NCBI GenBank assembly: GCA_020744425.1
Contig: JAGMUV010000012.1
Location: 1,302,001-1,366,000 of the forward strand
Source: Dactylonectria macrodidyma
Lineage: Eukaryota; Ascomycota; Sordariomycetes; Hypocreales; Nectriaceae
DNA: 64,000 bases
Reading direction: 5' to 3'
The translations under genes and the position numbers were made by a program. The notes under the pieces are model-generated. The model made no database searches and had not been told where the DNA came from. It saw only the letters and a list, made by a program, of their open reading frames with translations. Shown in pieces: positions 1-64,000 of the stretch (within the stretch, counting starts at the first letter, position 1; each line of letters starts with the position of its first letter).

Positions 1-311
1 TTCTGCAAGGTGATTCGAAAAACGCGTCCAGAGTCTTCATTATTTCAATACAGCGCGAACAATTACTAGTTTCACTTACCGCGTCAGTTCGTACTTGGAG
101 GCTATTAGGGACTTAACGAATTCAGCCCCTCACGACTTGTTTCCCCACACAATTTAGCCTGAGCAGGAAGTACCCGAAACATCTGCAAGATGCAGACATA
201 ATGTGCCACCTCGCCGCGTTGGACGCGTTTTTCGGGCTCCGTAGACAACCTACTGACCTTTGACTGCCGCCATGCATTGCGATATCGACATGATCAAGAC
301 ATCTTTTTACC

Positions 312-2807
312 ATGACCTCGCCTGATTCTTACGTCGATGTTTCTGACAGCGGTTTCGGGTCGGCCCCCGAATCAACACCCTGTTCGACGCCCTATCCTCC
401 ACGTTCAACTTCGACCCCTTTCTCGACATCCTCGACCCCTTCCGCAAGCGATGACCACTACGAACGTACGCTCTGGAGGCATTTCCCGGGCTGGGCATTC
501 TCTGAGCGAGCTAGAGAAACGCGGTGTTGGGCCTGGCAATTTGGTTATGATATCCAAAAGGAAGGCGACCGCAGATGGGTTTGCCAAGCGTGCATTCGCA
601 AGAATGTCCTACACCCACGTCATTTCGAAGCTGATGGCATTCACAACGCGTACAATCATCTGTTCAATGACCACGGGATTCGCGCGCCGCCTGGCAGGAC
701 CAAAGGAACTGCTGAGAGGAAGGCTAATTCCAAGAGCAGGATGCCTACGGGGCAACAGACTCTCGCGGAATCCCTGAAGCTTGATCTACACGACCCCCGA
801 GAACAAGCAATTGCGAATGGCTTCATCAAGCGCTTTGACAAGGAACACTTCCGGAGGCTTCTGGTCAACTGGATCGTGGCCAAGAATCACCCCTTTTCTA
901 TTGCTGAAGAGGTAGAACTCCGAGCTATCTTCGATTACTTGAACCCGTCAGTTTCAGCACGTAAAGCCAATATTACCCATACAACGGTTCGAGAAAAGAT
1001 CGTCGCCGCGTTTGAACAACACAAGCACAAGGTGATTGAGGCCTTGTGCAGGGCGCCCGGCCTTGTCCACATTTCTTTCGACGGCTGGCGGTCGGGAAAC
1101 CGACACGCCTTATATGGTATCTGTTGCTTCTTTAGGGACGAAAACAACAAGCCTTGCAAGATTACGCTTGGGCTCCCCGAACTCAGCGCCAGGCACACAG
1201 GGCCTAATATCGCCGCCGAAATCCTCGACGTAATTGAATCGTATCAGATCCAAGACAAAATTGGCTATTTCACGCTTGACAACGCGAAAAACAACGATAC
1301 CGCCATGGAGATTATTGGTGGAGAGCTCGGCTTCGTAGGGGCTCGCAGGCGAGGGCGCTGTTTTGGACATACCTTGAATCTCTCCGCCAAGGCCATTCTG
1401 TTTGGCCACGATGCTGATGCTTTTGAGCGGCGGCTATCAGGGGCCGAGCCTCTCACTGAAGCAGAACACTTGATTTGGCGCAAGAAGGGGCCAGCTGGCA
1501 AATTGCACAATCTTGTGGTAGCTATCCACGGGTCTGACTTGTTGACTGGTATGCTTCGCAGCATTCAACAAGAAGCCTTCACTAAGTCGTCTGACCCCAA
1601 ACTCAACGCCAGAAAGCCGTTGGATGTTATTTTGGACAACGATACCAGATGGCTCTCACAATTGTATATGATACGACGAGCTCTACTGCTTCGCGACTAT
1701 ATCGAGCGACTAATTGCCCACTATCGAATCGAGTTCGAACAACAAAACAAGACCAAAAGGGGCGGTCTTAAGAAGTCACTCACGTTGCCCTTTATTTGCC
1801 AGCCGGAGAATCAGCTATCCGACAAGGACTGGGAGGTGGTCGAGATATTTGCGGATATCCTTAGTTACTACGAAGCCACGATCAAGATGCTCGAAGGCGA
1901 CGGCCAGATCCGCAAGCGGAAGCGTGGGTGGACTGGGTCATATGGCAATATTTGGGACGTGATTCAAGGCTTCGAATTCCTTCTCGAGCAGCTTGAACGC
2001 TTCAAGGATATCGCCAAGGACTTCCCTGACCCTGAACACTTCAGGATCAACATCAATTTGGGCTGGCAAAAATTAAACGAGTACTACGAGACATTGAGTG
2101 AGACGCCCATGTACTACACTGGCCTGGCGCTCCATCCCGCATACCGATGGAAATGGTTTGAACGCAACTGGACTGACTGCCCCGAGTGGATTGACGAGGC
2201 GAAAAAAATCGTTCACGATGTCTGGCGTTTTGAATATCGGGAGGCTACTTTACCTACGGAGAGGCCATCCGCCGTTGAGCCAGTTCCAAAGCAGCGGAAG
2301 ACTTCAGACAATCCGTTCCGGGAATACCTTAAACGAAACCGTTACACAGCGACAGAAGCAGGTCACGATGGCCTCACGCCAGGCGAAGACGAATACCTCC
2401 ATTGGATTACGCACGGCGAAAGTGGCGATGGCTCCGTCGACGATCCTCTCGCTTACTGGCACGAGAAGCGATTCAAGTATCCCAACTTATCGCGAATGGC
2501 GCTTGACTTTCTCACGATACAACCAATGTCTGCAGAGTGTGAGCGTCTTTTCTCAGCAGCAGGTCGGATGGTGAACCCTCTGCGCCACCAACTTGAAGCC
2601 CAGATTATCGGGATGTGCCAGGTATTGCGTTCATGGCTGAGGGCAGGGATTATTCATGATTTAGATCCCTTCTTTATCTCGATAGACGATGAAAAAGTCG
2701 ATCTCGAATTGGCTCAGATGTCAGATCAACAGCTTGAAGGGTGGGCAACAAAGTGGCTTACTGAGGTGGCGAGTGTTCAAGACGAGATGGAAGCCAGTTG
2801 GAGATAG
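312..2807 (+). CDS. hAT-family transposase, intact (hAT-A)
   Basis: An uninterrupted 831-residue transposase of the hAT superfamily, which moves DNA by cut-and-paste in the nucleus. An N-terminal BED-type zinc finger is visible at about residues 70-125 (two Cys after RRWV, then a His pair in YNHLFNDH). The catalytic core has Asp at about 257 (SFDGW) and Asp at about 323 (TLDNAKNND), followed by RCFGH and NDTRW. The C-terminal dimerisation region with the third acidic residue is near 742 (MSAECERLFSAAG). Full length for the family. The ATG at 312 is the first in frame and no intron is needed. Unlike the other hAT copies here it has no nonsense codon, so it could be active. The right end lies at 3020; the left end is outside the window. 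Confidence 0.95.
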   Translation: MTSPDSYVDVSDSGFGSAPESTPCSTPYPPRSTSTPFSTSSTPSASDDHYERTLWRHFPGWAFSERARETRCWAWQFGYDIQKEGDRRWVCQACIRKNVLHPRHFEADGIHNAYNHLFNDHGIRAPPGRTKGTAERKANSKSRMPTGQQTLAESLKLDLHDPREQAIANGFIKRFDKEHFRRLLVNWIVAKNHPFSIAEEVELRAIFDYLNPSVSARKANITHTTVREKIVAAFEQHKHKVIEALCRAPGLVHISFDGWRSGNRHALYGICCFFRDENNKPCKITLGLPELSARHTGPNIAAEILDVIESYQIQDKIGYFTLDNAKNNDTAMEIIGGELGFVGARRRGRCFGHTLNLSAKAILFGHDADAFERRLSGAEPLTEAEHLIWRKKGPAGKLHNLVVAIHGSDLLTGMLRSIQQEAFTKSSDPKLNARKPLDVILDNDTRWLSQLYMIRRALLLRDYIERLIAHYRIEFEQQNKTKRGGLKKSLTLPFICQPENQLSDKDWEVVEIFADILSYYEATIKMLEGDGQIRKRKRGWTGSYGNIWDVIQGFEFLLEQLERFKDIAKDFPDPEHFRININLGWQKLNEYYETLSETPMYYTGLALHPAYRWKWFERNWTDCPEWIDEAKKIVHDVWRFEYREATLPTERPSAVEPVPKQRKTSDNPFREYLKRNRYTATEAGHDGLTPGEDEYLHWITHGESGDGSVDDPLAYWHEKRFKYPNLSRMALDFLTIQPMSAECERLFSAAGRMVNPLRHQLEAQIIGMCQVLRSWLRAGIIHDLDPFFISIDDEKVDLELAQMSDQQLEGWATKWLTEVASVQDEMEASWR

Positions 2808-3020
2808 GTCTCACTTGGAAGTCGGAACAAGGGACGTAGGTGGGCAAGGGGTCCGGGAATAGATTCACCATTACAAATAGAGGCACTTGCCAATCCACCC
2901 AATCCACCATAATCCACGGAAGCCTCCAGTGGATCCACTATACTGAGATATTCAGTGGATTATAATCTACCCACTCCACTCGAGCAGCCAGTGGATTGAG
3001 TGGAGTGGCTTTCAACCCTG
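2808..3020 (+). repeat. 3' terminal region of hAT-A
   Basis: This region is rich in short TGGAT/ATCCA motifs in both orientations and ends with TTTCAACCCTG at 3020. Read inward it starts CAGGGTTGAAAGCC, a typical hAT terminal repeat. The repeated TGGAT motifs are probably subterminal transposase-binding sites. The matching left terminus is not in the window, so the 8-bp target duplication cannot be checked. Confidence 0.7.
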
Positions 3021-3825
3021 CCTCCAGATAAATGACGGTCATAAACCCGAGGTTTATGACATATCATTTATCACGTGACTCTAAGCACTACTAACTGATA
3101 AAATGGCAATTAGGAGAGTTATCAAAGAGTTCAGTTGTTTTAGAAAATCTGAATACAATACAATACAATACAATTTTCCTGAGTGGAGTATTTGACCCTT
3201 AGTAACGGACTTCGGCCGTGTGTCCCATGATTGTTGCTGTGCCAACCATTTTGTTTTGGATATTTCTGATCAATTTACTGGTGCGATCCAGATCAACACG
3301 GCTCGTTCTAAGGGACGCATCATCCTTGTCGTCAATCCACGAACGCCCGTCGTGGATTGATTATTGATCTTGGATTGCAGTCTGGACTAATAGTCCAAAC
3401 GGTCTGGACTATTAGGAGCGCTGATAGCAAGACAGCTGGCGTCCGGTACACACTTCGGAGAGCCATGGATAGCAATGCCTGCCTCAACTATTTTCAACAT
3501 GGAGATTTTCGCACACCGACACCTGATTGAGAATGTTTAATAGTATACTGGAGCTAATTCTCGGTGCTTGCCTTGGCTTTCATAGAAGACAGAGACAATT
3601 GGGCTGGTTGGGTTAGTGCTTCCTCATGAGATTGGACTCCGTGGCTGCGAGCTTTTTTAGTTTCTTCGCACTGTCTCGCACATACTGAATTTGGAACTAG
3701 GCCCCTTTTGCGTTAGCGCCGAGGGTAGTTAAAGTTTCTCAGGAGAGGTGACCTGGGGGATGTAACAGAAAGGTGTGGTTAGAAGAGATTGGGTCAATTG
3801 AGCAACTGAGGAAGGCTCCTAACGA
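3021..3825. other. Non-coding stretch, no gene recognised
   Basis: No credible coding region. It holds a short (AATAC)n run near 3150 and a near-palindromic block at 3386-3425 that recurs in inverted orientation at 58428. Confidence 0.5.
3386..3425. repeat. Palindromic dispersed repeat, copy 1
   Basis: Contains TAATAGTCC and GGACTATTA flanking a short centre, so the block folds on itself. About 30 bp from GCGCTCCTAATAGTCC onward occur again, inverted, at 58428-58462. It may be the terminus of a small transposon; the family is not recognised. Confidence 0.5.
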
Positions 3826-3978
3826 GGGGATCCTGCCGGGGTCTATGTACTGCAACTTCCCTCTACATGCATAGGAATTTTGGTGTAATCAACAGGGGGG
3901 TTTAGGAATGCCCTTGGGGCATTTAATCTCACCCTTAGCTTCCTCCCGGCACCCCTCATCCTAGGCCCATTCTAACCA
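3826..3978 (-). repeat. Degenerate LTR relic related to the solo LTR at 10090-10583
   Basis: The reverse complement aligns over about 150 bp with the first part of the LTR at 10090. Shared blocks include GATGAGGGGTGCCG, AAGGGTGAGATT and CCAAAATTCCTATGCA. It is diverged and truncated, with no internal retrotransposon sequence beside it. Confidence 0.65.
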
Positions 3979-4284
3979 AGCTAATGCTGCATGCTGGTGG
4001 CTTCAGAAAGTATCCTAGCCCCACTCACAAGCTCAAAGCGCTCAAAACCAGGCTCGATTTTCGATCCCGGCGATGCCGATTACGCCGCAGGCGTCCTAAT
4101 ATCCAGCCAGCTTCGGAAGTTAAGTCCATACGGAAGAATTTTTGCTCCGTTGATCTGCAGCTGATAATTATTGATCAAGATGAAAGTAATCATGTGCCGT
4201 TGAACGGCTGACGAAGTGGGATGCTTACAGCATCGTGAAATGAGGGTCACGCTGATGCTTTACAAATCGACCACTATGATATGT

Positions 4285-4292
4285 TATATAAG
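4285..4292 (+). promoter_or_regulatory. Putative TATA box of the HD-domain gene
   Basis: TATATAAG lies about 110 bp upstream of the chosen ATG at 4399, a plausible spacing for a fungal promoter. Confidence 0.4.
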
Positions 4293-4398
4293 TTCGATTT
4301 CTGTCCTGGTCAGTACTCGGGGGTCTGCCCAAAACAATCCAGCATCGTACTTCCACCCTTTTAAAGATATTGTCCAACTCCCAAAATTTCTTATCACA

Positions 4399-5228
4399 AT
4401 GGTGTACCCCAAGGTAGCACAACTTCTCTTGCTTCTGCTAGCTCTGTCGCTTGGGCCAGCTCAGGCTTCAATCACCGCAGAAACCGGCCTTTTTAACCGT
4501 CATACTTTGCCTCGGCGAATGATCGCAGGTGTTAAAGTTGTCGATACTCCAATCGTGCGCGATGCCCATGACTACGCTCTCAAGCACAGCAGTGACTTTG
4601 CCTACAAGCATGTCATGCGGAGTTGGTTGTTTGGTGCCCTTGTTATCGAACACAACGAGACCCTTCGCAATACCGTCGACTTGGAGGTGCATGCTGTGGC
4701 TGCTCTTCTGCACGACTTGGGCTGGGACCAAACTCCCGGCTCGCCATTCGTTAGCCATGACAAGAGATTCGAGGTGGACGGTGCGATCGCTGCCAGAGAA
4801 TTCATCCGGAATAACAAACATGGTAAAAAGTGGAATGAACGACGAGCACAGCTTGTTTGGGACGCCATTGCTCTCCATACCCAACCTAGCATATCGAACT
4901 ACAAAGAAGTCGAGGTTGCAACTACAGGCAACGGAATTACCTCCGATTTCCAGGGCCCCGTTCTCGGAATTACCAAGAATGAGTATTTTGCCGTACTCTC
5001 CGAGTTTCCCAGCAACGGCATGAGAGACGGTCTGAACAATACTATCATTTGGTTTTGTCAGTCGAAGCCAGCTACGACATACGGTGGGTTAATATCAAAT
5101 GAACCCTGAGAAGATTTGCTGATAAACTTGCAGACACGTGGATGCAGCCTTGGGGAGACACCTATATCCCAAGCTACAACTCTAAGGGGAACAGGTTTTT
5201 TGATGTCGCCTTCTTGAACTTTCCTTAA
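4399..5228 (+). CDS. Secreted HD-domain protein, cyanamide hydratase-like
   Basis: Exons 4399-5083 and 5134-5228 with a 50-bp intron (GTGGGT...TTGCAG) encode 259 residues. I chose the ATG at 4399 because it opens a signal peptide (MVYPKVAQLLLLLLALSLG, cleavage likely after AQA). The mature part has the HD metal-binding pattern: an upstream His in the KHVMRSW region, His-Asp in ALLHDLGWD, and later Asp/His positions (FVSHDKRFEVDG, AIALHTQPS). This fits the cyanamide hydratase/HD subfamily, which hydrates cyanamide to urea; the true substrate here is not known. Length matches the family. A secretion signal is unusual for enzymes usually described as intracellular. No neighbour shares an obvious pathway. 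Confidence 0.85.
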
Positions 5229-5829
5229 CGGCATTAGAAAGCACATCGGCCACGTCGAGTTGTCCGATTGAGATAGCAAATGAGGAGAGACGTTGAAATA
5301 CAGACCGAGGGGGGATCTCGATATAAGTACATATCTCCCTCAGATCCACAGAGAGTCATAGTTCATCACCTATAGGCTACACTCCTAGCTCTCTTCTCAG
5401 ATCAATTCTTTCCACAATTTTGCAAATTTCACGCCATGTACGTTCGCGAAGATCAGGCTATGCAGGACAAAGAACTTCTAAACAGCAGTGCAGATGAATG
5501 GGTGACCAAACGACTTAGCAATTTCAATACTCCTTGTGTATGCCCGGCTTGTAGTTGCCACTATGAATGATTAGATGAGCACCGAAGGAGGATCCATTGA
5601 TACCGAAAGAGAGACCTACTCAAAACCAATGACCAATGTTTGCACTTGGCTTTTCCGCTTCCAACGTATCTCATCTGAATTGCCCAGCAAATTACCACAG
5701 CTAACCTCGTTCCTCAAGGCTCTTACGCGCAACCCGCGGTTGGGTTGCCTCCCCTGTGAAAAAATAATCTGGCGACAAATCTGGCAGTTTATTGGCGGAA
5801 TTTCTTGTCTCTTCTGGCCAGAATTGGGC
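5229..5829. other. Intergenic stretch with one small ORF
   Basis: The only item worth noting is a 44-codon ORF at 5436-5570 (+) ending in a Cys cluster (CVCPACSCH), preceded by GATATAAG near 5320. I do not recognise it, and it could be a gene remnant or chance. Nothing else is supported. Confidence 0.3.
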
Positions 5830-5969
5830 AGCTGTGGGGTATCTAAGATATTGGTTGCTTGATGGACGATCGGCACTTGGCCATTTCAAGGGTCAATTGT
5901 GACGAGGGGAAGGTTCAATTAAACGTGAGGGATCTAGCTGAAAATGGAGAATGAATCCTCCAATCACAC
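5830..5969 (+). repeat. Left flank of the integrase transposon, dispersed repeat copy
   Basis: It matches 15143-15283 with moderate divergence, sharing GGATGATCGGCACTTG-like blocks and TGGAGAATGAATCCTCC. The match resumes at 11111-11155 on the far side of the transposon, so the transposon at 5975-11105 landed inside a copy of this repeat. Confidence 0.85.
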
Positions 5970-6180
5970 GTTAGTACGGTTGACTGTAATGCAAAGTGTC
6001 CCATAACTCAAAACCCTTCAATAGGGGTACCCTACCGTATCCACAAATATCGAATAATCCCGTTTTAACGTTTTCCTATTCATATCATGAAGTCCCAACC
6101 TCGATGGTCTCATAATAATGGAATTCCGCTTCGTAAGACCCGCATCGAAACCAAATCCCCAATTAACCACTACATCAGCC

Positions 6181-6831
6181 ATGTCATCAACAATATCCAG
6201 CTCATCCCTCCCCTCTATCCCGACTACGGCTCCTCAGCCTACGGATCCTCTCGAATTGACATCCTGGGCTCTAGCCAAGGCGCAACTAATACGACCTCAT
6301 AAAGTCTCGAAGTTCCAGGAGCCATATCGCCTTCCCCGACCCTTACAGCTGAATACTAGGTCAAGACAAGGCCGGTCATCTATTCCCAAGCTTGATTTGA
6401 CCCGTACGCAAAATATCGATGCCATCCTCATCTTTGTCTACGGGATAAAGCGGGATACCCCCTGTCATCACTGTGCCAGAGGCAATGGGATCTTCCAGGG
6501 ATGCTACACTGAGAGTAGTATCGCTACTGGCGCATGCGCCAATTGCGCATACTCGTCGCGCGGGATTACCTGTTCGTTCCATCGTAAGTAGCTACTATTT
6601 CTCTGAGTATACTCCGTACACAAGACGCTGACCAAGAGTCTAGGGCATACCAAGAGTCAACGCCGCAACAAGAGGCAGGAGTCAGAGGATATTATTAGTA
6701 CAATTACGCCAATGCAATGGCGCGCTCTAGGGGAGGAATTACTACGGCGAGCAGCGGCTAAGAAGGAAAATCACGCATCGCCAGACGAGAATGATCTAGT
6801 ATCAGACAATTGGTTCCATAGGGATCATTGA
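6181..6831 (+). CDS. Cys-rich DUF3716-like protein of the integrase transposon
   Basis: Exons 6181-6583 and 6644-6831 with a 60-bp intron (GTAAGT...GTCTAG) give 196 residues; an in-frame ATG at 6118 would add 21. The Ser/Thr/Pro-rich N-terminus is followed by a cysteine module: PCHHC, a GNGIFQGC segment, then GACANCAYSS and CSFH. This pattern resembles the fungal DUF3716 domain, probably zinc-binding; its function is not established. The second exon adds a basic KSQRRNKRQE stretch and a charged tail. It lies 94 residues' length inside the left terminal repeat and points the same way as the 389-aa gene. As part of the transposon it may bind DNA or assist the integrase (inference). Confidence 0.65.
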
Positions 6832-7141
6832 TGGCACCAGTCGATTGATGAGAATTTATCTAAAGAACAAAAGAAATTGAACAGCCATGTGTTCGGGCAC
6901 AGTCATTTCAGCTCATGTCGTTAGGATTGGAATCCTTGATGCGACAAGGCGGATGTGAAACCGGATACACGACCCCAAAGTACGGGCCGCGTTTCATTCC
7001 CAGTCGCACGAACCTAGTAGTGATATGCGACATCTAGCGCTTATCGGTGTAGGACAAATCAAATGCGTACGCAGATTATTTAAGCTGTAAGAATTTGCGT
7101 ACGCAGATTTTTGTAATTACTACTTTAACTACACTTTATTA
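6832..7141. other. Spacer between the two plus-strand transposon genes
   Basis: No ORF. It ends with the paired TGCGTACGCA palindromes (7064-7109) just upstream of the 389-aa gene. Confidence 0.5.
7064..7109. promoter_or_regulatory. Two direct copies of a palindrome upstream of the 389-aa gene
   Basis: TGCGTACGCAGATT occurs at 7064-7077 and again at 7096-7109, and GCGTACGCAGATT once more inside the ORF at 8278-8290. TGCGTACGCA is a perfect 10-bp palindrome, as expected of a dimer-binding site. It ends about 33 bp before the ATG at 7142. Confidence 0.4.
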
Positions 7142-8311
7142 ATGATGCCTTCTGATTCTTGCCCGCGTACGAATTATCTTCATTCTATTCTCCGTCGAAC
7201 AAATCCGCAATGGCGGGTTTGTATGTATTGCGGAGATGACCTTCCCCCCTTTCAAGCACAAAGATCTTCACAGCCTCGAACCGTGGTCGACACGATCGAT
7301 CTTACAGATGAGAGCCAACCCCCATCTCGTAATGTCCTATCGGACACGTCCCAGCATGCCCCGGCCTCGTCTATGACTATCCCGACCGCACGACCTCGAC
7401 TACCATCCGATCAACTAACCACGGCAATTAACGAGGGGAATCAGAGCCGCAACCAGCATGCCCAAGCAACACGGAAACTGCCCAAGTCACAGCCATTCGA
7501 TCTCACTATATTCTTCTATACTGGGGGTTATAAGGACATATCACAGGGGTTACTGCAGTCAAAGAAATATCAGGCGGGCAGTCCATATCTCGCCTATAAG
7601 GTTACACATTGTTTCGTTACCGATCCTGCCCGACGATACGAGAGTCATGCCGACTTCGTGAACAGCCTTGTTCGATTAGCTACGACCGACGGCAATTTCG
7701 TTCGACTCGACTGGGAACTGATCTCAAGCTGTCAATCGAACACACCATCGAGCATCGCCTCCTTCCCGCACGAGATCTATAACACGACCTCACTAATCGA
7801 ATTTTTACACGCGACACATACCAAGATCGCCTCGCCGTTCAAGTTTACCCTCTTCCTTCTATACTCGTACGAGGTTACAAGCGATAGCGAGGATCCGTTC
7901 ACTCCAGCATCTACTCGTACGGCTAGGGGCAAGACTACTCACACCCTATCGTCGTCGCCAACCAAACAGCCTAAGCCATCGCAGTCGAAGGCGAAGAGAA
8001 CTACCGCCAAGCGAAAGCGAACATTAAGTATGCAGCCTGGTCAGTCGGAGGACATCAAGGTTGCGCTTGATATAAAGCAAGAGCCCTCGTTTAAGTTTGA
8101 GGAGGATTTCCCGGAGGAAGAGATATTCGTGCAAGATGATCCCGGCTTTCGTATCGAGGATTTAATTGGAGAGAGTTCGGGAGATAATGTTGGGGTTAGT
8201 AAGACGGAGGATACGATTAAGGCACAGAGTTCCGCAGGCGGTGCAAATGTACCTGAGTTTACTATGGTAACACGCCAGCGTACGCAGATTCGCAGAAGCC
8301 CTGATCCGTAA
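7142..8311 (+). CDS. 389-aa protein of the integrase transposon, function unknown
   Basis: Intact ORF, not assignable to a known family. Visible parts: an N-terminal motif with the spacing H-x3-R-x3-P-x3-V-C-x-Y-C-G-x2-L-P (residues about 14-35), which recurs at 37237-37569; an acidic-flanked TIDLTDES like a SUMO-interaction motif near residue 50; a central folded-looking block (about 120-265); a basic nuclear-localisation stretch (KAKRTTAKRKRT, about 285-296); and DIKQEP, a match to the SUMO-acceptor pattern hydrophobic-K-x-E. The C-terminus is acidic. These suggest a nuclear accessory protein of the transposon, perhaps docking to SUMOylated chromatin (inference). An alternative is a captured host gene. 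It converges on the integrase gene with a 37-bp gap. Confidence 0.6.
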   Translation: MMPSDSCPRTNYLHSILRRTNPQWRVCMYCGDDLPPFQAQRSSQPRTVVDTIDLTDESQPPSRNVLSDTSQHAPASSMTIPTARPRLPSDQLTTAINEGNQSRNQHAQATRKLPKSQPFDLTIFFYTGGYKDISQGLLQSKKYQAGSPYLAYKVTHCFVTDPARRYESHADFVNSLVRLATTDGNFVRLDWELISSCQSNTPSSIASFPHEIYNTTSLIEFLHATHTKIASPFKFTLFLLYSYEVTSDSEDPFTPASTRTARGKTTHTLSSSPTKQPKPSQSKAKRTTAKRKRTLSMQPGQSEDIKVALDIKQEPSFKFEEDFPEEEIFVQDDPGFRIEDLIGESSGDNVGVSKTEDTIKAQSSAGGANVPEFTMVTRQRTQIRRSPDP

Positions 8312-8348
8312 AAGGTTGGATATTTACTATCGAGCAAGACTACTCTCT

Positions 8349-9970
8349 TTATTCCTCTCCACTATCTATACTCCCCTGTGCCATCAAGTTCTCTAATACA
8401 TCTATATCTAAGCCCCGAGTCTCCAACACTTGTGCTAGTCGCTCCCGGCCATTTTGCGGGCGCTCTAGTAACTCGACAGCTGGCGTTAACTTGCCTTGGA
8501 TATATTCTCGGAGCCTCGACCTTAAGAGAATATACTCATCCATCCAGGGATACTCCGCATTCGATGGAGTCTCTGGAACCACGCCAATAGTATTACTGAT
8601 AATATCAGAACAGATCGACATAGTATTCTCAGGTAAGAAGTCGTCAAGCCTCGATATCTCGTCTCGGAAGAGATCAAGGCAGGTTTGGAGCCGATCGGGC
8701 GGGATCTCTTCCGCGAAATTCCGGGCATCTGTTGAATCCAGATCGTGGTACAGTACTGTTGGCTGACCGCCCCTGACATGGGGCCGACCGGATTGCCGCC
8801 GAATAGAATGGCTATTCCACATATGTACGAACGAGATCAAATCGCGTCGGATTGGGTTCATGAAGATATAGAGGATAGCGACTCGATCAGCAAGAGAACC
8901 ACCATCGAAAAGGCCATGTTCGGTAAGCCATTGGAAGTATATCTAATCAAGAGGTATTAGCAGCGACCAAGATATATCAAGATAGTAAGAATAAAACTTA
9001 CTCTCCAAGAGCCACATCTAGCTTGATAAAGCCGGTGCCACCAGCTCTCGATCCGCGTATTATGAACACTCCTCCCAAAGTACCAACAATCGCGGAATTC
9101 GATAGGGATAAGCTGTGACCCGACCTTCTTCTTCCGAATCCCGGAGAGATAGAAGTGGATGCCGCAGATTAAAGAGGTTTCGCCTCCATGGTCTGACCTT
9201 AAGGCTTTTGGCATCATCCCACGCTGGGTCAAGACATTAAGATACTGAACGGCCACGTTCCAGCTCGTACTAGCAGAAAACCCGCAGTAAAACCAGGTAA
9301 TATACCGAGAATAGGCATCGATCCCGGCATAGATCTCGAAACCCCATTGCTTCAGCTTATCATACCCGTCAATAGACCAAACCCAGTCTGGGCCCGCGAC
9401 TTTAAAATCCCGGCGATGGTATCGTGCCTTTCCCCATCGCTCAGTAACAGACTCGGGGGCAAAGTCCCTATACGTAGAATAGAGAGCATCGCGGCTGATC
9501 GTATGATGCTGCTGGCGCATGTACGTATAAAGATAACCACGACCATAGTTCTGGATCACCGTAGATATCCGTGATTGCTCCTCAAAAAATGATCGGGCAC
9601 GATCTTTGGCGATTTGTAGCTGTTCAAGGTCTTGTCGTCTAAACATGCCGTGTTCTTTTCGAATCTTCCGTAGGCCGGCTATACTGATAGTATAACCTTC
9701 GTCTTGCAGGCGACGGAGGATAAGCTTATCCTTTAAGCAATCTTGGAAGAACATCTGCTTGATACGGTCGCGTAGAGCTGGTGATGTTGTTGTTTTAACT
9801 TGACGAGAGAGTCCCCATTCCTTGAGGTTTCGGTAGAGCGTTGAGCGACCAATGTCAATGCCATAGTCGGACGAAAGAGACTCGATAATAGACTGGATTG
9901 TTAAATCGTCCTCGTATAGGATTGTAATCTCCTGACGAAGGTGGGAAATATTAATAACTGGTCGAGGCAT
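8349..9970 (-). CDS. DDE integrase of the retroviral type (transposase)
   Basis: Exons 9970-9002 and 8942-8349 with a 59-bp intron (GTAAGT, branch GCTAATAC, ATTAG) give 520 residues. The ATG at 9970 (MPRPVINIS) is preferred to the upstream in-frame start because it opens the helix-turn-helix-like region (about 10-60, IGRSTLYRNLKEWG). The catalytic triad appears as Asp201 (WSIDGYDK), Asp260 (RSDHGGE) and Glu308 (RIESWW). The second exon supplies the C-terminal part with FMNPIRRDL, MWNSHSIRRQ and RPHVRGG, conserved in eukaryotic integrase-core transposases. No stop or frameshift, so it is potentially active. It would catalyse excision and insertion of 5975-11105. Confidence 0.88.
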
Positions 9971-10089
9971 TTTTGTAACGGTTCCAACTGAGTATATTGA
10001 CAACGAGCTGGGTGATTACAACGAGTATCCTAAAGCTACGGAAGAAGAGAAGAAAAGAAGGAAAGGGGGGAAATGAAGAGAGCTCCTAT

Positions 10090-10583
10090 TGTTGGAAGTG
10101 GCCCGGAATGAGGGGTGCCGAGATTTCAAGGGTGAGATTCAATGCCGCAAGGCATTCCCGCCCCCCCCCTGATAATTATACCAAAATTCCTATGCAACTA
10201 GGGGAATGTAGGAGTACAAATACCCCTACTCAATCCCTCGGTTAGAAGCCTTCCTCGTAGCTCAATGATATCTCTTCTGCCCACGCCCTTAGTTGCACAA
10301 CTCGTCTTTTGAGACCTGTCGCTCTCGAGCGTGTGTGTGTCTTTGGTGTCGGCGTTGATTGGTTAGTCGAGAGTTCAAGCCGAGACCCCTACGGGCTGGG
10401 CCCGATCAGGCCTCGGCAAGAGTCCCAACTGTTGCCCAGCCAACTATCGAGATCAACGCAGACTTCTTTTTGTCAGGCTGGAATTCTTCCAGCCCTGCGT
10501 TCCGCTCTCCTTTTCCTTAGGATTAGTTCACTCGTAGTACTCGCCATAGTTTGTTGCAAGTACACACACTTTGGACCGTTACA
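10090..10583 (+). repeat. Solo LTR nested in the integrase transposon
   Basis: The 494-bp block begins TGTTGGAAGTGG and ends GGACCGTTACA, with TGT...ACA ends typical of an LTR. A degenerate relative lies at 3826-3978. The flanking pentamers are CCTAT and ATAGG, so no direct target duplication is seen. No internal retrotransposon sequence accompanies it. Confidence 0.6.
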
Positions 10584-11110
10584 ATAGGCGAATTGTCATC
10601 GGCGGCGAGGGACTTGAATGTCGAAACATCCTCGCCCTTGATCTTGGAATCGACGGTCGTCGCCATTGTATGAGCTCGATCGGGTTCGGTCGTGCTCTAT
10701 GGGGCGCGTTTGGGTTCGTACGTATCCGGATAGGGTAGTTTTCTGCACGGACCTGTCGATATAAGGTTAGCGTCCTGCACAGAAAATATGTCAACGTAGA
10801 GGAAAAATGGGCAAAAGGCGCATTTGACTATAGCTTTCGCGATAGTTTTTGTACAGAGAAAAACTATATCGCATGCTATAGATGCTTCAAAAATGCGTAT
10901 ATCGCTATACATATCTGAAAATGAGTGCAAGGAAGAAAGAAAAAACACATGGTAGGAGCTGCTGATGTTTTTAGAATGGGCTGTATGACTAATTAAGCGG
11001 GGTATCCCAAAAATGGATATGCGATAGGCAACAATCGTCATTCACCCCTAGTGTATGCCAATTGAAATTTGAGTTGTGGGACACTTTGCGTTGCAGTCAA
11101 CCGTAGTTAG

Positions 11111-13070
11111 GGGAACCCAGACCCACAAGTACCCGTATTGGTGTTCACCCCAGGAAAGAGTTTAGATGGTAACGTTCTGAATTCTCGCTGTTCTTCAGTA
11201 CGCTAGACTGGGATGGAGGAGCCGGAGTGGATTGGGTTGCAGCGATAAATAGAAATTGCTTTATAAAGCCAATATGCAGTCAAAGTTTCTAGGGCCTGAG
11301 GCGCGCTGCAGATACGAGATATTTCGCTGTGGGAGAAACTTTCACCAGATCTCGATAGTGCCCGCCTTATTCTGTGGCTTTGGTCACCTTACATCATGTC
11401 ACTCTTCATCCTGTTTCCAAATGCCTAAAATGTAAGCAATGCATGGCGCTAAAATAGTGTTTACTAATCACGAATCATTCCGTCGACCCGGATCCTACTT
11501 TACTAAAGCAAGTCCTATGTCGACAGGATGAGAAATGTTAAGTTAGTAATCGGGTTAGTAACTTAATGGGTGAATGCCATTGAATCAGATGCGCTGTTGT
11601 GTTTTTATTCTATGTTCTTGATTGATGGTTGAGATTTTTGGTGCACACACTTGTTTGGTGCACGCGCTTGTGGAGGACGACATAGCGTTTTGGTGTGAAA
11701 GGTGCGCCGCGACTTGTAGGCGAGCGCAACAAGTGGGGTGCTTGTCTTATTTCACACAAGTGGAAGGATACGGGGTTGAAACTAAACTCCTTGCAATGAA
11801 GAGGACAAAAAGTTAATTTTTTTTAATTTTTTTTACCTGCCGACGTGCTCTTCAAGGCGCCAAACGTTTTCAAGGATTGCGGGGGTGTCTGACAGAAGGT
11901 GAGTTTCTGGCACGGTGACATCGGGAGGGCCGCACCCTGACACCAGCACATGCTATGGTTGGGTAGGGAGGGAAGTCAGGCTGATATATGTACCAAAAGT
12001 GGTGGTTGTTCTCAGTCGGACGAGACCATGTCGCATCGCCTAGTCTGGCCCGGAAGTCCTCGGTCCCCAACTTGTCCCGTGTGTCACAGAAGCTCGCCGA
12101 CTTCATGGCTGAGCAAACTGCCATCGCCCGTCGAGCTGCGAATCTCGCCATGCCTCATATCGAGCACACTAACAAGTACGCAAGCGACATACAGAGTACA
12201 GCCCAACTTGCAATGGCACTATGTACAGATGAAACCCCCGAAAAGGCTTCCAAGCTTTCCGGGGGGAGATGGAGCTCTCTCATCAAAGTTTCTCGCCCGC
12301 ATGCGCGGCGGGCGTATCAAGACGGCCGATTACCCGATTGGGCAAGTGGGCATCTGAGAGCACGGGCGCTTTCTCAGTTTGCCGAACTATGCGGCCTCGA
12401 CGCGATAACGTGTGTGGCTCAACGACACCTGGCAAGGGGATGACGTAGGAAGAGTTAATAGGATTAGTGCGGATACGAGGGGGGAAAAAAGGGCTGGGGG
12501 TCCTTTGTGGCGCGACGTGGCGTCCACCAGTAGCCACTCCGCTCGAGTAATCCACCAAAGGGTCCCTAGAAAACCCACGCGACTATTACTGTACGAAGTT
12601 CTAGCAACTCAACGAATACCGAACACGCCCAATCCCCGATTGGTAATGGATACTGAAAGAGTTGGCTCCAGTGGCTTGCACGATGAGACCATACAGGCGA
12701 CCAGAGACAGCGTGGATGACGACTTTCGCCCGCCCTGCTTACTTAGTCCGAGCCTTCGATCCGTAGCGTCTCAGATGGTGAGTAAGGATGGAGCTTGATT
12801 ACCCAGCAGATGAGGACCGGGGGGAGGGTTGGGTGCGAAGGCCAAGTGGTTGAGTGTCCGGCGGGTGGGTATAAGACGCGATGACATCTGGAGGGAAGAT
12901 GCAAGCCTCTTCCGTTGTGTTAATCCAACAAGCTTAGGCTTATTATCTCTGAGAGTCTCTTTCCGAACTCCTTTCGACACAGACGTTGCCATATCTTGAT
13001 ATCCTATTGTATCCATACATACGTATCTTGATAACTCTACCCCTAGCACGCCCCTCTGCACAGCAACACA
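11111..13070. other. Long stretch without a recognised gene
   Basis: The first about 45 bp are the right half of the repeat into which the integrase transposon inserted. There is a T-rich run at about 11815-11836. ORFs at 11988-12443 and 12412-12798 (+) have no motif I recognise and overlap in different frames, so I do not call them. The last few hundred bases hold the promoter and leader of the MFS gene. Confidence 0.5.
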
Positions 13071-15035
13071 ATGGCAGACATCATCCGAGACGCCCCTCTG
13101 GGGCAACTCATCCGTTTCCTCACCAATAACAAGTACTTCAAATACCCTGAAGAGAAGCCCGACTTTATGCTGCCCGACCCCTGGACCACCCTCATGAACA
13201 ACCCCGATACCGTCGTCGACGAAGGGTCCTCCAAATCAGGCGACACGAACATCGCAGCCAACTCCTCTGCCGCCTCCTCCATCGTCCACGGCGACCCAGA
13301 CGAAGAGGGCAAGTCCAGGCCCAAGCCAGAGCAGGATGAGGACCCTGAGCGAGGACCTCGGCCTGATGCTCCTCCTCTGAGGCTCCATCGCACGCGGACT
13401 CAGCAGGAGACACAGGCTTATACGATCGAACGGTTCCATGTCGATGAGCAACATGATATCGAGAAGGTTCAGTCTATTCCTGTTGTGCCCAAGAGGACAA
13501 AGGATGGCGCTATTCTCGTCGACTGGTACTATTCAGATGATGCCGATAACCCTCAGAACTGGACGAACAAGAAGAGACTTGGCATCTCGCTGATTATATG
13601 TTTGTACACCTTTGTGGTGTATACATCGTCAGCCATCTACACCTCCTCAACCGAAGGCGTCATGCACGCTTTCGGTGTAAGTCAACTCAAGGCCACGCTC
13701 GGTCTGTCTATCTACGTTCTAGGCTACGGCATCGGTCCTCTGCTGTTCTCGCCCCTGAGTGAGATCCCTCGCATTGGCCGCAACCCTGTCTACATCATCA
13801 CCATGTTTCTCTTCGTCATCATCTCGATCCCGACGGCGCTGGTGGGCAACTATCCCGGCCTCATCGTCCTGCGTTTCCTTCAGGGCTTCTTTGGCTCGCC
13901 TTGTCTGGCTTCGGGCGGTGCATCGCTCGGTGACATGTACAGCTTAATGGCTCTACCATATGCCCTGATGGCTTGGGTCGCCGCCGCCTACTGTGGACGT
14001 AAGTCTCCTATCTCTTGTCTCTTCTAATAACATACTGACATGCCTTTCAACAGCCGCCCTCGGTCCCCTGATTAGCGGCTTCGCCGTCCCTGCCAAGTCC
14101 TGGCGCTGGTCCCTGTACGAGAGCATCTGGGCTTCTGCTCCCATCTTCATCCTCATGTTCCTCCTCCTCCCCGAGACGAGCGGCGCCAACATTCTACTCC
14201 GTCGCGCTAAGCGCCTCCGCAAGCTCACGGGTAACAAACGCTTCATGTCCCAGAGCGAGATTGACCAGCTCAATATGAAGGTCTCGGCGATTGCTATCGA
14301 TGCTTTGATCAAGCCTATGGAAATCACCATCAAGGACCCCGCTGTTCTGTTCGTGCAGGTCTACACTGCTATCATCTATGGCATCTACTACTCTTGTAAG
14401 TGTCACTCCGCTCTACTACAGTCGGGGATCGGCCGCTAACTCAACACACAGTCTTCGAGGTCTTCCCCCGCGTCTACCCCGTTTATTACAACATGAACCT
14501 TGGCGAGATCGGTCTGGTCTTCCTCTGCATTTTGGTGGCCTGTATCATTGGAGTGGTTGTCTACTTCGCCTACCTGTACTACTACGTGGACCCTCGCATC
14601 GCGAAGCTAGGCTGGCCGGTCCAAGAGTCCCGCCTCCTCCCTGCGCTTCCAGCTTCGATTGGCCCTACCATCGGTCTCTTCCTCTTCGCATGGACAGCTC
14701 GTGCTTCAGTCCACTGGATTGTGCCGACCATCGGCATCACTATTTACGGTGCTACTGTCTTCGTCGTCATGCAGTGTATCTTCGTTTACATTCCTCTCAG
14801 CTACCCGATGTACGCTGCTAGTCTGTTCGCTGCGAACGACTTCTTCCGAAGTGCTTTTGCTTGTGGCAGCGTTCTCTTCGCTCAGCCACTCTTTGACAAC
14901 CTCGGCGTTGCCAAGGGTACGAGTCTGCTCGGTGGACTGAGCGTCATCGGGATCATCGGGATCTGGCTGCTGTACTTCTATGGCGCTGGGCTGCGATCGC
15001 TCAGCAAATTTGCGGTCTCTGAGCATGTGGAATAA
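13071..15035 (+). CDS. MFS multidrug transporter of the Flr1/Mdr1 type
   Basis: Three exons (13071-13998, 14054-14395, 14452-15035), with introns of 55 and 56 bp bounded by GTAAGT and CAG, encode 617 residues. A long hydrophilic N-terminal region (about 1-170, with DWYYSDDADNPQNW) precedes about 12 membrane segments. The loop LSEIPRIGRNPVYI matches the motif-A variant of the fungal drug:proton antiporters related to Flr1 and CaMDR1. The product is a plasma-membrane exporter driven by the proton gradient; the substrate is unknown. All splice junctions keep the frame and no damage is seen, so this looks like a functional host gene between repeats. It has no metabolic cluster around it. Confidence 0.9.
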
Positions 15036-15142
15036 ATACCTTGGATTATCAACTTCATAAGTTTTAGTTTGTTAGTCTAAAGCTGGATAATGGAGGATAG
15101 AGTTGATAGATGATGTAGATAATAGCACATGACTTTCGACAT

Positions 15143-15340
15143 GCGGGGTATCTAAAATACCGGTCGCCAGGACTGCTTGACGGATGATCGGCACTTGCCA
15201 GTTTCAAGGACCAATTAGGTGGTAAATTTCAATCAAAGGCGAGGGACCTAGCCGAAGATGGAGAATGAATCCTCCAATCACACATTGGAGGAACGCAGAC
15301 CCCAAGAACTGGTGTTTAGCCCCCAGGAATGACCTGTATA
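15143..15340 (+). repeat. Uninterrupted paralogue of the integrase transposon's target
   Basis: It aligns with 5830-5969 and then 11111-11155 without the 5.1-kb insertion. The pentamer ATTGG at 15284-15288 occupies the place of the GTTAG duplication. It is a diverged dispersed repeat of unknown family. Confidence 0.8.
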
Positions 15341-15751
15341 TCGTCGTGTCGGTGAGTTTCTTAACATGTTATGCAGGTTGCCCATGTATGTCAGAGAGGC
15401 GCCGCAACTATTTCAGCTCTCAAACTCCAAACGCGTCACCGAGATATAACAAAAAGATCCTTTGCTAATAATCAGGGGCCCGACCAATAACCATGCAATT
15501 AAATTAACTTGACTCTATCACATTCTGAATCACGGAGCTGGATCTATCTAGTGGGATGTTTCAGCCTTCCGCTTATGCGATGTCAGCATTTGGACTACCC
15601 GTCAATTCACTGCTTCTCAAACAATCTTCCATTGACTACATCGCAGAGGTAGCCTAGTTTTCAAGCCTCATCTCCTTTAAGAGGCTCTTGTTTGCCACTT
15701 GCCTACTTGAATCTTACATGCAAGAGGCGTAGGGCTTCCACTAGGGCTATG
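15341..15751. other. Non-coding spacer before the gypsy element
   Basis: No gene, repeat or RNA recognised. The five bases before the LTR (CTATG) do not match those beyond the other LTR. Confidence 0.5.
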
Positions 15752-15967
15752 TGTGAAAGGCCTCTAGCGAGTTGATTCAACTAACTAGTCCCTATGCTGT
15801 TTACTTTCAAGATGAAGAATAGAAAGAATCTGAATACAAACTGGGTGCGTGAAGACGCGTTATATCTTCTTTAATATAGAAGATTCGAGAATCAACTCGA
15901 TGGCGCTGTGGAGAAGAATTCGGGCTTGGCGGCAGAGCCGCCAGCCAAGTGGGCCTGACCCGTTACA
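15752..15967 (-). repeat. 3' LTR of the gypsy element
   Basis: 216 bp, about 95% like the 5' LTR, with TGT...ACA ends in the sense direction. It differs from the 5' LTR by small indels and point changes, one of them in the segment complementary to the primer-binding site. Confidence 0.9.
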
Positions 15968-18900
15968 TTACCCCCCTCCTCCAGAGTTGGCGTGTATCTC
16001 ACGATGATTTTCGAAGTTGACTCTCTTCTTCTTCCGCTTTGTCCATTGTTTCCATGCATCCGTATGCCGTACAGCACTGAGATGCTCCCACGTGGGTCTC
16101 GAATAGTCCACCCACTTCACGAGCACTTTCTTGTGTGTGCCTTCCTTCTTTTCATCGAGGATACGTTCAACGAGGTACATCTCTTGACCGTCCACCAGCA
16201 CTGGTGGGGCGCTCTCGTGATCGACCTGCTGTGAAGGAAGCGGGTCGTCAGGGACGGGCCGGAGCAAATCGACATGGAATACCGGGTGTATGCGTCCGGG
16301 CACGTCTAACTTGTAGGCGTGTGGGTTAATCTCCTCGACCACTTGGTATTTTGCATGTAGCCAGTCCAACTTCTTACAAGGCCGTGACGTCTTGACGTTC
16401 TTCAGATTAAGGTATACCCAGTCTCCAGGCTTGTAGCGGGGCGAGGCAGTTCTGTGCCTGTTGGCTTGGGCTTGCTGTATCTCTTGGGCCATAGCTATTG
16501 CAGCTTGCGCAAACTCTGTGGCGTCCTGAAGTCTCTGGATGAAGTCTTCTGCCATAACCTCGCCCTCCCTCGCATCTTCTGCTCTTCGATCCTCGACTAG
16601 CTGAATTGGCTCGTTGTGGTAGCCGTGCATGAAGAAGAACGGGCTGAGGCCAGTAGAGGCCGCGTCCCTCTCGTTGATTGTTGCCATGGCTATTGGTAGC
16701 AGATCTAGCCAATTCTCTTGGAGATAGTTTGTCCATATTCGCAGGATCTTCTCAACCTCTTGGTTCATTCGCTCCGTCGCTCCATCCGTCTGTGGGTGGT
16801 ACGCCGTCGATAGCCGCTGCTCGATCTGCAGCAGTTTGCAGAAGTGTTTCCACATGTCGCTGACAAACTGGGGCCCATGATCACTGGTTATGGCTGTCGG
16901 GATACCATGGACCGGGTAGTGCCGTTCGAAGAGTCTCTTAGCAACCGCTTCTGAGGAGATATCGCTCATGCCTTCGAGTTCGACGCCTTTGGTAAGCCGG
17001 TCCGTGACTACCATGCAGTTCGTCGCGCCGTCTCGTCCCGATGGTGGGAGGTCCGTAATGAAGTCGATAGTGACCTCGCTCCATATTCGTTGCGGAATGG
17101 GTAATGGCTTCAGGAGCCCTCTCTTCGTGTCTCTCTAAATGGTGTTCCTTCCGCAGACCTCACAGTTACGCACGAACTGGCGTACTTCGCTAGCTGCGCC
17201 CGGCCAAAAGAAACGTCTCGACAGGATGGAGTACGTAAGGTCTCTTCCCGGGTGCCCGGTAATGTGGGAGTCGTGTGTTGCTTGAATAATCTTCGTGCGC
17301 AGCGGCTCAGAGTTGGGTATCCAGACACGATTCCGGAAGCATAGGAGACCTCTGTCATCCAGTGAGCATTCTGAGATACTCACAACCTTCTCCTTTTACA
17401 ACTGTGTCAGTAAGTTCTTCTCTCCATTCGCTACTAGCTTCGTGAGTTCCTGGTAGAGCTTGTCCTCTCGGCGTGCGGCGTCCTAAAGTTGCTGCAATTC
17501 CTGGTCCTCGAATAACCTGATATCCTTTTCGAAATCAAACTCCAGGGCGCCCTCAGTGTTGGTGGAAACTGTCGAGATGCGTACCCTTCTAAGATGGTCG
17601 TCCTGAAAGAGCCTCATAATGCGTGCCTTGAGCCGCTCGTCCGAGTAGTCGGCTGGCATATCTTGGTCTCGTCGAGAGAGCGCGTCTGGCAGTCCAGCCT
17701 TCTTTCCGGGTCTCCATTCGAGTGTGAAATGGAACCTGGATAAGAACTCCGACTATCGTACTTGTCTTTCTGTTAATCTTCTCTCTAAATAGAAGTATTT
17801 CAGATTCTGATGGTCTGTGAGGATCCTGAAATTCTTTATAGCATGCAGCTCTGGTTCCCATTGCTCCAGACACCTCACAATAGCAAGCAGTTCCTTGTCG
17901 TGAATAGCGTAGTTGACCTCTGCTGGCGAGTGTTTCTTCGAGAAATAGGCGACAGGCCGTAATAGTCTGTCTTCGTTGTCTCGCTGGGAGAGGACACCCC
18001 CAGTGACAAATCCTGAAGAATCTGCCTCCACGATAGTCTCTCTCTCCGGGTGGAAATGAGCTAGAATAGGGGCCGTAATCAATAGCTCCTTAAGCTTCTC
18101 AAAGGCTTCTTCACATAGGTCGTCCCAACGGAAGGGTACGTCCTTTTTCGTTAGTCGTATCAGCGGCTCTGCTATCTCTGAGAACTCAGGCATGAAAATC
18201 CTGTAGAAGTTCGCGAAACCGATAAAGGCTCTAACGGCTTTTACGTTCGTTGGCGTAGTCCATTCCTTGACAGCCTTGACTTTCTCAGGATCGACTCGGA
18301 TCCCGTTCTCCGCCTCGATAATGAACCCGAGATATTTCACCGTCTTGACTTCGAATTCGCTCTTGTTGATGTCTAGCTGTAGCCCAGCATCCATTAGGCG
18401 TTGGAGGACCCTGCCGACTTTGTCGCGGTGGTCTTGAATGCTTCCAGAAGAGAAGATCAACACGTTGTCGATGTATGCTGACACGAAATCGTCTAGGTAG
18501 TCTTGTAGCACACTGTTGATATACCGTTGAAAGGCTGCGGGTGCACCTGTCAGTCCAAATGGGACTACCAGCCATTCAAAAGATCCGTAGCGTGTTCTGA
18601 AGGCCGTCTTTTCTTCGTCTCCGGGGGCGACCCTGATCTTGTGGAATGCTGCTATAACATCTAGCTTCGTGAACCACTTTGCCTTTGCCACAGTGCGTAG
18701 CGTTTCGTTGAGTAAGGGCAGGGGATAGCGGTCCTTCTTGGTGATGTTGTTCAATCCTCGGTAATCCACACAAAAGCGAACGCCTCCACCAGGCTTTTTC
18801 ACCATGAGAACCGGTGCCGCCGCGGGTGAACTGCTAACTCTGATAAACTCCTTGTCGAGAAGCTCTGTAAGCGTCTTCCGCAGTACCAATAGCTCTTCGC

Positions 18901-19657
18901 GAGACATGCCATAAAGCGGACCCCAGGGTAGGGGTTTCTCGCGGCCGTGTTCGTCTCGTAGGACTTCGATCTTCAGGTCAACGCCTGGCCTGTGGGGAGG
19001 TAACTGGTTGGCCAGTTGTCGAGAGAAGGCTTGTAACCACTTGTGGTAGTGTGGTGGCAACTTCTCCACTGGGTCGATCTTTGGTTTCGGTCTCAAGGCT
19101 TTGTCGATGTCCGCCATCGTGACGGCATAAACTCCAACGCCGCCTGTACGTCTGTTGCGGCGCACGTCGCCTAGAAAGGCAGCGGCCATCACCTTCGAGA
19201 CCTCTAGTCGAGCGGGCCGATAGCGCTGTCGGTCTTGTACTCGAGCTCCACTGGTTCCGATCTCCAAGTATCCTTCCTTCGCATGAATGTGAACGTCTTG
19301 ATCCTCCATCCATCGTTTTCCTAGAATCATATCCCAGTTAAGGTCGTCAATGACGTACATAAATACACGGCGCTGTTGGTGTCCGTCTAGGTCGATCGAT
19401 AAGTAAGTGATCTTGTCGATCTTAACCTCCTTGCCGTCTCCTGCTGCATTCTCGAGGATGCGAGGTTGAACAGGTATATGTGGCAGCTGAAGAGATTGGA
19501 AGGTCCGTTTGCTAACCGCGCCGTAGCAGAGGCAACCATAGTCGACGAGGGATGGTACGAAGTCCGTTCCATTCACCCTAACGTCTGCTATGAATGGATC
19601 TCCATCCATTCTCTTTTTACCGGTTGTCTCCCATTCTCTCACAGCCGCCGCGTGTTC
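15968..19657 (-). pseudogene. pol: gypsy pol polyprotein, broken by nonsense codons
   Basis: Same frame as gag throughout. After the gag TAG (19658-19660) come stops at 17753-17755, 17483-17485, 17396-17398 and 17135-17137, each TAG or TAA. Domains in order: aspartic protease, with LVDYGC where D-S/T-G is expected; reverse transcriptase (KLDVIAAFHKI, VPFGLTGAPAAFQ), whose active site reads YIDN instead of YIDD (Asn at 18464-18466); RNase H (PVAYFSKK, NYAIHDKELLAI); integrase with HHCC-type residues, Asp in IDFITDLP, Asp in TSDHGPQF and Glu in GATERMNQE; and a C-terminal chromodomain (YLVERILDEKK, KWVDYSRPTWE) that would read chromatin marks at the target. Cannot make active enzyme as it stands. 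Confidence 0.92.
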
Positions 19658-20977
19658 CTAGTCTGAATCTCCATCGCTCTGGAGAGTGGCATCTTCGTCT
19701 TCTTCAACGATCGCGGCGTTGGTAACCGAGGGGCGCGAGGGGGCTGTGGCGTTGACTTGAGTGCGTCTGGTTACGCTCCCGGGCCGAATAGGTGCGGCTA
19801 ATGGACAGCGTTCGATTCTGCAGTTATCTCTTCCGCAACGGAGACAACGTCCTTCGCGGTAGCGTGCATCCATTTCATCCTGATCGACCCACTTGGCACG
19901 CTTACCGAGCAAAGCCTGATCCTCTGGTCGCCGGGACTGGTAGCCATTCGTGTTCTTGCCGCCGCGGGTGCGCCCAGCGTTTACTTGAGTGGATGCTTGT
20001 GGGGTTGGCTCCCATTCCATCATGTCCTCTCTTCTGACCTCAGCCTGCTGGACAAGCTGTTGCTGAGATCTCTGGCTGCTCTGGCTACCGTGGTTGTCCA
20101 AGCCCCTCGTGTTGCCGCGAGGTTTCTTCCACTGGCCTAACAGTTCCATCTGGCTGCTAAGCGAGTCGCACCTCTTTGCCAGCCCAACGTAGGTGCTAAT
20201 CGCGACGGGATCAGAGCCTATAAGAGCGGCCTTCATTCTGTCGTTTAGTGCCTCCTGGAGGTAAGAGATCTTGCTGTCATCTGGCCAATATTCGGCATTG
20301 GCGTTGGCGATCTCTTTCTCGAAACGAGGGTAGAACGATGTAAAGGGTTCGTTTTCTCCTTGCTTAATCGAGTGCAGGTTGCGAGTAGCTCTCTGTTTAC
20401 GATCCTTCTCTCCGTACAACAGTTCAAGGCGGTTGAGCAGTTCAGCCACGTTAAACGTCCTCTTCTCAATTTGCATCTCCGCAAAGGTGGTCACATTGTC
20501 TTTAGCCTTGCCTTCCAGGCTCATAAAGACATACATGAAGTGGCCCTCTGCGTCTCCAAGGGCTTCGCCGTCGACTCGTAGCTTCCCTTCGGTCTCCAAC
20601 TTCCAGCTACGCCACTGGGACTTGTCACCACTGTACTTCGGGACATCTCGCAGCTTGGGGCGCTTAATCGGGTGGGGACTGTAAGTGATAACCGTATTGG
20701 CGGGATCGGCGGTGATAGAAGGGTTGGTAGTAGTGTTGGGAGTGACAGGAACAGCGGTTGTCTCATTGCCTTCTGGCGCCAGCGTGGGCGCTGGTGTGGG
20801 CTGTATAGACTGGATGGACGTTTCCAGTGCTAACAGCTTCAACTTCGTTTCCTCGTTTGCCTCTCTTAGGGCCATATTCTCGGACCGCATAAGCCTGACT
20901 TCGCTCAAGAGTTGCTCGAGTACGCTAGCCGACTGGCTAGTGGTTTCCCCCTGAGTCATGCCGTCTGAGTGGTCCAT
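19658..20977 (-). CDS. gag: gypsy gag protein
   Basis: 439 residues from the ATG at 20977. Visible are an N-terminal coiled-coil region (LLSEVRLMRSENMALREANEE), a Pro/Thr linker, and a retrotransposon gag domain (about 120-290, with WKLETEGKL and SFYPRFEKEI). Near the C-terminus is a zinc-knuckle-like C-x2-C-x4-C-x4-C (CLRCGRDNCRIERC) in which Cys replaces the usual His. Gag would assemble the virus-like particle and bind the RNA. It ends with TAG in the pol frame, so gag and pol were either one ORF or joined by readthrough. Confidence 0.85.
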   Translation of the reverse strand: MDHSDGMTQGETTSQSASVLEQLLSEVRLMRSENMALREANEETKLKLLALETSIQSIQPTPAPTLAPEGNETTAVPVTPNTTTNPSITADPANTVITYSPHPIKRPKLRDVPKYSGDKSQWRSWKLETEGKLRVDGEALGDAEGHFMYVFMSLEGKAKDNVTTFAEMQIEKRTFNVAELLNRLELLYGEKDRKQRATRNLHSIKQGENEPFTSFYPRFEKEIANANAEYWPDDSKISYLQEALNDRMKAALIGSDPVAISTYVGLAKRCDSLSSQMELLGQWKKPRGNTRGLDNHGSQSSQRSQQQLVQQAEVRREDMMEWEPTPQASTQVNAGRTRGGKNTNGYQSRRPEDQALLGKRAKWVDQDEMDARYREGRCLRCGRDNCRIERCPLAAPIRPGSVTRRTQVNATAPSRPSVTNAAIVEEDEDATLQSDGDSD

Positions 20978-21103
20978 TATTCTTCTACGCTTGTGGCTTC
21001 TGGTGCTTCTAACTTCTTGACTCCGGGTGCTCCGGGTGCTTCGGGTACTTCGGGTGCTTCGGCTGACTTTTTGACTTCTGGACTTCAGCAGACTTCTGAA
21101 GTG

Positions 21104-21115
21104 ACCTTGAAAGTA
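21104..21115 (-). promoter_or_regulatory. Putative self-priming primer-binding site
   Basis: Directly inside the 5' LTR, the sense strand reads TACTTTCAAGGT. This is perfectly complementary over 12 nt to sense ACCTTGAAAGTA inside the same LTR (21166-21177). That is the layout of self-primed elements such as Tf1, where the 5' end of the RNA folds onto the primer-binding site. No tRNA match was recognised. Confidence 0.6.
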
Positions 21116-21328
21116 TGTGAAAGGCCTCTAGCGAGTTGATTCAACTAACTAGTCCCTATGCTGTTTACTTTCAAGGTGAAGAAAGGAAAGAATCTAAATA
21201 CAAACTGGGTGCGTGAAGCGTTATATCTTCTTTAATATAGAAGATTCGAGAATCGACTCGATGGCGCTGTGGAGAAGAATTCGGGCTTGGCGGCAGAGCC
21301 GCCAGCCAAGTGGGCCTGACCCGTTACA
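21116..21328 (-). repeat. 5' LTR of the gypsy element
   Basis: 213 bp, sense ends TGTAACGG...CTTTCACA. It abuts the truncated piggyBac gene at 21329. It retains the intact 12-nt segment complementary to the primer-binding site. Confidence 0.9.
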
Positions 21329-22707
21329 TTTGGAGGCAAATGACGGCATCGCGAAGAACTTCAAGAAGGTCAACGAGTGGTCTGAGTGGATACAAGAGGT
21401 GTCTACAAAGCTCTTCAAGCCAGGCACACATATCGCTGTAGATGAGTGCATCGTCGGCTTCACAGGAAGGGCACAAGAGACAGTCACCATCAAGACCAAG
21501 CCGACTCCTACAGGCTTCAAGGTTTGGGTTGTGGCACAACGAGGCTATTTCCTGCGCTGGCTTTGGCACACGCCTTCTAACGCCTTCGGTCCTGTGGGCA
21601 AGAGACCATCACGGAGATCAGGGTCAGCCAAGGAAGCCCTCAACCCGACACAGAGTGTGGTTGTTGCCCTAGTTAACTTGCTGCCAGATTCCATCTACCA
21701 CGTCTTCCTTGATAACCTCTTTTGCTCACCTAAGCTCTTCCGGGTCCTCAGAAAGCGAGGCATTGGGGCTACAGGCACCTGCCGCACTAACTGTGGGTTA
21801 TACAAGCCCCTAATAGTGCTTAAGGCCCAGGATCAGAAAGGGAAGCTGCCTTGGCTGTGGAACCAGCTCGAGGCTATTCCCACAAGGGATAATCAGGTCA
21901 GGGACCCCTGAGACACATCTCTTAGTATTTCCCCTGCTAATGTGTCCCCCGTGGCTGCAGGTCAATCAAATCGCGTGGAAGGATAACGCCCTTGTGCTCC
22001 TACTATCAACAGTATATACAGGGCATGAGATCGAACAACGCATCCGCCGCCGGCCGACATCAACACAAGCCCGGGCACGCCAAATCAAGCAATTTTTTGG
22101 TGACAACCCTGTGCTAAAGGTTTGGCAGCCGTCTATTGCTATCGAGTACAATGATCACATGGGCGCCGTCGATATTGGCGATCAACTCAAAGCAAGCTTG
22201 GGAATAGACCATCGTATTTATAAGGGCGCTTGGCGGGCTCTCGCATGGTGCTTTCTCTTCGAGACTGCACTTGTGAACAGCTACCTTCTTCAGCTATACG
22301 GAGACCCTAGTTGGCCGCGATTTGAGTCACAGACTGCGTGGAGGCAACGTATCTGTGATGACCTCATTCGCACTTACGCAGCTACCGCAGCTTCAAGGCA
22401 GAGATATCGCTCTGGCGACACTTTTACGCCTGTCACACAGCATAAAAGAGTCTCTCGCGGGAAACGCAGCCGCTGCCTCGGCTGTAAGAGGGTGAGATTC
22501 AACAAACTTCGGCAGGGTCGGGTGCCTCTAGGGTCTGCATCGCCAAGTCAGCTCAATCAAGGGCGGCCTAGGACGACCACTTCGGGCTGCCTTCAGTGTG
22601 ATGTAGCGATTTGTACCTGGCAGGCTTGCTGGGACTTCTATCATGGCCCTATGAGATCCGTTCTCCCGGGCGTAATAAATCTACTACTACTACTACTTCT
22701 ATCATGA
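21329..22707 (+). pseudogene. piggyBac-like transposase, 5'-truncated
   Basis: Exons 21329-21896 and 21961-22707, 64-bp intron (GTCAGG...CTGCAG). The ORF is open but begins inside the catalytic domain at the gypsy LTR boundary, so the N-terminal third is missing. It shows the first Asp (IAVDECIVGF), the second (HVFLDNLFCS) and the third (GAVDIGDQL) of the PGBD DDD core. A C-terminal Cys-rich domain (CLGCKR...CLQCDVAICTWQAC) resembles the target-binding zinc domain of piggyBac. The in-frame codons upstream of 21329 are LTR sequence. It is a different copy from the piggyBac gene at 54456-55508, and the gypsy insertion or a recombination removed its 5' end. Confidence 0.88.
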
Positions 22708-22736
22708 CCAAATTTAGGTGCAAATCAAAGTACCGT

Positions 22737-24480
22737 TCATTCCGGGCCGTCTAGTGGCCAAAAAATTTCAAGAAGTGGGTCGGTACGGCCAGTACGCCTT
22801 AGCTGTTGCAAAGGGATAGGCTGCCATAGTCGATCTCTCTGTCGGCTGACTAAAAATCGCCTAATCTCTGCTCCATATTCTCCTTCAAATACGCGGAGTA
22901 GCATCTGTTGTTCCTCAGATACCAAGTGCCTTGATGCATCCCCCACGCGCAGGTAAGAAAGTGCCATACCGACGGGAAAAGTCACCATACTAATCACGAA
23001 GCCGCCTGCGTTGCGCGCCAGAAAGAGCGGGAGAAGACGCGCCATCCTCCGACAGTATGCCCGCGGGTTCATCCGTTCAGGTGTGGCTGACGCCTTCGTG
23101 GTCGTGGTGGTCGAATGCAGGACATGATACAAAAGTATGCAAGTTATACAGTGGATAATTCCGAGGTGAGCCATAGACAGTTCTTCGCTGGTGGGGGTTT
23201 GATTCTCCAAATCGCCTTCTGCCAGCTTCTTGACAATGAAGTCCATTGCGGGGCGTCCGATGTTTGATGCCCAGGCTTGCAGCTCCTTGTCGTATTCCAA
23301 GCATCGGGAATACAGCTCACCTCTTCTCTTTTCTCGCTCTTTCAAATCGATGCATGACTGCATGCTGTCGAATTCACCAAGTATTCCAGGAATATCCACG
23401 AGAACGTCTAGCAGGACATCCTTGGGATCCTTTGGTTCCTCGAGCCATGGGATATTCTTCCACGCCGGTTCGCTCAGGAACGATGGTCGACGTAGTTGAA
23501 TATCATTGATAATCTACAATATTTAGACCCAGTCTAAGATTTAAAGGACATCAGATATCTCACCTGGTGCAATCTGCTGTCCACAAAGACACTATGTGCA
23601 TGCCCTCTGATATAAGCGAATGGTTTTCTGGATGCCATGATCGCCATGCCCCCTGCAATGTGGGCGCTCCATCGTTGAGATTGTGCCGGATGGTCAACCT
23701 CATCGGCCCCAAAACACAACTTGAGAGTGTAAGTGCTTCTGTTCCTAGTTGAAAGGACGGGTTCTCTCACTTCGAATAGGCTAAGTAACCTCGAAGCCAC
23801 TAGCAGCTCGTTACTTTCCATCTTGACTGGATCTCGTAGCGAGCTAACTACAGCCTTCAAAGCCAGTCCATACACTCGTAGGCTTTCCTCTACCATCCAC
23901 TTTTGCCCATCTCCTCGCCCAACGAGCCCCATACAGTTGGCCATCAGCGCCATATGGAGAGGCTTGTCTTGCTGATGCAAATCCTGCACCACATTCATCC
24001 AGCCAGCAGTTGAATACTTGGCCGCTTCTGCAGAGAAAGACCGCCCATTAGGGAGATATGAGCCCCAATAAAGTTCAAGGAATTTGTCTCCGTAGGCAGA
24101 CTGCGTTAGTGACTCTGGTAGAATTACCATCGCTTGCTGGGGACCAGCTTCAAGTCGTATTAACGATTGCTGAGGCCCTATGTCGGTCTCCAATCGGAGG
24201 GCTTTTCCATGAGCCTCAGCTTGAGTCTTGTGGATGAAGATCCGTTGCCTCTCATAGCCGCCACATTCAATAGCGGCCCGTCGGCATTGGCCACATGCAG
24301 GCTGCTGAAGGTCGCACTGGGTCTTGTTAGTCTTGGCTGCGTCAAGATCAAGTACAGAGGTCTCGGCTGGGGGTAAATACAACGGCGGCTTTGCCGGCAT
24401 GAACTGATATTGACACTTACGCCCTTTTTGCGTCTTCGGCAGGTGAGACATGCCTTTGACCGTCCCGGAACCCCAACCAT
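22737..24480 (-). CDS. Zn2Cys6 transcription factor with fungal-specific domain
   Basis: Exons 24480-24421, 24316-23564 and 23513-22737 give about 529 residues. The zinc cluster is split by the first intron: ACLTCRRRKKG from exon 1 joins CDLQQPACGQC...ECGGY from exon 2. The acceptor is uncertain, because CAG before TGC leaves five residues between Cys 2 and 3 where six are usual. The rest resembles the fungal factors with LELYWGSYLPNG and MALMANCMGLVGR. A 51-nt in-frame segment beginning GTGAGAG near FEV/REPVLST may be a further intron. A nuclear DNA-binding activator or repressor is expected. It is divergent from the Ayg1-like hydrolase across about 1 kb, so it may control that gene (inference). 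Confidence 0.82.
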
Positions 24481-25491
24481 TTCGAGAGTTGAGTAATCCA
24501 ACAGGTGCCAATGCTCCCTAACACGACGTGTGAACTTCGATGTTAATTCCCTTTCACAGCTTATGAATTTCGCCAGTTGTCAGCAGAAGAGTATCGGATC
24601 CAAAACGCACCAGGATTGTTATCGTCGGGGACGTGCGTGCTCAGCACTAACAAGGTGTCGGACGACACGATTGTTTGGATGACTGAACAACGATCGGGAA
24701 GAAGATCCCCTGTGAATCGGGCAACGAAAGAGTCTTGATTTTCTATCTAAAGGAGCGATGAAGGTCGGTCTCTTATACCTATGTTCAATCTGCCGATATC
24801 ATAGGCAGCAGGCTGCTGCCTGATGCTAGTTGTGGTCGTTCACTCTCATCGTGAACAAGTTCACGATGATCGTGATTCTTGCCTCATTTTGTGAACGAGC
24901 GACTTGATATTGACACAAGGGTTGCCCAGCCGCTGTCGCGAACCACCAAATAGACTACCCTTAGAACAAGTCAGCAAGTGTTGCTCGTTCCTAAACCGAT
25001 GGAATCTGTTCGGCGCAGGCAGTCAAGAGAGCAAGACAAGTAAACTCCCGCAAAGAGTGAATCCATACGCTGGCCATATTTTCTTGCCCATATTCGGTTG
25101 AATATCGGAACCGGGAAACACGGCATCGCGGGTGCATCATGGTTCGGTAGGTTGCTGCAGCTCGCGCGCAATGCTTCTAGGATAAGTTTAGCTCATCTGA
25201 GATGCTTACATCCACCAAGCGAATGCGACGTGACAAGGTGACGTCCAGCCGGTTCGTCGACACAACTGAATGCAGCCCGCGCGCAATGGTTCCCTATTTG
25301 GGCTGTGGGATGAGTGTGGATTACGTTGGTGTGAGGACATCGAGATCTATAAGAATGGCTTCTCTGAACCAATTTTCATCATTCTGGAGTTTTTAGACAG
25401 TTTACTCCTGACCTTTCAACCCAGTTCCATCCATTCTTAGTCTTTAGTCCAAACGATCCTCACTCAGAAGCACATCCACTTAACACTCAAC
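24481..25491. other. Divergent intergenic region between regulator and hydrolase
   Basis: About 1 kb without genes. It contains the two-hairpin repeat at 24741-24889 and the promoters of both flanking genes; no operator was identified. Confidence 0.5.
24741..24889 (+). repeat. Two-hairpin dispersed repeat (repeat X), uninterrupted copy
   Basis: It holds two perfect inverted repeats: arms AGGCAGCA/TGCTGCCT around GGC at 24803-24821, and 11-bp arms TCATCGTGAAC/GTTCACGATGA around AA at 24846-24869. A second copy at 40179-40508 is interrupted by a solo LTR. It lies in the divergent promoter region. Confidence 0.8.
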
Positions 25492-26697
25492 ATGATCCCT
25501 CTCAGCCCCGACCACTCCCTTCACTACGAAATCCTTCGCATCCTCTCCGCCGCTCGATATCAGGGCGCCGATATTGGTGAAGTGCTTGAAGCAGCCAGCA
25601 AAATCGACCACAACAAATTGAGTACATTCCATGACGTCTTCGCTGCCCTCGCCGAACGTGTAAACGCCCAGGCCCAAGCGATCGACTCTAGCAAGCACCC
25701 CATCTCTGCGCGGGATGCTTTCTTTCGGGCGGCGACATACTACCGCGCTGCGGACTTTTTCTTGCATGGGAATCCCTTGAACCCGAGGATCAATGAACTG
25801 TGGGAGCTCCAGGCCGTCGCGTTTGATAAGGCGCTCGCATTGATGTGTATCCCCGGGAAGCGGATTACCCTGCGCGGCGATGGTTTCGACGTCCCGGCTA
25901 TTTACTATGCAGCCGACAGCTCTTCTACGCCTAAGCCAACTTTTATTATTGGTACTGGTTACGATGGAAGCCAGGAGGAGCTCCTCCACAACTTCGGCTT
26001 CCCCGCCCTAGAGCGAGGCTACAACGTGATCACATATGAAGGTCCAGGTCAACCACTTGTACGCCGAAAGCAAAACCTCGGCTTCATAGCAGAGTGGGAA
26101 AAAGTTGTGACGCCCGTTGTTGATTACCTCGTCACAAGACCAGACGTCGACGCATCAAAAATCGGTGCGATAGGTGTAAGCATGGGCGGATGGCTCGTCG
26201 CTCGAGCGGCAGCATTTGAGCATCGCATTGCAGCTGCAATCGCCGTCGACGGCGTCTACGATCTGTATGAATCCTATAGCAAAGCCATGCCGCCGCCTAT
26301 GCTTGCGGCCTTGGAATCGGGAGAACCTGGGAAAGTTGACAGTATGGTCAGGGAGGCACTTGCGAGCGATGGTATACCCATAGCTATTCGCTGGGGTATT
26401 GAGCAAGGCCTGTGGAGCTATAATGTCGACTCAGCGACAAAGTGGATGGAGATGACGAAAGCAATGACTCTGAAGGGGATTGAGCATCAGATCCAGTGTC
26501 CGATCTGGGTGGGAGAGGCGGAGTCGGATCTGTTTTTTATGGGACAACCGGAGCAAGTACGAGATGCATTGGGTGACAAGGCTACCTACGTCACACTCAC
26601 ATCAAAAGATGCCGCTGGCAATCATTGCCACGTTGGTGCCCAGGTGTTGTTGAATCAGCTTGTGTTCGATTGGTTTGAGGACATCGTCTCAAAATGA
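25492..26697 (+). CDS. Alpha/beta hydrolase, Ayg1/DUF1100 type
   Basis: Intronless, 401 residues. The N-terminal helical part (about 1-125) precedes an alpha/beta hydrolase fold with the nucleophile Ser in GVSMGG, acid Asp in GEAESDLFF and His in AGNHCHVGA. TGYDGSQEELL and YEGPGQPLVRR resemble Ayg1-like and 2,6-dihydropseudooxynicotine hydrolase-like enzymes, which cleave C-C bonds; Ayg1 shortens a polyketide in melanin synthesis. No polyketide synthase is nearby, so the substrate is unknown. No signal peptide, so probably cytosolic. The gene is intact, and the divergent Zn2Cys6 factor could regulate it. Confidence 0.9.
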   Translation: MIPLSPDHSLHYEILRILSAARYQGADIGEVLEAASKIDHNKLSTFHDVFAALAERVNAQAQAIDSSKHPISARDAFFRAATYYRAADFFLHGNPLNPRINELWELQAVAFDKALALMCIPGKRITLRGDGFDVPAIYYAADSSSTPKPTFIIGTGYDGSQEELLHNFGFPALERGYNVITYEGPGQPLVRRKQNLGFIAEWEKVVTPVVDYLVTRPDVDASKIGAIGVSMGGWLVARAAAFEHRIAAAIAVDGVYDLYESYSKAMPPPMLAALESGEPGKVDSMVREALASDGIPIAIRWGIEQGLWSYNVDSATKWMEMTKAMTLKGIEHQIQCPIWVGEAESDLFFMGQPEQVRDALGDKATYVTLTSKDAAGNHCHVGAQVLLNQLVFDWFEDIVSK

Positions 26698-27183
26698 GCG
26701 ATAACCACATTTTCAGTTACGAATTAATATCACCCAATACACTTGATTATACAGACTGCCAAGATCTATCTTGAAGCTCAAACAGTAGTTAGTCTGGCTA
26801 TCCAGAAACCTGTATCGATGATTCGGAAGAGACGTCGGAGATACCATTGGCTACTCTATTACTACGATTCCAATAGATACACAACAGGAAGGAACTGCCG
26901 GATTAGCCGACTGCCAAGAGGGTTGGCGACGACCACATCGGTTGAACTTCCATGTTCGCAGCGGAACGGTGGATTCATCAAAGCCGCCGAAAGCGATCGT
27001 CTGACCAGGGAATGCATGAATGATACCGAAGATGGGTAGCATTCAGGAGCAAGGGGAGTAATAGTTTCACCTAGCACGAGTTATCTTACATACCCCCACG
27101 AAAGGGAAAAGCCCATTCCAGGGCCGACTGCTGTCTGGCTGTGCATCTTTGCATAAACAAAGTGGCAATAGACGCCCACCTCG
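26698..27183. other. Spacer between hydrolase and the hAT-B left end
   Basis: No gene or RNA recognised. It ends at the CAGTGTTGC terminus of hAT-B at 27184. Confidence 0.5.
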
Positions 27184-27200
27184 CAGTGTTGCTAATAGTA

Positions 27201-29415
27201 CCATGCACCACCACCCTTTCGCCAACCCCACCCTTTCGCCAGGCCAAAAAAAAAAACCACCACCAAAACTCAGCTATTTCACTTACACAGAATTCGACCA
27301 AAATAAAAGTTATTTGCAAATGGTTGCCTCCTGTAAATTTACAATTGATATATCTACCGATTTTTAGGTCTTTTGACTACCCGCCCAGATCGAGTGGTGC
27401 GCTGAGGTGGTATGGTTTCCTCTCTGACTTCAATAACTGAAGCAGCCTCCGATTCTGACCCTGACTTCTCCGAAGAGCTATCATCCACCACAACAGGCTT
27501 CTTTTTACTTCCTTTTTCGGGAGTAGCTTCTCCAGACGCTAGAGCCTCGCTTAGGGTCATGAAACGCTTATTGGGATTAGGTATAGCCTTCCTCTTCTTC
27601 CCTCTCTTCAGACGGGCCAGTTCCTCCTCCAGACCAGCAATTCTCATGGCATGCGCCGCTAACGTCTGCTGCTGCGCCTCAAACCCTTTGGCTATCACGT
27701 TATATCGCCTCCGCGTCTTTGGTGTTTTGTTCAGCCCAAGATCACGAATGTGGCGGCTGGTTTTTGGTGTATCGTCCGAGCCAAAATATGGCGCCCGCTC
27801 CGGAGTCCTCTTCGGGCTGTCATTCGGCCTATCCTCTTGGATTTCTGGATGCCTCAGAGCCTTGGCTCGTGAAATTGGCCAATTGCCAGTAACTCTCCAG
27901 CCGGAGAGTATATTCTTCTTTGTCATTCCCGCTTCACGAGCCTTGGCGTAGGCTCTGATAAAATTGACCTTGTCCATTGGAGTAGAATCAGTCAGAGTGG
28001 CGAACTTTTCCAACTCTCGTCGATATGCAGCTTTGGATGCATTGAATACTCCATTATCTAATGGCTGGAGGCCGTGGGAGCAGTGTGCTGGAAGGTAGCA
28101 ACAGTAAACATTGTTCAAAAAGCACGTAGCCATCCATTCATCCTTCTCTCCGTTAGTAGTGATCCTTGACCTAATAAGCAAAGAACATACCGTTGCATGA
28201 CTCCCATGGCTATCCAGAATGATTAATCTGGCATCAGACTCGTCGATAGGCTTGGTCTGAGGCAAATAGACTCTTTCAAGCCATTCAACACCAATGTGGT
28301 CGTCAGTCTACCCGTTGGGTGACGTTACATAATGCCAGTCTGCTATCTTCTTGAATTCGTTAAGGAACCACTGTTTCTGGAGTTCCTTTCCCTTGAATAT
28401 TATGCCAGGAGTTAAGACACGGCCGTCAGCAGTGACAGCTTCGATAAACGAAGTCCAATTTCGAGTTTGAGATCCCTTGAGAAGAGCCTTTCGCTTTGGG
28501 TTCACGCTTCCGACCACCAGACTATCCAACCCTAGCGAAAAGAGTTTAGTTAATTAAATTTCAAAGAAAAAGAGAATAGAGATATAGACGCTTGCTAAAA
28601 CCAATCATAATCCCTCCTTCGTTAACGTTGACAGTATTTTCAGGCTTAATCCAGCCATATTAGCCCTCCCTGATATCGAAGTACCAATGAACCGCCTTAG
28701 GCGTGAACGAGTCAAACCTATTAGCTTCTTGACGTCTCCCGATCTTAGTCTTAAGGTCTCGGCGGCGCTCAATGAATCTGGCTACCCAGTTGCGTCCTAA
28801 TTCTGGCTGTTCGCCTTGCTGTCTTAACAAGCCCATGACGCAAGCGCGAATCTGATTGTGGGACGGAGCGTACCCCAGAGACTCCTGACGAAGAATCCAG
28901 AAAGCCAATTTGTCTTCCTGATTCTTGGATAACCGTTGGCCAGGCTGAATTTGCTCTTTCAGGGCCGTCTGACCGTTAAGTCTGTCGATTAGAGTCCTTC
29001 GAGGCACACCCCATCGGTGAGCCGCTTCAGAGGGTGAAACGCCGTTATCGGTGACATCCAATATGGCCTCGGCCATGTCGTCTTCTGTGTATTTCCAACG
29101 GGGCCTCGATGAAGCCATTTTGATTGCGTTGTAAGGGACTGGCAAGGGAAATGTTGGGAAAGAGCGGTGAGGAATCTGGTGGTTAAGTTGGTGATATTTC
29201 CTTACAATGGCTTGCATACATCACGTGCCCCATGCAACTGCACGTGACCAGAAAATTAAATTCCAATCAATTTTATATCTATAAGAAGTGGCCGCTTGCC
29301 AATAACTTCTATTTTGGTCAAATTCTGTATAAATGAAGTAGTTGAGTTTTGGTGGTGGTTTTTTTTTTTTGGCTTGGCGAAAGGGTGGGGTTGGCGAAAG
29401 GGTGGTGGTGCATGG
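27201..29415 (-). mobile_element. pogo/Fot-like transposon copy 1
   Basis: 2215 bp between TA dinucleotides (27199-27200 and 29416-29417), with inverted repeats of over 100 bp starting CCATGCACCACC. Each repeat contains two direct copies of ACCCTTTCGCCA five bases apart, probably transposase-binding sites. A poly-A/T tract lies just inside. Confidence 0.9.
27354..29118 (-). pseudogene. pogo-like (DDE_1) transposase, broken
   Basis: Start ATG at 29118 (MASSRPRWKYTEDD). An N-terminal psq/CENP-B-type helix-turn-helix pair is visible (AAHRWGVPRRTLIDRL, GRNWVARFIERR). In-frame nonsense codons are TAA at 28660-28662 and TAG at 28308-28310 (Trp in copy 2). The first catalytic residue reads Asn (NVNEGGIM) where copy 2 has Asp, while the other two Asp remain (LDSHGSHA, LQPLDNGVF). 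An intron at 28532-28595 would use a GC donor. The C-terminus is Lys-rich with an acidic Ser tract. Inactive as it stands. Confidence 0.88.
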
Positions 29416-29846
29416 TATGGCAATAAAGTAGTATATTGCAATATACCCCATATGATATGGACTTTCTCATATTGTAACAATATAATATGAAGACTTTGAT
29501 ATTGTGACAATATAATATGAGGATGTCCCTATTGGCAATATATTATTTATATTGGGTTGTCAATCCTGGGGCCAATTCGCCCCTTGACGGTAGCCAGAGA
29601 GGCCTTACCCTATACCAGCCACAGGGATACTTGGCTTTTTATTGGCTGGCATTCACTTCGACACACGTCTTTGTTGACAGTCATTCCTAACACGCGACCA
29701 CGCGTTTCTTCCACGCGCCAGGGAAGGCATAGCCGGTACGGACGACGTTGGGCTGGGCATCCCGGTGGTTGCCTGTCAATATTTGCCATCGCCACCACTG
29801 CCCATTTTCTTTATCACTGTCGAGCGTACTGACTAACCGTACCGCC

Positions 29847-30004
29847 ATGCCTCAACAACGCCTCCATTTTGACCAATGGTCGCAACGAAGAGAGTCGTCA
29901 ATCTCAGTCGACGTTTCGGAGTTTTCCAGCCGGCAGTTGAATGACCTAGACCAGAGCCAAACGCCCAAATGCCAGTCATCTCGACCTCGCACCGCCTCCA
30001 CAAC
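29847..30004 (+). pseudogene. hAT-B transposase, 5' coding fragment
   Basis: ATG at 29847 opens MPQQRLHFDQW and runs 52 full codons plus two bases to the hAT-1 junction at 30004. The last eight bases, TCCACAAC, are the hAT-1 target duplication, whose partner lies at 51426-51433. Joined there, the frame continues directly into the hAT-B remainder. Confidence 0.85.
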
Positions 30005-33000
30005 CAAGGGTCGGAACCACTACATCCACTCCACTTTTGGGCCAAGTAGAGTGGATGGACCATTTTTAGGCAATTACAAAGTGGATGTAGCACACTTTCG
30101 ACCGGAGTGGAATGGATGTACACACGTGGATTTATAAGTGGATTTATAGTGGATCTTTGAGGCTCTTCACAACCTCGTCGGTGCCTATTCAGCCTCACTT
30201 TCAGACGTTGACACTAACTCTTCAACCTGTTGCTGCTGTGATGAATCGTCAACCTCGCTGGCGCTGTTCTCGCCCTCCAATAGCCATTTTGACTCAGCAA
30301 GTGCCAGCTCGTCCTCGCTTAGAGTCAAGCAGCCGGCATCCAGCTTGCTTTCAAGGTGTGACTTAAGCAATGGATCCAGGTCCTTGATAAGGCCAGCACG
30401 GTACCAAGAGCGTAAAACTTGACAAATGGCGATAATCTCAGCATCTAGGTTCGTACGCAACCCCGAGACCATCTTGCCAGCGGCTGAAAATAACCTCTCA
30501 CACTCGGCTGACATCGGCTGGATCGTCAGGAAGTCCAAGGCCATCCTGGATAACCGAGGATATCTGCTTTGCTTAGTTATCCAGTAACCAATTGGATCAC
30601 GAACGTCGCCGTCGCTGGCCTCACGATCCGTCTGCCACGCTTGGTACTCGTCACCAACAATAATTGCTGCGTATGCTGGTTTTGAGTTCGGCAGACGACT
30701 GTTCTTCTCGAAGGGGTTGAAAAACCGAGGTCTTTTTGCCGGTGGCTCGTCGTCGCCTCTGCTGCTGCTGGTTCTAACCTCGAGATGAGCGTAATCGGAC
30801 AGCCAGACGTCAGCAACCATCTCTTTTGCCTTTTCAACCCAGCTAGGCTTATGAGCCCACGTTTCATCAAACCAGTCCCAACGATAAGCTGGATGGAGCG
30901 CCATAGCCGTATAGTAGATGGGCGTCTCATCCAGCCGCCGATAATATTCATCCAGCTTATCCCAAGCAAGGTTGATTCCGATGCGGAAGTGCTCTGGATC
31001 AGGAAAATCAGCAGCAAGCTGCTTATATTCTTCCAGTGTGTTAAGCAGCAACTCATAGCCAAGCACCACGTCCCAGATATTGCCATAGGAGCCAGTCCAG
31101 CCTTGCTTATGCCTGCGGATGTGTCCATCACCCTCAAGCGTCTTTACCACGGTCTCAAAAACAGTCAGAATAGCCTCCAAATGGTAAAGAACCTCCCAGT
31201 CTTTATCCATTAGCTAATTCTCATCTCAGAGGATGCGTGGTTTTTTCGCCAACTTGGCTTGTATCACTTGGCCAGTCTTTTTAGGCCGATTTTCGTCCTC
31301 CCACTGCGCCTTATACTTAATCAGTAGGAGTTCGATAGAGGTTTTCAACCGTAGAGCCCTGCGGATCATGTAGAGTTGTGACAGCCAACGCGTGTCGTTG
31401 TCGATAATTAGCTTGAGTGGTTTCTTCGATCGGAGTTTAAGGGTGGTGGCGCGATTAATTTCGTCCTGTTAGATATACCGAGTTAATATGAGACGAATAG
31501 GATTTAGTTAAACCGCTTACCCTCTGGACCTCCTTGAGCAAGTAAATCAGCCGGTGGCTAATACGCACATCAACTACGATATTGTGTAACTTGCCAACTG
31601 GTCCTTTTTTGCGCCATTGAGCGTATTCAGTATCAGATAACGCTTCTGCGCCTGACAATTGCTTCTCGAACGCGTCGGCGTTTTTGCCAAATAAGAGCGC
31701 CTTGGCTGATAAGTTAATTGTGTGGCCAATACAACGTCCTCGGCGCAGTCGGCCATCGAACCCAAGTTCAGCACCAATGACCTCCATAGCAGTATCGTTG
31801 TTTTCTGCATTGTCAAGCGTGAAATAGCCAACCTTCTCTGGACCCACGCCAAGAGTGTGTAGGACGTCGAGAACCTCCCCACCGATCGTTGAGCCGAAGT
31901 GACGATGAGTCTCTGGAACTCCAATCATGATTTTGCATGGCCGATTCTTCTCGTCTCTGAAAAAACAAGCAATGCCATAGAGGGCAAGCTTATTTCGAGA
32001 CGTCCAGCCATCAAATGAAATATGAAGGGCTCCAGGGGAGTTCCTCAGCACCTCGATAACCGTCTGCTTGTGGCGGTTATACTCTTGAATGATCTTATAT
32101 CGGACAGCCGTGGCAGTCAAATTGGCGTGTTGGATGGAAACGGAGGGATTCAAATAGTCGAAGATTTCGCGGAGGATGGGGTTCTCGGCGAAGGAAAAGG
32201 ACTGGTTGCTACTGACGATTAACTCGACTAGCATACGCTGAAAGTGTTGCTTATCAAAGCGTGAGATGAAGCTATTCGCGATATTCTGTTCCGCAGGCTT
32301 GTTGACGTCCAGTTTCAAAACAGAGGCAATAGTTAGCTGGTTCGATTTCAGTGCGCCTTCGGATTTGAGCTGTGCTGTGCTCTTTTCCTCTCCCTCTGGT
32401 GCTGGTGTTTTGTGCTCACGCCATAGATGATTTGCCGCGTTCTGGAGACCTGAAGAGGTAAAACTCGCGATAATGGGACGATTTCTGAGGATACAGTCCT
32501 TGCAAGCCCATTTGCGTAAGCCATGACGTTGAATATCATAGCCAAAGTCCCACAGCCAAGAGCTAGTATCACGAGCGCGTTCTGACCAATTCCAGCCTCT
32601 GAAATGGCGAAAAAGACAGTCTTCGAGCTGCTGCTATTGGCCTGGTTGGCCTGGCTGGTTGGCTGACATCAAATTTTTTTGGGGGCAAAAACAAAGCAGG
32701 AAATCTGTAGAAAACGCGCTCAATAGGGGTAGTTTCTCGTCGAATGTTATTAGATTAGCTGTAGGGGTGATCGACCTCGGCTAACTCGGGTCCAGGTACC
32801 TCGATTTAATAGGCAGTCATATACAAAAATAAGTACTATGAACCATATAGGGTCAGGGAATATCCCACTGTACCTAAATCCACCTAAATCCACTCCATTA
32901 CATCCACTTTCGTGTCCCAGTGTAGTGGATTATTACGTAATCTGAGCGCCGACAAGTGGATGTAATAGAGATGGGCCACTTATATGTGGTCCACGTGGAT

Positions 33001-33026
33001 TTACAGTGTAGTGGGTTCGAGCCTTG
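30005..33026 (-). mobile_element. hAT-1 transposon, copy 1
   Basis: 3022 bp in the minus orientation. Termini read CAAGGGTCGGAACC (left) and, inverted, CAAGGCTCGAACCC (right). Position x here corresponds to 84460-x in copy 2, and every stretch compared is identical. Left flank is hAT-B, right flank is hAT-C. Confidence 0.95.
30185..32669 (-). pseudogene. hAT-1 transposase, broken (copy 1)
   Basis: Mirror image of the gene at 51791-54275, with the same three nonsense codons, the same 55-bp intron (here 31466-31520) and the same domains: BED finger, SFDGWTSRN, TLDNAENND, NDTRW and SAECERLFSAAG. Because the stops are shared, they predate the duplication or were spread by gene conversion. Confidence 0.92.
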
Positions 33027-34643
33027 GGCATAATAAGCCGGCGTCTCGTCAAGCCGCGAGTAGTACTTGTCAAGCTTTTTCCAACAGAGGTTAATGTTAA
33101 CCTTGAAGTGCTCGGGATCGGGATATCGATGGGCAGCAGCCTTAAATACCTCCATTTTGCTAAGGAGGTATTCGTAGCCAAGCAGGATATCCCATGGACA
33201 CCCATATGCCTCAATGTATCCTTCCTTCCGCTTGCGCTGCTGACCGTCGCCTTCGAGAGTAATCAGGACGTGCTCGAAGTGTTGAAGGACCTCGTTGAAT
33301 AAGGAAATATTAGCCCAGTCCTTCTCCTCGAGTTTGTTCTCGTCCCTGAGGCAGAGCGGCACCTCGCTGCTTGACTTCTTTCCCCTTAATACTAACCCCT
33401 CCCACTCGCTCTTCTGCTCATACCAAAGGTCCTCGAGGAAGTCTTTAAGGAGAAGGGCACGCCGAATCATATAAAGAGTGGAAAGCCAACGGGTAACCAC
33501 ATCAATGATAACATCTAGAGGTTTCTTCGCTCGAACCACCGGATCGTCAGACTTGCTGTACGCGGTAAGCTGAAGAGACCGGAGGAGATTGGTAAGCGAG
33601 TCTGAGCGGTGGATCCAGAAGATGAGGTTATGAAGTTTCCCCACTGGCCCTTTTCTTCTCCATAGCTCGTGGGCCTTCGCGTCAAGGGTCTCGTTCCCTT
33701 GGATATCGTCCTCGAAAGCCTCGGAATTATGGCCAAAAAGAAGTGCCTTAACGGCGAGATTGAGGATATGGCCAAAGCAGCGCAATCGCCGAGTTTTACC
33801 CTCGAAACCGAGCGCCTTCCCAATTTCTTCCATCGCCGTGTCGTTATTGCTGGCGTTATCGAGTGTGAAATATCCCACCTTGTGGGTAATGCCGTAGCTT
33901 CGAAGGACCTCGACAACGTGGGCGGCGATATTGTCCCCAGAATGGTGGTCGACAAGCTCAGGAAGGCCAAGCACAAGTTTTCTTGGCTGGCCAAGGGTGT
34001 TGAGAAAGTAGCAACAGATTCCATACAAAGCGTGGCGATTATTGGACCTCCAACCATCGAACGCAATATGAAGTAACCCCGGAGCTGTCGCCAATACTCG
34101 CTTGATCTCAGCCTTGTTTTCCTCGTACACCTGAAGAATACGCCTGCGGACGGTATTGTGGGTAATATGCGCTTCGGTTGTCTTCACGAGTGGATTGAGA
34201 TATTCGAAAGCGGCGCGGAGGTATGGATCTTCACTTTGTCGGAAAGAAGAGTTGCTGTTGATGATCCACGAGACTACCAAACGCTGGAAGACTAGCCGAT
34301 CAAAACTGCCAATGATCTGGTTTGCAATCTGCTGCTCTCGCGCGTCACGGGTATTCAGCTTCATCATCTCGGCGATATTCCTCGATGGTGTCTTCTCCTT
34401 TGCTTTGCTGGGCCGCTTCCGTCTTCCGGAAGGGTCCCAGACCTTGTGGTCGACTCTTCCGTACACGGAAATCTTGAGGTTCGAAGAGAAGACTGTCATA
34501 GACAAGGAGACCCAGGAACTACAGACAGAGAGAATCCTCAACGGTGATGAGTCGAGTAGCGGGAAATGGGCTAACATGCCTAACGATGACCCTGACCATG
34601 GAGAGTGCCCTGTTCCGGTCATTATCCCGGCCCGCACCGCCAT
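33027..34643 (-). pseudogene. hAT-C transposase, C-terminally truncated
   Basis: A third hAT transposase, most like hAT-A and hAT-1. It has the core Asp in AFDGWRSNN, TLDNASNND, CFGHILNLAVKALLF and the RDENKLEEKDW region. The coding sequence stops at DETPAYYA where hAT-1 copy 1 begins, so the SAECERLFSAAG dimerisation domain is missing. NDTRW is changed to DVVTRW. No convincing BED finger remains at the N-terminus, and the true start is unclear; the upstream 60 or so residues may not be original coding sequence. No continuation of hAT-C is found elsewhere in the window. Confidence 0.85.
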
Positions 34644-34953
34644 TGCACAAGTTGAGGTTTTCTCCTTGAAAAATGAAGAGGCGCCATAGACAGGGATCTG
34701 CTTAGAACAGGCCCAGAGAGAGGACAGCCAGAGGTCAAGTCTGAAACGGACGCCTAAGGCGCGCCCGAAGAGAAAACGTGTTTAATAAGCAAATCTGCAC
34801 TTGAATGAAAAGCCACCAAAGCTACGTAACCTTGAAGTCCGTTTGCACTGCTACAGCAACCCTGTTGTATGATTCGTTTGTTATGTTATACCTATGTTGA
34901 GCAAAAACATGAACTCGACGGAACTGATGCATACATGTCGAAGGAGCAGACGT
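34644..34953. other. Spacer between hAT-C and pogo-2
   Basis: No gene called. A plus-strand frame ending TPKARPKRKRV near 34770 is basic like the tail of the 389-aa transposon protein, but it is too short to assign. Confidence 0.35.
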
Positions 34954-34955
34954 TA

Positions 34956-37182
34956 CCATGCGGGACAACCTAATGAATAACCCCACCTAATGCATAACCA
35001 AAATTTTCGTCTTCCAATACAAAATCCAATTTTTGATCACCCCAAAATCAGCCCAGACTCTCAATTTGTAAATAAACCTTTAGAATATTCTTATAGAAAT
35101 TTGTTCAAATTTTACTCTCTACGTGGGTTTTTGACCTCCCGCCCGCTGCGTGTGCGCTGGCAGTCTTTTGTTTCCATCTCAGATTCTTCACTTTCCTCCT
35201 CCGACCCGACACCCACCTCAATCACCGACTTGACCTCTTCATCCACATCAGCCTCTTTTTCCCCATCCTTTGAACTAGGAATGGACTTTTCAGCTGCTAG
35301 GGACTCAGCTAGAGCCATGAATCGTCGGTTCGGGTTCGGTACCGCCTTCCTTTTCCTCCCTCGCCGCAGCTGGGCCATCTGCTCCTCAAGCCCAGCAATC
35401 CGCCCATTCTGAACGGCCACCTTCATCTCTAAAGCTTCCAGCCCCTTTGCGATCTTGCTGTACTTTCTCCTCGTCGGACGACTTCGGTGTTTGGCCAAAT
35501 CTCTCACCTGCCGGCTCGTCGTCGGCGTGTCATCTGAGTGCAGCTGAGTAGGGCTCGGTGTCTTGAACTGTTCCGCCACTGACTCCTTGTCTGGCTGGAT
35601 TTCTGGATGTTTTAGCGCCTTGTGACGGCTTATAGGCCAATTTCCAGTAAACCTCCAGCCGGATAAGATAATCTCTTTTCTCATGCCCGCCTCCCTGGCT
35701 TTCGCGTATGCCCGGATAAAATTGACCTTGTCAACCGGCGCAGAATCGGTCAAACTAGCCAGGTTTTGGAGTTCTTTTCGATATTCACCTTTGATGACAT
35801 TAAAGATCCCATTATCTAACGGCTGCAAACCATGAGAACAATGTGCTGGCAGGTAGCAACAGTACACGTTGTTCAGAAAGCACGTCGCCATCCACCCGTC
35901 CTGCGCGCTCATCAGTAATCTTATAGCCGGAGAATCTGCGGTGTAACGGCCAAAAGACTCACCTGCGCATGGCTCCCATGACCGTCGAGGATGATAAGTC
36001 TCGCATCCGAGGCATCTAGAGGCTCTGTCTGGGGTAAATAAACATCTTTCAGCCACTCAAGAGCTATATGGTTGTCGGTCCAGCCGTTCGGCGATGTGAT
36101 GTAGTGCCAGTCCGCTATCGCCTCAAACTCTTCAACGAACCACTGCTTCTGCAGCTCTTTGCCTTTGAAAATGATTGCTGGTTTCAAAGCTCGACCAGTT
36201 GCGGTGACAGCCTCAATAAACGACGTCCAAGCGCGCGACTGGGTGCCTTTCAACAGCGCCTTCTTCTTCAGGTCAGAGCTCCCGATTACGAGGCTATCCA
36301 AGCCTTGTGGACAGCTAATTAGCTATGGCCGATCAAAACCCGTTGGGGACTTGCAGACAACGTACCGAAACCAGCCATTATGCCACCCTCGTCCACGTTA
36401 ACTGTGTTCTCAGGCTTGATCCAGCCGTACTCGGTCTCCCGAATATCAAAGTACCAATTGACCGCTTTTGGTGTAAACCCGTTAAATCTGGAGGCTTCCT
36501 GGCGTTTTCCAAGCTCGGTAGATAGTTTTATGTGACGCTTGACGAATCTGGTGGTCCAGTGCTTGCCCAGAGGCTGGTTATCGCCTTGTTGTTGGAGGAT
36601 GGCCTCGACGCAGGCCCGGAGTTGGCTGTGGGAGAGGGCATAGCCCAGAGACTCCTGCCGCAGCACCTAACGAACGAGGGTCTCCTCTTGGCTCTTTGAA
36701 ATACGCTGGTGGGCCTGGATACGTTCATTCCTGCTCGCATGACCGGAAAGTCGACGAGAAAGGGTCGGCTGAGGTACTCCTCGTTTCTGGGCCGCCTCGT
36801 TCTGTGAAAGGCCTCTATCGGTGATATCTAATATAGCCTCGGCTATGTCATCTTCTGTATAGGTACAGCGACCCATTGCGTAAGTTGTTCTGACGAGTCT
36901 GTTGGGTGAAATGTCGAGTTGAATGGATGGAGTCGCCTAGGGTAGATGAAGCGGAATGAAAAATTTTTCAAAGTGCTAGAGAACTGGGCTCCAGGGCGGG
37001 ACGGAAAAAAATCAAGGCGATATTAAAGGTTCATGAAATAGACAAGCATTTCCAGGCATTGTTTTATGAGCATCTCCATTCCTGGCTGAATGCGGTGCAA
37101 TTGAAAATTTGGATTTTGTATGGGAAGATGAAAATTTTGGTTATGCATTAGGTGGGGTTATTCATTAGGTGGTCCCGCATGG
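34956..37182 (-). mobile_element. pogo/Fot-like transposon copy 2
   Basis: 2227 bp between TA dinucleotides (34954-34955 and 37183-37184), with inverted repeats of about 80 bp beginning CCATGCGGGAC. Each contains CACCTAATGAATAACC and CACCTAATGCATAACC in tandem. It is related to pogo-1 but clearly a separate subfamily. Confidence 0.92.
35112..36876 (-). pseudogene. pogo-like transposase, one nonsense codon
   Basis: Exons 36876-36366, 36303-35963 and 35900-35112 with two 62-bp introns give 546 codons. The only defect seen is TAG at 36667-36669, where copy 1 has Trp (TGG). It has the helix-turn-helix N-terminus (MGRCTYTEDDIAEAIL) and all three catalytic Asp: NVDEGGIM, LDGHGSHA and LQPLDNGIF. 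A coiled-coil-like segment (KIAKGLEALEMKV) and a charged tail follow. It would cut and paste the element at TA sites. Being one transition from open, it is the best preserved pogo gene here. Confidence 0.9.
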
Positions 37183-37236
37183 TAACCAGCTCGCCCTCAT
37201 GCCCCTCGCGATCCGACTCTGGGTAAGTTTAGCATC

Positions 37237-37569
37237 TCAATACACAGCAGAGGGCCGCAATATTACGAAGATACGGCCAAGGCCACCTCCAGAGCCGGTG
37301 AAGATCGTCTGTGAGGGTGTGGAACGATCAGAGGTTATTAGGTCGATAGACTGTATAGCGGAGGAGGTGGAAGCTGTCTTAACGTCTCGAAACGGGACTG
37401 GCGAGCTGTCGAGGATGGAGATACTCATGGGCCAATGTCTCCCGCAATATGGACACAGATTCGACCCTGGGTAGCTATTGCGGATGAAATCGTGGCTCCG
37501 TTGGTATGATTTAGAGGCCACAGTCTTCAGAACTTTGGGACATATCTGCGATAGGACGTGATCGGGCAT
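37237..37569 (-). pseudogene. Relic related to the 389-aa transposon protein
   Basis: A 110-codon frame whose N-terminal part matches the 7142-8311 protein in motif and spacing: H-x3-R-x3-P-x3-L-C-x-Y-C-G-x2-W-P (from SHDFIRNSYP to RHWP). It is followed by SIDLITSD, comparable to TIDLTDES. Pogo-2 ends 53 bp downstream and may have cut the gene. It suggests a second, decayed element of the same type. Confidence 0.55.
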
Positions 37570-37599
37570 ATCTACGTATAAGGCAAGGTCAGTCGCACA

Positions 37600-38254
37600 A
37601 TCTCATGATGGATAGACCTGAGGTTACTTAGGGAATGGATGGAGATAGCCTATAATAGCTATGGGGTGGCGATGGGCTGGGTATTGACGCTGGTGTGGAT
37701 GTGTGAGTGGAAGAATTGTAACGCGTCACCAGGAATTATTACGACATATTCCCTGGTGGAGACGCCATCTAAATGAAGAGATACCTTCCGGATAGTGTGC
37801 GGTACTGTAGTCTTGCAAGGGGGCATAAAATTACTAAGTATTTCCACATGGTTGAGGCTTCCCAAAAGGGTTATGTCACCCATGTGGTAATGTGCGACCG
37901 TATCCACCCTCTAGTGAACACTATCCCTGTGATCGAATTGACCGTACGGTATCCAACACTATACATAAATGTATATCAATGCTATACATCCTGTAGTTCC
38001 AACTGAAGCGACTAGTGCGGTGCTAATCCCCCCGTAAGGTTTGTAATGACCTGATACCAGAAACCCTAAATCTCCTCAGGTGTTGTGATATGATTCAGCC
38101 ATGAAGCCTTCATGATGTCTGGCGTACCGGCATGTTACGTCACTTACTAAACCATATGATCCCCTCACGCCACTGGTGATCATCATGCTAAAGAGGGAAG
38201 CAAACCGTCTCGAGAACAAGAGACTAGACTGGTGGTCAAGCCGTGTCCTGAACC
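37600..38254. other. Non-coding stretch
   Basis: No gene, RNA or repeat recognised; it may include the remains of the element at 37237-37569. Confidence 0.4.
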
Positions 38255-38932
38255 ATGAAGCCTGAGCCTCAGATCGCAATTATTGGTGTTGGCCAAGTCG
38301 GGCGGCGCCGCAGGGCATGCCATTATTCTCGCCTCCGTCGCGGCCCAGTTGCTCTTGGTCGAAATCGATATTGACCTGAGAGACGGCTAGACTCTGGACC
38401 TCTCCGATGTGGCCTATAGTAGCACGCGTGTGCGGGGCGGCCACGTACCATGTGGCAGCCCCGTGCGACGTTGTGCTCATCACAGCAGGATCCAAGCACA
38501 CCATAGGTACGGGATAGGAATAGGAGAAGGCTGGTTGCTTTGCGCTCTTCTGGGACCCGAGCTCACTTGATAACCCCTTAGGCCAAATCACGATTGACTA
38601 CACATCCCGGAACATTTCGATTGTCCGGAACATAATCGAAGCAGTGACGTCATTCAGATCAGACACCATCTTGCTCGTCGTTGCGAACCCATTTGACTTG
38701 CTCACATCCTTTGCTTAGGAGCTCTCTGGACTTCCGGCCTCTTAAGTCCTGGGCTCAGGCACTTTCCTCGACTCCGTGCGACTTCGTAGGCTAATGGCGG
38801 ACCGGGTGGGAGTGAGTGGTACATAATCCATACATCCTCTTTCTAGCTATGCTAATAAAGCTCTAGGCTGCGGCAAAGTCAATAGATATTCACGTGTTGG
38901 GCGTGCACGGAGATCCTCAATGTGAGGGAACA
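38255..38932 (+). pseudogene. Lactate dehydrogenase-type pseudogene
   Basis: A degenerate NAD-dependent lactate/malate dehydrogenase gene. It starts MKPEPQIAIIGVGQVG (Rossmann glycines), then LLLVEIDIDLRDG, with a stop and frameshifts through about 38390-38560. It continues YTSRNISIVRNIIEA, LLVVANPFDLLTSFA, then two stops, and VLGSGTFLDSVRLRRLMADR. After an apparent intron (GTGAGT...CTCTAG, about 38811-38865) it reads SIDIHVLGVHGD, which includes the catalytic His. An LTR begins at 38936, and the remaining C-terminal half is absent. The enzyme would interconvert pyruvate and lactate. This copy cannot. Confidence 0.85.
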
Positions 38933-38935
38933 TCA

Positions 38936-39088
38936 TGTGACTTTCATACTTTATGAATAGTCTCACTTTATGAATATTGTATAAATAGCTTTAAGTCAGA
39001 GCTTTCCTTAGGAATCACTTTCTCTTCTTGTAAACAATCATTTTACCCAAGTCGCACCCGACCTCGTTCGTGCTCTTGTACCGTCACA
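38936..39088 (+). repeat. LTR with TATA box, inserted in the LDH pseudogene
   Basis: 153 bp with perfect TGTGAC...GTCACA ends and TATAAATA at 38980-38987. It has the look of a short LTR with a promoter. No second LTR is seen downstream, so the element is truncated or solo. Confidence 0.5.
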
Positions 39089-39117
39089 AGTTGTCTCTTG
39101 ATTAGCCACGTTTAATA

Positions 39118-39378
39118 ATGTCGATGCTCTTAAACATCATGGTCTCTACAAATCCATTTTCTGTTTCTGTTAACGACTACGGCTCTCTTGCCTTGACAGA
39201 GAAGCCCGCTGAAGACTTAGATGCCGCTGGAGACTCTCCTCAACCCTCAGAATCCTCCTCTGCTACGGTATCTAGAAAACGCTTCCGCACTGTGGCGCGA
39301 GGGGACCCTAGTTTGACGTTAATAATCTCGTCTTTTTCTTCCCTTGCACACTACAGAAAGTCAGACCTTGCCCTCTAG
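39118..39378 (+). CDS. Hypothetical ORF behind the LTR, possibly gag-like
   Basis: An 86-codon Ser-rich ORF starting 30 bp after the LTR at 38936-39088, where gag would begin. No gag domain is recognisable, and an opposite-strand ORF (39308-39538) overlaps its end. Function unknown. Confidence 0.25.
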   Translation: MSMLLNIMVSTNPFSVSVNDYGSLALTEKPAEDLDAAGDSPQPSESSSATVSRKRFRTVARGDPSLTLIISSFSSLAHYRKSDLAL

Positions 39379-40178
39379 GCCGCTCGCGGTGCCTGCTCAT
39401 ACTGGTCTCTGACTGAATTGCTCCCAATCGCGCTTCTTCATACCAGGCGCTTAATGTCTTGCCTTGGTATGTTAGGTCTTCATCATTGATCAATGTGCGG
39501 GTGAAATAGTAGTACAAACGGTCGGGCTTGGATGGCATTTTGGTGCAGGGCTTGCTGGTGTTGGTTGTTCTATGCCTGTTATCGGAGGAGTTGGAGGAGA
39601 AGCATTTTCAAATTGGCAGGTGAAAGTGTGTATTAAGGCCGCATCGGTGGTTGCGGTGCGTTTATTTTAGTGCCCGTGCAAGGCTGTTGCACATGAAACA
39701 AGGTCGATGATTTGTTGGTGACTAAACATGGCTTCCCACAACATGTTACGGCGACAGCGTGGCGGCTAACACATGATCTGGAAATCATCATGGCGTAATA
39801 TCAATTCTTAGTGCGCAACAGCCGCCAATGAGCCACCCATCCATTCATTTGTTCGTCAGATCATGCCTTCGGGACGACTTTTCGCCGATTGCCAAGGCAA
39901 TTATCCTTTAGCAACTTCCTGTGCCATTGGTACGGATGGTCAGAAATCAACGGACGAAACATAAATCACCTTCGGAGGTGTGCGATAAATCGAAATTAAT
40001 GAATGAGGTTTCAAACTGGTGCAGATTCGATGAACTGAACATGGAGGCAACCTAACGTGATTCTGGGTTTGCCTAATTGATGGCGACCCCACTTTCTAAC
40101 CTTCATAGCGCTGTTATTCTCACAAGTCAAGGGGTGCAACATAGGATGTGGCCAGAAGACATTGAATTGAGCTACTTC
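39379..40178. other. Stretch without a recognised gene
   Basis: A minus-strand frame 39308-39538 (MPSKPDRLYYYFTRTLIND) looks protein-like but I cannot assign it. The rest shows nothing. Confidence 0.35.
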
Positions 40179-40508
40179 TTCTATCTAAGAGAGCGACGAA
40201 GGTCGGTCTCTTATACCTGTGTTCAATCTGCCAATATCATAGGCAGCAGGCTGCTGCCTGATACTAGTTGTGGTCGTTCACTGATGCGAATATATCGCGG
40301 AGGTCACATAAAGTGAGGTTGTCATGTAGATGTAGAAAGATGGATGACGAGCTAAGACTACAGTTGAGGACGGGAGTATAAGGTCTCCTTCCTCACGTGA
40401 TGTTACATATAATGCCAGTCTTAAGCACCAGGCCCAAGGCTGGTTCTTCACGTATCATTCACTCTCATCGTGAACTTGTTCACGATGATCGTGATCCTTG
40501 CCTCATTT
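40179..40508 (+). repeat. Repeat X, second copy, interrupted by a solo LTR
   Basis: It matches 24741-24889 in two pieces (40179-40281 and 40458-40508). Both hairpins are kept: 40241-40259 and 40465-40488. The loop of the second is TT here and AA in the other copy. Confidence 0.85.
40282..40457 (+). repeat. Solo LTR, 176 bp, with 5-bp target duplication
   Basis: TGATGCGAA...ACGTATCA flanked by TTCAC on both sides (40277-40281 and 40458-40462). The empty site is seen in repeat X near 24838. A truncated copy lies at 58894. Confidence 0.88.
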
Positions 40509-41419
40509 CTATCCTCATTCCAACAAGTTCAATACTGCCTTAGCACCAAAGGTAGCTGCAATTAAGTTAGGACTGGGCGTATCAATATAGTCTGTCTAAT
40601 AATATACGATGTCTTTCCCTTGCTCCTCGAATGCCCGATAGTGTCGGCCGAGTGCTTAGTATGTCATCTTTCTAGCTATTAAGTTCCTTCCCCCCCTAAA
40701 AAGTCATAGGCTCATTAAGTAGCCTTGGAGCACATAAGGTTCATCTAGCAAGCGCTGGCGGAGACTGGCAAACCGGTGGCCCGACTGACTCGCGGAGATG
40801 GCTCGCAACATAGTGCGATTATTGGATACGATAGGCTTGCTGGTGCGGTACTCGATGATCGAAACTCAGGAAGGATCGACAGGCAGCTACTCCATGCACC
40901 CACTCCATACACCCGGTGGTGCACCGATGGGCGTCGTTTTTGGATGGCGACCAGCAGAAGCACGAGTCGGCAAGGCTGGTTCTTATGGTGGTCCTCGGTC
41001 CTGACGCAAGAAAAGGCCCGAGCCGAGCACGACTTGTGGCGAGTGGAATCAAATGCTGAGGTGACATGGGGTTTGGGACGAAAAGGAAAACGATTATCGA
41101 AGAGTTAGATTGAGTAGCAACAGTGTGATTCTTAGGAATTCGCGTTCTCCCCGATCACTCCCAGTCAAAGCGTAACGGTGCCGCGGCTCCGAGTCAAATC
41201 TAGCTACATATCTGGATCCCGCTGTGGCTTAAGAAATCATCGCTTTCTTTCACTCATTACACTGTAACGCCAACGCAATGAAGGTCCTCTTGGGCCAGCT
41301 CAAATTGCTTTAAAGGGTTATCAATGACCCATGCGTTCCAGTACTTTCGTTAATTGGAAATTCATTTTTATTTATTTTACATTCCCCGATGATTAGACAT
41401 TCTATTTTCCGGTCGAGAT
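40509..41419. other. Stretch without a recognised gene
   Basis: ORFs on both strands around 40745-41108 overlap each other and carry no motif I recognise. The end includes the 3' region of the SulP gene. Confidence 0.4.
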
Positions 41420-44400
41420 CTAACCAGCCGTCGTCAAGATGTACGAGGTGATAGCGCTCATGCGCTCGCTGGTGAGCTTCAGGGACACCCTCAACAGTTC
41501 CCTACCAACCTCCGGCTGCTCGATTTGAATCTTGGCCCACTGCTCCCGGTCCATAAGCCAGACGACACAATCTCTCTCTACCACCGCAGTCGCCGTCCGA
41601 TCAGTCTCGGAAAAGAAGGGGAGCTCGCCGCAGGTCGTGCCCGCCACGATGCTCTCACAAAGCCATCCCTGAGGGAGGTCGTATTCAGCCCGGATGATGC
41701 CCCGTTCCAACATGTAGAAGCCGTTCGCCGACTCTCCACGCCGGAAAAGAATGGTACCGGCCGGATACTCGCGTCGGGTAAAGTATGAGGTTGCTGGGAA
41801 CCAGAAGTCCTCGTTTCTTTCCTCGTTTCTTTCACTGAGGCCCTGGAAGATCTGGAGCATGAGCCTAAGAGGCTCTTTGAAGCTCATCCATCTGGATGGA
41901 CGCTGCACGTCGACACTGCTCAGCGCATCCTGGGCAGCCTCGACAAGATGGTTTCGCCGAGGTGAGTTGAAGGGTTGGTCGAATGAGGATAACGCAGTTG
42001 AAGATCTCGCAGGGACATCCAAGTTCTGGACGGAAACTCGCTTCAAAGCAAGCTCCTCCTGTCTCGCATATAGGGTTTTTAGAAGCTCGTTCTCGCAGCT
42101 CTCCAATGCAGAGTTAAGATCGGGCACCATCATGACATCGATTCCATCGCTTCCTAATCCAACGGCCCTCAGGTTTCGACCAAGCTCACTGTCGCAGTCA
42201 ACACCACTCAGGACAAAAACTACGTCCTTGTTGTTGAGAAGCCTACTGATGGTATTGAACGCTTCACCGGCCGAGTAATCAAGGCCAGAAACGTGCCACA
42301 AGTCCAATATTAGGAACTTGATGGGCTGCTTGGCAAATGCACTGTCCTCCAACAGGCGTCGAATCTTCTCCTCGACGCTCACAACGGTTCCGAAGAAGAG
42401 ATACCCCGTGAGCTTCACAATATAAATCTGCCAGCCAACCCGGTGCAGGTAGTGATGCTGCCAGGGATTGCGCCTCACAGTGGAAGTAACAATGTCACCA
42501 GAATAGTTTCCACGGATAGCTGACACCAGTGAAGTTTGTAGAATGAGTGATGCGAAGGCTAGCAAGATGCCGACCCCGATACCCACCACAAAGTCGTGAA
42601 TGCCCATGACGAGCACAATGACGACTACGGTTATGTACTCAGCGAGCTTGAGCTTCTTGCGGGGGAGCCATAGCGCCTCCAACATGAGCTCAAAGCCCAG
42701 ATCAAAGATCAAAGTGCCCACCATCATGACCGGAATGAATCCGATAAGTGATGGGCCAACAAGCATGACGCCGAAGGTGGCGGCAGCTAGCATGTAGCCT
42801 GCGAGGCGTGTGTTTCCGCCTGACCGCATGAAAAACACGGTGTTCGCATAGACCAAATAGTTCTGGATGCTGCCAAAGCAACCAGACAGGAAATTGGAAT
42901 AGCCATGAAGCCTCAGCTCCTTGTCGAGATCAGCGTGGTCTTTGCCGCAGTTCAGGGCCAAGGCAGGGACGTTGATCGGGACATGTAGGATGCCGAAGAA
43001 AGTTAAGGCAAACATGGCGGGGATACATTCGACGACTGCATCCCAGCGCACAAGTTTGAACTCTGATGTGATTGTTAGAATGGTTGCCAAAGACATCTAT
43101 AGAGGGTGAAAAGCACTTACGGTAGAGAGTGTAGAAATACCACCACGGCTCCCAGGAGGGCGGTTCTTGGAAAATCCATCCTTGGTCGCGCAATGTATCC
43201 ACATCCAACACGTCGAGAGCCAATACAAAAAAGTAAAAAACCAAGGGAATCGCCAAGATAAACAAAGGCAAAAAGAACTTGGAGGTAATTTTTGACTGCT
43301 CGTAGAAGAGAAGAATGGCCAGTATCAGGGGGACAACCCAGAGCGGTACGGTTGATGGGTTTGTCAACTTCTTCAGCGTGTCGAGGTCATATTCCAGACT
43401 ACCGTCGAGGCGAGCCGATACCTCGAACCCCGTAGCGACCAAGAACCATCCGACGCCACCTATGCATCCAATCAAGATGTGCCGGGGGATGAGCCCAACC
43501 ATATATCCAACCTTGAATCGGCCCATGAGATAGAAGACGAGGCCGGTAATCATGGCACTTATGGAGTATGACACGATAGTGGTGGCAATGGTGGCGTCAG
43601 GGTTATTCTCTCCAACCGTATCGGTGATTCGGAACGCCATGTTGTGAAAGAACGGCACCACCTCGATCTGCGGCGTGTTAGTCGATGACGCCGGAATTGC
43701 GCCATACTACCTTATCAGAGACTCACCAATTCAGACCCCACGGCGCCCTTAAAGATACTGCCCGATGAGAATGTGATTTGTGACACGATGGTGCTGACAT
43801 AGAAAACTGAGATACCGGCAGATCCTAGATGTGAAAAGATTGGCTTTCCCAGAGGAAAAAGAATCATGCCTGTTATCCGTCAGCGAATTGTATAAGCGCC
43901 CCATAAACAGTTTAACGCACCGTAAGAGAGCGCATCTAGAATGTTGAGCAATAGACCAACAGCCACGGCGGGCAAGCATGAGACGGGAGTAACCACCGTG
44001 TTGTGCCATATTGCCTTGCCATCCCAGCGGCGCGGATTGACGGCGACCGCAACGCTATGTGTAATTCGTTCTTCCACCTTGTGGCCTACTTCTACCAAAC
44101 CGCTTATCCAAGGACGCTTTGCGCGAGCTTTCTGACCCTCAAGATCCTCCGTGTAAGACCGCCTGCCGCCTGAAGTCACACTCGACAGCAGTGGCGCGCG
44201 CTCCGAACTGGTATCGGTATGGAAACGCGGCTCGGGCTGGTTTCGGTCCCCATCGTCGTCTTCTTCATGTTCGGTCTCGGGAGGGTGATGTTGCGCCATC
44301 GACTGAGGAGGGGAGCCCTTGAGGAGGTTTGCAAGAACCGAGGGCCCGGCGGGCGCATGTGTGTCGCGCTCGGCCTCTGGCAACGGCGGCTCAGATACCT

Positions 44401-44959
44401 CTACAATCGTTGTCGAGTTGCGGGCATGGTAAGCTATGGAAGACTCGTCGCCGTAATCGGACACGGCGACTTCGTGGACGGATGATCGCGAGCGTAGGAA
44501 TACGGGGCTTGGGGGAGCTTGTCCGTCTGAGAGGAGGTAGGTGGCAAGCTCCGCGGTGTCTTGACGAATGTTTCTCGCATTTTGAACACTATCTACCGGA
44601 ACTAGTCCGCAGGAGTTAGCGATTTTGGATTGTCTTCAATTTTTTTATTTGGAAGCAAAAGCTGGGTGTAAGCAGGTGATGGTGTGGAGATGATAGGGGC
44701 GTTAAGCGCATTAATTAAACATACCCAGTAAGTCATCTCGCACAGAGCTGTGAATAAAGGATCGAATGGGCTCTCTATGGCTAGGCGCGGAGCTGATGGA
44801 CGTCGGGCGAGCTTGCGTAGGAGTAGTCGAAGTTTGGTGGGAACCGTGCGAAGGGCTGGAGCTGAAGCCATCGGCGGGTTGGAGCTGCGGGGGATCGCGC
44901 TGCGAGGTCGAGCTCAATGCCCTCCTCCTCCACGGAGTGAAGCCGAGCGGCGAAGACAT
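41420..44959 (-). CDS. SulP-family transporter with STAS and cyclic-nucleotide-binding domains
   Basis: Five exons (44959-44725, 44601-43921, 43869-43727, 43667-43121, 43062-41420) join in frame to 1082 residues. A long Ser/Pro-rich N-terminus with RSRSSVHEVAVSDYGD precedes the SulP membrane domain (about 10-14 segments, for example ILDALSYG, GSIFKGAVGSEL, VGYMVGLIPRHILIGCIGG). A cytosolic STAS domain (LILDLWHVSGLDYSAGEAF) and a C-terminal cNMP-binding-like domain (PAGTILFRRGESANGFYMLERG, GTTCGELPFF) follow. This architecture is that of yeast Ygr125w/Vsb1, a vacuolar-membrane protein needed for basic amino-acid storage, so a vacuolar transporter is likely rather than a sulfate permease. It appears intact and lies inside the segment between the inverted hAT-1 copies. 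Confidence 0.92.
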
Positions 44960-45626
44960 TGGATCAGCTCAAAGCTCGGAACTTGCCGATGAAGCTCCAG
45001 GAGACAACCGGAAAGCGGGAGGGATTGGGCATAGTTATTAATATCGCATGGATGAGGACACCACAACGAAGAACGGAAAACATAGAGAAACTCAAACCAC
45101 CACTAAAGGTAGAAGTAAAAGCATTCCAGGTCTCAGATAGCGGACAGACGGCGAGAGTTCGTGGGGAATGAAGTGACGAAACTCATTGATCGAGTCCTGG
45201 TGGGTCATGGCACCAGCGAGCGGGCGCAAAGCTGTGGCATTAAGTTGGAATAACTTACCGCTTTGGGTATCTTTTAATTTGTTGTCATGCCGCTTTAAAA
45301 TCTACTCTGAGCCACTTAACGACAGTAAACCTCCTCTGTGAGCAAAAGAGCTGAAACTTAAAAGCAGCAGCATCACTCTTCCTAATTAAGCTAAAACAAT
45401 ACGGCGGTACCTGACAGGGGATTCAAACTTATTGCCAACCACTGTAAACTAGTCAACTCGAGAAAAACCTTGCTTTCAATTCAGCGCAAGATTCCCTTGT
45501 CCGTTTTGCATGTGGTCTCACCCCTCAACACTCAAAGACCGGGCACCGAACCCGCCCCTGTAGAGGCTCCGGAGTGGTTGCTATCCAGTGCTATGCGCAG
45601 CCGTTTCATCGCACTCTATCCGAACT
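44960..45626. other. Intergenic region upstream of the SulP gene
   Basis: Promoter and leader of the SulP gene; no other feature is supported. Confidence 0.5.
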
Positions 45627-46003
45627 ATGGGAAACAAAAATCCCCCAGACGTTGCTCGTTCACCCATCCTCACAACCATGTCCAATTCCCCTTCGTCCAA
45701 CGCAGCCGTTGGCAGCGTGACCTCCACAGTCGACGACTCTGGTGAGCGGTCCTGCCATCGTTGGCAGCCTGACCCGCTCCGCCCGCCGATTCTGCCCCCG
45801 ACCTGCCTACTGACCTTTCCAGTCAACACTGAGGCGCCCGCCAATTTCCCTCCTCGTAAAACGGATAATCCTCCCCCGTACGTTTGCGGCACCTGCCAGC
45901 GCTCGTTCACCCGACTGGAACATCTTAAGCGACACGAGCGCTCCCACACCAAGTAGAAACCCTTCGAGTGTCCCGAATGCGCACGATGCTTCCCCCGGGG
46001 AGA
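45627..46003 (+). pseudogene. C2H2 zinc-finger factor, N-terminal fragment
   Basis: From the ATG at 45627 (MGNKNPPDVARSP), a likely 83-bp intron (GTGAGC...TTTCCAG) separates STVDDS from NTEAPANFPP. The first C2H2 finger is complete (YVCGTCQRSFTRLEHLKRHERSH). TAG at 45954-45956 follows HTK where Glu is usual. The second finger starts (KPFECPECARCF) but loses its sequence at about 46000, where the gene's continuation is inverted. Confidence 0.8.
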
Positions 46004-46648
46004 TAGATGGAAGATAAGACGTCAGAGATGAGGTATGAGACACTGATCCGGGCAGGTTTCGTGTCTGCGATGAGCAGAGAATCTCGAAGGTTTGGCTCGA
46101 GGGCATCTTATTCATGGACTGCGCAAACGGTGAGGCCTGCTCCAAGGCCATCCATTGCAGCGAATCATTGTAATGGAGGGTATTGGGGTCTATCGTCGAG
46201 CCCGGCCTGTATAGGAGGCCGTCAAAGTGGAATTCAGCGTTGAAGGCAGCCATCGGCGGCGCTGTCCGCAGACCGGGGTTGAAGTCGACGCCGCTCAAAG
46301 TGCTCGTCTCCAGCTTGGGCAGCCCGTGCTGCACCCGTCGCTGTCCCATGCGACCAAAGCCAAGGTCCAAGTTGGGTATGGGCAAACCAGCCAGACTCGG
46401 GTGTCCGCTATGGGTATGAGTCGCGGGAATGCCTCGTGCGACGGAGGGATTCGCAGCAGCAATCATCTGCATCGCGCTGCCGTCGACATGGCTGATGGTG
46501 TTTGGCCGCGGCCTCATAGAGATGCAGCTGGGTTAGATCCTACGACCCTATTCTTGCGAGCTTGGCTCTGCCTGGGGGTGACGCCACTGGCAGAGTCGCG
46601 ACGATTGCGGGGACGTAACGGCGGGGTCGATGTCTGGTGCAGCTGTTG
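46004..46648 (-). pseudogene. C2H2 factor, middle segment in inverted orientation
   Basis: On the minus strand the frame resumes with LHQTSTPPLRPRNRRDSASG, the linker that normally follows the second finger. After a two-base frameshift near 46517 comes MRPRPNTISHVDGSAMQM through LHYNDSLQWMALEQ. It belongs with 45627-46003 but lies on the other strand. Confidence 0.6.
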
Positions 46649-47121
46649 GGTCTGATGCAGTCTAGCTTCTGGGTGATGTTTTAGATCACGGGCACGCCCC
46701 GATCGTTCAACTCGGGCTCGTCCAGTTCCCATGGCTGGTTATTTCGCACCGTTGAGTAGAGCTTGTGTGCAGTGGCAATCAGGGCGAATTGGGTGTTCTC
46801 AAGGACCTCGGCGTATCTAGACGGTGTAAGTGAGAGGTGGGCCCCGAGGGTTTTTTGCAACTTACCCTCGCGGCAGCTGTTTGTACTCCCTCTTCTTTCT
46901 GACACCAGCGGTGCAGACCAATCCGTCGTCCTTGCATCGCTTACAAGGGAACTCGCCGTCACACTCAAAGCATGTTAGTCAGACTGGGTAAGCGGTTGGG
47001 AGTGACGTCGCCATACCTTGGTCTTCTTCACTCGACATCTTTCACAGGCCTTCCAGACTCTCTTACGTCGGCCATCGTTGACTAGTAAGTCTGTAGCGAG
47101 CATCGGCTCAACAGTGGCCAT
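46649..47121 (-). pseudogene. Zn2Cys6 transcription-factor N-terminal fragment
   Basis: ATG at 47121. Exons 47121-47017, 46963-46866 and from 46816 down, with introns of 53 and 49 bp. The zinc cluster is complete: ACERCRVKKTK, then CDGEFPCKRCKDDGLVC. It is followed by QLPRG, YAEVLENTQFALIATAH and ELNDRGVPVI. TAA at 46681-46683 stands where the frame continues NITQKLDCIRPNS, then the gene gives way to the inverted C2H2 segment near 46648. It is a truncated gene without its regulatory half; as it stands it could encode only a short DNA-binding peptide. Confidence 0.78.
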
Positions 47122-49215
47122 TTTACCAGACAAAATTCGCCATGGAACCGCTCTGTCTTTCCGCGGAGATATCTGGCTCCCATCTTAGATAGCTACAACA
47201 CTATCACCGGAACCTCCGGATGCGACGGTGTAATAACGCTCAACAACATAATAGGACTTTGAGGCATTGAGTTTGCGCTAAAGACTTGTGAATGCAACCA
47301 AATGTCTCGCGTTGGGAAGCAGAGATGTCTCCTAACCCCCTGAAACCAGCCATGAGATAACGGAAAGTTCCAGATGGTGCTCCCATAAATCATTAGTCAT
47401 TTCGATAGATATGTCGGCTTCTAAGAATCACAGCCTCGTCATCACCTTCTCCTATGTTGTGTTTTGAAACTGTCCCCAATGTGAGTGTTTATTAAGGCAA
47501 TCTGAAGCTTGACCCGCATTCTACTTCGCTATTGGACAATTACAATTCTGGGGTAGGCTCAGGATTGCTCCTGTCGCCGTTTCCATTCGGTGAATCCCGT
47601 CCTGTCACATGTTAGATTAGCGCTCCAGAGCCTAGTCTCTAACCGTGCGACTGGAGAGATACAATACTAATGCAAGCCTCACGGGCATAATGACGTTCAT
47701 TCTTGACCTGGGTAACGATGTACTAACTAAACCCTTCTGTCACTTCACTGCCAGACGGTATCGCAATTGCTGAAACAACGAGCCGAAAACTGGCGAGAAG
47801 GATTGAATACCTGTCTGGAGCGATTAGGAAACTAAGCGCCAACGGATTAGGGCACGTATAGCCGCATGCTGATGGCGAAGGGCCTGAGCACGCATGACAT
47901 GGCCTGCACTTTTGGTCAGAAACCTCTCGTAAATACTCAGTAGTGAGCCAACATGTGTTATCTCCATCGCGAGGAACGACTGGATTTGGATCGATGGGAG
48001 TGTTTGTCGGAAGATTAGTGTCGAACTTTTCGAGAGGCATGTGTGTTAAATCCACTTGTTCCCTCCCAGGACGCTCGTGAAGAGGGGGGCTGTGGCCTAG
48101 AATAGGAGAAGACATTATTTGTAGGTATAACTTAGTAGATAAAGTTAGGGAGACAAAGGAGGCTCAGAAGCAACGGGGAGAAGGCGTGAATTTATGTTCT
48201 CCTGGGTCGAGCTGAGCCCGTGAATAAAGCCCCAGAGTCCAGAAGGGCGGCCTGCATGAAGATTTCTTGTCACATGTGACGTTGGGAATCTAGAGGGGGG
48301 CTGTCTTAGCTCGGCTGCATAGCCATGCTGGGCCAGGCAGCATAGAGATACAAAGAGGTATATTTGCCTTATACGGAAAGGATCCGGACATGACGATGCT
48401 ACTTGATACAACGAGGCAGCGCCAACATGATGATCAAGCTTCTTCTTACAGCCATGTTGCCATCCCCCGACCCCGTTCTGTAAAGCCGGCCCAACTGCCC
48501 GAGCGTAAGACAGCGTCCAGGCATATCACCAATCCCTAAACTGATGGTAAGGCATACTCTCTACTCCACGCCTTCCTCGACATCCCCTTAGCAGTGAAGC
48601 CTGTCCAGCATGCAGTTCAAATCAACACCCACCCTCCCCCGCCCCTAGCGACACACACGCAACACAACCACCATGCAAGGTAAAAGGGGCTTTGACTCCG
48701 ATCTTTCAGGGATCATGCAATAGAGGCGAGACTCATGGAAGCCATCCCCCTAAAGCTCCCACATGCAGGAGCTGCCCCTTTCCCCTCGGCATGATGTTGG
48801 AGTAGCACTTTGTAAAGCAATATAAGATTTAGAGCAGGAGCCTAATATAATCGAGGATGGACAAGGGTCCGAGGGCTGGCGTGAACTGCTGTTCAATGTT
48901 CATTGAAGCATCGAACAACGAATTGGGACGTGCCTAATAAGACCTGATTGCGCCGCTTGCCCCGGTATTGGCTACTTCAGTTATCGCATTTTGACTATGT
49001 TGATCAAGGACAGGTGGATTGTTAGTCCACCTGTCCTTCCAAGTGTCTCGACACTTGGTCAGAGTCCCTTTGCCGCATCGCCCCTCGAAGGTCCCTAAAC
49101 CTGCCGGACAAGTATGCACATATATTGGCTGTAATATCCCAATGCTTCTCCAGCATGCGGCTAAGGAGTTTCAGGCATCGACTCGGATCAACCAGGTACG
49201 CCTGCATCGCATATG
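47122..49215. other. Long stretch without a recognised gene
   Basis: About 2.1 kb. Small ORFs on both strands (for example 47723-48115 and 48145-48411, minus) carry no recognised motif. A 14-nt inverted pair around 49010-49040 (CCACCTGTCCTT/AAGGACAGGTGG) is visible near the hAT-B boundary. Confidence 0.45.
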
Positions 49216-51433
49216 CAGTGTTGCTAATAATATAAACAATACGTATATTGGCAATATGGACCCCCTCGCAATAATATCGTATTGTCGAGAGGCTATATTG
49301 TATTACCCAATATGAACAGGACCCATATTGTATTGTATTGCCAAGAACCCAATATATTGGCAGTGTGACAATACATCCAATATATTCCACGTGACCTCAT
49401 CATTCAACTGCCTCAGCGAAAATCTCGTCACCTTGAAAATCTCGTATCCCAAACCATGACTTCAGGCACTCCAATGCTTCAATTACATCACTCCCAAGTC
49501 GATTTCGACAGTCTGTAATCGTTATCTTTGCCCCAGAGAAGAGTCGTTCGGGCTCCGCAGACATTGCAGGAATTGACAATATATCCACGGCCATCTTGCT
49601 CAGGCTCGGGTAGTTTTTCTGCTGCGTCTCCTCTAGCCACCATGCAAGGGCGCTCGTAAAACCATAAACCCGTTCAGACTTGCAATAACGCTCATATTCG
49701 TCCGTGATGAGTGACGGCTGCAGGTGCTTGTTCCGCCAATTCAAGAACTCGTTCGTGGTCGCCGATGGGACCTCGCAGACTGGAAGAGGTGATTCCACAG
49801 GTCTATATTCGTTCCACAGCGTCTCAAGCAACTTCTTCGACGACTCAACCCACTCCTTTTTCCAGTTCTCCTGGATGTAGTGCCATTTATGTGAAGGGTG
49901 GAGCACGATAGCTGCAACGTAGGCAGGTGATTCATCAGTAAGGCGATAATACTTGTCCAGCTTCGCCCAGCCCGAGTTATACATCGGTGCCATCACCGGA
50001 TCGTCGACATTTGCCTCCTTGCCGGCTTCGAATTGTGCCAATACGAAGTCCATAGCCAGGAGGACATTGTCGAGTGTTGCAAACGATGACTCGAGAGCCT
50101 TAGTCGCCATCTTCAGCTTCTCTAAGAAGAACTTGATCTTCTCCAAGATGGTCCAGTCCTCTGAAGAGAGCTCGTCTCCAGCGCAATCTGCATCCATCCA
50201 TTTGTTGAAATAGCCGTCAATTGCGTCTCTAAGGTTCAAGGCCGCTCTCAACATGGTATACCACGAGCTCCACCTTGTGTCGTTGTCTCGCGCAAGCTTA
50301 CGGTTATGGCTGATAGCAAGAAACTTTTGGATGCGCTGAACATTCCGTTGGATGTAAACGACGAAGTTGTGAAGCTTGCCAAGAGGTCCCTTCTTCCGCC
50401 ACGCTTCAATATGCTTTAGTGTCACATTATACACACCTGGATCGTCGCATTCGAGCTTCTCATTGTCGGTAACAAAGAGGAAAGCTTTGGCGGCGAGATT
50501 GATGATATGACCTTGGCAGCGGAGTCGGTGAACTTTGGGATCGTATCGGATGTCATATCGGCGAAGGAGGCCTGTGGGATCTTAGAACCAGTCAGTAGAA
50601 ACGGTGAGTTGTACTGACCAAGCGAAAGGGATCTCATCATTGTGTCATTATTGCCAGCATTGTCCATCACGAAATATCCGAGTTTTTGAAGCAAAGCCCC
50701 ATTCGTCAACCACTTCCAAAATGGCCGCAGCGAGGTGAGAACCGTCGTGCTCACTGTCGATATCTTTCAACGCCAAAACATGGTGTTCCAGCTGGCCGTC
50801 TTCCGTGACATAGTGGCCGACTACACCCAAAATGGCCAAAGAGTTAGGAGAAGTCCAAAGGTCGCAGCTGATATGAATTCTTGACTTCGCCGACTGTATG
50901 CGCTGCTTGACCTTCTCCTTCTGGTCTTCATGCTGCCGCATAATCCATTTCCTAATGGTCTCGTGCGTATCTGGAAGCCAAGTATCGATATCGTCATTGA
51001 TGTAGGCCAAGAGTGCCCGGAACTCTGGGCATTCCACAAGCCGAAATGAGAGAGAGCAGGCCGTAATAAACCTCACGTACAACACTTCGAGCTGGTCAGG
51101 GTCGATCGAATCTCCGGATAGATCGTTGAACCGACGGCGTTTGCGGGGATTTTCTTCTGCTGCAGCACGAGCTTGTTCGAGAATCGTTCGTATCGTTGTC
51201 ACTTTAGCTGTTCGCAGGGCTCCTTTTGGTAGGCCGCGGCCGTCAGGAGGAGGGCCCGTAAGATGTTTTGCAGGAGCCGCAGTACCCCCAGAACAGGCAT
51301 ATGCTCTGTCACAATGTTTACAACGCCACTCTTCTTTTCCGGTCCGCTGATTGTAGTATCTCGTCTCCATCTCCTCGTCTGGCATATGAGAGAAGACCCA
51401 TGACGTTCTGGGCTTGGTGGAGGAGGTTGTGGA
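49216..51433 (-). mobile_element. hAT-B transposon, right part (3' portion)
   Basis: It runs from the hAT-1 copy 2 junction (target duplication GTTGTGGA at 51426-51433) down to the terminus at 49216, where the plus strand reads CAGTGTTGCTAATAA. The terminal tract 49216-49390 is AT-rich with repeated CAATAT-like units, as is the left end near 29420-29560. Confidence 0.8.
49400..51433 (-). pseudogene. hAT-B transposase, main part, frameshifted
   Basis: It continues the reading frame that starts at 29847. BED finger (EEWRCKHCDRAY...AKHL), catalytic Asp in HISCDLWTSPN, then a frameshift at the run of five T on the plus strand (50683-50687). The frame resumes in LGYFVMDNAGNNDT. A 47-bp intron (50572-50618) follows, then GHIINLAAKAFLF, DNDTRWSSW and the dimerisation region (SAEPERLFSGAKI) to the stop at 49400. 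In the window it has no start codon of its own, because the first 52 codons are 21 kb away on the other side of the inversion. Confidence 0.88.
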
Positions 51434-54400
51434 CAAGGCTCGAACCCACTACACTGTAAATCCACGTGGACCACATATAAGTGGCCCATCTCTATTACAT
51501 CCACTTGTCGGCGCTCAGATTACGTAATAATCCACTACACTGGGACACGAAAGTGGATGTAATGGAGTGGATTTAGGTGGATTTAGGTACAGTGGGATAT
51601 TCCCTGACCCTATATGGTTCATAGTACTTATTTTTGTATATGACTGCCTATTAAATCGAGGTACCTGGACCCGAGTTAGCCGAGGTCGATCACCCCTACA
51701 GCTAATCTAATAACATTCGACGAGAAACTACCCCTATTGAGCGCGTTTTCTACAGATTTCCTGCTTTGTTTTTGCCCCCAAAAAAATTTGATGTCAGCCA
51801 ACCAGCCAGGCCAACCAGGCCAATAGCAGCAGCTCGAAGACTGTCTTTTTCGCCATTTCAGAGGCTGGAATTGGTCAGAACGCGCTCGTGATACTAGCTC
51901 TTGGCTGTGGGACTTTGGCTATGATATTCAACGTCATGGCTTACGCAAATGGGCTTGCAAGGACTGTATCCTCAGAAATCGTCCCATTATCGCGAGTTTT
52001 ACCTCTTCAGGTCTCCAGAACGCGGCAAATCATCTATGGCGTGAGCACAAAACACCAGCACCAGAGGGAGAGGAAAAGAGCACAGCACAGCTCAAATCCG
52101 AAGGCGCACTGAAATCGAACCAGCTAACTATTGCCTCTGTTTTGAAACTGGACGTCAACAAGCCTGCGGAACAGAATATCGCGAATAGCTTCATCTCACG
52201 CTTTGATAAGCAACACTTTCAGCGTATGCTAGTCGAGTTAATCGTCAGTAGCAACCAGTCCTTTTCCTTCGCCGAGAACCCCATCCTCCGCGAAATCTTC
52301 GACTATTTGAATCCCTCCGTTTCCATCCAACACGCCAATTTGACTGCCACGGCTGTCCGATATAAGATCATTCAAGAGTATAACCGCCACAAGCAGACGG
52401 TTATCGAGGTGCTGAGGAACTCCCCTGGAGCCCTTCATATTTCATTTGATGGCTGGACGTCTCGAAATAAGCTTGCCCTCTATGGCATTGCTTGTTTTTT
52501 CAGAGACGAGAAGAATCGGCCATGCAAAATCATGATTGGAGTTCCAGAGACTCATCGTCACTTCGGCTCAACGATCGGTGGGGAGGTTCTCGACGTCCTA
52601 CACACTCTTGGCGTGGGTCCAGAGAAGGTTGGCTATTTCACGCTTGACAATGCAGAAAACAACGATACTGCTATGGAGGTCATTGGTGCTGAACTTGGGT
52701 TCGATGGCCGACTGCGCCGAGGACGTTGTATTGGCCACACAATTAACTTATCAGCCAAGGCGCTCTTATTTGGCAAAAACGCCGACGCGTTCGAGAAGCA
52801 ATTGTCAGGCGCAGAAGCGTTATCTGATACTGAATACGCTCAATGGCGCAAAAAAGGACCAGTTGGCAAGTTACACAATATCGTAGTTGATGTGCGTATT
52901 AGCCACCGGCTGATTTACTTGCTCAAGGAGGTCCAGAGGGTAAGCGGTTTAACTAAATCCTATTCGTCTCATATTAACTCGGTATATCTAACAGGACGAA
53001 ATTAATCGCGCCACCACCCTTAAACTCCGATCGAAGAAACCACTCAAGCTAATTATCGACAACGACACGCGTTGGCTGTCACAACTCTACATGATCCGCA
53101 GGGCTCTACGGTTGAAAACCTCTATCGAACTCCTACTGATTAAGTATAAGGCGCAGTGGGAGGACGAAAATCGGCCTAAAAAGACTGGCCAAGTGATACA
53201 AGCCAAGTTGGCGAAAAAACCACGCATCCTCTGAGATGAGAATTAGCTAATGGATAAAGACTGGGAGGTTCTTTACCATTTGGAGGCTATTCTGACTGTT
53301 TTTGAGACCGTGGTAAAGACGCTTGAGGGTGATGGACACATCCGCAGGCATAAGCAAGGCTGGACTGGCTCCTATGGCAATATCTGGGACGTGGTGCTTG
53401 GCTATGAGTTGCTGCTTAACACACTGGAAGAATATAAGCAGCTTGCTGCTGATTTTCCTGATCCAGAGCACTTCCGCATCGGAATCAACCTTGCTTGGGA
53501 TAAGCTGGATGAATATTATCGGCGGCTGGATGAGACGCCCATCTACTATACGGCTATGGCGCTCCATCCAGCTTATCGTTGGGACTGGTTTGATGAAACG
53601 TGGGCTCATAAGCCTAGCTGGGTTGAAAAGGCAAAAGAGATGGTTGCTGACGTCTGGCTGTCCGATTACGCTCATCTCGAGGTTAGAACCAGCAGCAGCA
53701 GAGGCGACGACGAGCCACCGGCAAAAAGACCTCGGTTTTTCAACCCCTTCGAGAAGAACAGTCGTCTGCCGAACTCAAAACCAGCATACGCAGCAATTAT
53801 TGTTGGTGACGAGTACCAAGCGTGGCAGACGGATCGTGAGGCCAGCGACGGCGACGTTCGTGATCCAATTGGTTACTGGATAACTAAGCAAAGCAGATAT
53901 CCTCGGTTATCCAGGATGGCCTTGGACTTCCTGACGATCCAGCCGATGTCAGCCGAGTGTGAGAGGTTATTTTCAGCCGCTGGCAAGATGGTCTCGGGGT
54001 TGCGTACGAACCTAGATGCTGAGATTATCGCCATTTGTCAAGTTTTACGCTCTTGGTACCGTGCTGGCCTTATCAAGGACCTGGATCCATTGCTTAAGTC
54101 ACACCTTGAAAGCAAGCTGGATGCCGGCTGCTTGACTCTAAGCGAGGACGAGCTGGCACTTGCTGAGTCAAAATGGCTATTGGAGGGCGAGAACAGCGCC
54201 AGCGAGGTTGACGATTCATCACAGCAGCAACAGGTTGAAGAGTTAGTGTCAACGTCTGAAAGTGAGGCTGAATAGGCACCGACGAGGTTGTGAAGAGCCT
54301 CAAAGATCCACTATAAATCCACTTATAAATCCACGTGTGTACATCCATTCCACTCCGGTCGAAAGTGTGCTACATCCACTTTGTAATTGCCTAAAAATGG

Positions 54401-54455
54401 TCCATCCACTCTACTTGGCCCAAAAGTGGAGTGGATGTAGTGGTTCCGACCCTTG
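51434..54455 (+). mobile_element. hAT-1 transposon, copy 2
   Basis: 3022 bp, identical in length and in all compared sequence to copy 1, in opposite orientation. Left flank is hAT-B coding sequence, right flank is the piggyBac-like gene (GCGGGCTG). Confidence 0.95.
51791..54275 (+). pseudogene. hAT-1 transposase, broken (copy 2)
   Basis: ATG at 51791 (MSANQPGQPGQ). Nonsense codons are TAG at 51824-51826, TGA at 53232-53234 and TAG at 53244-53246, each one transition from CAG or CGA. The intron 52940-52994 (GTAAGC...AACAG) restores DEINRATTLKL. Domains in order: BED finger (WACKDC...NHLWREH), SFDGWTSRN, TLDNAENND, RCIGHTINLSAKALLF, NDTRW, and the C-terminal SAECERLFSAAG. The C-terminus is acidic. 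Without readthrough no active transposase is made; mobilisation would need another hAT such as hAT-A. Confidence 0.92.
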
Positions 54456-55508
54456 GCGGGCTGTGCCCGTGGCCCCGTGACCTAGCTGCCGGAGCCGAAG
54501 AAAGAGGCCGGGTGAAGAGAAAAGGTTATCGAGAAAGACGTGATGCGTGGAATCCGGCAGCAGATTTACTAGGGCAACAACCACAGCTTGGGTCGGGTTC
54601 AGATAGATCGTACTTCTCTTACGGAACTGCTGCCGGCTCCGCCGTAGCTGTGACCCTTGGAGCCGTCGAGCCGGCCGGACCCCTACGGGTCCGAACTTCC
54701 GGCCCGGCCTGTGCCAAATCCACCGTAGGAAATAGCCCTGTTGGGCCACAACCCACACTTTGAAGCCCGTTGGTGTAGGCTTATTAGGGACAGTTGTTGT
54801 ATCATAGCACCTTCCGAGGTAGCGGACTATGCACTCATCTATAGCGATACAGGTGCCCGGGGAGAAGAAAACGGTAGACATATGCTGTATGTGGTCAGAC
54901 CAGGCATTGACCCGGCTGTAGGTACGGCCGTAGAAGCTTAAGGCGGGCTCCTTATCGATCGTTGTAAAGTCCCAGAGACGAAGATGTCGTGATAGTAGCT
55001 GAAATCGGTCATAAGACATGTAGTCGGTTACTGGGTGATATGAGGTGAATTTCCCGGGTTTGAAAACCTTCCAATAGTCCTTGATCTTTGGTATTATATT
55101 TAATTGCATATAAATTATGATTGCAATCCATATGTAGATTTCGGTAACAGAGGTCGGCTTCCATTTTAACAGCCGAGACCGCGGCTTCAATCTGCGGCGG
55201 CCGGCTTCATGCTGCTGCAAGAGGTAACTGACCCAGCTATTCGTATAGCCGACCCAGCTTTCAACTAGGGAAATAGGTATAAAGGCCTGGAAAAGCAACA
55301 GCGGCTGCTGGGGCAAAGCTGCTATCACGGGAGCCTGGCTTGGAAGGTCCATCGGCTCGAAGTCGTAGCCGCGTTCCGGGTCCGGATTTTCAATTGGCCG
55401 GCACGTATTATCCTCAGGGCGTTCACGGCGGCTGTGATAGTCAACACGGATGAAGCTGTCGTCGTCATACACGTTGACCGCTTGGCTAGGGGGCAGTTGG
55501 GAATCCAT
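54456..55508 (-). pseudogene. piggyBac-like transposase, 3'-truncated
   Basis: Open from the ATG at 55508 through an acidic N-terminus and the DDE_Tnp_1_7 domain. Asp at 224 (AIDECIVRY) and Asp at 327 (VFLDNLFSS) are present. It is cut at GATGTAR by hAT-1 copy 2, losing the third catalytic Asp and the Cys-rich C-terminus. The terminal residues before the stop in this frame are encoded by hAT-1. It resembles but is distinct from the gene at 21329-22707; neither can be completed from the other by simple joining. Confidence 0.88.
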
Positions 55509-55808
55509 AGGGATACAGAGAACGCGTTGTATGAGGAATTGGCTGGTGTTGTTTCTGAACGCGCTCTAGGTCACTCCCTTGTACCGCGGCGCGGCAGGGG
55601 GGGGTGTGGGGCGGCACGGTCAGGTGTAGTCTTACCACACTCAAAGGGGTAGTGGCTGAAGAGCCACCCATGCATAGTAATATCGGCGTGACATCAATCC
55701 GCGAAGGGAAATTCTCAGACCGCGCTTGTTTCTTCTCATTTCATCCCATCTTCAGTGCCAGCGAATTGCGCAGTCAAGCAACAATTTAAATATTGCGAAA
55801 GAGACGAG

Positions 55809-58313
55809 ATGGACCTCGACGATTTGCAGCGATCCAAAACACTCTCAGCCTCCTCCAGCCCCTGCAATGACGACGACCTTGATGTGGTAGATCCCTCAGC
55901 AGAGCAGATTGGTCTGGGAGCGCAAGACTTTGCAAATCTTTCGACCCTCCGAAACGCCCGGAAAAGAGAATATGAAGACGAGGGTTCCAATGGCCCTCCC
56001 AAATCGGCTCGTGTGGAGCGTGTTTATGCCAGGTGGTGCAGCATCCGGCATGATGGTATCACCGAGGTGGACGAATCAAAGATCAAGTGTTTGCTATCTC
56101 AAGACGAGCGGCAAGACGCCAGTCTAATGCGCAACCTCGTTCGGGGATTGGAATTTAGCTCGCTACTGCATCCCCTCATCTTCGACGCTGCGGAATACGA
56201 CGACCCAGAAATCGTTCGATTGCGATCTGTGCCTTATTTTCATGAGCTCTTGGCGGATGCCACGCCCGGGGGATCCAAGTATTCGTCCTTGAGCCACAAG
56301 CAGAAACTCATCGTATCCGTTGGTGTGCGTGACCTATTCTTTGCGGTCTCTAACGGCTCAGCGAGCGAACATGAGAGGCAACTACTCGATGGCATCCTCC
56401 AGATCCTGGACGATCCGGTGGACAAGGTGCAGGTTGATGGCTTGACTATCTCCTTTCACCCCTCTGCCACCTTCAAACTCGCCAAGTATATCGAGGGCCT
56501 GGACGACAGGGTAGGACCCGTCCAAGCCAGACTGTTTGCTCAGATGATGGATATGCCCCGGCTATTTACTGTCTTTGTTGACCCCGCCGAACTGTCATAT
56601 CACAACTTTGAGAACATTGTCCCTTTGGACGCCTGGTTCGAGTCGAAACTAGACGCACAGCGTGAGAACGGCTTATCTCTGTCATTCTCCGACTTGACTC
56701 AGCCACAGGCCAATCGCGAGATGTTTGTTTGCAAGCTGCAAGGCGCCTCTAGTGCCATGCTGAAGGAGATATCATCGCTTGACCTCTATGTACCGCCTTT
56801 AAACAAGGGGATTCGAGGAGGAGATCGATTTATCTTTCATTCTTCTCTTCTCAGCAAAGCCCTTACCGAGGCATTACGATCAAGCGAACTACTGAACGCT
56901 CTCGGAGGAGGCCAGCTAGGCCCATTCTTCGAGTTTCTCAATTATGTCTTCAGGTGCAACAAGTTCTCTCCGAGCGACGCCAACTTTGAGAGCCATCTGG
57001 ACACTCCATACTTCGACAAGGCGCGATCTCACGTTTCCAAGTATACTCTTCTTCTCTATCTGTCACCCAGTCGTAATGACCTTGTTCTACGAGTACAGGA
57101 TGTTGCCTTGAATGAAATTGAGGAAATGACCTGTATTATCTTTGACCAGAAATATGAACACGAGGGCCGGCCGTACTTAGATGGAGATAAGTTGTTTCTG
57201 CGCACTGAACTCATTTTCCAGGACAAGCACCTCCAACACAAGGATAGGATCGCAGAGCTTTTTAGCGAGGCCTGCTATATGACGAGCCAGGGTATTTTCG
57301 ACAAGCAATTGGCATCTTACGCTCACAAGTGCTTTGAACGCGCTAATTCGTTACATTAGGCGATCGAGCAAGAGAAGGCCGAACCTCCCCTATATCTCCA
57401 TAAAACGTTTCGAGGCCTGTCATTCATGACAAACGGCTACAGCTACTGGTTCCCAAGGAAGGGCAACGCTGTTGACGCAAGGGACTGTGCCTTGGTAGCC
57501 ATTCTCGACTATTTCAACTGCAAAGTCAACGGCAGGCCATTTCGTTCCATGTCTTCCTCAGCGACGGTCCGTCTGCTATTTAGCAATAACGACGATATAT
57601 GGGATTTTCTATCTTCCCGTTCTAGCTCCAGCCAGACTCTCCAAAATTTTCGGAGGTTAACGAAGGGTGATGTGGAATCATTAATGCCGAAAGAGCGCGA
57701 CCCAAATAAACCTTTTATCGGGTTACTAGCGGAATGGGATGGAGACCCCGAAGACTTGGAAGACATGGACTTTCCAGAAGATGGAGACGGCTGCTGCCCT
57801 ATGCATTCACATCCGATGTTCAATCCCTGGAAGAACCAAGATGTATTGGAGGTTTACGAGAGCTGCTGCCAATATGCGCGGGACAAGTTGTTTGGATCGC
57901 CAGTCCTAATGCTCAACCAAGAAGTCGTCATCAACGAAGCGAATATCAAACTCATCGGTGACAAGGTGTACTTCTTGCAGGAAACAAATGGCGTGGTACT
58001 GCCGCCGCTCAATTTCGCTGCGTGCTGGGCCGACGAGCCGGAGCCGCCCGCCTTCATCGGGCTCGAGAAAGAAATTGTCGCTCCCACGCTGCTCATCCCA
58101 CCGATCACACTGCATCAACTTCCGCAGGGCTACCAATTAGGCTTGGACTTTTTCCGCAACGACTGGATGGTGCAGGTAGATGATGAGCGGACCATTCCGG
58201 TGCCGAATGTTGCGGAAGACCTAGCAACGGATGAGATTGAATCGGCATATCTTAGCAAAATATCGGAGCCGACTAAGGATATGAAACGATTGTTTGATTA
58301 CTTTGGGAATTGA
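55809..58313 (+). pseudogene. 2-oxoglutarate/Fe(II) oxygenase-like gene with one nonsense codon
   Basis: A single frame of 835 codons from the ATG at 55809 (MDLDDLQRS), interrupted only by TAG at 57357-57359 (codon 517). The middle resembles the prolyl-4-hydroxylase-like oxygenases: His396 and Asp398 (HLDTPY), distal His451 (YEHEGRPY) and a following Arg (KLFLRTEL) fit the Fe and 2-oxoglutarate ligands. The C-terminal 300 residues (from RGLSFMTNGYSYWFP) are conserved-looking but unrecognised. The oxygenase half ends before the stop, so a shortened protein could still fold. The substrate is unknown; a fungal family of large P4Hc proteins is the best guess. Confidence 0.65.
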
Positions 58314-58893
58314 ATGGAAGAGGATGAATCCGACTCTAGAAAAGACATGGAGATATAGCCCAACACTGATCAAGAGTTTAACGCCCGTCAAAATCCGCAC
58401 GGCATCTGCCAGGATGGGGATTTACAAGCAGCGCTCCTAATAGTCCAGACCGTTTGGACTAAAATATGCTGACACCCTCACCGGCGGTGGGGAGGGTGTA
58501 ATACAGTCCGAAGGATGTATCTCTATGACATGATATTTCATTCTAAAAGCTCTGGCTGTTCCCTGGTGCTCCGTGAACCATGCTCCTCTCCTGCGTGCGT
58601 GACTGTGTCCTTTTTTCGCCCTCTCTGTGTACTATAGCGACCTCATCAAGAAAAAGGAGGTTGGAATAGTGGCTGGTCAAGTTGCTGTTGCTTGCGCCGG
58701 TCCTGGTCGCGGACTTTCATCAAAACACCTGCTAATCTGTTAGGACTCATAGAGCCTCAAGCGTGAATAACATGATGGAACTCTACTTGCCATCAGGTAG
58801 CTTCTCATAGTGGAGAGATGCCCGTTCAAATGGGGCATCGATCATTAACCCGTCTAAATTCATTTATTGGTGTTCTCCGAATGTCTGGCATTT
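58314..58893. other. Spacer after the oxygenase gene
   Basis: No gene recognised. It contains the inverted palindromic repeat at 58428-58462. Confidence 0.5.
58428..58462. repeat. Palindromic dispersed repeat, copy 2
   Basis: GCGCTCCTAATAGTCC followed by AGACCGTTTGGACTA, the reverse complement of the block at 3386-3425. Confidence 0.55.
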
Positions 58894-59023
58894 TGATGCG
58901 AATATGTCGCGGAGATCACATAAAGTGAGGTTGTCATGTAGATGTAGAAAGATGGATGACGAGCTAAGACTACAGTTGAGGACGGGAGTATAAGGTCTCC
59001 TTCCTCACGTGATGTTGCATAAA
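58894..59023 (+). repeat. Truncated copy of the 176-bp LTR
   Basis: It follows the LTR at 40282-40457 closely from TGATGCGAATAT to CACGTGATGTTGCAT, then the match ends at about 59023 where Helitron-associated sequence begins. Confidence 0.8.
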
Positions 59024-62000
59024 ATACTTCGAACACCCATTAAGTTGCCAAGGCAAGGGACCTAACGGCTGAATATCCAGCCCGAAGGGGTAAATACCCT
59101 ATACCTGCTATTAAATTCTCCTGGGGGAACCCCCTAGAACCCCCCTTTCAACTGCGGCGGTAACCAGCTGTTAAACCACTTCAAACCTGTAGTCAGGGAG
59201 TTGACTGATGGACATAGGGGTCCCCTTACCACTTCCTGACAGGCCCAATCAACTATATACCGTATATCGAATTTCCCATTTCCCTGTAGCTTATAGGAAA
59301 ACGTCATTTAATCAATGTAGCGTGGTGGATACGGCGGATCGGTCAGCTGTTGAGCCTGACGGCGTTGTTGGTCAGCAAGGCGCATCTTCATCCCTGCCTT
59401 ATAGTTAGCCACAAACGCAGTACGTAGGAAACGCAGGCGTATAAACCTTCCGTGGGCGTGTGGTTATAGAGGCTCTGGCGGTCGAACGGCGCCTCAAGGA
59501 GTAGGCCTTCCAGCGAGGTAACTCGTGAGACGGCAACATAACTAATACCGGCCTGGAAGTCGCGTGTAGCGAGGTCAGTAACTATCTGATCCTTCGTTAG
59601 GCTCTGACATTTGTGAACAGTGATAGCAAATGCCACGATCAGGGGAAACTGCGTACGAGCGCAAGTCTCGTTGCTCACTAGGAAATCACGCGTGACTGGA
59701 AGGATGGGTACGATTTTCCTGCCCTCGTTAGTTGTTAGATACGGCGGTCCATCGTAGCTATCGAAATCCACCATAATAACGGCTGGGGGGTCTTCCCATG
59801 GTTTGGCGCCTGTATTCCAGGCGATATCGTATACAGTACCCTGGGCGCCGTTAACTAGGCCAGCTGGCTGCCATAGATTAGTCGTGAGCATTACCCTGGT
59901 GCCCTTAGCAGCAGGGAACTTATTAGATAGATTGCCAGCGTTGTCGCTTGGCGCCTGCCCCGCGCCGTTGCCCTGATTCTTTGCTTCCACCTGTATTGCC
60001 AGGGCGTTGAGGTGTACCATATGCTCGTAATTATATTCATTAACGCAGGCCTTTGTAGAATACACCCGCAAAGCGGCCCTGAATCTGTCAACCTCGCTCT
60101 GTATTAGCTTGGCCTGTACCCGATTGCTAAGGAGGTTCCAGGACGGTATAGATAACTTAACTTCACGCAGTTCTTACAAGGCCTGACGGAACCGGGCCTG
60201 GTCATCACCAGCCTGGCGCTATACCGTGGTCAGGGAGACAGTGCGGTCAAATAGCCAGTAAGCCACTTGCCCTCTCCTTTCCAACGAAGACAGTCTAGTG
60301 CTAGTCGAATACAGGGGCTTTTGCCGGACTGGTGGTAACTGGAAGAAATCGCCCACAAGTAAGACGCTCACACCACCAAAGAACTCGAGGCTACGTTGTG
60401 GAAAGGCTTGCCGCAGGCGGGAATCGATCCGCGCCAGCTGCTCAAGCCCTAGCATGCTCTTTTCATCGATAACGAGGTATTTGACGTGCCGTAGGCGGGA
60501 CTGAAGGGCGGCTGCGTCGGCTGGGGGAAGGTCGGTAAAAGCACCACCTACTGGGAGGCGTAGCAACGAATGAATAGTGCTGCCTTGTATCTGGTTACTC
60601 GCAACGCCTGTTGGCGCTACGCGGCAAATAGGGCTAGGATTCGGTAGGGCAGCCGCCTGAAGATGGGAGGAAAGCACCTTGATAAGGAAGGACTTGCCTA
60701 TACCACCACCACCGTCAACGTAGAGAAGGATTTGAGTAGGATTTTGCGCCTGGAAGTAGCCCATAAAGGTGTCGTACACGAGCCGTTGTTATGGGTTAAG
60801 CTGGTCACGCCAGTGAGGGCCAAGGACCTCCACATCGTTAGCTATAGAGTGGCTAGCGATAAGGTCTTTCCAGTAGCCGTCTCGAAGTTCCGGATAAGTG
60901 CCCACATGCCGTGTCCAGTCGTAATTAACGTCGATATCGCGGCGGCCAAGTAGGTCAAGACCTTCCTGGGTAAGGGAGTTGTCAAGTAAAAGGGCGGCGA
61001 GGCGAATCCAGTCTTCGTCATCAAATTCCTCCTCCACAGGCAGAGCCTCGTATTGATCCTCTTGAGGCTGTAGTTGAGCCTCTTTTGGCCAGCCGTAATG
61101 GTCATCACCATGACTATAGTGTTACCAACAATGCAAGAAAGCCTCAACGTAGGAACTGAAAAGTTAGCCGTCAAATGTCAGAAGCTCATCAACTCGGCGA
61201 TATGAGTGGTTCAATATTAGCTTTACACAGCAGTAATCTGGCCACTGTTAACCTTCTGGATCAGCATGATAGCGAGGGAAGTAAACTAATACACGAGGCC
61301 TGCCATTAACATTTCCTAGCTGCCATTGCTTCCACTTAGAAGGGTCCCTAGAGCGGAAATTCCAGTATTTGAGGAAGGAAACGTAGGTTAGGTCCTCTAG
61401 GGTTTCTAGGCGTTGACTGTACTTTTCATAGATATTAAAGGTCTCATCAACCTCATCGCCATCTATATATAAGGAGTGGGAATGCCTGTCAGGATGACGG
61501 CAGTCAACATATAGGCAGGTTCGTAAGGCCTCCTATAACAGTAGGCCGAGGAGCAAGTAGCAAACCTCCTGCTTTAAGTAATCCCGCTCAGCAACCAGCT
61601 GATTTAGGAGCTTTGACATGAAGGAAATAAGGGGGTTATGGTCCTTAACCTAGGGCATCAGAGCTTTCCCAATCTGGGCAAAAGACTCACTTTTCTTTTC
61701 CGACTTAGAGCAGTATTTGGCTGCGTAATCGATTACCTGCTGTAGGCTCGTGCAGGGCGAGACATCTGTATTGGCTAGCCATGCAACGGTAAGCAAGCGG
61801 TTGTAGTGGTTAATCTGGCTATCGTTCCGCTCGCCCCTAAAGCTCCAGTGCTTAGAATGAGGAACCTTATCAAGGGAGGCTAGGAGGCGCTGCCCGTAAG
61901 GAAATCCAAAGCAGCACTCTACCTGCTTAGTATGCTTATTAAGCTGCATACAGTAGTTATTGCATCAATAGCGTTGCACGCGGTTGACTACCATTGATAA

Positions 62001-64000
62001 GAACTGAATAGTAAGGGAATACTCCAATAGATTACTGATCACGGAATTCCCTTCCCCAGGCGCCTGTATTCTCTGAGGCTCTAGGTTAACAGCAGATACG
62101 TTATATCCCCAGATATAGGCGAATCGCTCCCGGGACTGATCATTGTCAGGATCTAAGTCTAGAGGGCTATTTAACCAATAGAGGCCGTGGTAGTAACTGG
62201 ACCCCCTGCCCTGCCACTCATAGCAACCCCAAAAGTCCGTTAGGTTAAACTTCTACTTCAGGACAATAGTTCTAAACAGCGTATAACGCTTATAGAAGTG
62301 GTAAGCGGCGATGTAGGCATTATCTCTCAGTAGTTGCCAGGACAGGGCCATCCGGCTCGCCTCAGGAACTGCTTGCCACTCGTGGAATCGAGGCATATGA
62401 CAGTATAGGGATTCCCAGTAGTAATCAGCTGCACTTATAGTAGCGAAAAGGCCAGGCCTGCCTAGATTATAGGCATATGCTTCCAATTCCTTCCTTTGCT
62501 TATACCAATACGGCCGGGTGCCCCTGATTACAGCGGCTTAGCGCATGATCGACTGGATCAGGGCCTGAGCCTCTGGCTCATCAGGCTTAGCCATCGCTTC
62601 TTCTAGGTCAGCGCGCGTAAGGGCTTGACGGCGGCCTTCGTGTTGCTTGACGAAGTAGTTGCTTCGCTTTCTGACCTGCGCACGTAACAGCGTGTTGAGG
62701 GCGACGAAAGGCCACGTCTTATAGCGGGCAAAACGTCCGTCTTGCCATCTCATCGCATGGGCAAGGTAGTCCTGGTACGTGATGCTCCGTAGGCGAGGCT
62801 CCACGAAGTCCGCCTTGCCGTCAGGGTAGAGGGTAGGGAACGCGAGCGTTAACAGCGGCTAGGAACGGTTGAATCAGTCATACGCTCAGGGTCAGGGGTA
62901 CCATGAAGGAATCGGGACTGCAGGGCGTTTAATTCGGTATCAGTAACCTGCAAATTCGGGATGGCTGATGCGTCAGCATCGCTAGGATCCTCTTCTACAG
63001 CCTCCTCAACCGGACCTTAGGGGACCTCGCCGTCAGGTATGTCAGCCACTTAGCAAGCAATGGAAGCAACTATGCTGTCATCAAGAGGAAGCCGTTGCAA
63101 GCGATCCTGCCTCACAACGATATCGCGATAGCCCGGGTAGTGGCGCTATAGGTAATGGAGCCAGGTCAACAGGCATAAGCAGCATACCCGGAAATCGCGA
63201 GCAAACTGCTGCTAGAAGTGAGGGTCGCCCTCCATATTAGGAGGCCGCAGGAGTACGATATCTAGCTCTTCAGGTAGGACTGGGAGCTCTTCAAATAGCC
63301 TACCAACATTGCGAAGGAAGTGGACAACGTGACCGCAGTATTTATATTAAGCACCACGTACCTATAGGACCTTCACGTATACGTGAACCCTAGCAATCAG
63401 CATCTCCTCAACCATTATTAGGCCAGGTAGATTACCGGGGACTTCCCCGAAGTCAAGGTTATTCGCAGCGCTAAAGAAGTAGGGCTCGTTAGGGTTTCTC
63501 TCCCTGTCTCGACTAATGCAGCGGCTGCAGATTTTCAAGCTATTTCTCTTCATTTCGAACCAATGCTCCCGGCAGCGAATGCAACTATGCATCTTCTCGT
63601 CATCCAGGGCGGTATAGAACTCCCGCACAAGCGCCTGATCCTCCTCACTAAGGGCAGGCAAGTTAAGATCCACTGTAAAAGGTGGATCAACGATCTGATC
63701 AAACTGTCGCTCTTGAGGCTCTGGCCGTGGTCGTGGGTTAAAGGTGCCTTAACGTATATAACGGCCGCGGCAATAACCCTGTGGCAATAATGAAGGTGTA
63801 GCAGGGAACGATTCCCGTAGTATAGGCATGCCTAGCACAACAGGAGCCGTTAGAAGAGTGCCTTAAGGAATTGGCATTTAAAGAATCAGCGTGCCCAGAA
63901 CTACTATTAGCAGGCTAAGGGTAGGAGTAATAAGGGAAGGTCCCTCTACCGCGCTTAGGGTAGATAGCCCCAGCAGAGGTCTAGGTAGTCCCTGGAGTGT
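59024..64000 (-). mobile_element. Helitron, decayed, 5' end outside the window
   Basis: Transcribed leftward, so its 3' end lies near 59024, where it interrupts an LTR copy. Two short hairpins lie inside that end: GGCTG/CAGCC at 59067-59082 and GGGGG/CCCCC at 59123-59134. The exact 3' terminus cannot be fixed from one copy. The Rep-helicase gene occupies the rest. Confidence 0.75.
59388..63673 (-). pseudogene. Helitron Rep-helicase protein, broken
   Basis: Fragments in order on the minus strand: a Cys-rich N-terminal region (CIRCREHWFEMKRNSLKICSRC); Helitron-like N domain (LGRPGLFATISAADYYWESL); the HUH region at 62187-62195, EWQGRGSSYYHGLYW, with Tyr where the first His is expected; the two-Tyr motif (DYAAKYCSKSEKK); and a Pif1-type helicase with Walker A GGGGIGKSF, Walker B LVIDEKSM, GDFFQLPPV and C-terminal VHKCQSLTKDQIV and YVAVSRV. 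Many in-frame stops separate them. Rep would nick and join single strands and the helicase would unwind during rolling-circle transposition. This copy is inactive. Confidence 0.88.

Follow-up and report, generated by a model that had tools for sequence, protein, structure and literature searches.

Introduction

The closest described systems are the inversions generated at maize p1/p2 by reversed-ends transposition (RET) of Ac/fAc elements. In the parts of that report available to us, matching 8-bp repeats are described at both inversion junctions and the stretch between the two elements is lost (PMC8225341). For Galileo elements, the available sections of another report state that recombination between copies should leave exchanged duplications and chimeric copies, that aberrant transposition starting from separate sites yields an inversion together with a deletion or a duplication, and that insertion of a hybrid element gives identical copies (PMC2775673). 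In inversion 2z3 of Drosophila buzzatii, as those sections present it, opposite-orientation Galileo copies lie at the breakpoints; the exchange of both duplications and the chimeric structure of the copies were regarded by the authors as proof of ectopic recombination (PMC2775673). Among fungal transposons, Styx of Zymoseptoria tritici has been tied to chromosomal rearrangements that likely result from non-allelic homologous recombination, and the words "inversion" and "hAT" are absent from the main text of that report in the form available to us (PMC10853768). Among the titles and abstracts listed by searches of an open-licence library, none dealt with RET in a fungus.

The locus analyzed here lies in a stretch of 64,000 nucleotides, hereafter the window (bases 1302001-1366000 of contig C4, in an assembly of 77 Mb and 77 contigs). 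It resembles the maize alleles, as far as the available text describes them (PMC8225341), in having a probably inverted segment bordered on both sides by hAT elements, a single 8-bp duplication common to the junctions and apparently lost inter-element DNA. It differs from them in that the maize progenitor allele is known, whereas ours is reconstructed, in its fungal host and in the full length and identity of its two elements. With 2z3, judged from the same sections as above, it shares opposite-orientation copies at the breakpoints and a history read from exchanged duplications; however, only one of the two duplications is exchanged in the window and the copies are identical rather than chimeric (PMC2775673).

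The hAT-1 pair and its split duplication

The hAT-1 pair comprises the following features:
30005-33026, plus strand: hAT-1 copy 1, full length, 3022 bp, with a shortened transposase frame on the opposite strand
51434-54455, minus strand: hAT-1 copy 2, 3022 bp, identical to copy 1
29997-30004, plus strand: first half of the split 8-bp duplication, TCCACAAC, at the end of the left flank of copy 1
51426-51433, minus strand: second half of the split duplication, GTTGTGGA on the plus strand, at the end of the left flank of copy 2 and complementary to TCCACAAC
33027-51433, no strand assigned: segment of 18,407 bp proposed to be inverted, on the basis of the split duplication and the split hAT-B element

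A sequence-only reading of this DNA had described a head-on pair of 3022-bp hAT-1 copies with a split 8-bp duplication, and both were confirmed at these coordinates. The copies lie in opposite orientation, 18.4 kb apart, and copy 2 is the exact reverse complement of copy 1 (3022/3022 bases, 0 differences). Read in the direction of the element, copy 1 has on its left the same 8-mer (TCCACAAC) that copy 2 has on its right. Membership in the hAT superfamily is indicated by the C-terminal dimerisation domain PF05699 at 53247-54272 of copy 2 (7.9e-16). The same reading had proposed that uniting the two flanks would join a hAT-B coding sequence in frame across the site; joined by script, the flanks read ...SRPRTASTTSSTKPRTSWVFSH..., and the translation of the joined window is RTASTTSSTKPR.

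The chance of an exact 8-mer match is about 1 in 65,536 for one named pair. A genome-wide ledger of hAT-1 flanks was compiled with wildcard patterns for both element ends and held 88 left and 75 right ends; eleven rows of one search were dropped (eight being right ends that the other search listed again) and one end was added. For the whole ledger, the calculated expectation is about 0.1 exact cross-matches, and given this value and the coding join, a chance match of TCCACAAC was rejected. No other end in the ledger carries TCCACAAC. An inversion at one junction, or else a misassembled orientation, is well supported. It is likely that the 18.4-kb segment between the copies was inverted, and we infer that it is so in the living DNA.

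In all, 22 full hAT-1 copies were aligned (20 plus the window pair), the sequence search having given 46 full and partial matches. The window copies are 0/3022 apart, the nearest of the 20 other full copies is at 29 mismatches, and at 17 positions the pair carries bases found in no other copy of this set. The longest frames of the pair are 392 and 342 aa, compared with 432 and 427 aa in several relatives. The shortened frames are common to both copies, and thus the pair was most likely duplicated after the damage. Four other full copies are identical to each other; the flanks match in two of them and mismatch in the other two. As judged by eye from the site table, both C4:261535 and C4:275965 combine the two subfamilies in a mosaic, which shows that hAT-1 copies do exchange sequence by homology. 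These two copies have mismatched flanks and are inverted, 11 kb apart, with 8 mismatches between them. The window copies display no visible chimerism, and a crossover between identical parents would be invisible.

The split element hAT-B

The element into which TCCACAAC falls is represented in the window by three parts:
27184-27200, plus strand: left tip of hAT-B, CAGTGTTGCTAATAGTA, the same tip as in other copies
29416-30004, plus strand: remainder of the hAT-B left part, ending where hAT-1 is inserted
49216-51433, minus strand: right part of hAT-B, with a hAT dimerisation domain

The two halves, now separated by 21 kb, are on opposite strands, each beside a hAT-1 end with the common duplication. 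In whole-assembly searches, 23 of the 30 listed hAT-B left-half matches that reach the site overlap a right-half match by exactly 8 bp; 22 were scored by script and the other one is C19:548787, which the script had paired with a wrong neighbour. The remaining listed matches comprise one with an overlap of 6 bp (its left match being trimmed by 2), one that is interrupted (519 bp) and five without a listed right half, three of which (two C42 copies and one on C29) are continuous at the site in the sequence examined. Translation across the site in six copies gave RTASTTSSTKPR in five and CTASTTSSTKTR in the sixth, which belongs to an 86-88% subgroup. Intact hAT-B copies lacking the joined sequence would speak against the inversion; the copies elsewhere proved to be continuous, with a single TCCACAAC. 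Therefore, hAT-B was once continuous here as well, the 8 bp were duplicated and the hAT-1 ends lie at the break.

The outer flanks of the window hAT-B do not match (CCACCTCG and CATATGCG), and the same holds for 11 of the 24 two-ended hAT-B copies, a count that excludes 10 weak rows. Thus, hAT-B's own duplication is silent on the inversion, and it was dropped as a second proof of the un-flipped order. A TIR element (CCATGCACC...GGTGCATGG) is nested in the left tip of hAT-B at 27201-29415, and the tip itself was found beyond it. The nested element is flanked by a TA duplication (27199-27200 and 29416-29417) of the kind seen in Tc1/mariner-type elements.

Elsewhere in the assembly, hAT-B ends on opposite strands share an exact 8-mer at C33:279774/310432 (CAAATCAG) and C29:211509/231907 (CGTCTAGT), the ends being 20-31 kb apart, and these pairs are possible further inversions. 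At the 211509 member of the C29 pair, no hAT-B sequence was found at the two places tested.

A segmental duplicate of the left flank

Window positions 22829-27200 and 29412-30004 are duplicated on the same contig at C4:1581326-1586294, about 255 kb away, with 98.8-100% identity; in its longer delimitation the duplicate reaches C4:1581326-1587353. The duplicate contains neither hAT-1 nor the TIR element and has one TCCACAAC, and as such it is an empty-site version of the locus.

When the window hAT-B was compared with the duplicate at C4:1585702, 5 of 593 sites differed in the left part (0.8%) and 46 of 1059 in the right part (4.3%). A change-point scan placed the best switch at position 707, with support over 563-760 (191 of 1653 positions), and 1 of 1000 shuffles was as good. 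A lineage switch located exactly at the hAT-1 site (593) had been considered as proof of two source elements and was dropped, the change point being at 707 and loose; with support spread over 563-760, the fact that position 593 falls within this range carries no particular weight. One of the two loci, either the window or the duplicate, seems to be recombinant in hAT-B, and the mismatched outer flanks together with the unequal divergence indicate that the two halves may not derive from one element. The duplicate and the mismatched hAT-B flanks show that there was further rearrangement nearby. The sequence-only reading was made without knowledge of either.

The second junction

At the other two ends of the hAT-1 copies the following features were found:
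33027-33034, plus strand: right flank of copy 1, GGCATAAT, unmatched by copy 2 or any listed hAT-1 end
33027-34451, minus strand: element C, cut at copy 1, with GGCATAAT inside it
54456-54463, plus strand: outer flank of copy 2, GCGGGCTG, which reads CAGCCCGC in element orientation; unmatched by any listed hAT-1 end
54456-55654, minus strand: element D with a DDE_Tnp_1_7 transposase, cut at copy 2, with CAGCCCGC inside it

A Pfam search of element C gave no match, and by reading alone it appears hAT-like; element D is presumably of the piggyBac type. The second pair of flanks, GGCATAAT and CAGCCCGC, does not match, a point absent from the sequence-only reading. One relative each of C and D runs on through the cut point, and neither continuation is present in the window.

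The missing partners were also sought among hAT-1 ends. Whole-assembly searches with a pattern of a hAT-1 end plus the adjoining partner of GGCATAAT or of CAGCCCGC, allowing up to 3 mismatches, found no match with fewer than 3; at exactly 3 mismatches there were 8 places for GGCATAAT (5 in the reversed control) and 7 for CAGCCCGC (0 in the control). Two of the 8 weak places, both on C45, carry GGCATAAT exactly with 3 base differences in the hAT-1 end, and the closest flank among the 7 is that of C77:2248521, where 6 of the 8 bases match CAGCCCGC. All three are absent from the ledger, and neither partner 8-mer occurs among its listed ends. We read these results as indicating that no partner end survives.

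Flanks of hAT-1 copies across the genome

Pairing of the ledger ends yielded 64 two-ended hAT-1-type copies, which include shorter relatives with the same ends, and left 35 ends single. The 8-bp target duplication expected of hAT elements was found in 33 of the 64 (at most 1 mismatch), and the flanks of the other 31 were mismatched, three of these (C29:277779, C29:66430, and C33:123976) being likely mispairings. With a base rate of 31/64, the argument drawn from the mismatch between C and D is weakened.

Exact cross-element matches of 8-mers were found for the window (one way), for a pair on C22 (both ways), for a pair on C25 (one way) and for the nested case C29:277801, each within one contig; four further rows match at 7 of 8 positions, which is about chance level. 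C22:681346/688421 resembles the window pair in that its two hAT-1 copies are inverted, lie on one contig and have split duplications. However, both of its duplications are exchanged (ATTAGACG and CACGTCGA) and 1,028 bp lie between its members, whereas in the window one is exchanged and 18,407 bp intervene. The C22 pair looks exactly as plain recombination of two ordinary insertions should leave it. When the flanks of one of its duplications are joined, they read on, by eye, as one coding stretch. The pair C25:594143/643165, with ATACTTCC in common, was considered as a further split pair and set aside: it is unscorable as one- or two-sided, since its partner lacks hAT-1 where the left end should be; the right part of this partner is hAT-1. 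As C22 (both duplications exchanged) and the window (one exchanged, the other lost) illustrate, a ledger of the 8-bp flanks of a single transposon allows the rearrangements in an assembly to be sorted by their likely mechanism.

Possible mechanisms of the proposed inversion

The sequence-only reading had attributed the arrangement to an inversion by recombination between the copies. The inversion itself is likely, with one duplication exchanged, but the mechanism is called into question by the unmatched second pair, GGCATAAT and CAGCCCGC. Simple recombination should exchange both duplications and here one of two is exchanged, so either extra events or another mechanism is needed. Our first choice is that a single reversed-ends transposition of hAT-1 inverted the 18.4-kb segment, to which we assign a rough probability of 0.43. 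This places RET narrowly ahead of recombination, a ranking that one strain comparison could shift.

According to this reading, two neighbouring hAT-1 copies in direct orientation would have resided in elements C and D, respectively, with complete duplications of ATTATGCC and GCGGGCTG, and hAT-B would have been whole. Transposase would cut the facing ends of the two copies and paste them into hAT-B as a new target, which would give the split TCCACAAC, and the stretch between the two original elements would be lost. Given that the transposase frame is shortened in both copies, a relative with open frames would probably have acted in trans. One such event would account for the split TCCACAAC, the two unmatched flanks, the missing partners and the half elements C and D.

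Several observations are consistent with RET. One 8-bp duplication is present at both inversion junctions exactly at element ends, namely where copy 1 faces outwards and where copy 2 faces the segment. By reasoning, if the inversion is undone, the hAT-1 ends beside C and D come to lie in direct orientation, which is compatible with RET. The partner ends would be missing because the inter-element stretch was lost, as RET expects, although an ordinary deletion would give the same result. The copies are identical and not visibly chimeric, chimerism being the mark of recombination in the Galileo report (PMC2775673), and the C22 pair shows what plain recombination should look like. Published marks of RET include one matching junction pair, identical copies and missing partners. 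On the other side, mismatched flanks are common, so the mismatch between C and D could be an older loss, with recombination explaining the rest. RET also requires two identical copies in direct orientation in a progenitor that is itself a reconstruction, the C4 mosaics point to homology exchange, and the two C45 places and C77:2248521 mean that the partner searches are not airtight. The mismatch of the hAT-B outer flanks and the divergence of 0.8% vs 4.3% are predicted by neither RET nor recombination.

Homologous recombination, i.e., between a hAT-1 copy inserted in hAT-B and an inverted copy between C and D that lost its duplication earlier or later by a separate deletion, is a serious competitor that could well be correct. 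It amounts to the mechanism proposed originally plus one event, and with 31 of 64 copies mismatched such a copy is not improbable. The C22 pair, with both duplications exchanged, and the C4 mosaics of two subfamilies also argue for it. Inverted repeats of 3 kb with 18 kb between them recombine readily, and gene conversion would keep them identical. Of the features of ectopic recombination, opposite orientation was found at both ends, but only one of the two duplications was exchanged. Furthermore, this explanation needs two rearrangements as well as local transposition or conversion for the copies to be identical, the copies show no visible chimerism, and neither reciprocal end was found among the searched or listed hAT-1 ends.

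Transposition of a hybrid element from sister chromatids is unlikely. Here, one hAT-1 between C and D, already with mismatched flanks, would have contributed one end from each sister and both would have entered hAT-B; the identity of the copies (0 of 3022) would follow automatically and one new duplication would be split, in agreement with the available sections on Galileo (PMC2775673). However, the earlier mismatch between C and D is still required, and identity is weak evidence in a genome where four other copies are identical to each other.

Very unlikely is an assembly artefact, in which the assembler would have given the 18.4-kb segment the wrong orientation between the perfect inverted repeats of 3 kb, and the living genome would carry an unbroken hAT-B that contains the hAT-1 insertion. 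Perfect repeats are where assemblers fail, and the case was judged from the assembly alone. Nevertheless, 77 contigs for 77 Mb, the longest seen being 7.2 Mb, suggest long reads, which cross 3-kb repeats easily, and a mere flip would still leave the junction of C, hAT-1 and D mismatched. Finally, the idea that the halves come from different hAT-B copies, the common TCCACAAC then standing for a site that two related elements share and not for a single insertion, is the least credible: it draws on the mismatched outer flanks and on the different closest relatives of the left and right parts, but two insertions at one base are improbable with TCCACAAC at no other ledger end, 11 of 24 two-ended hAT-B copies mismatch anyway and the change point is loose (563-760, 191 of 1653).

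If the RET reading is true, inversions made by a transposase, known from the hAT elements of maize, occur in a fungus too and carry host genes with them, in this case a SulP gene. We regard as doubtful the broader view that hAT alternative transposition is a main source of structural change in this fungus, having made the 18-kb inversion in one step and also many of the hAT-1 copies with mismatched flanks (about half of all), so that split duplications would serve as a genome-wide log of rearrangements by transposase outside plants.

The SulP gene and the presumed flipped cargo

The segment between the copies had been said to carry a SulP gene, and the gene was located within it:
41423-43706, minus strand: SulP sulfate permease gene, in two frames (putative exons), with STAS and cNMP-binding domains

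The block containing it (40597-47968) is repeated at C20:620901-628334 with 98% identity and partially on C26 with 96%. The C20 repeat was considered as an un-flipped copy of the segment and rejected, as it covers window positions 40597-47968 only and stops short of both breakpoints. Four more SulP-like loci were found at 74-77%, so the gene in the window has several counterparts in this genome. The SulP relatives listed with an organism name belong to Purpureocillium, Fusarium, Ilyonectria, Escovopsis, Podospora, and Thermothielavioides, all of which we take to be Sordariomycetes, i.e., filamentous ascomycetes.
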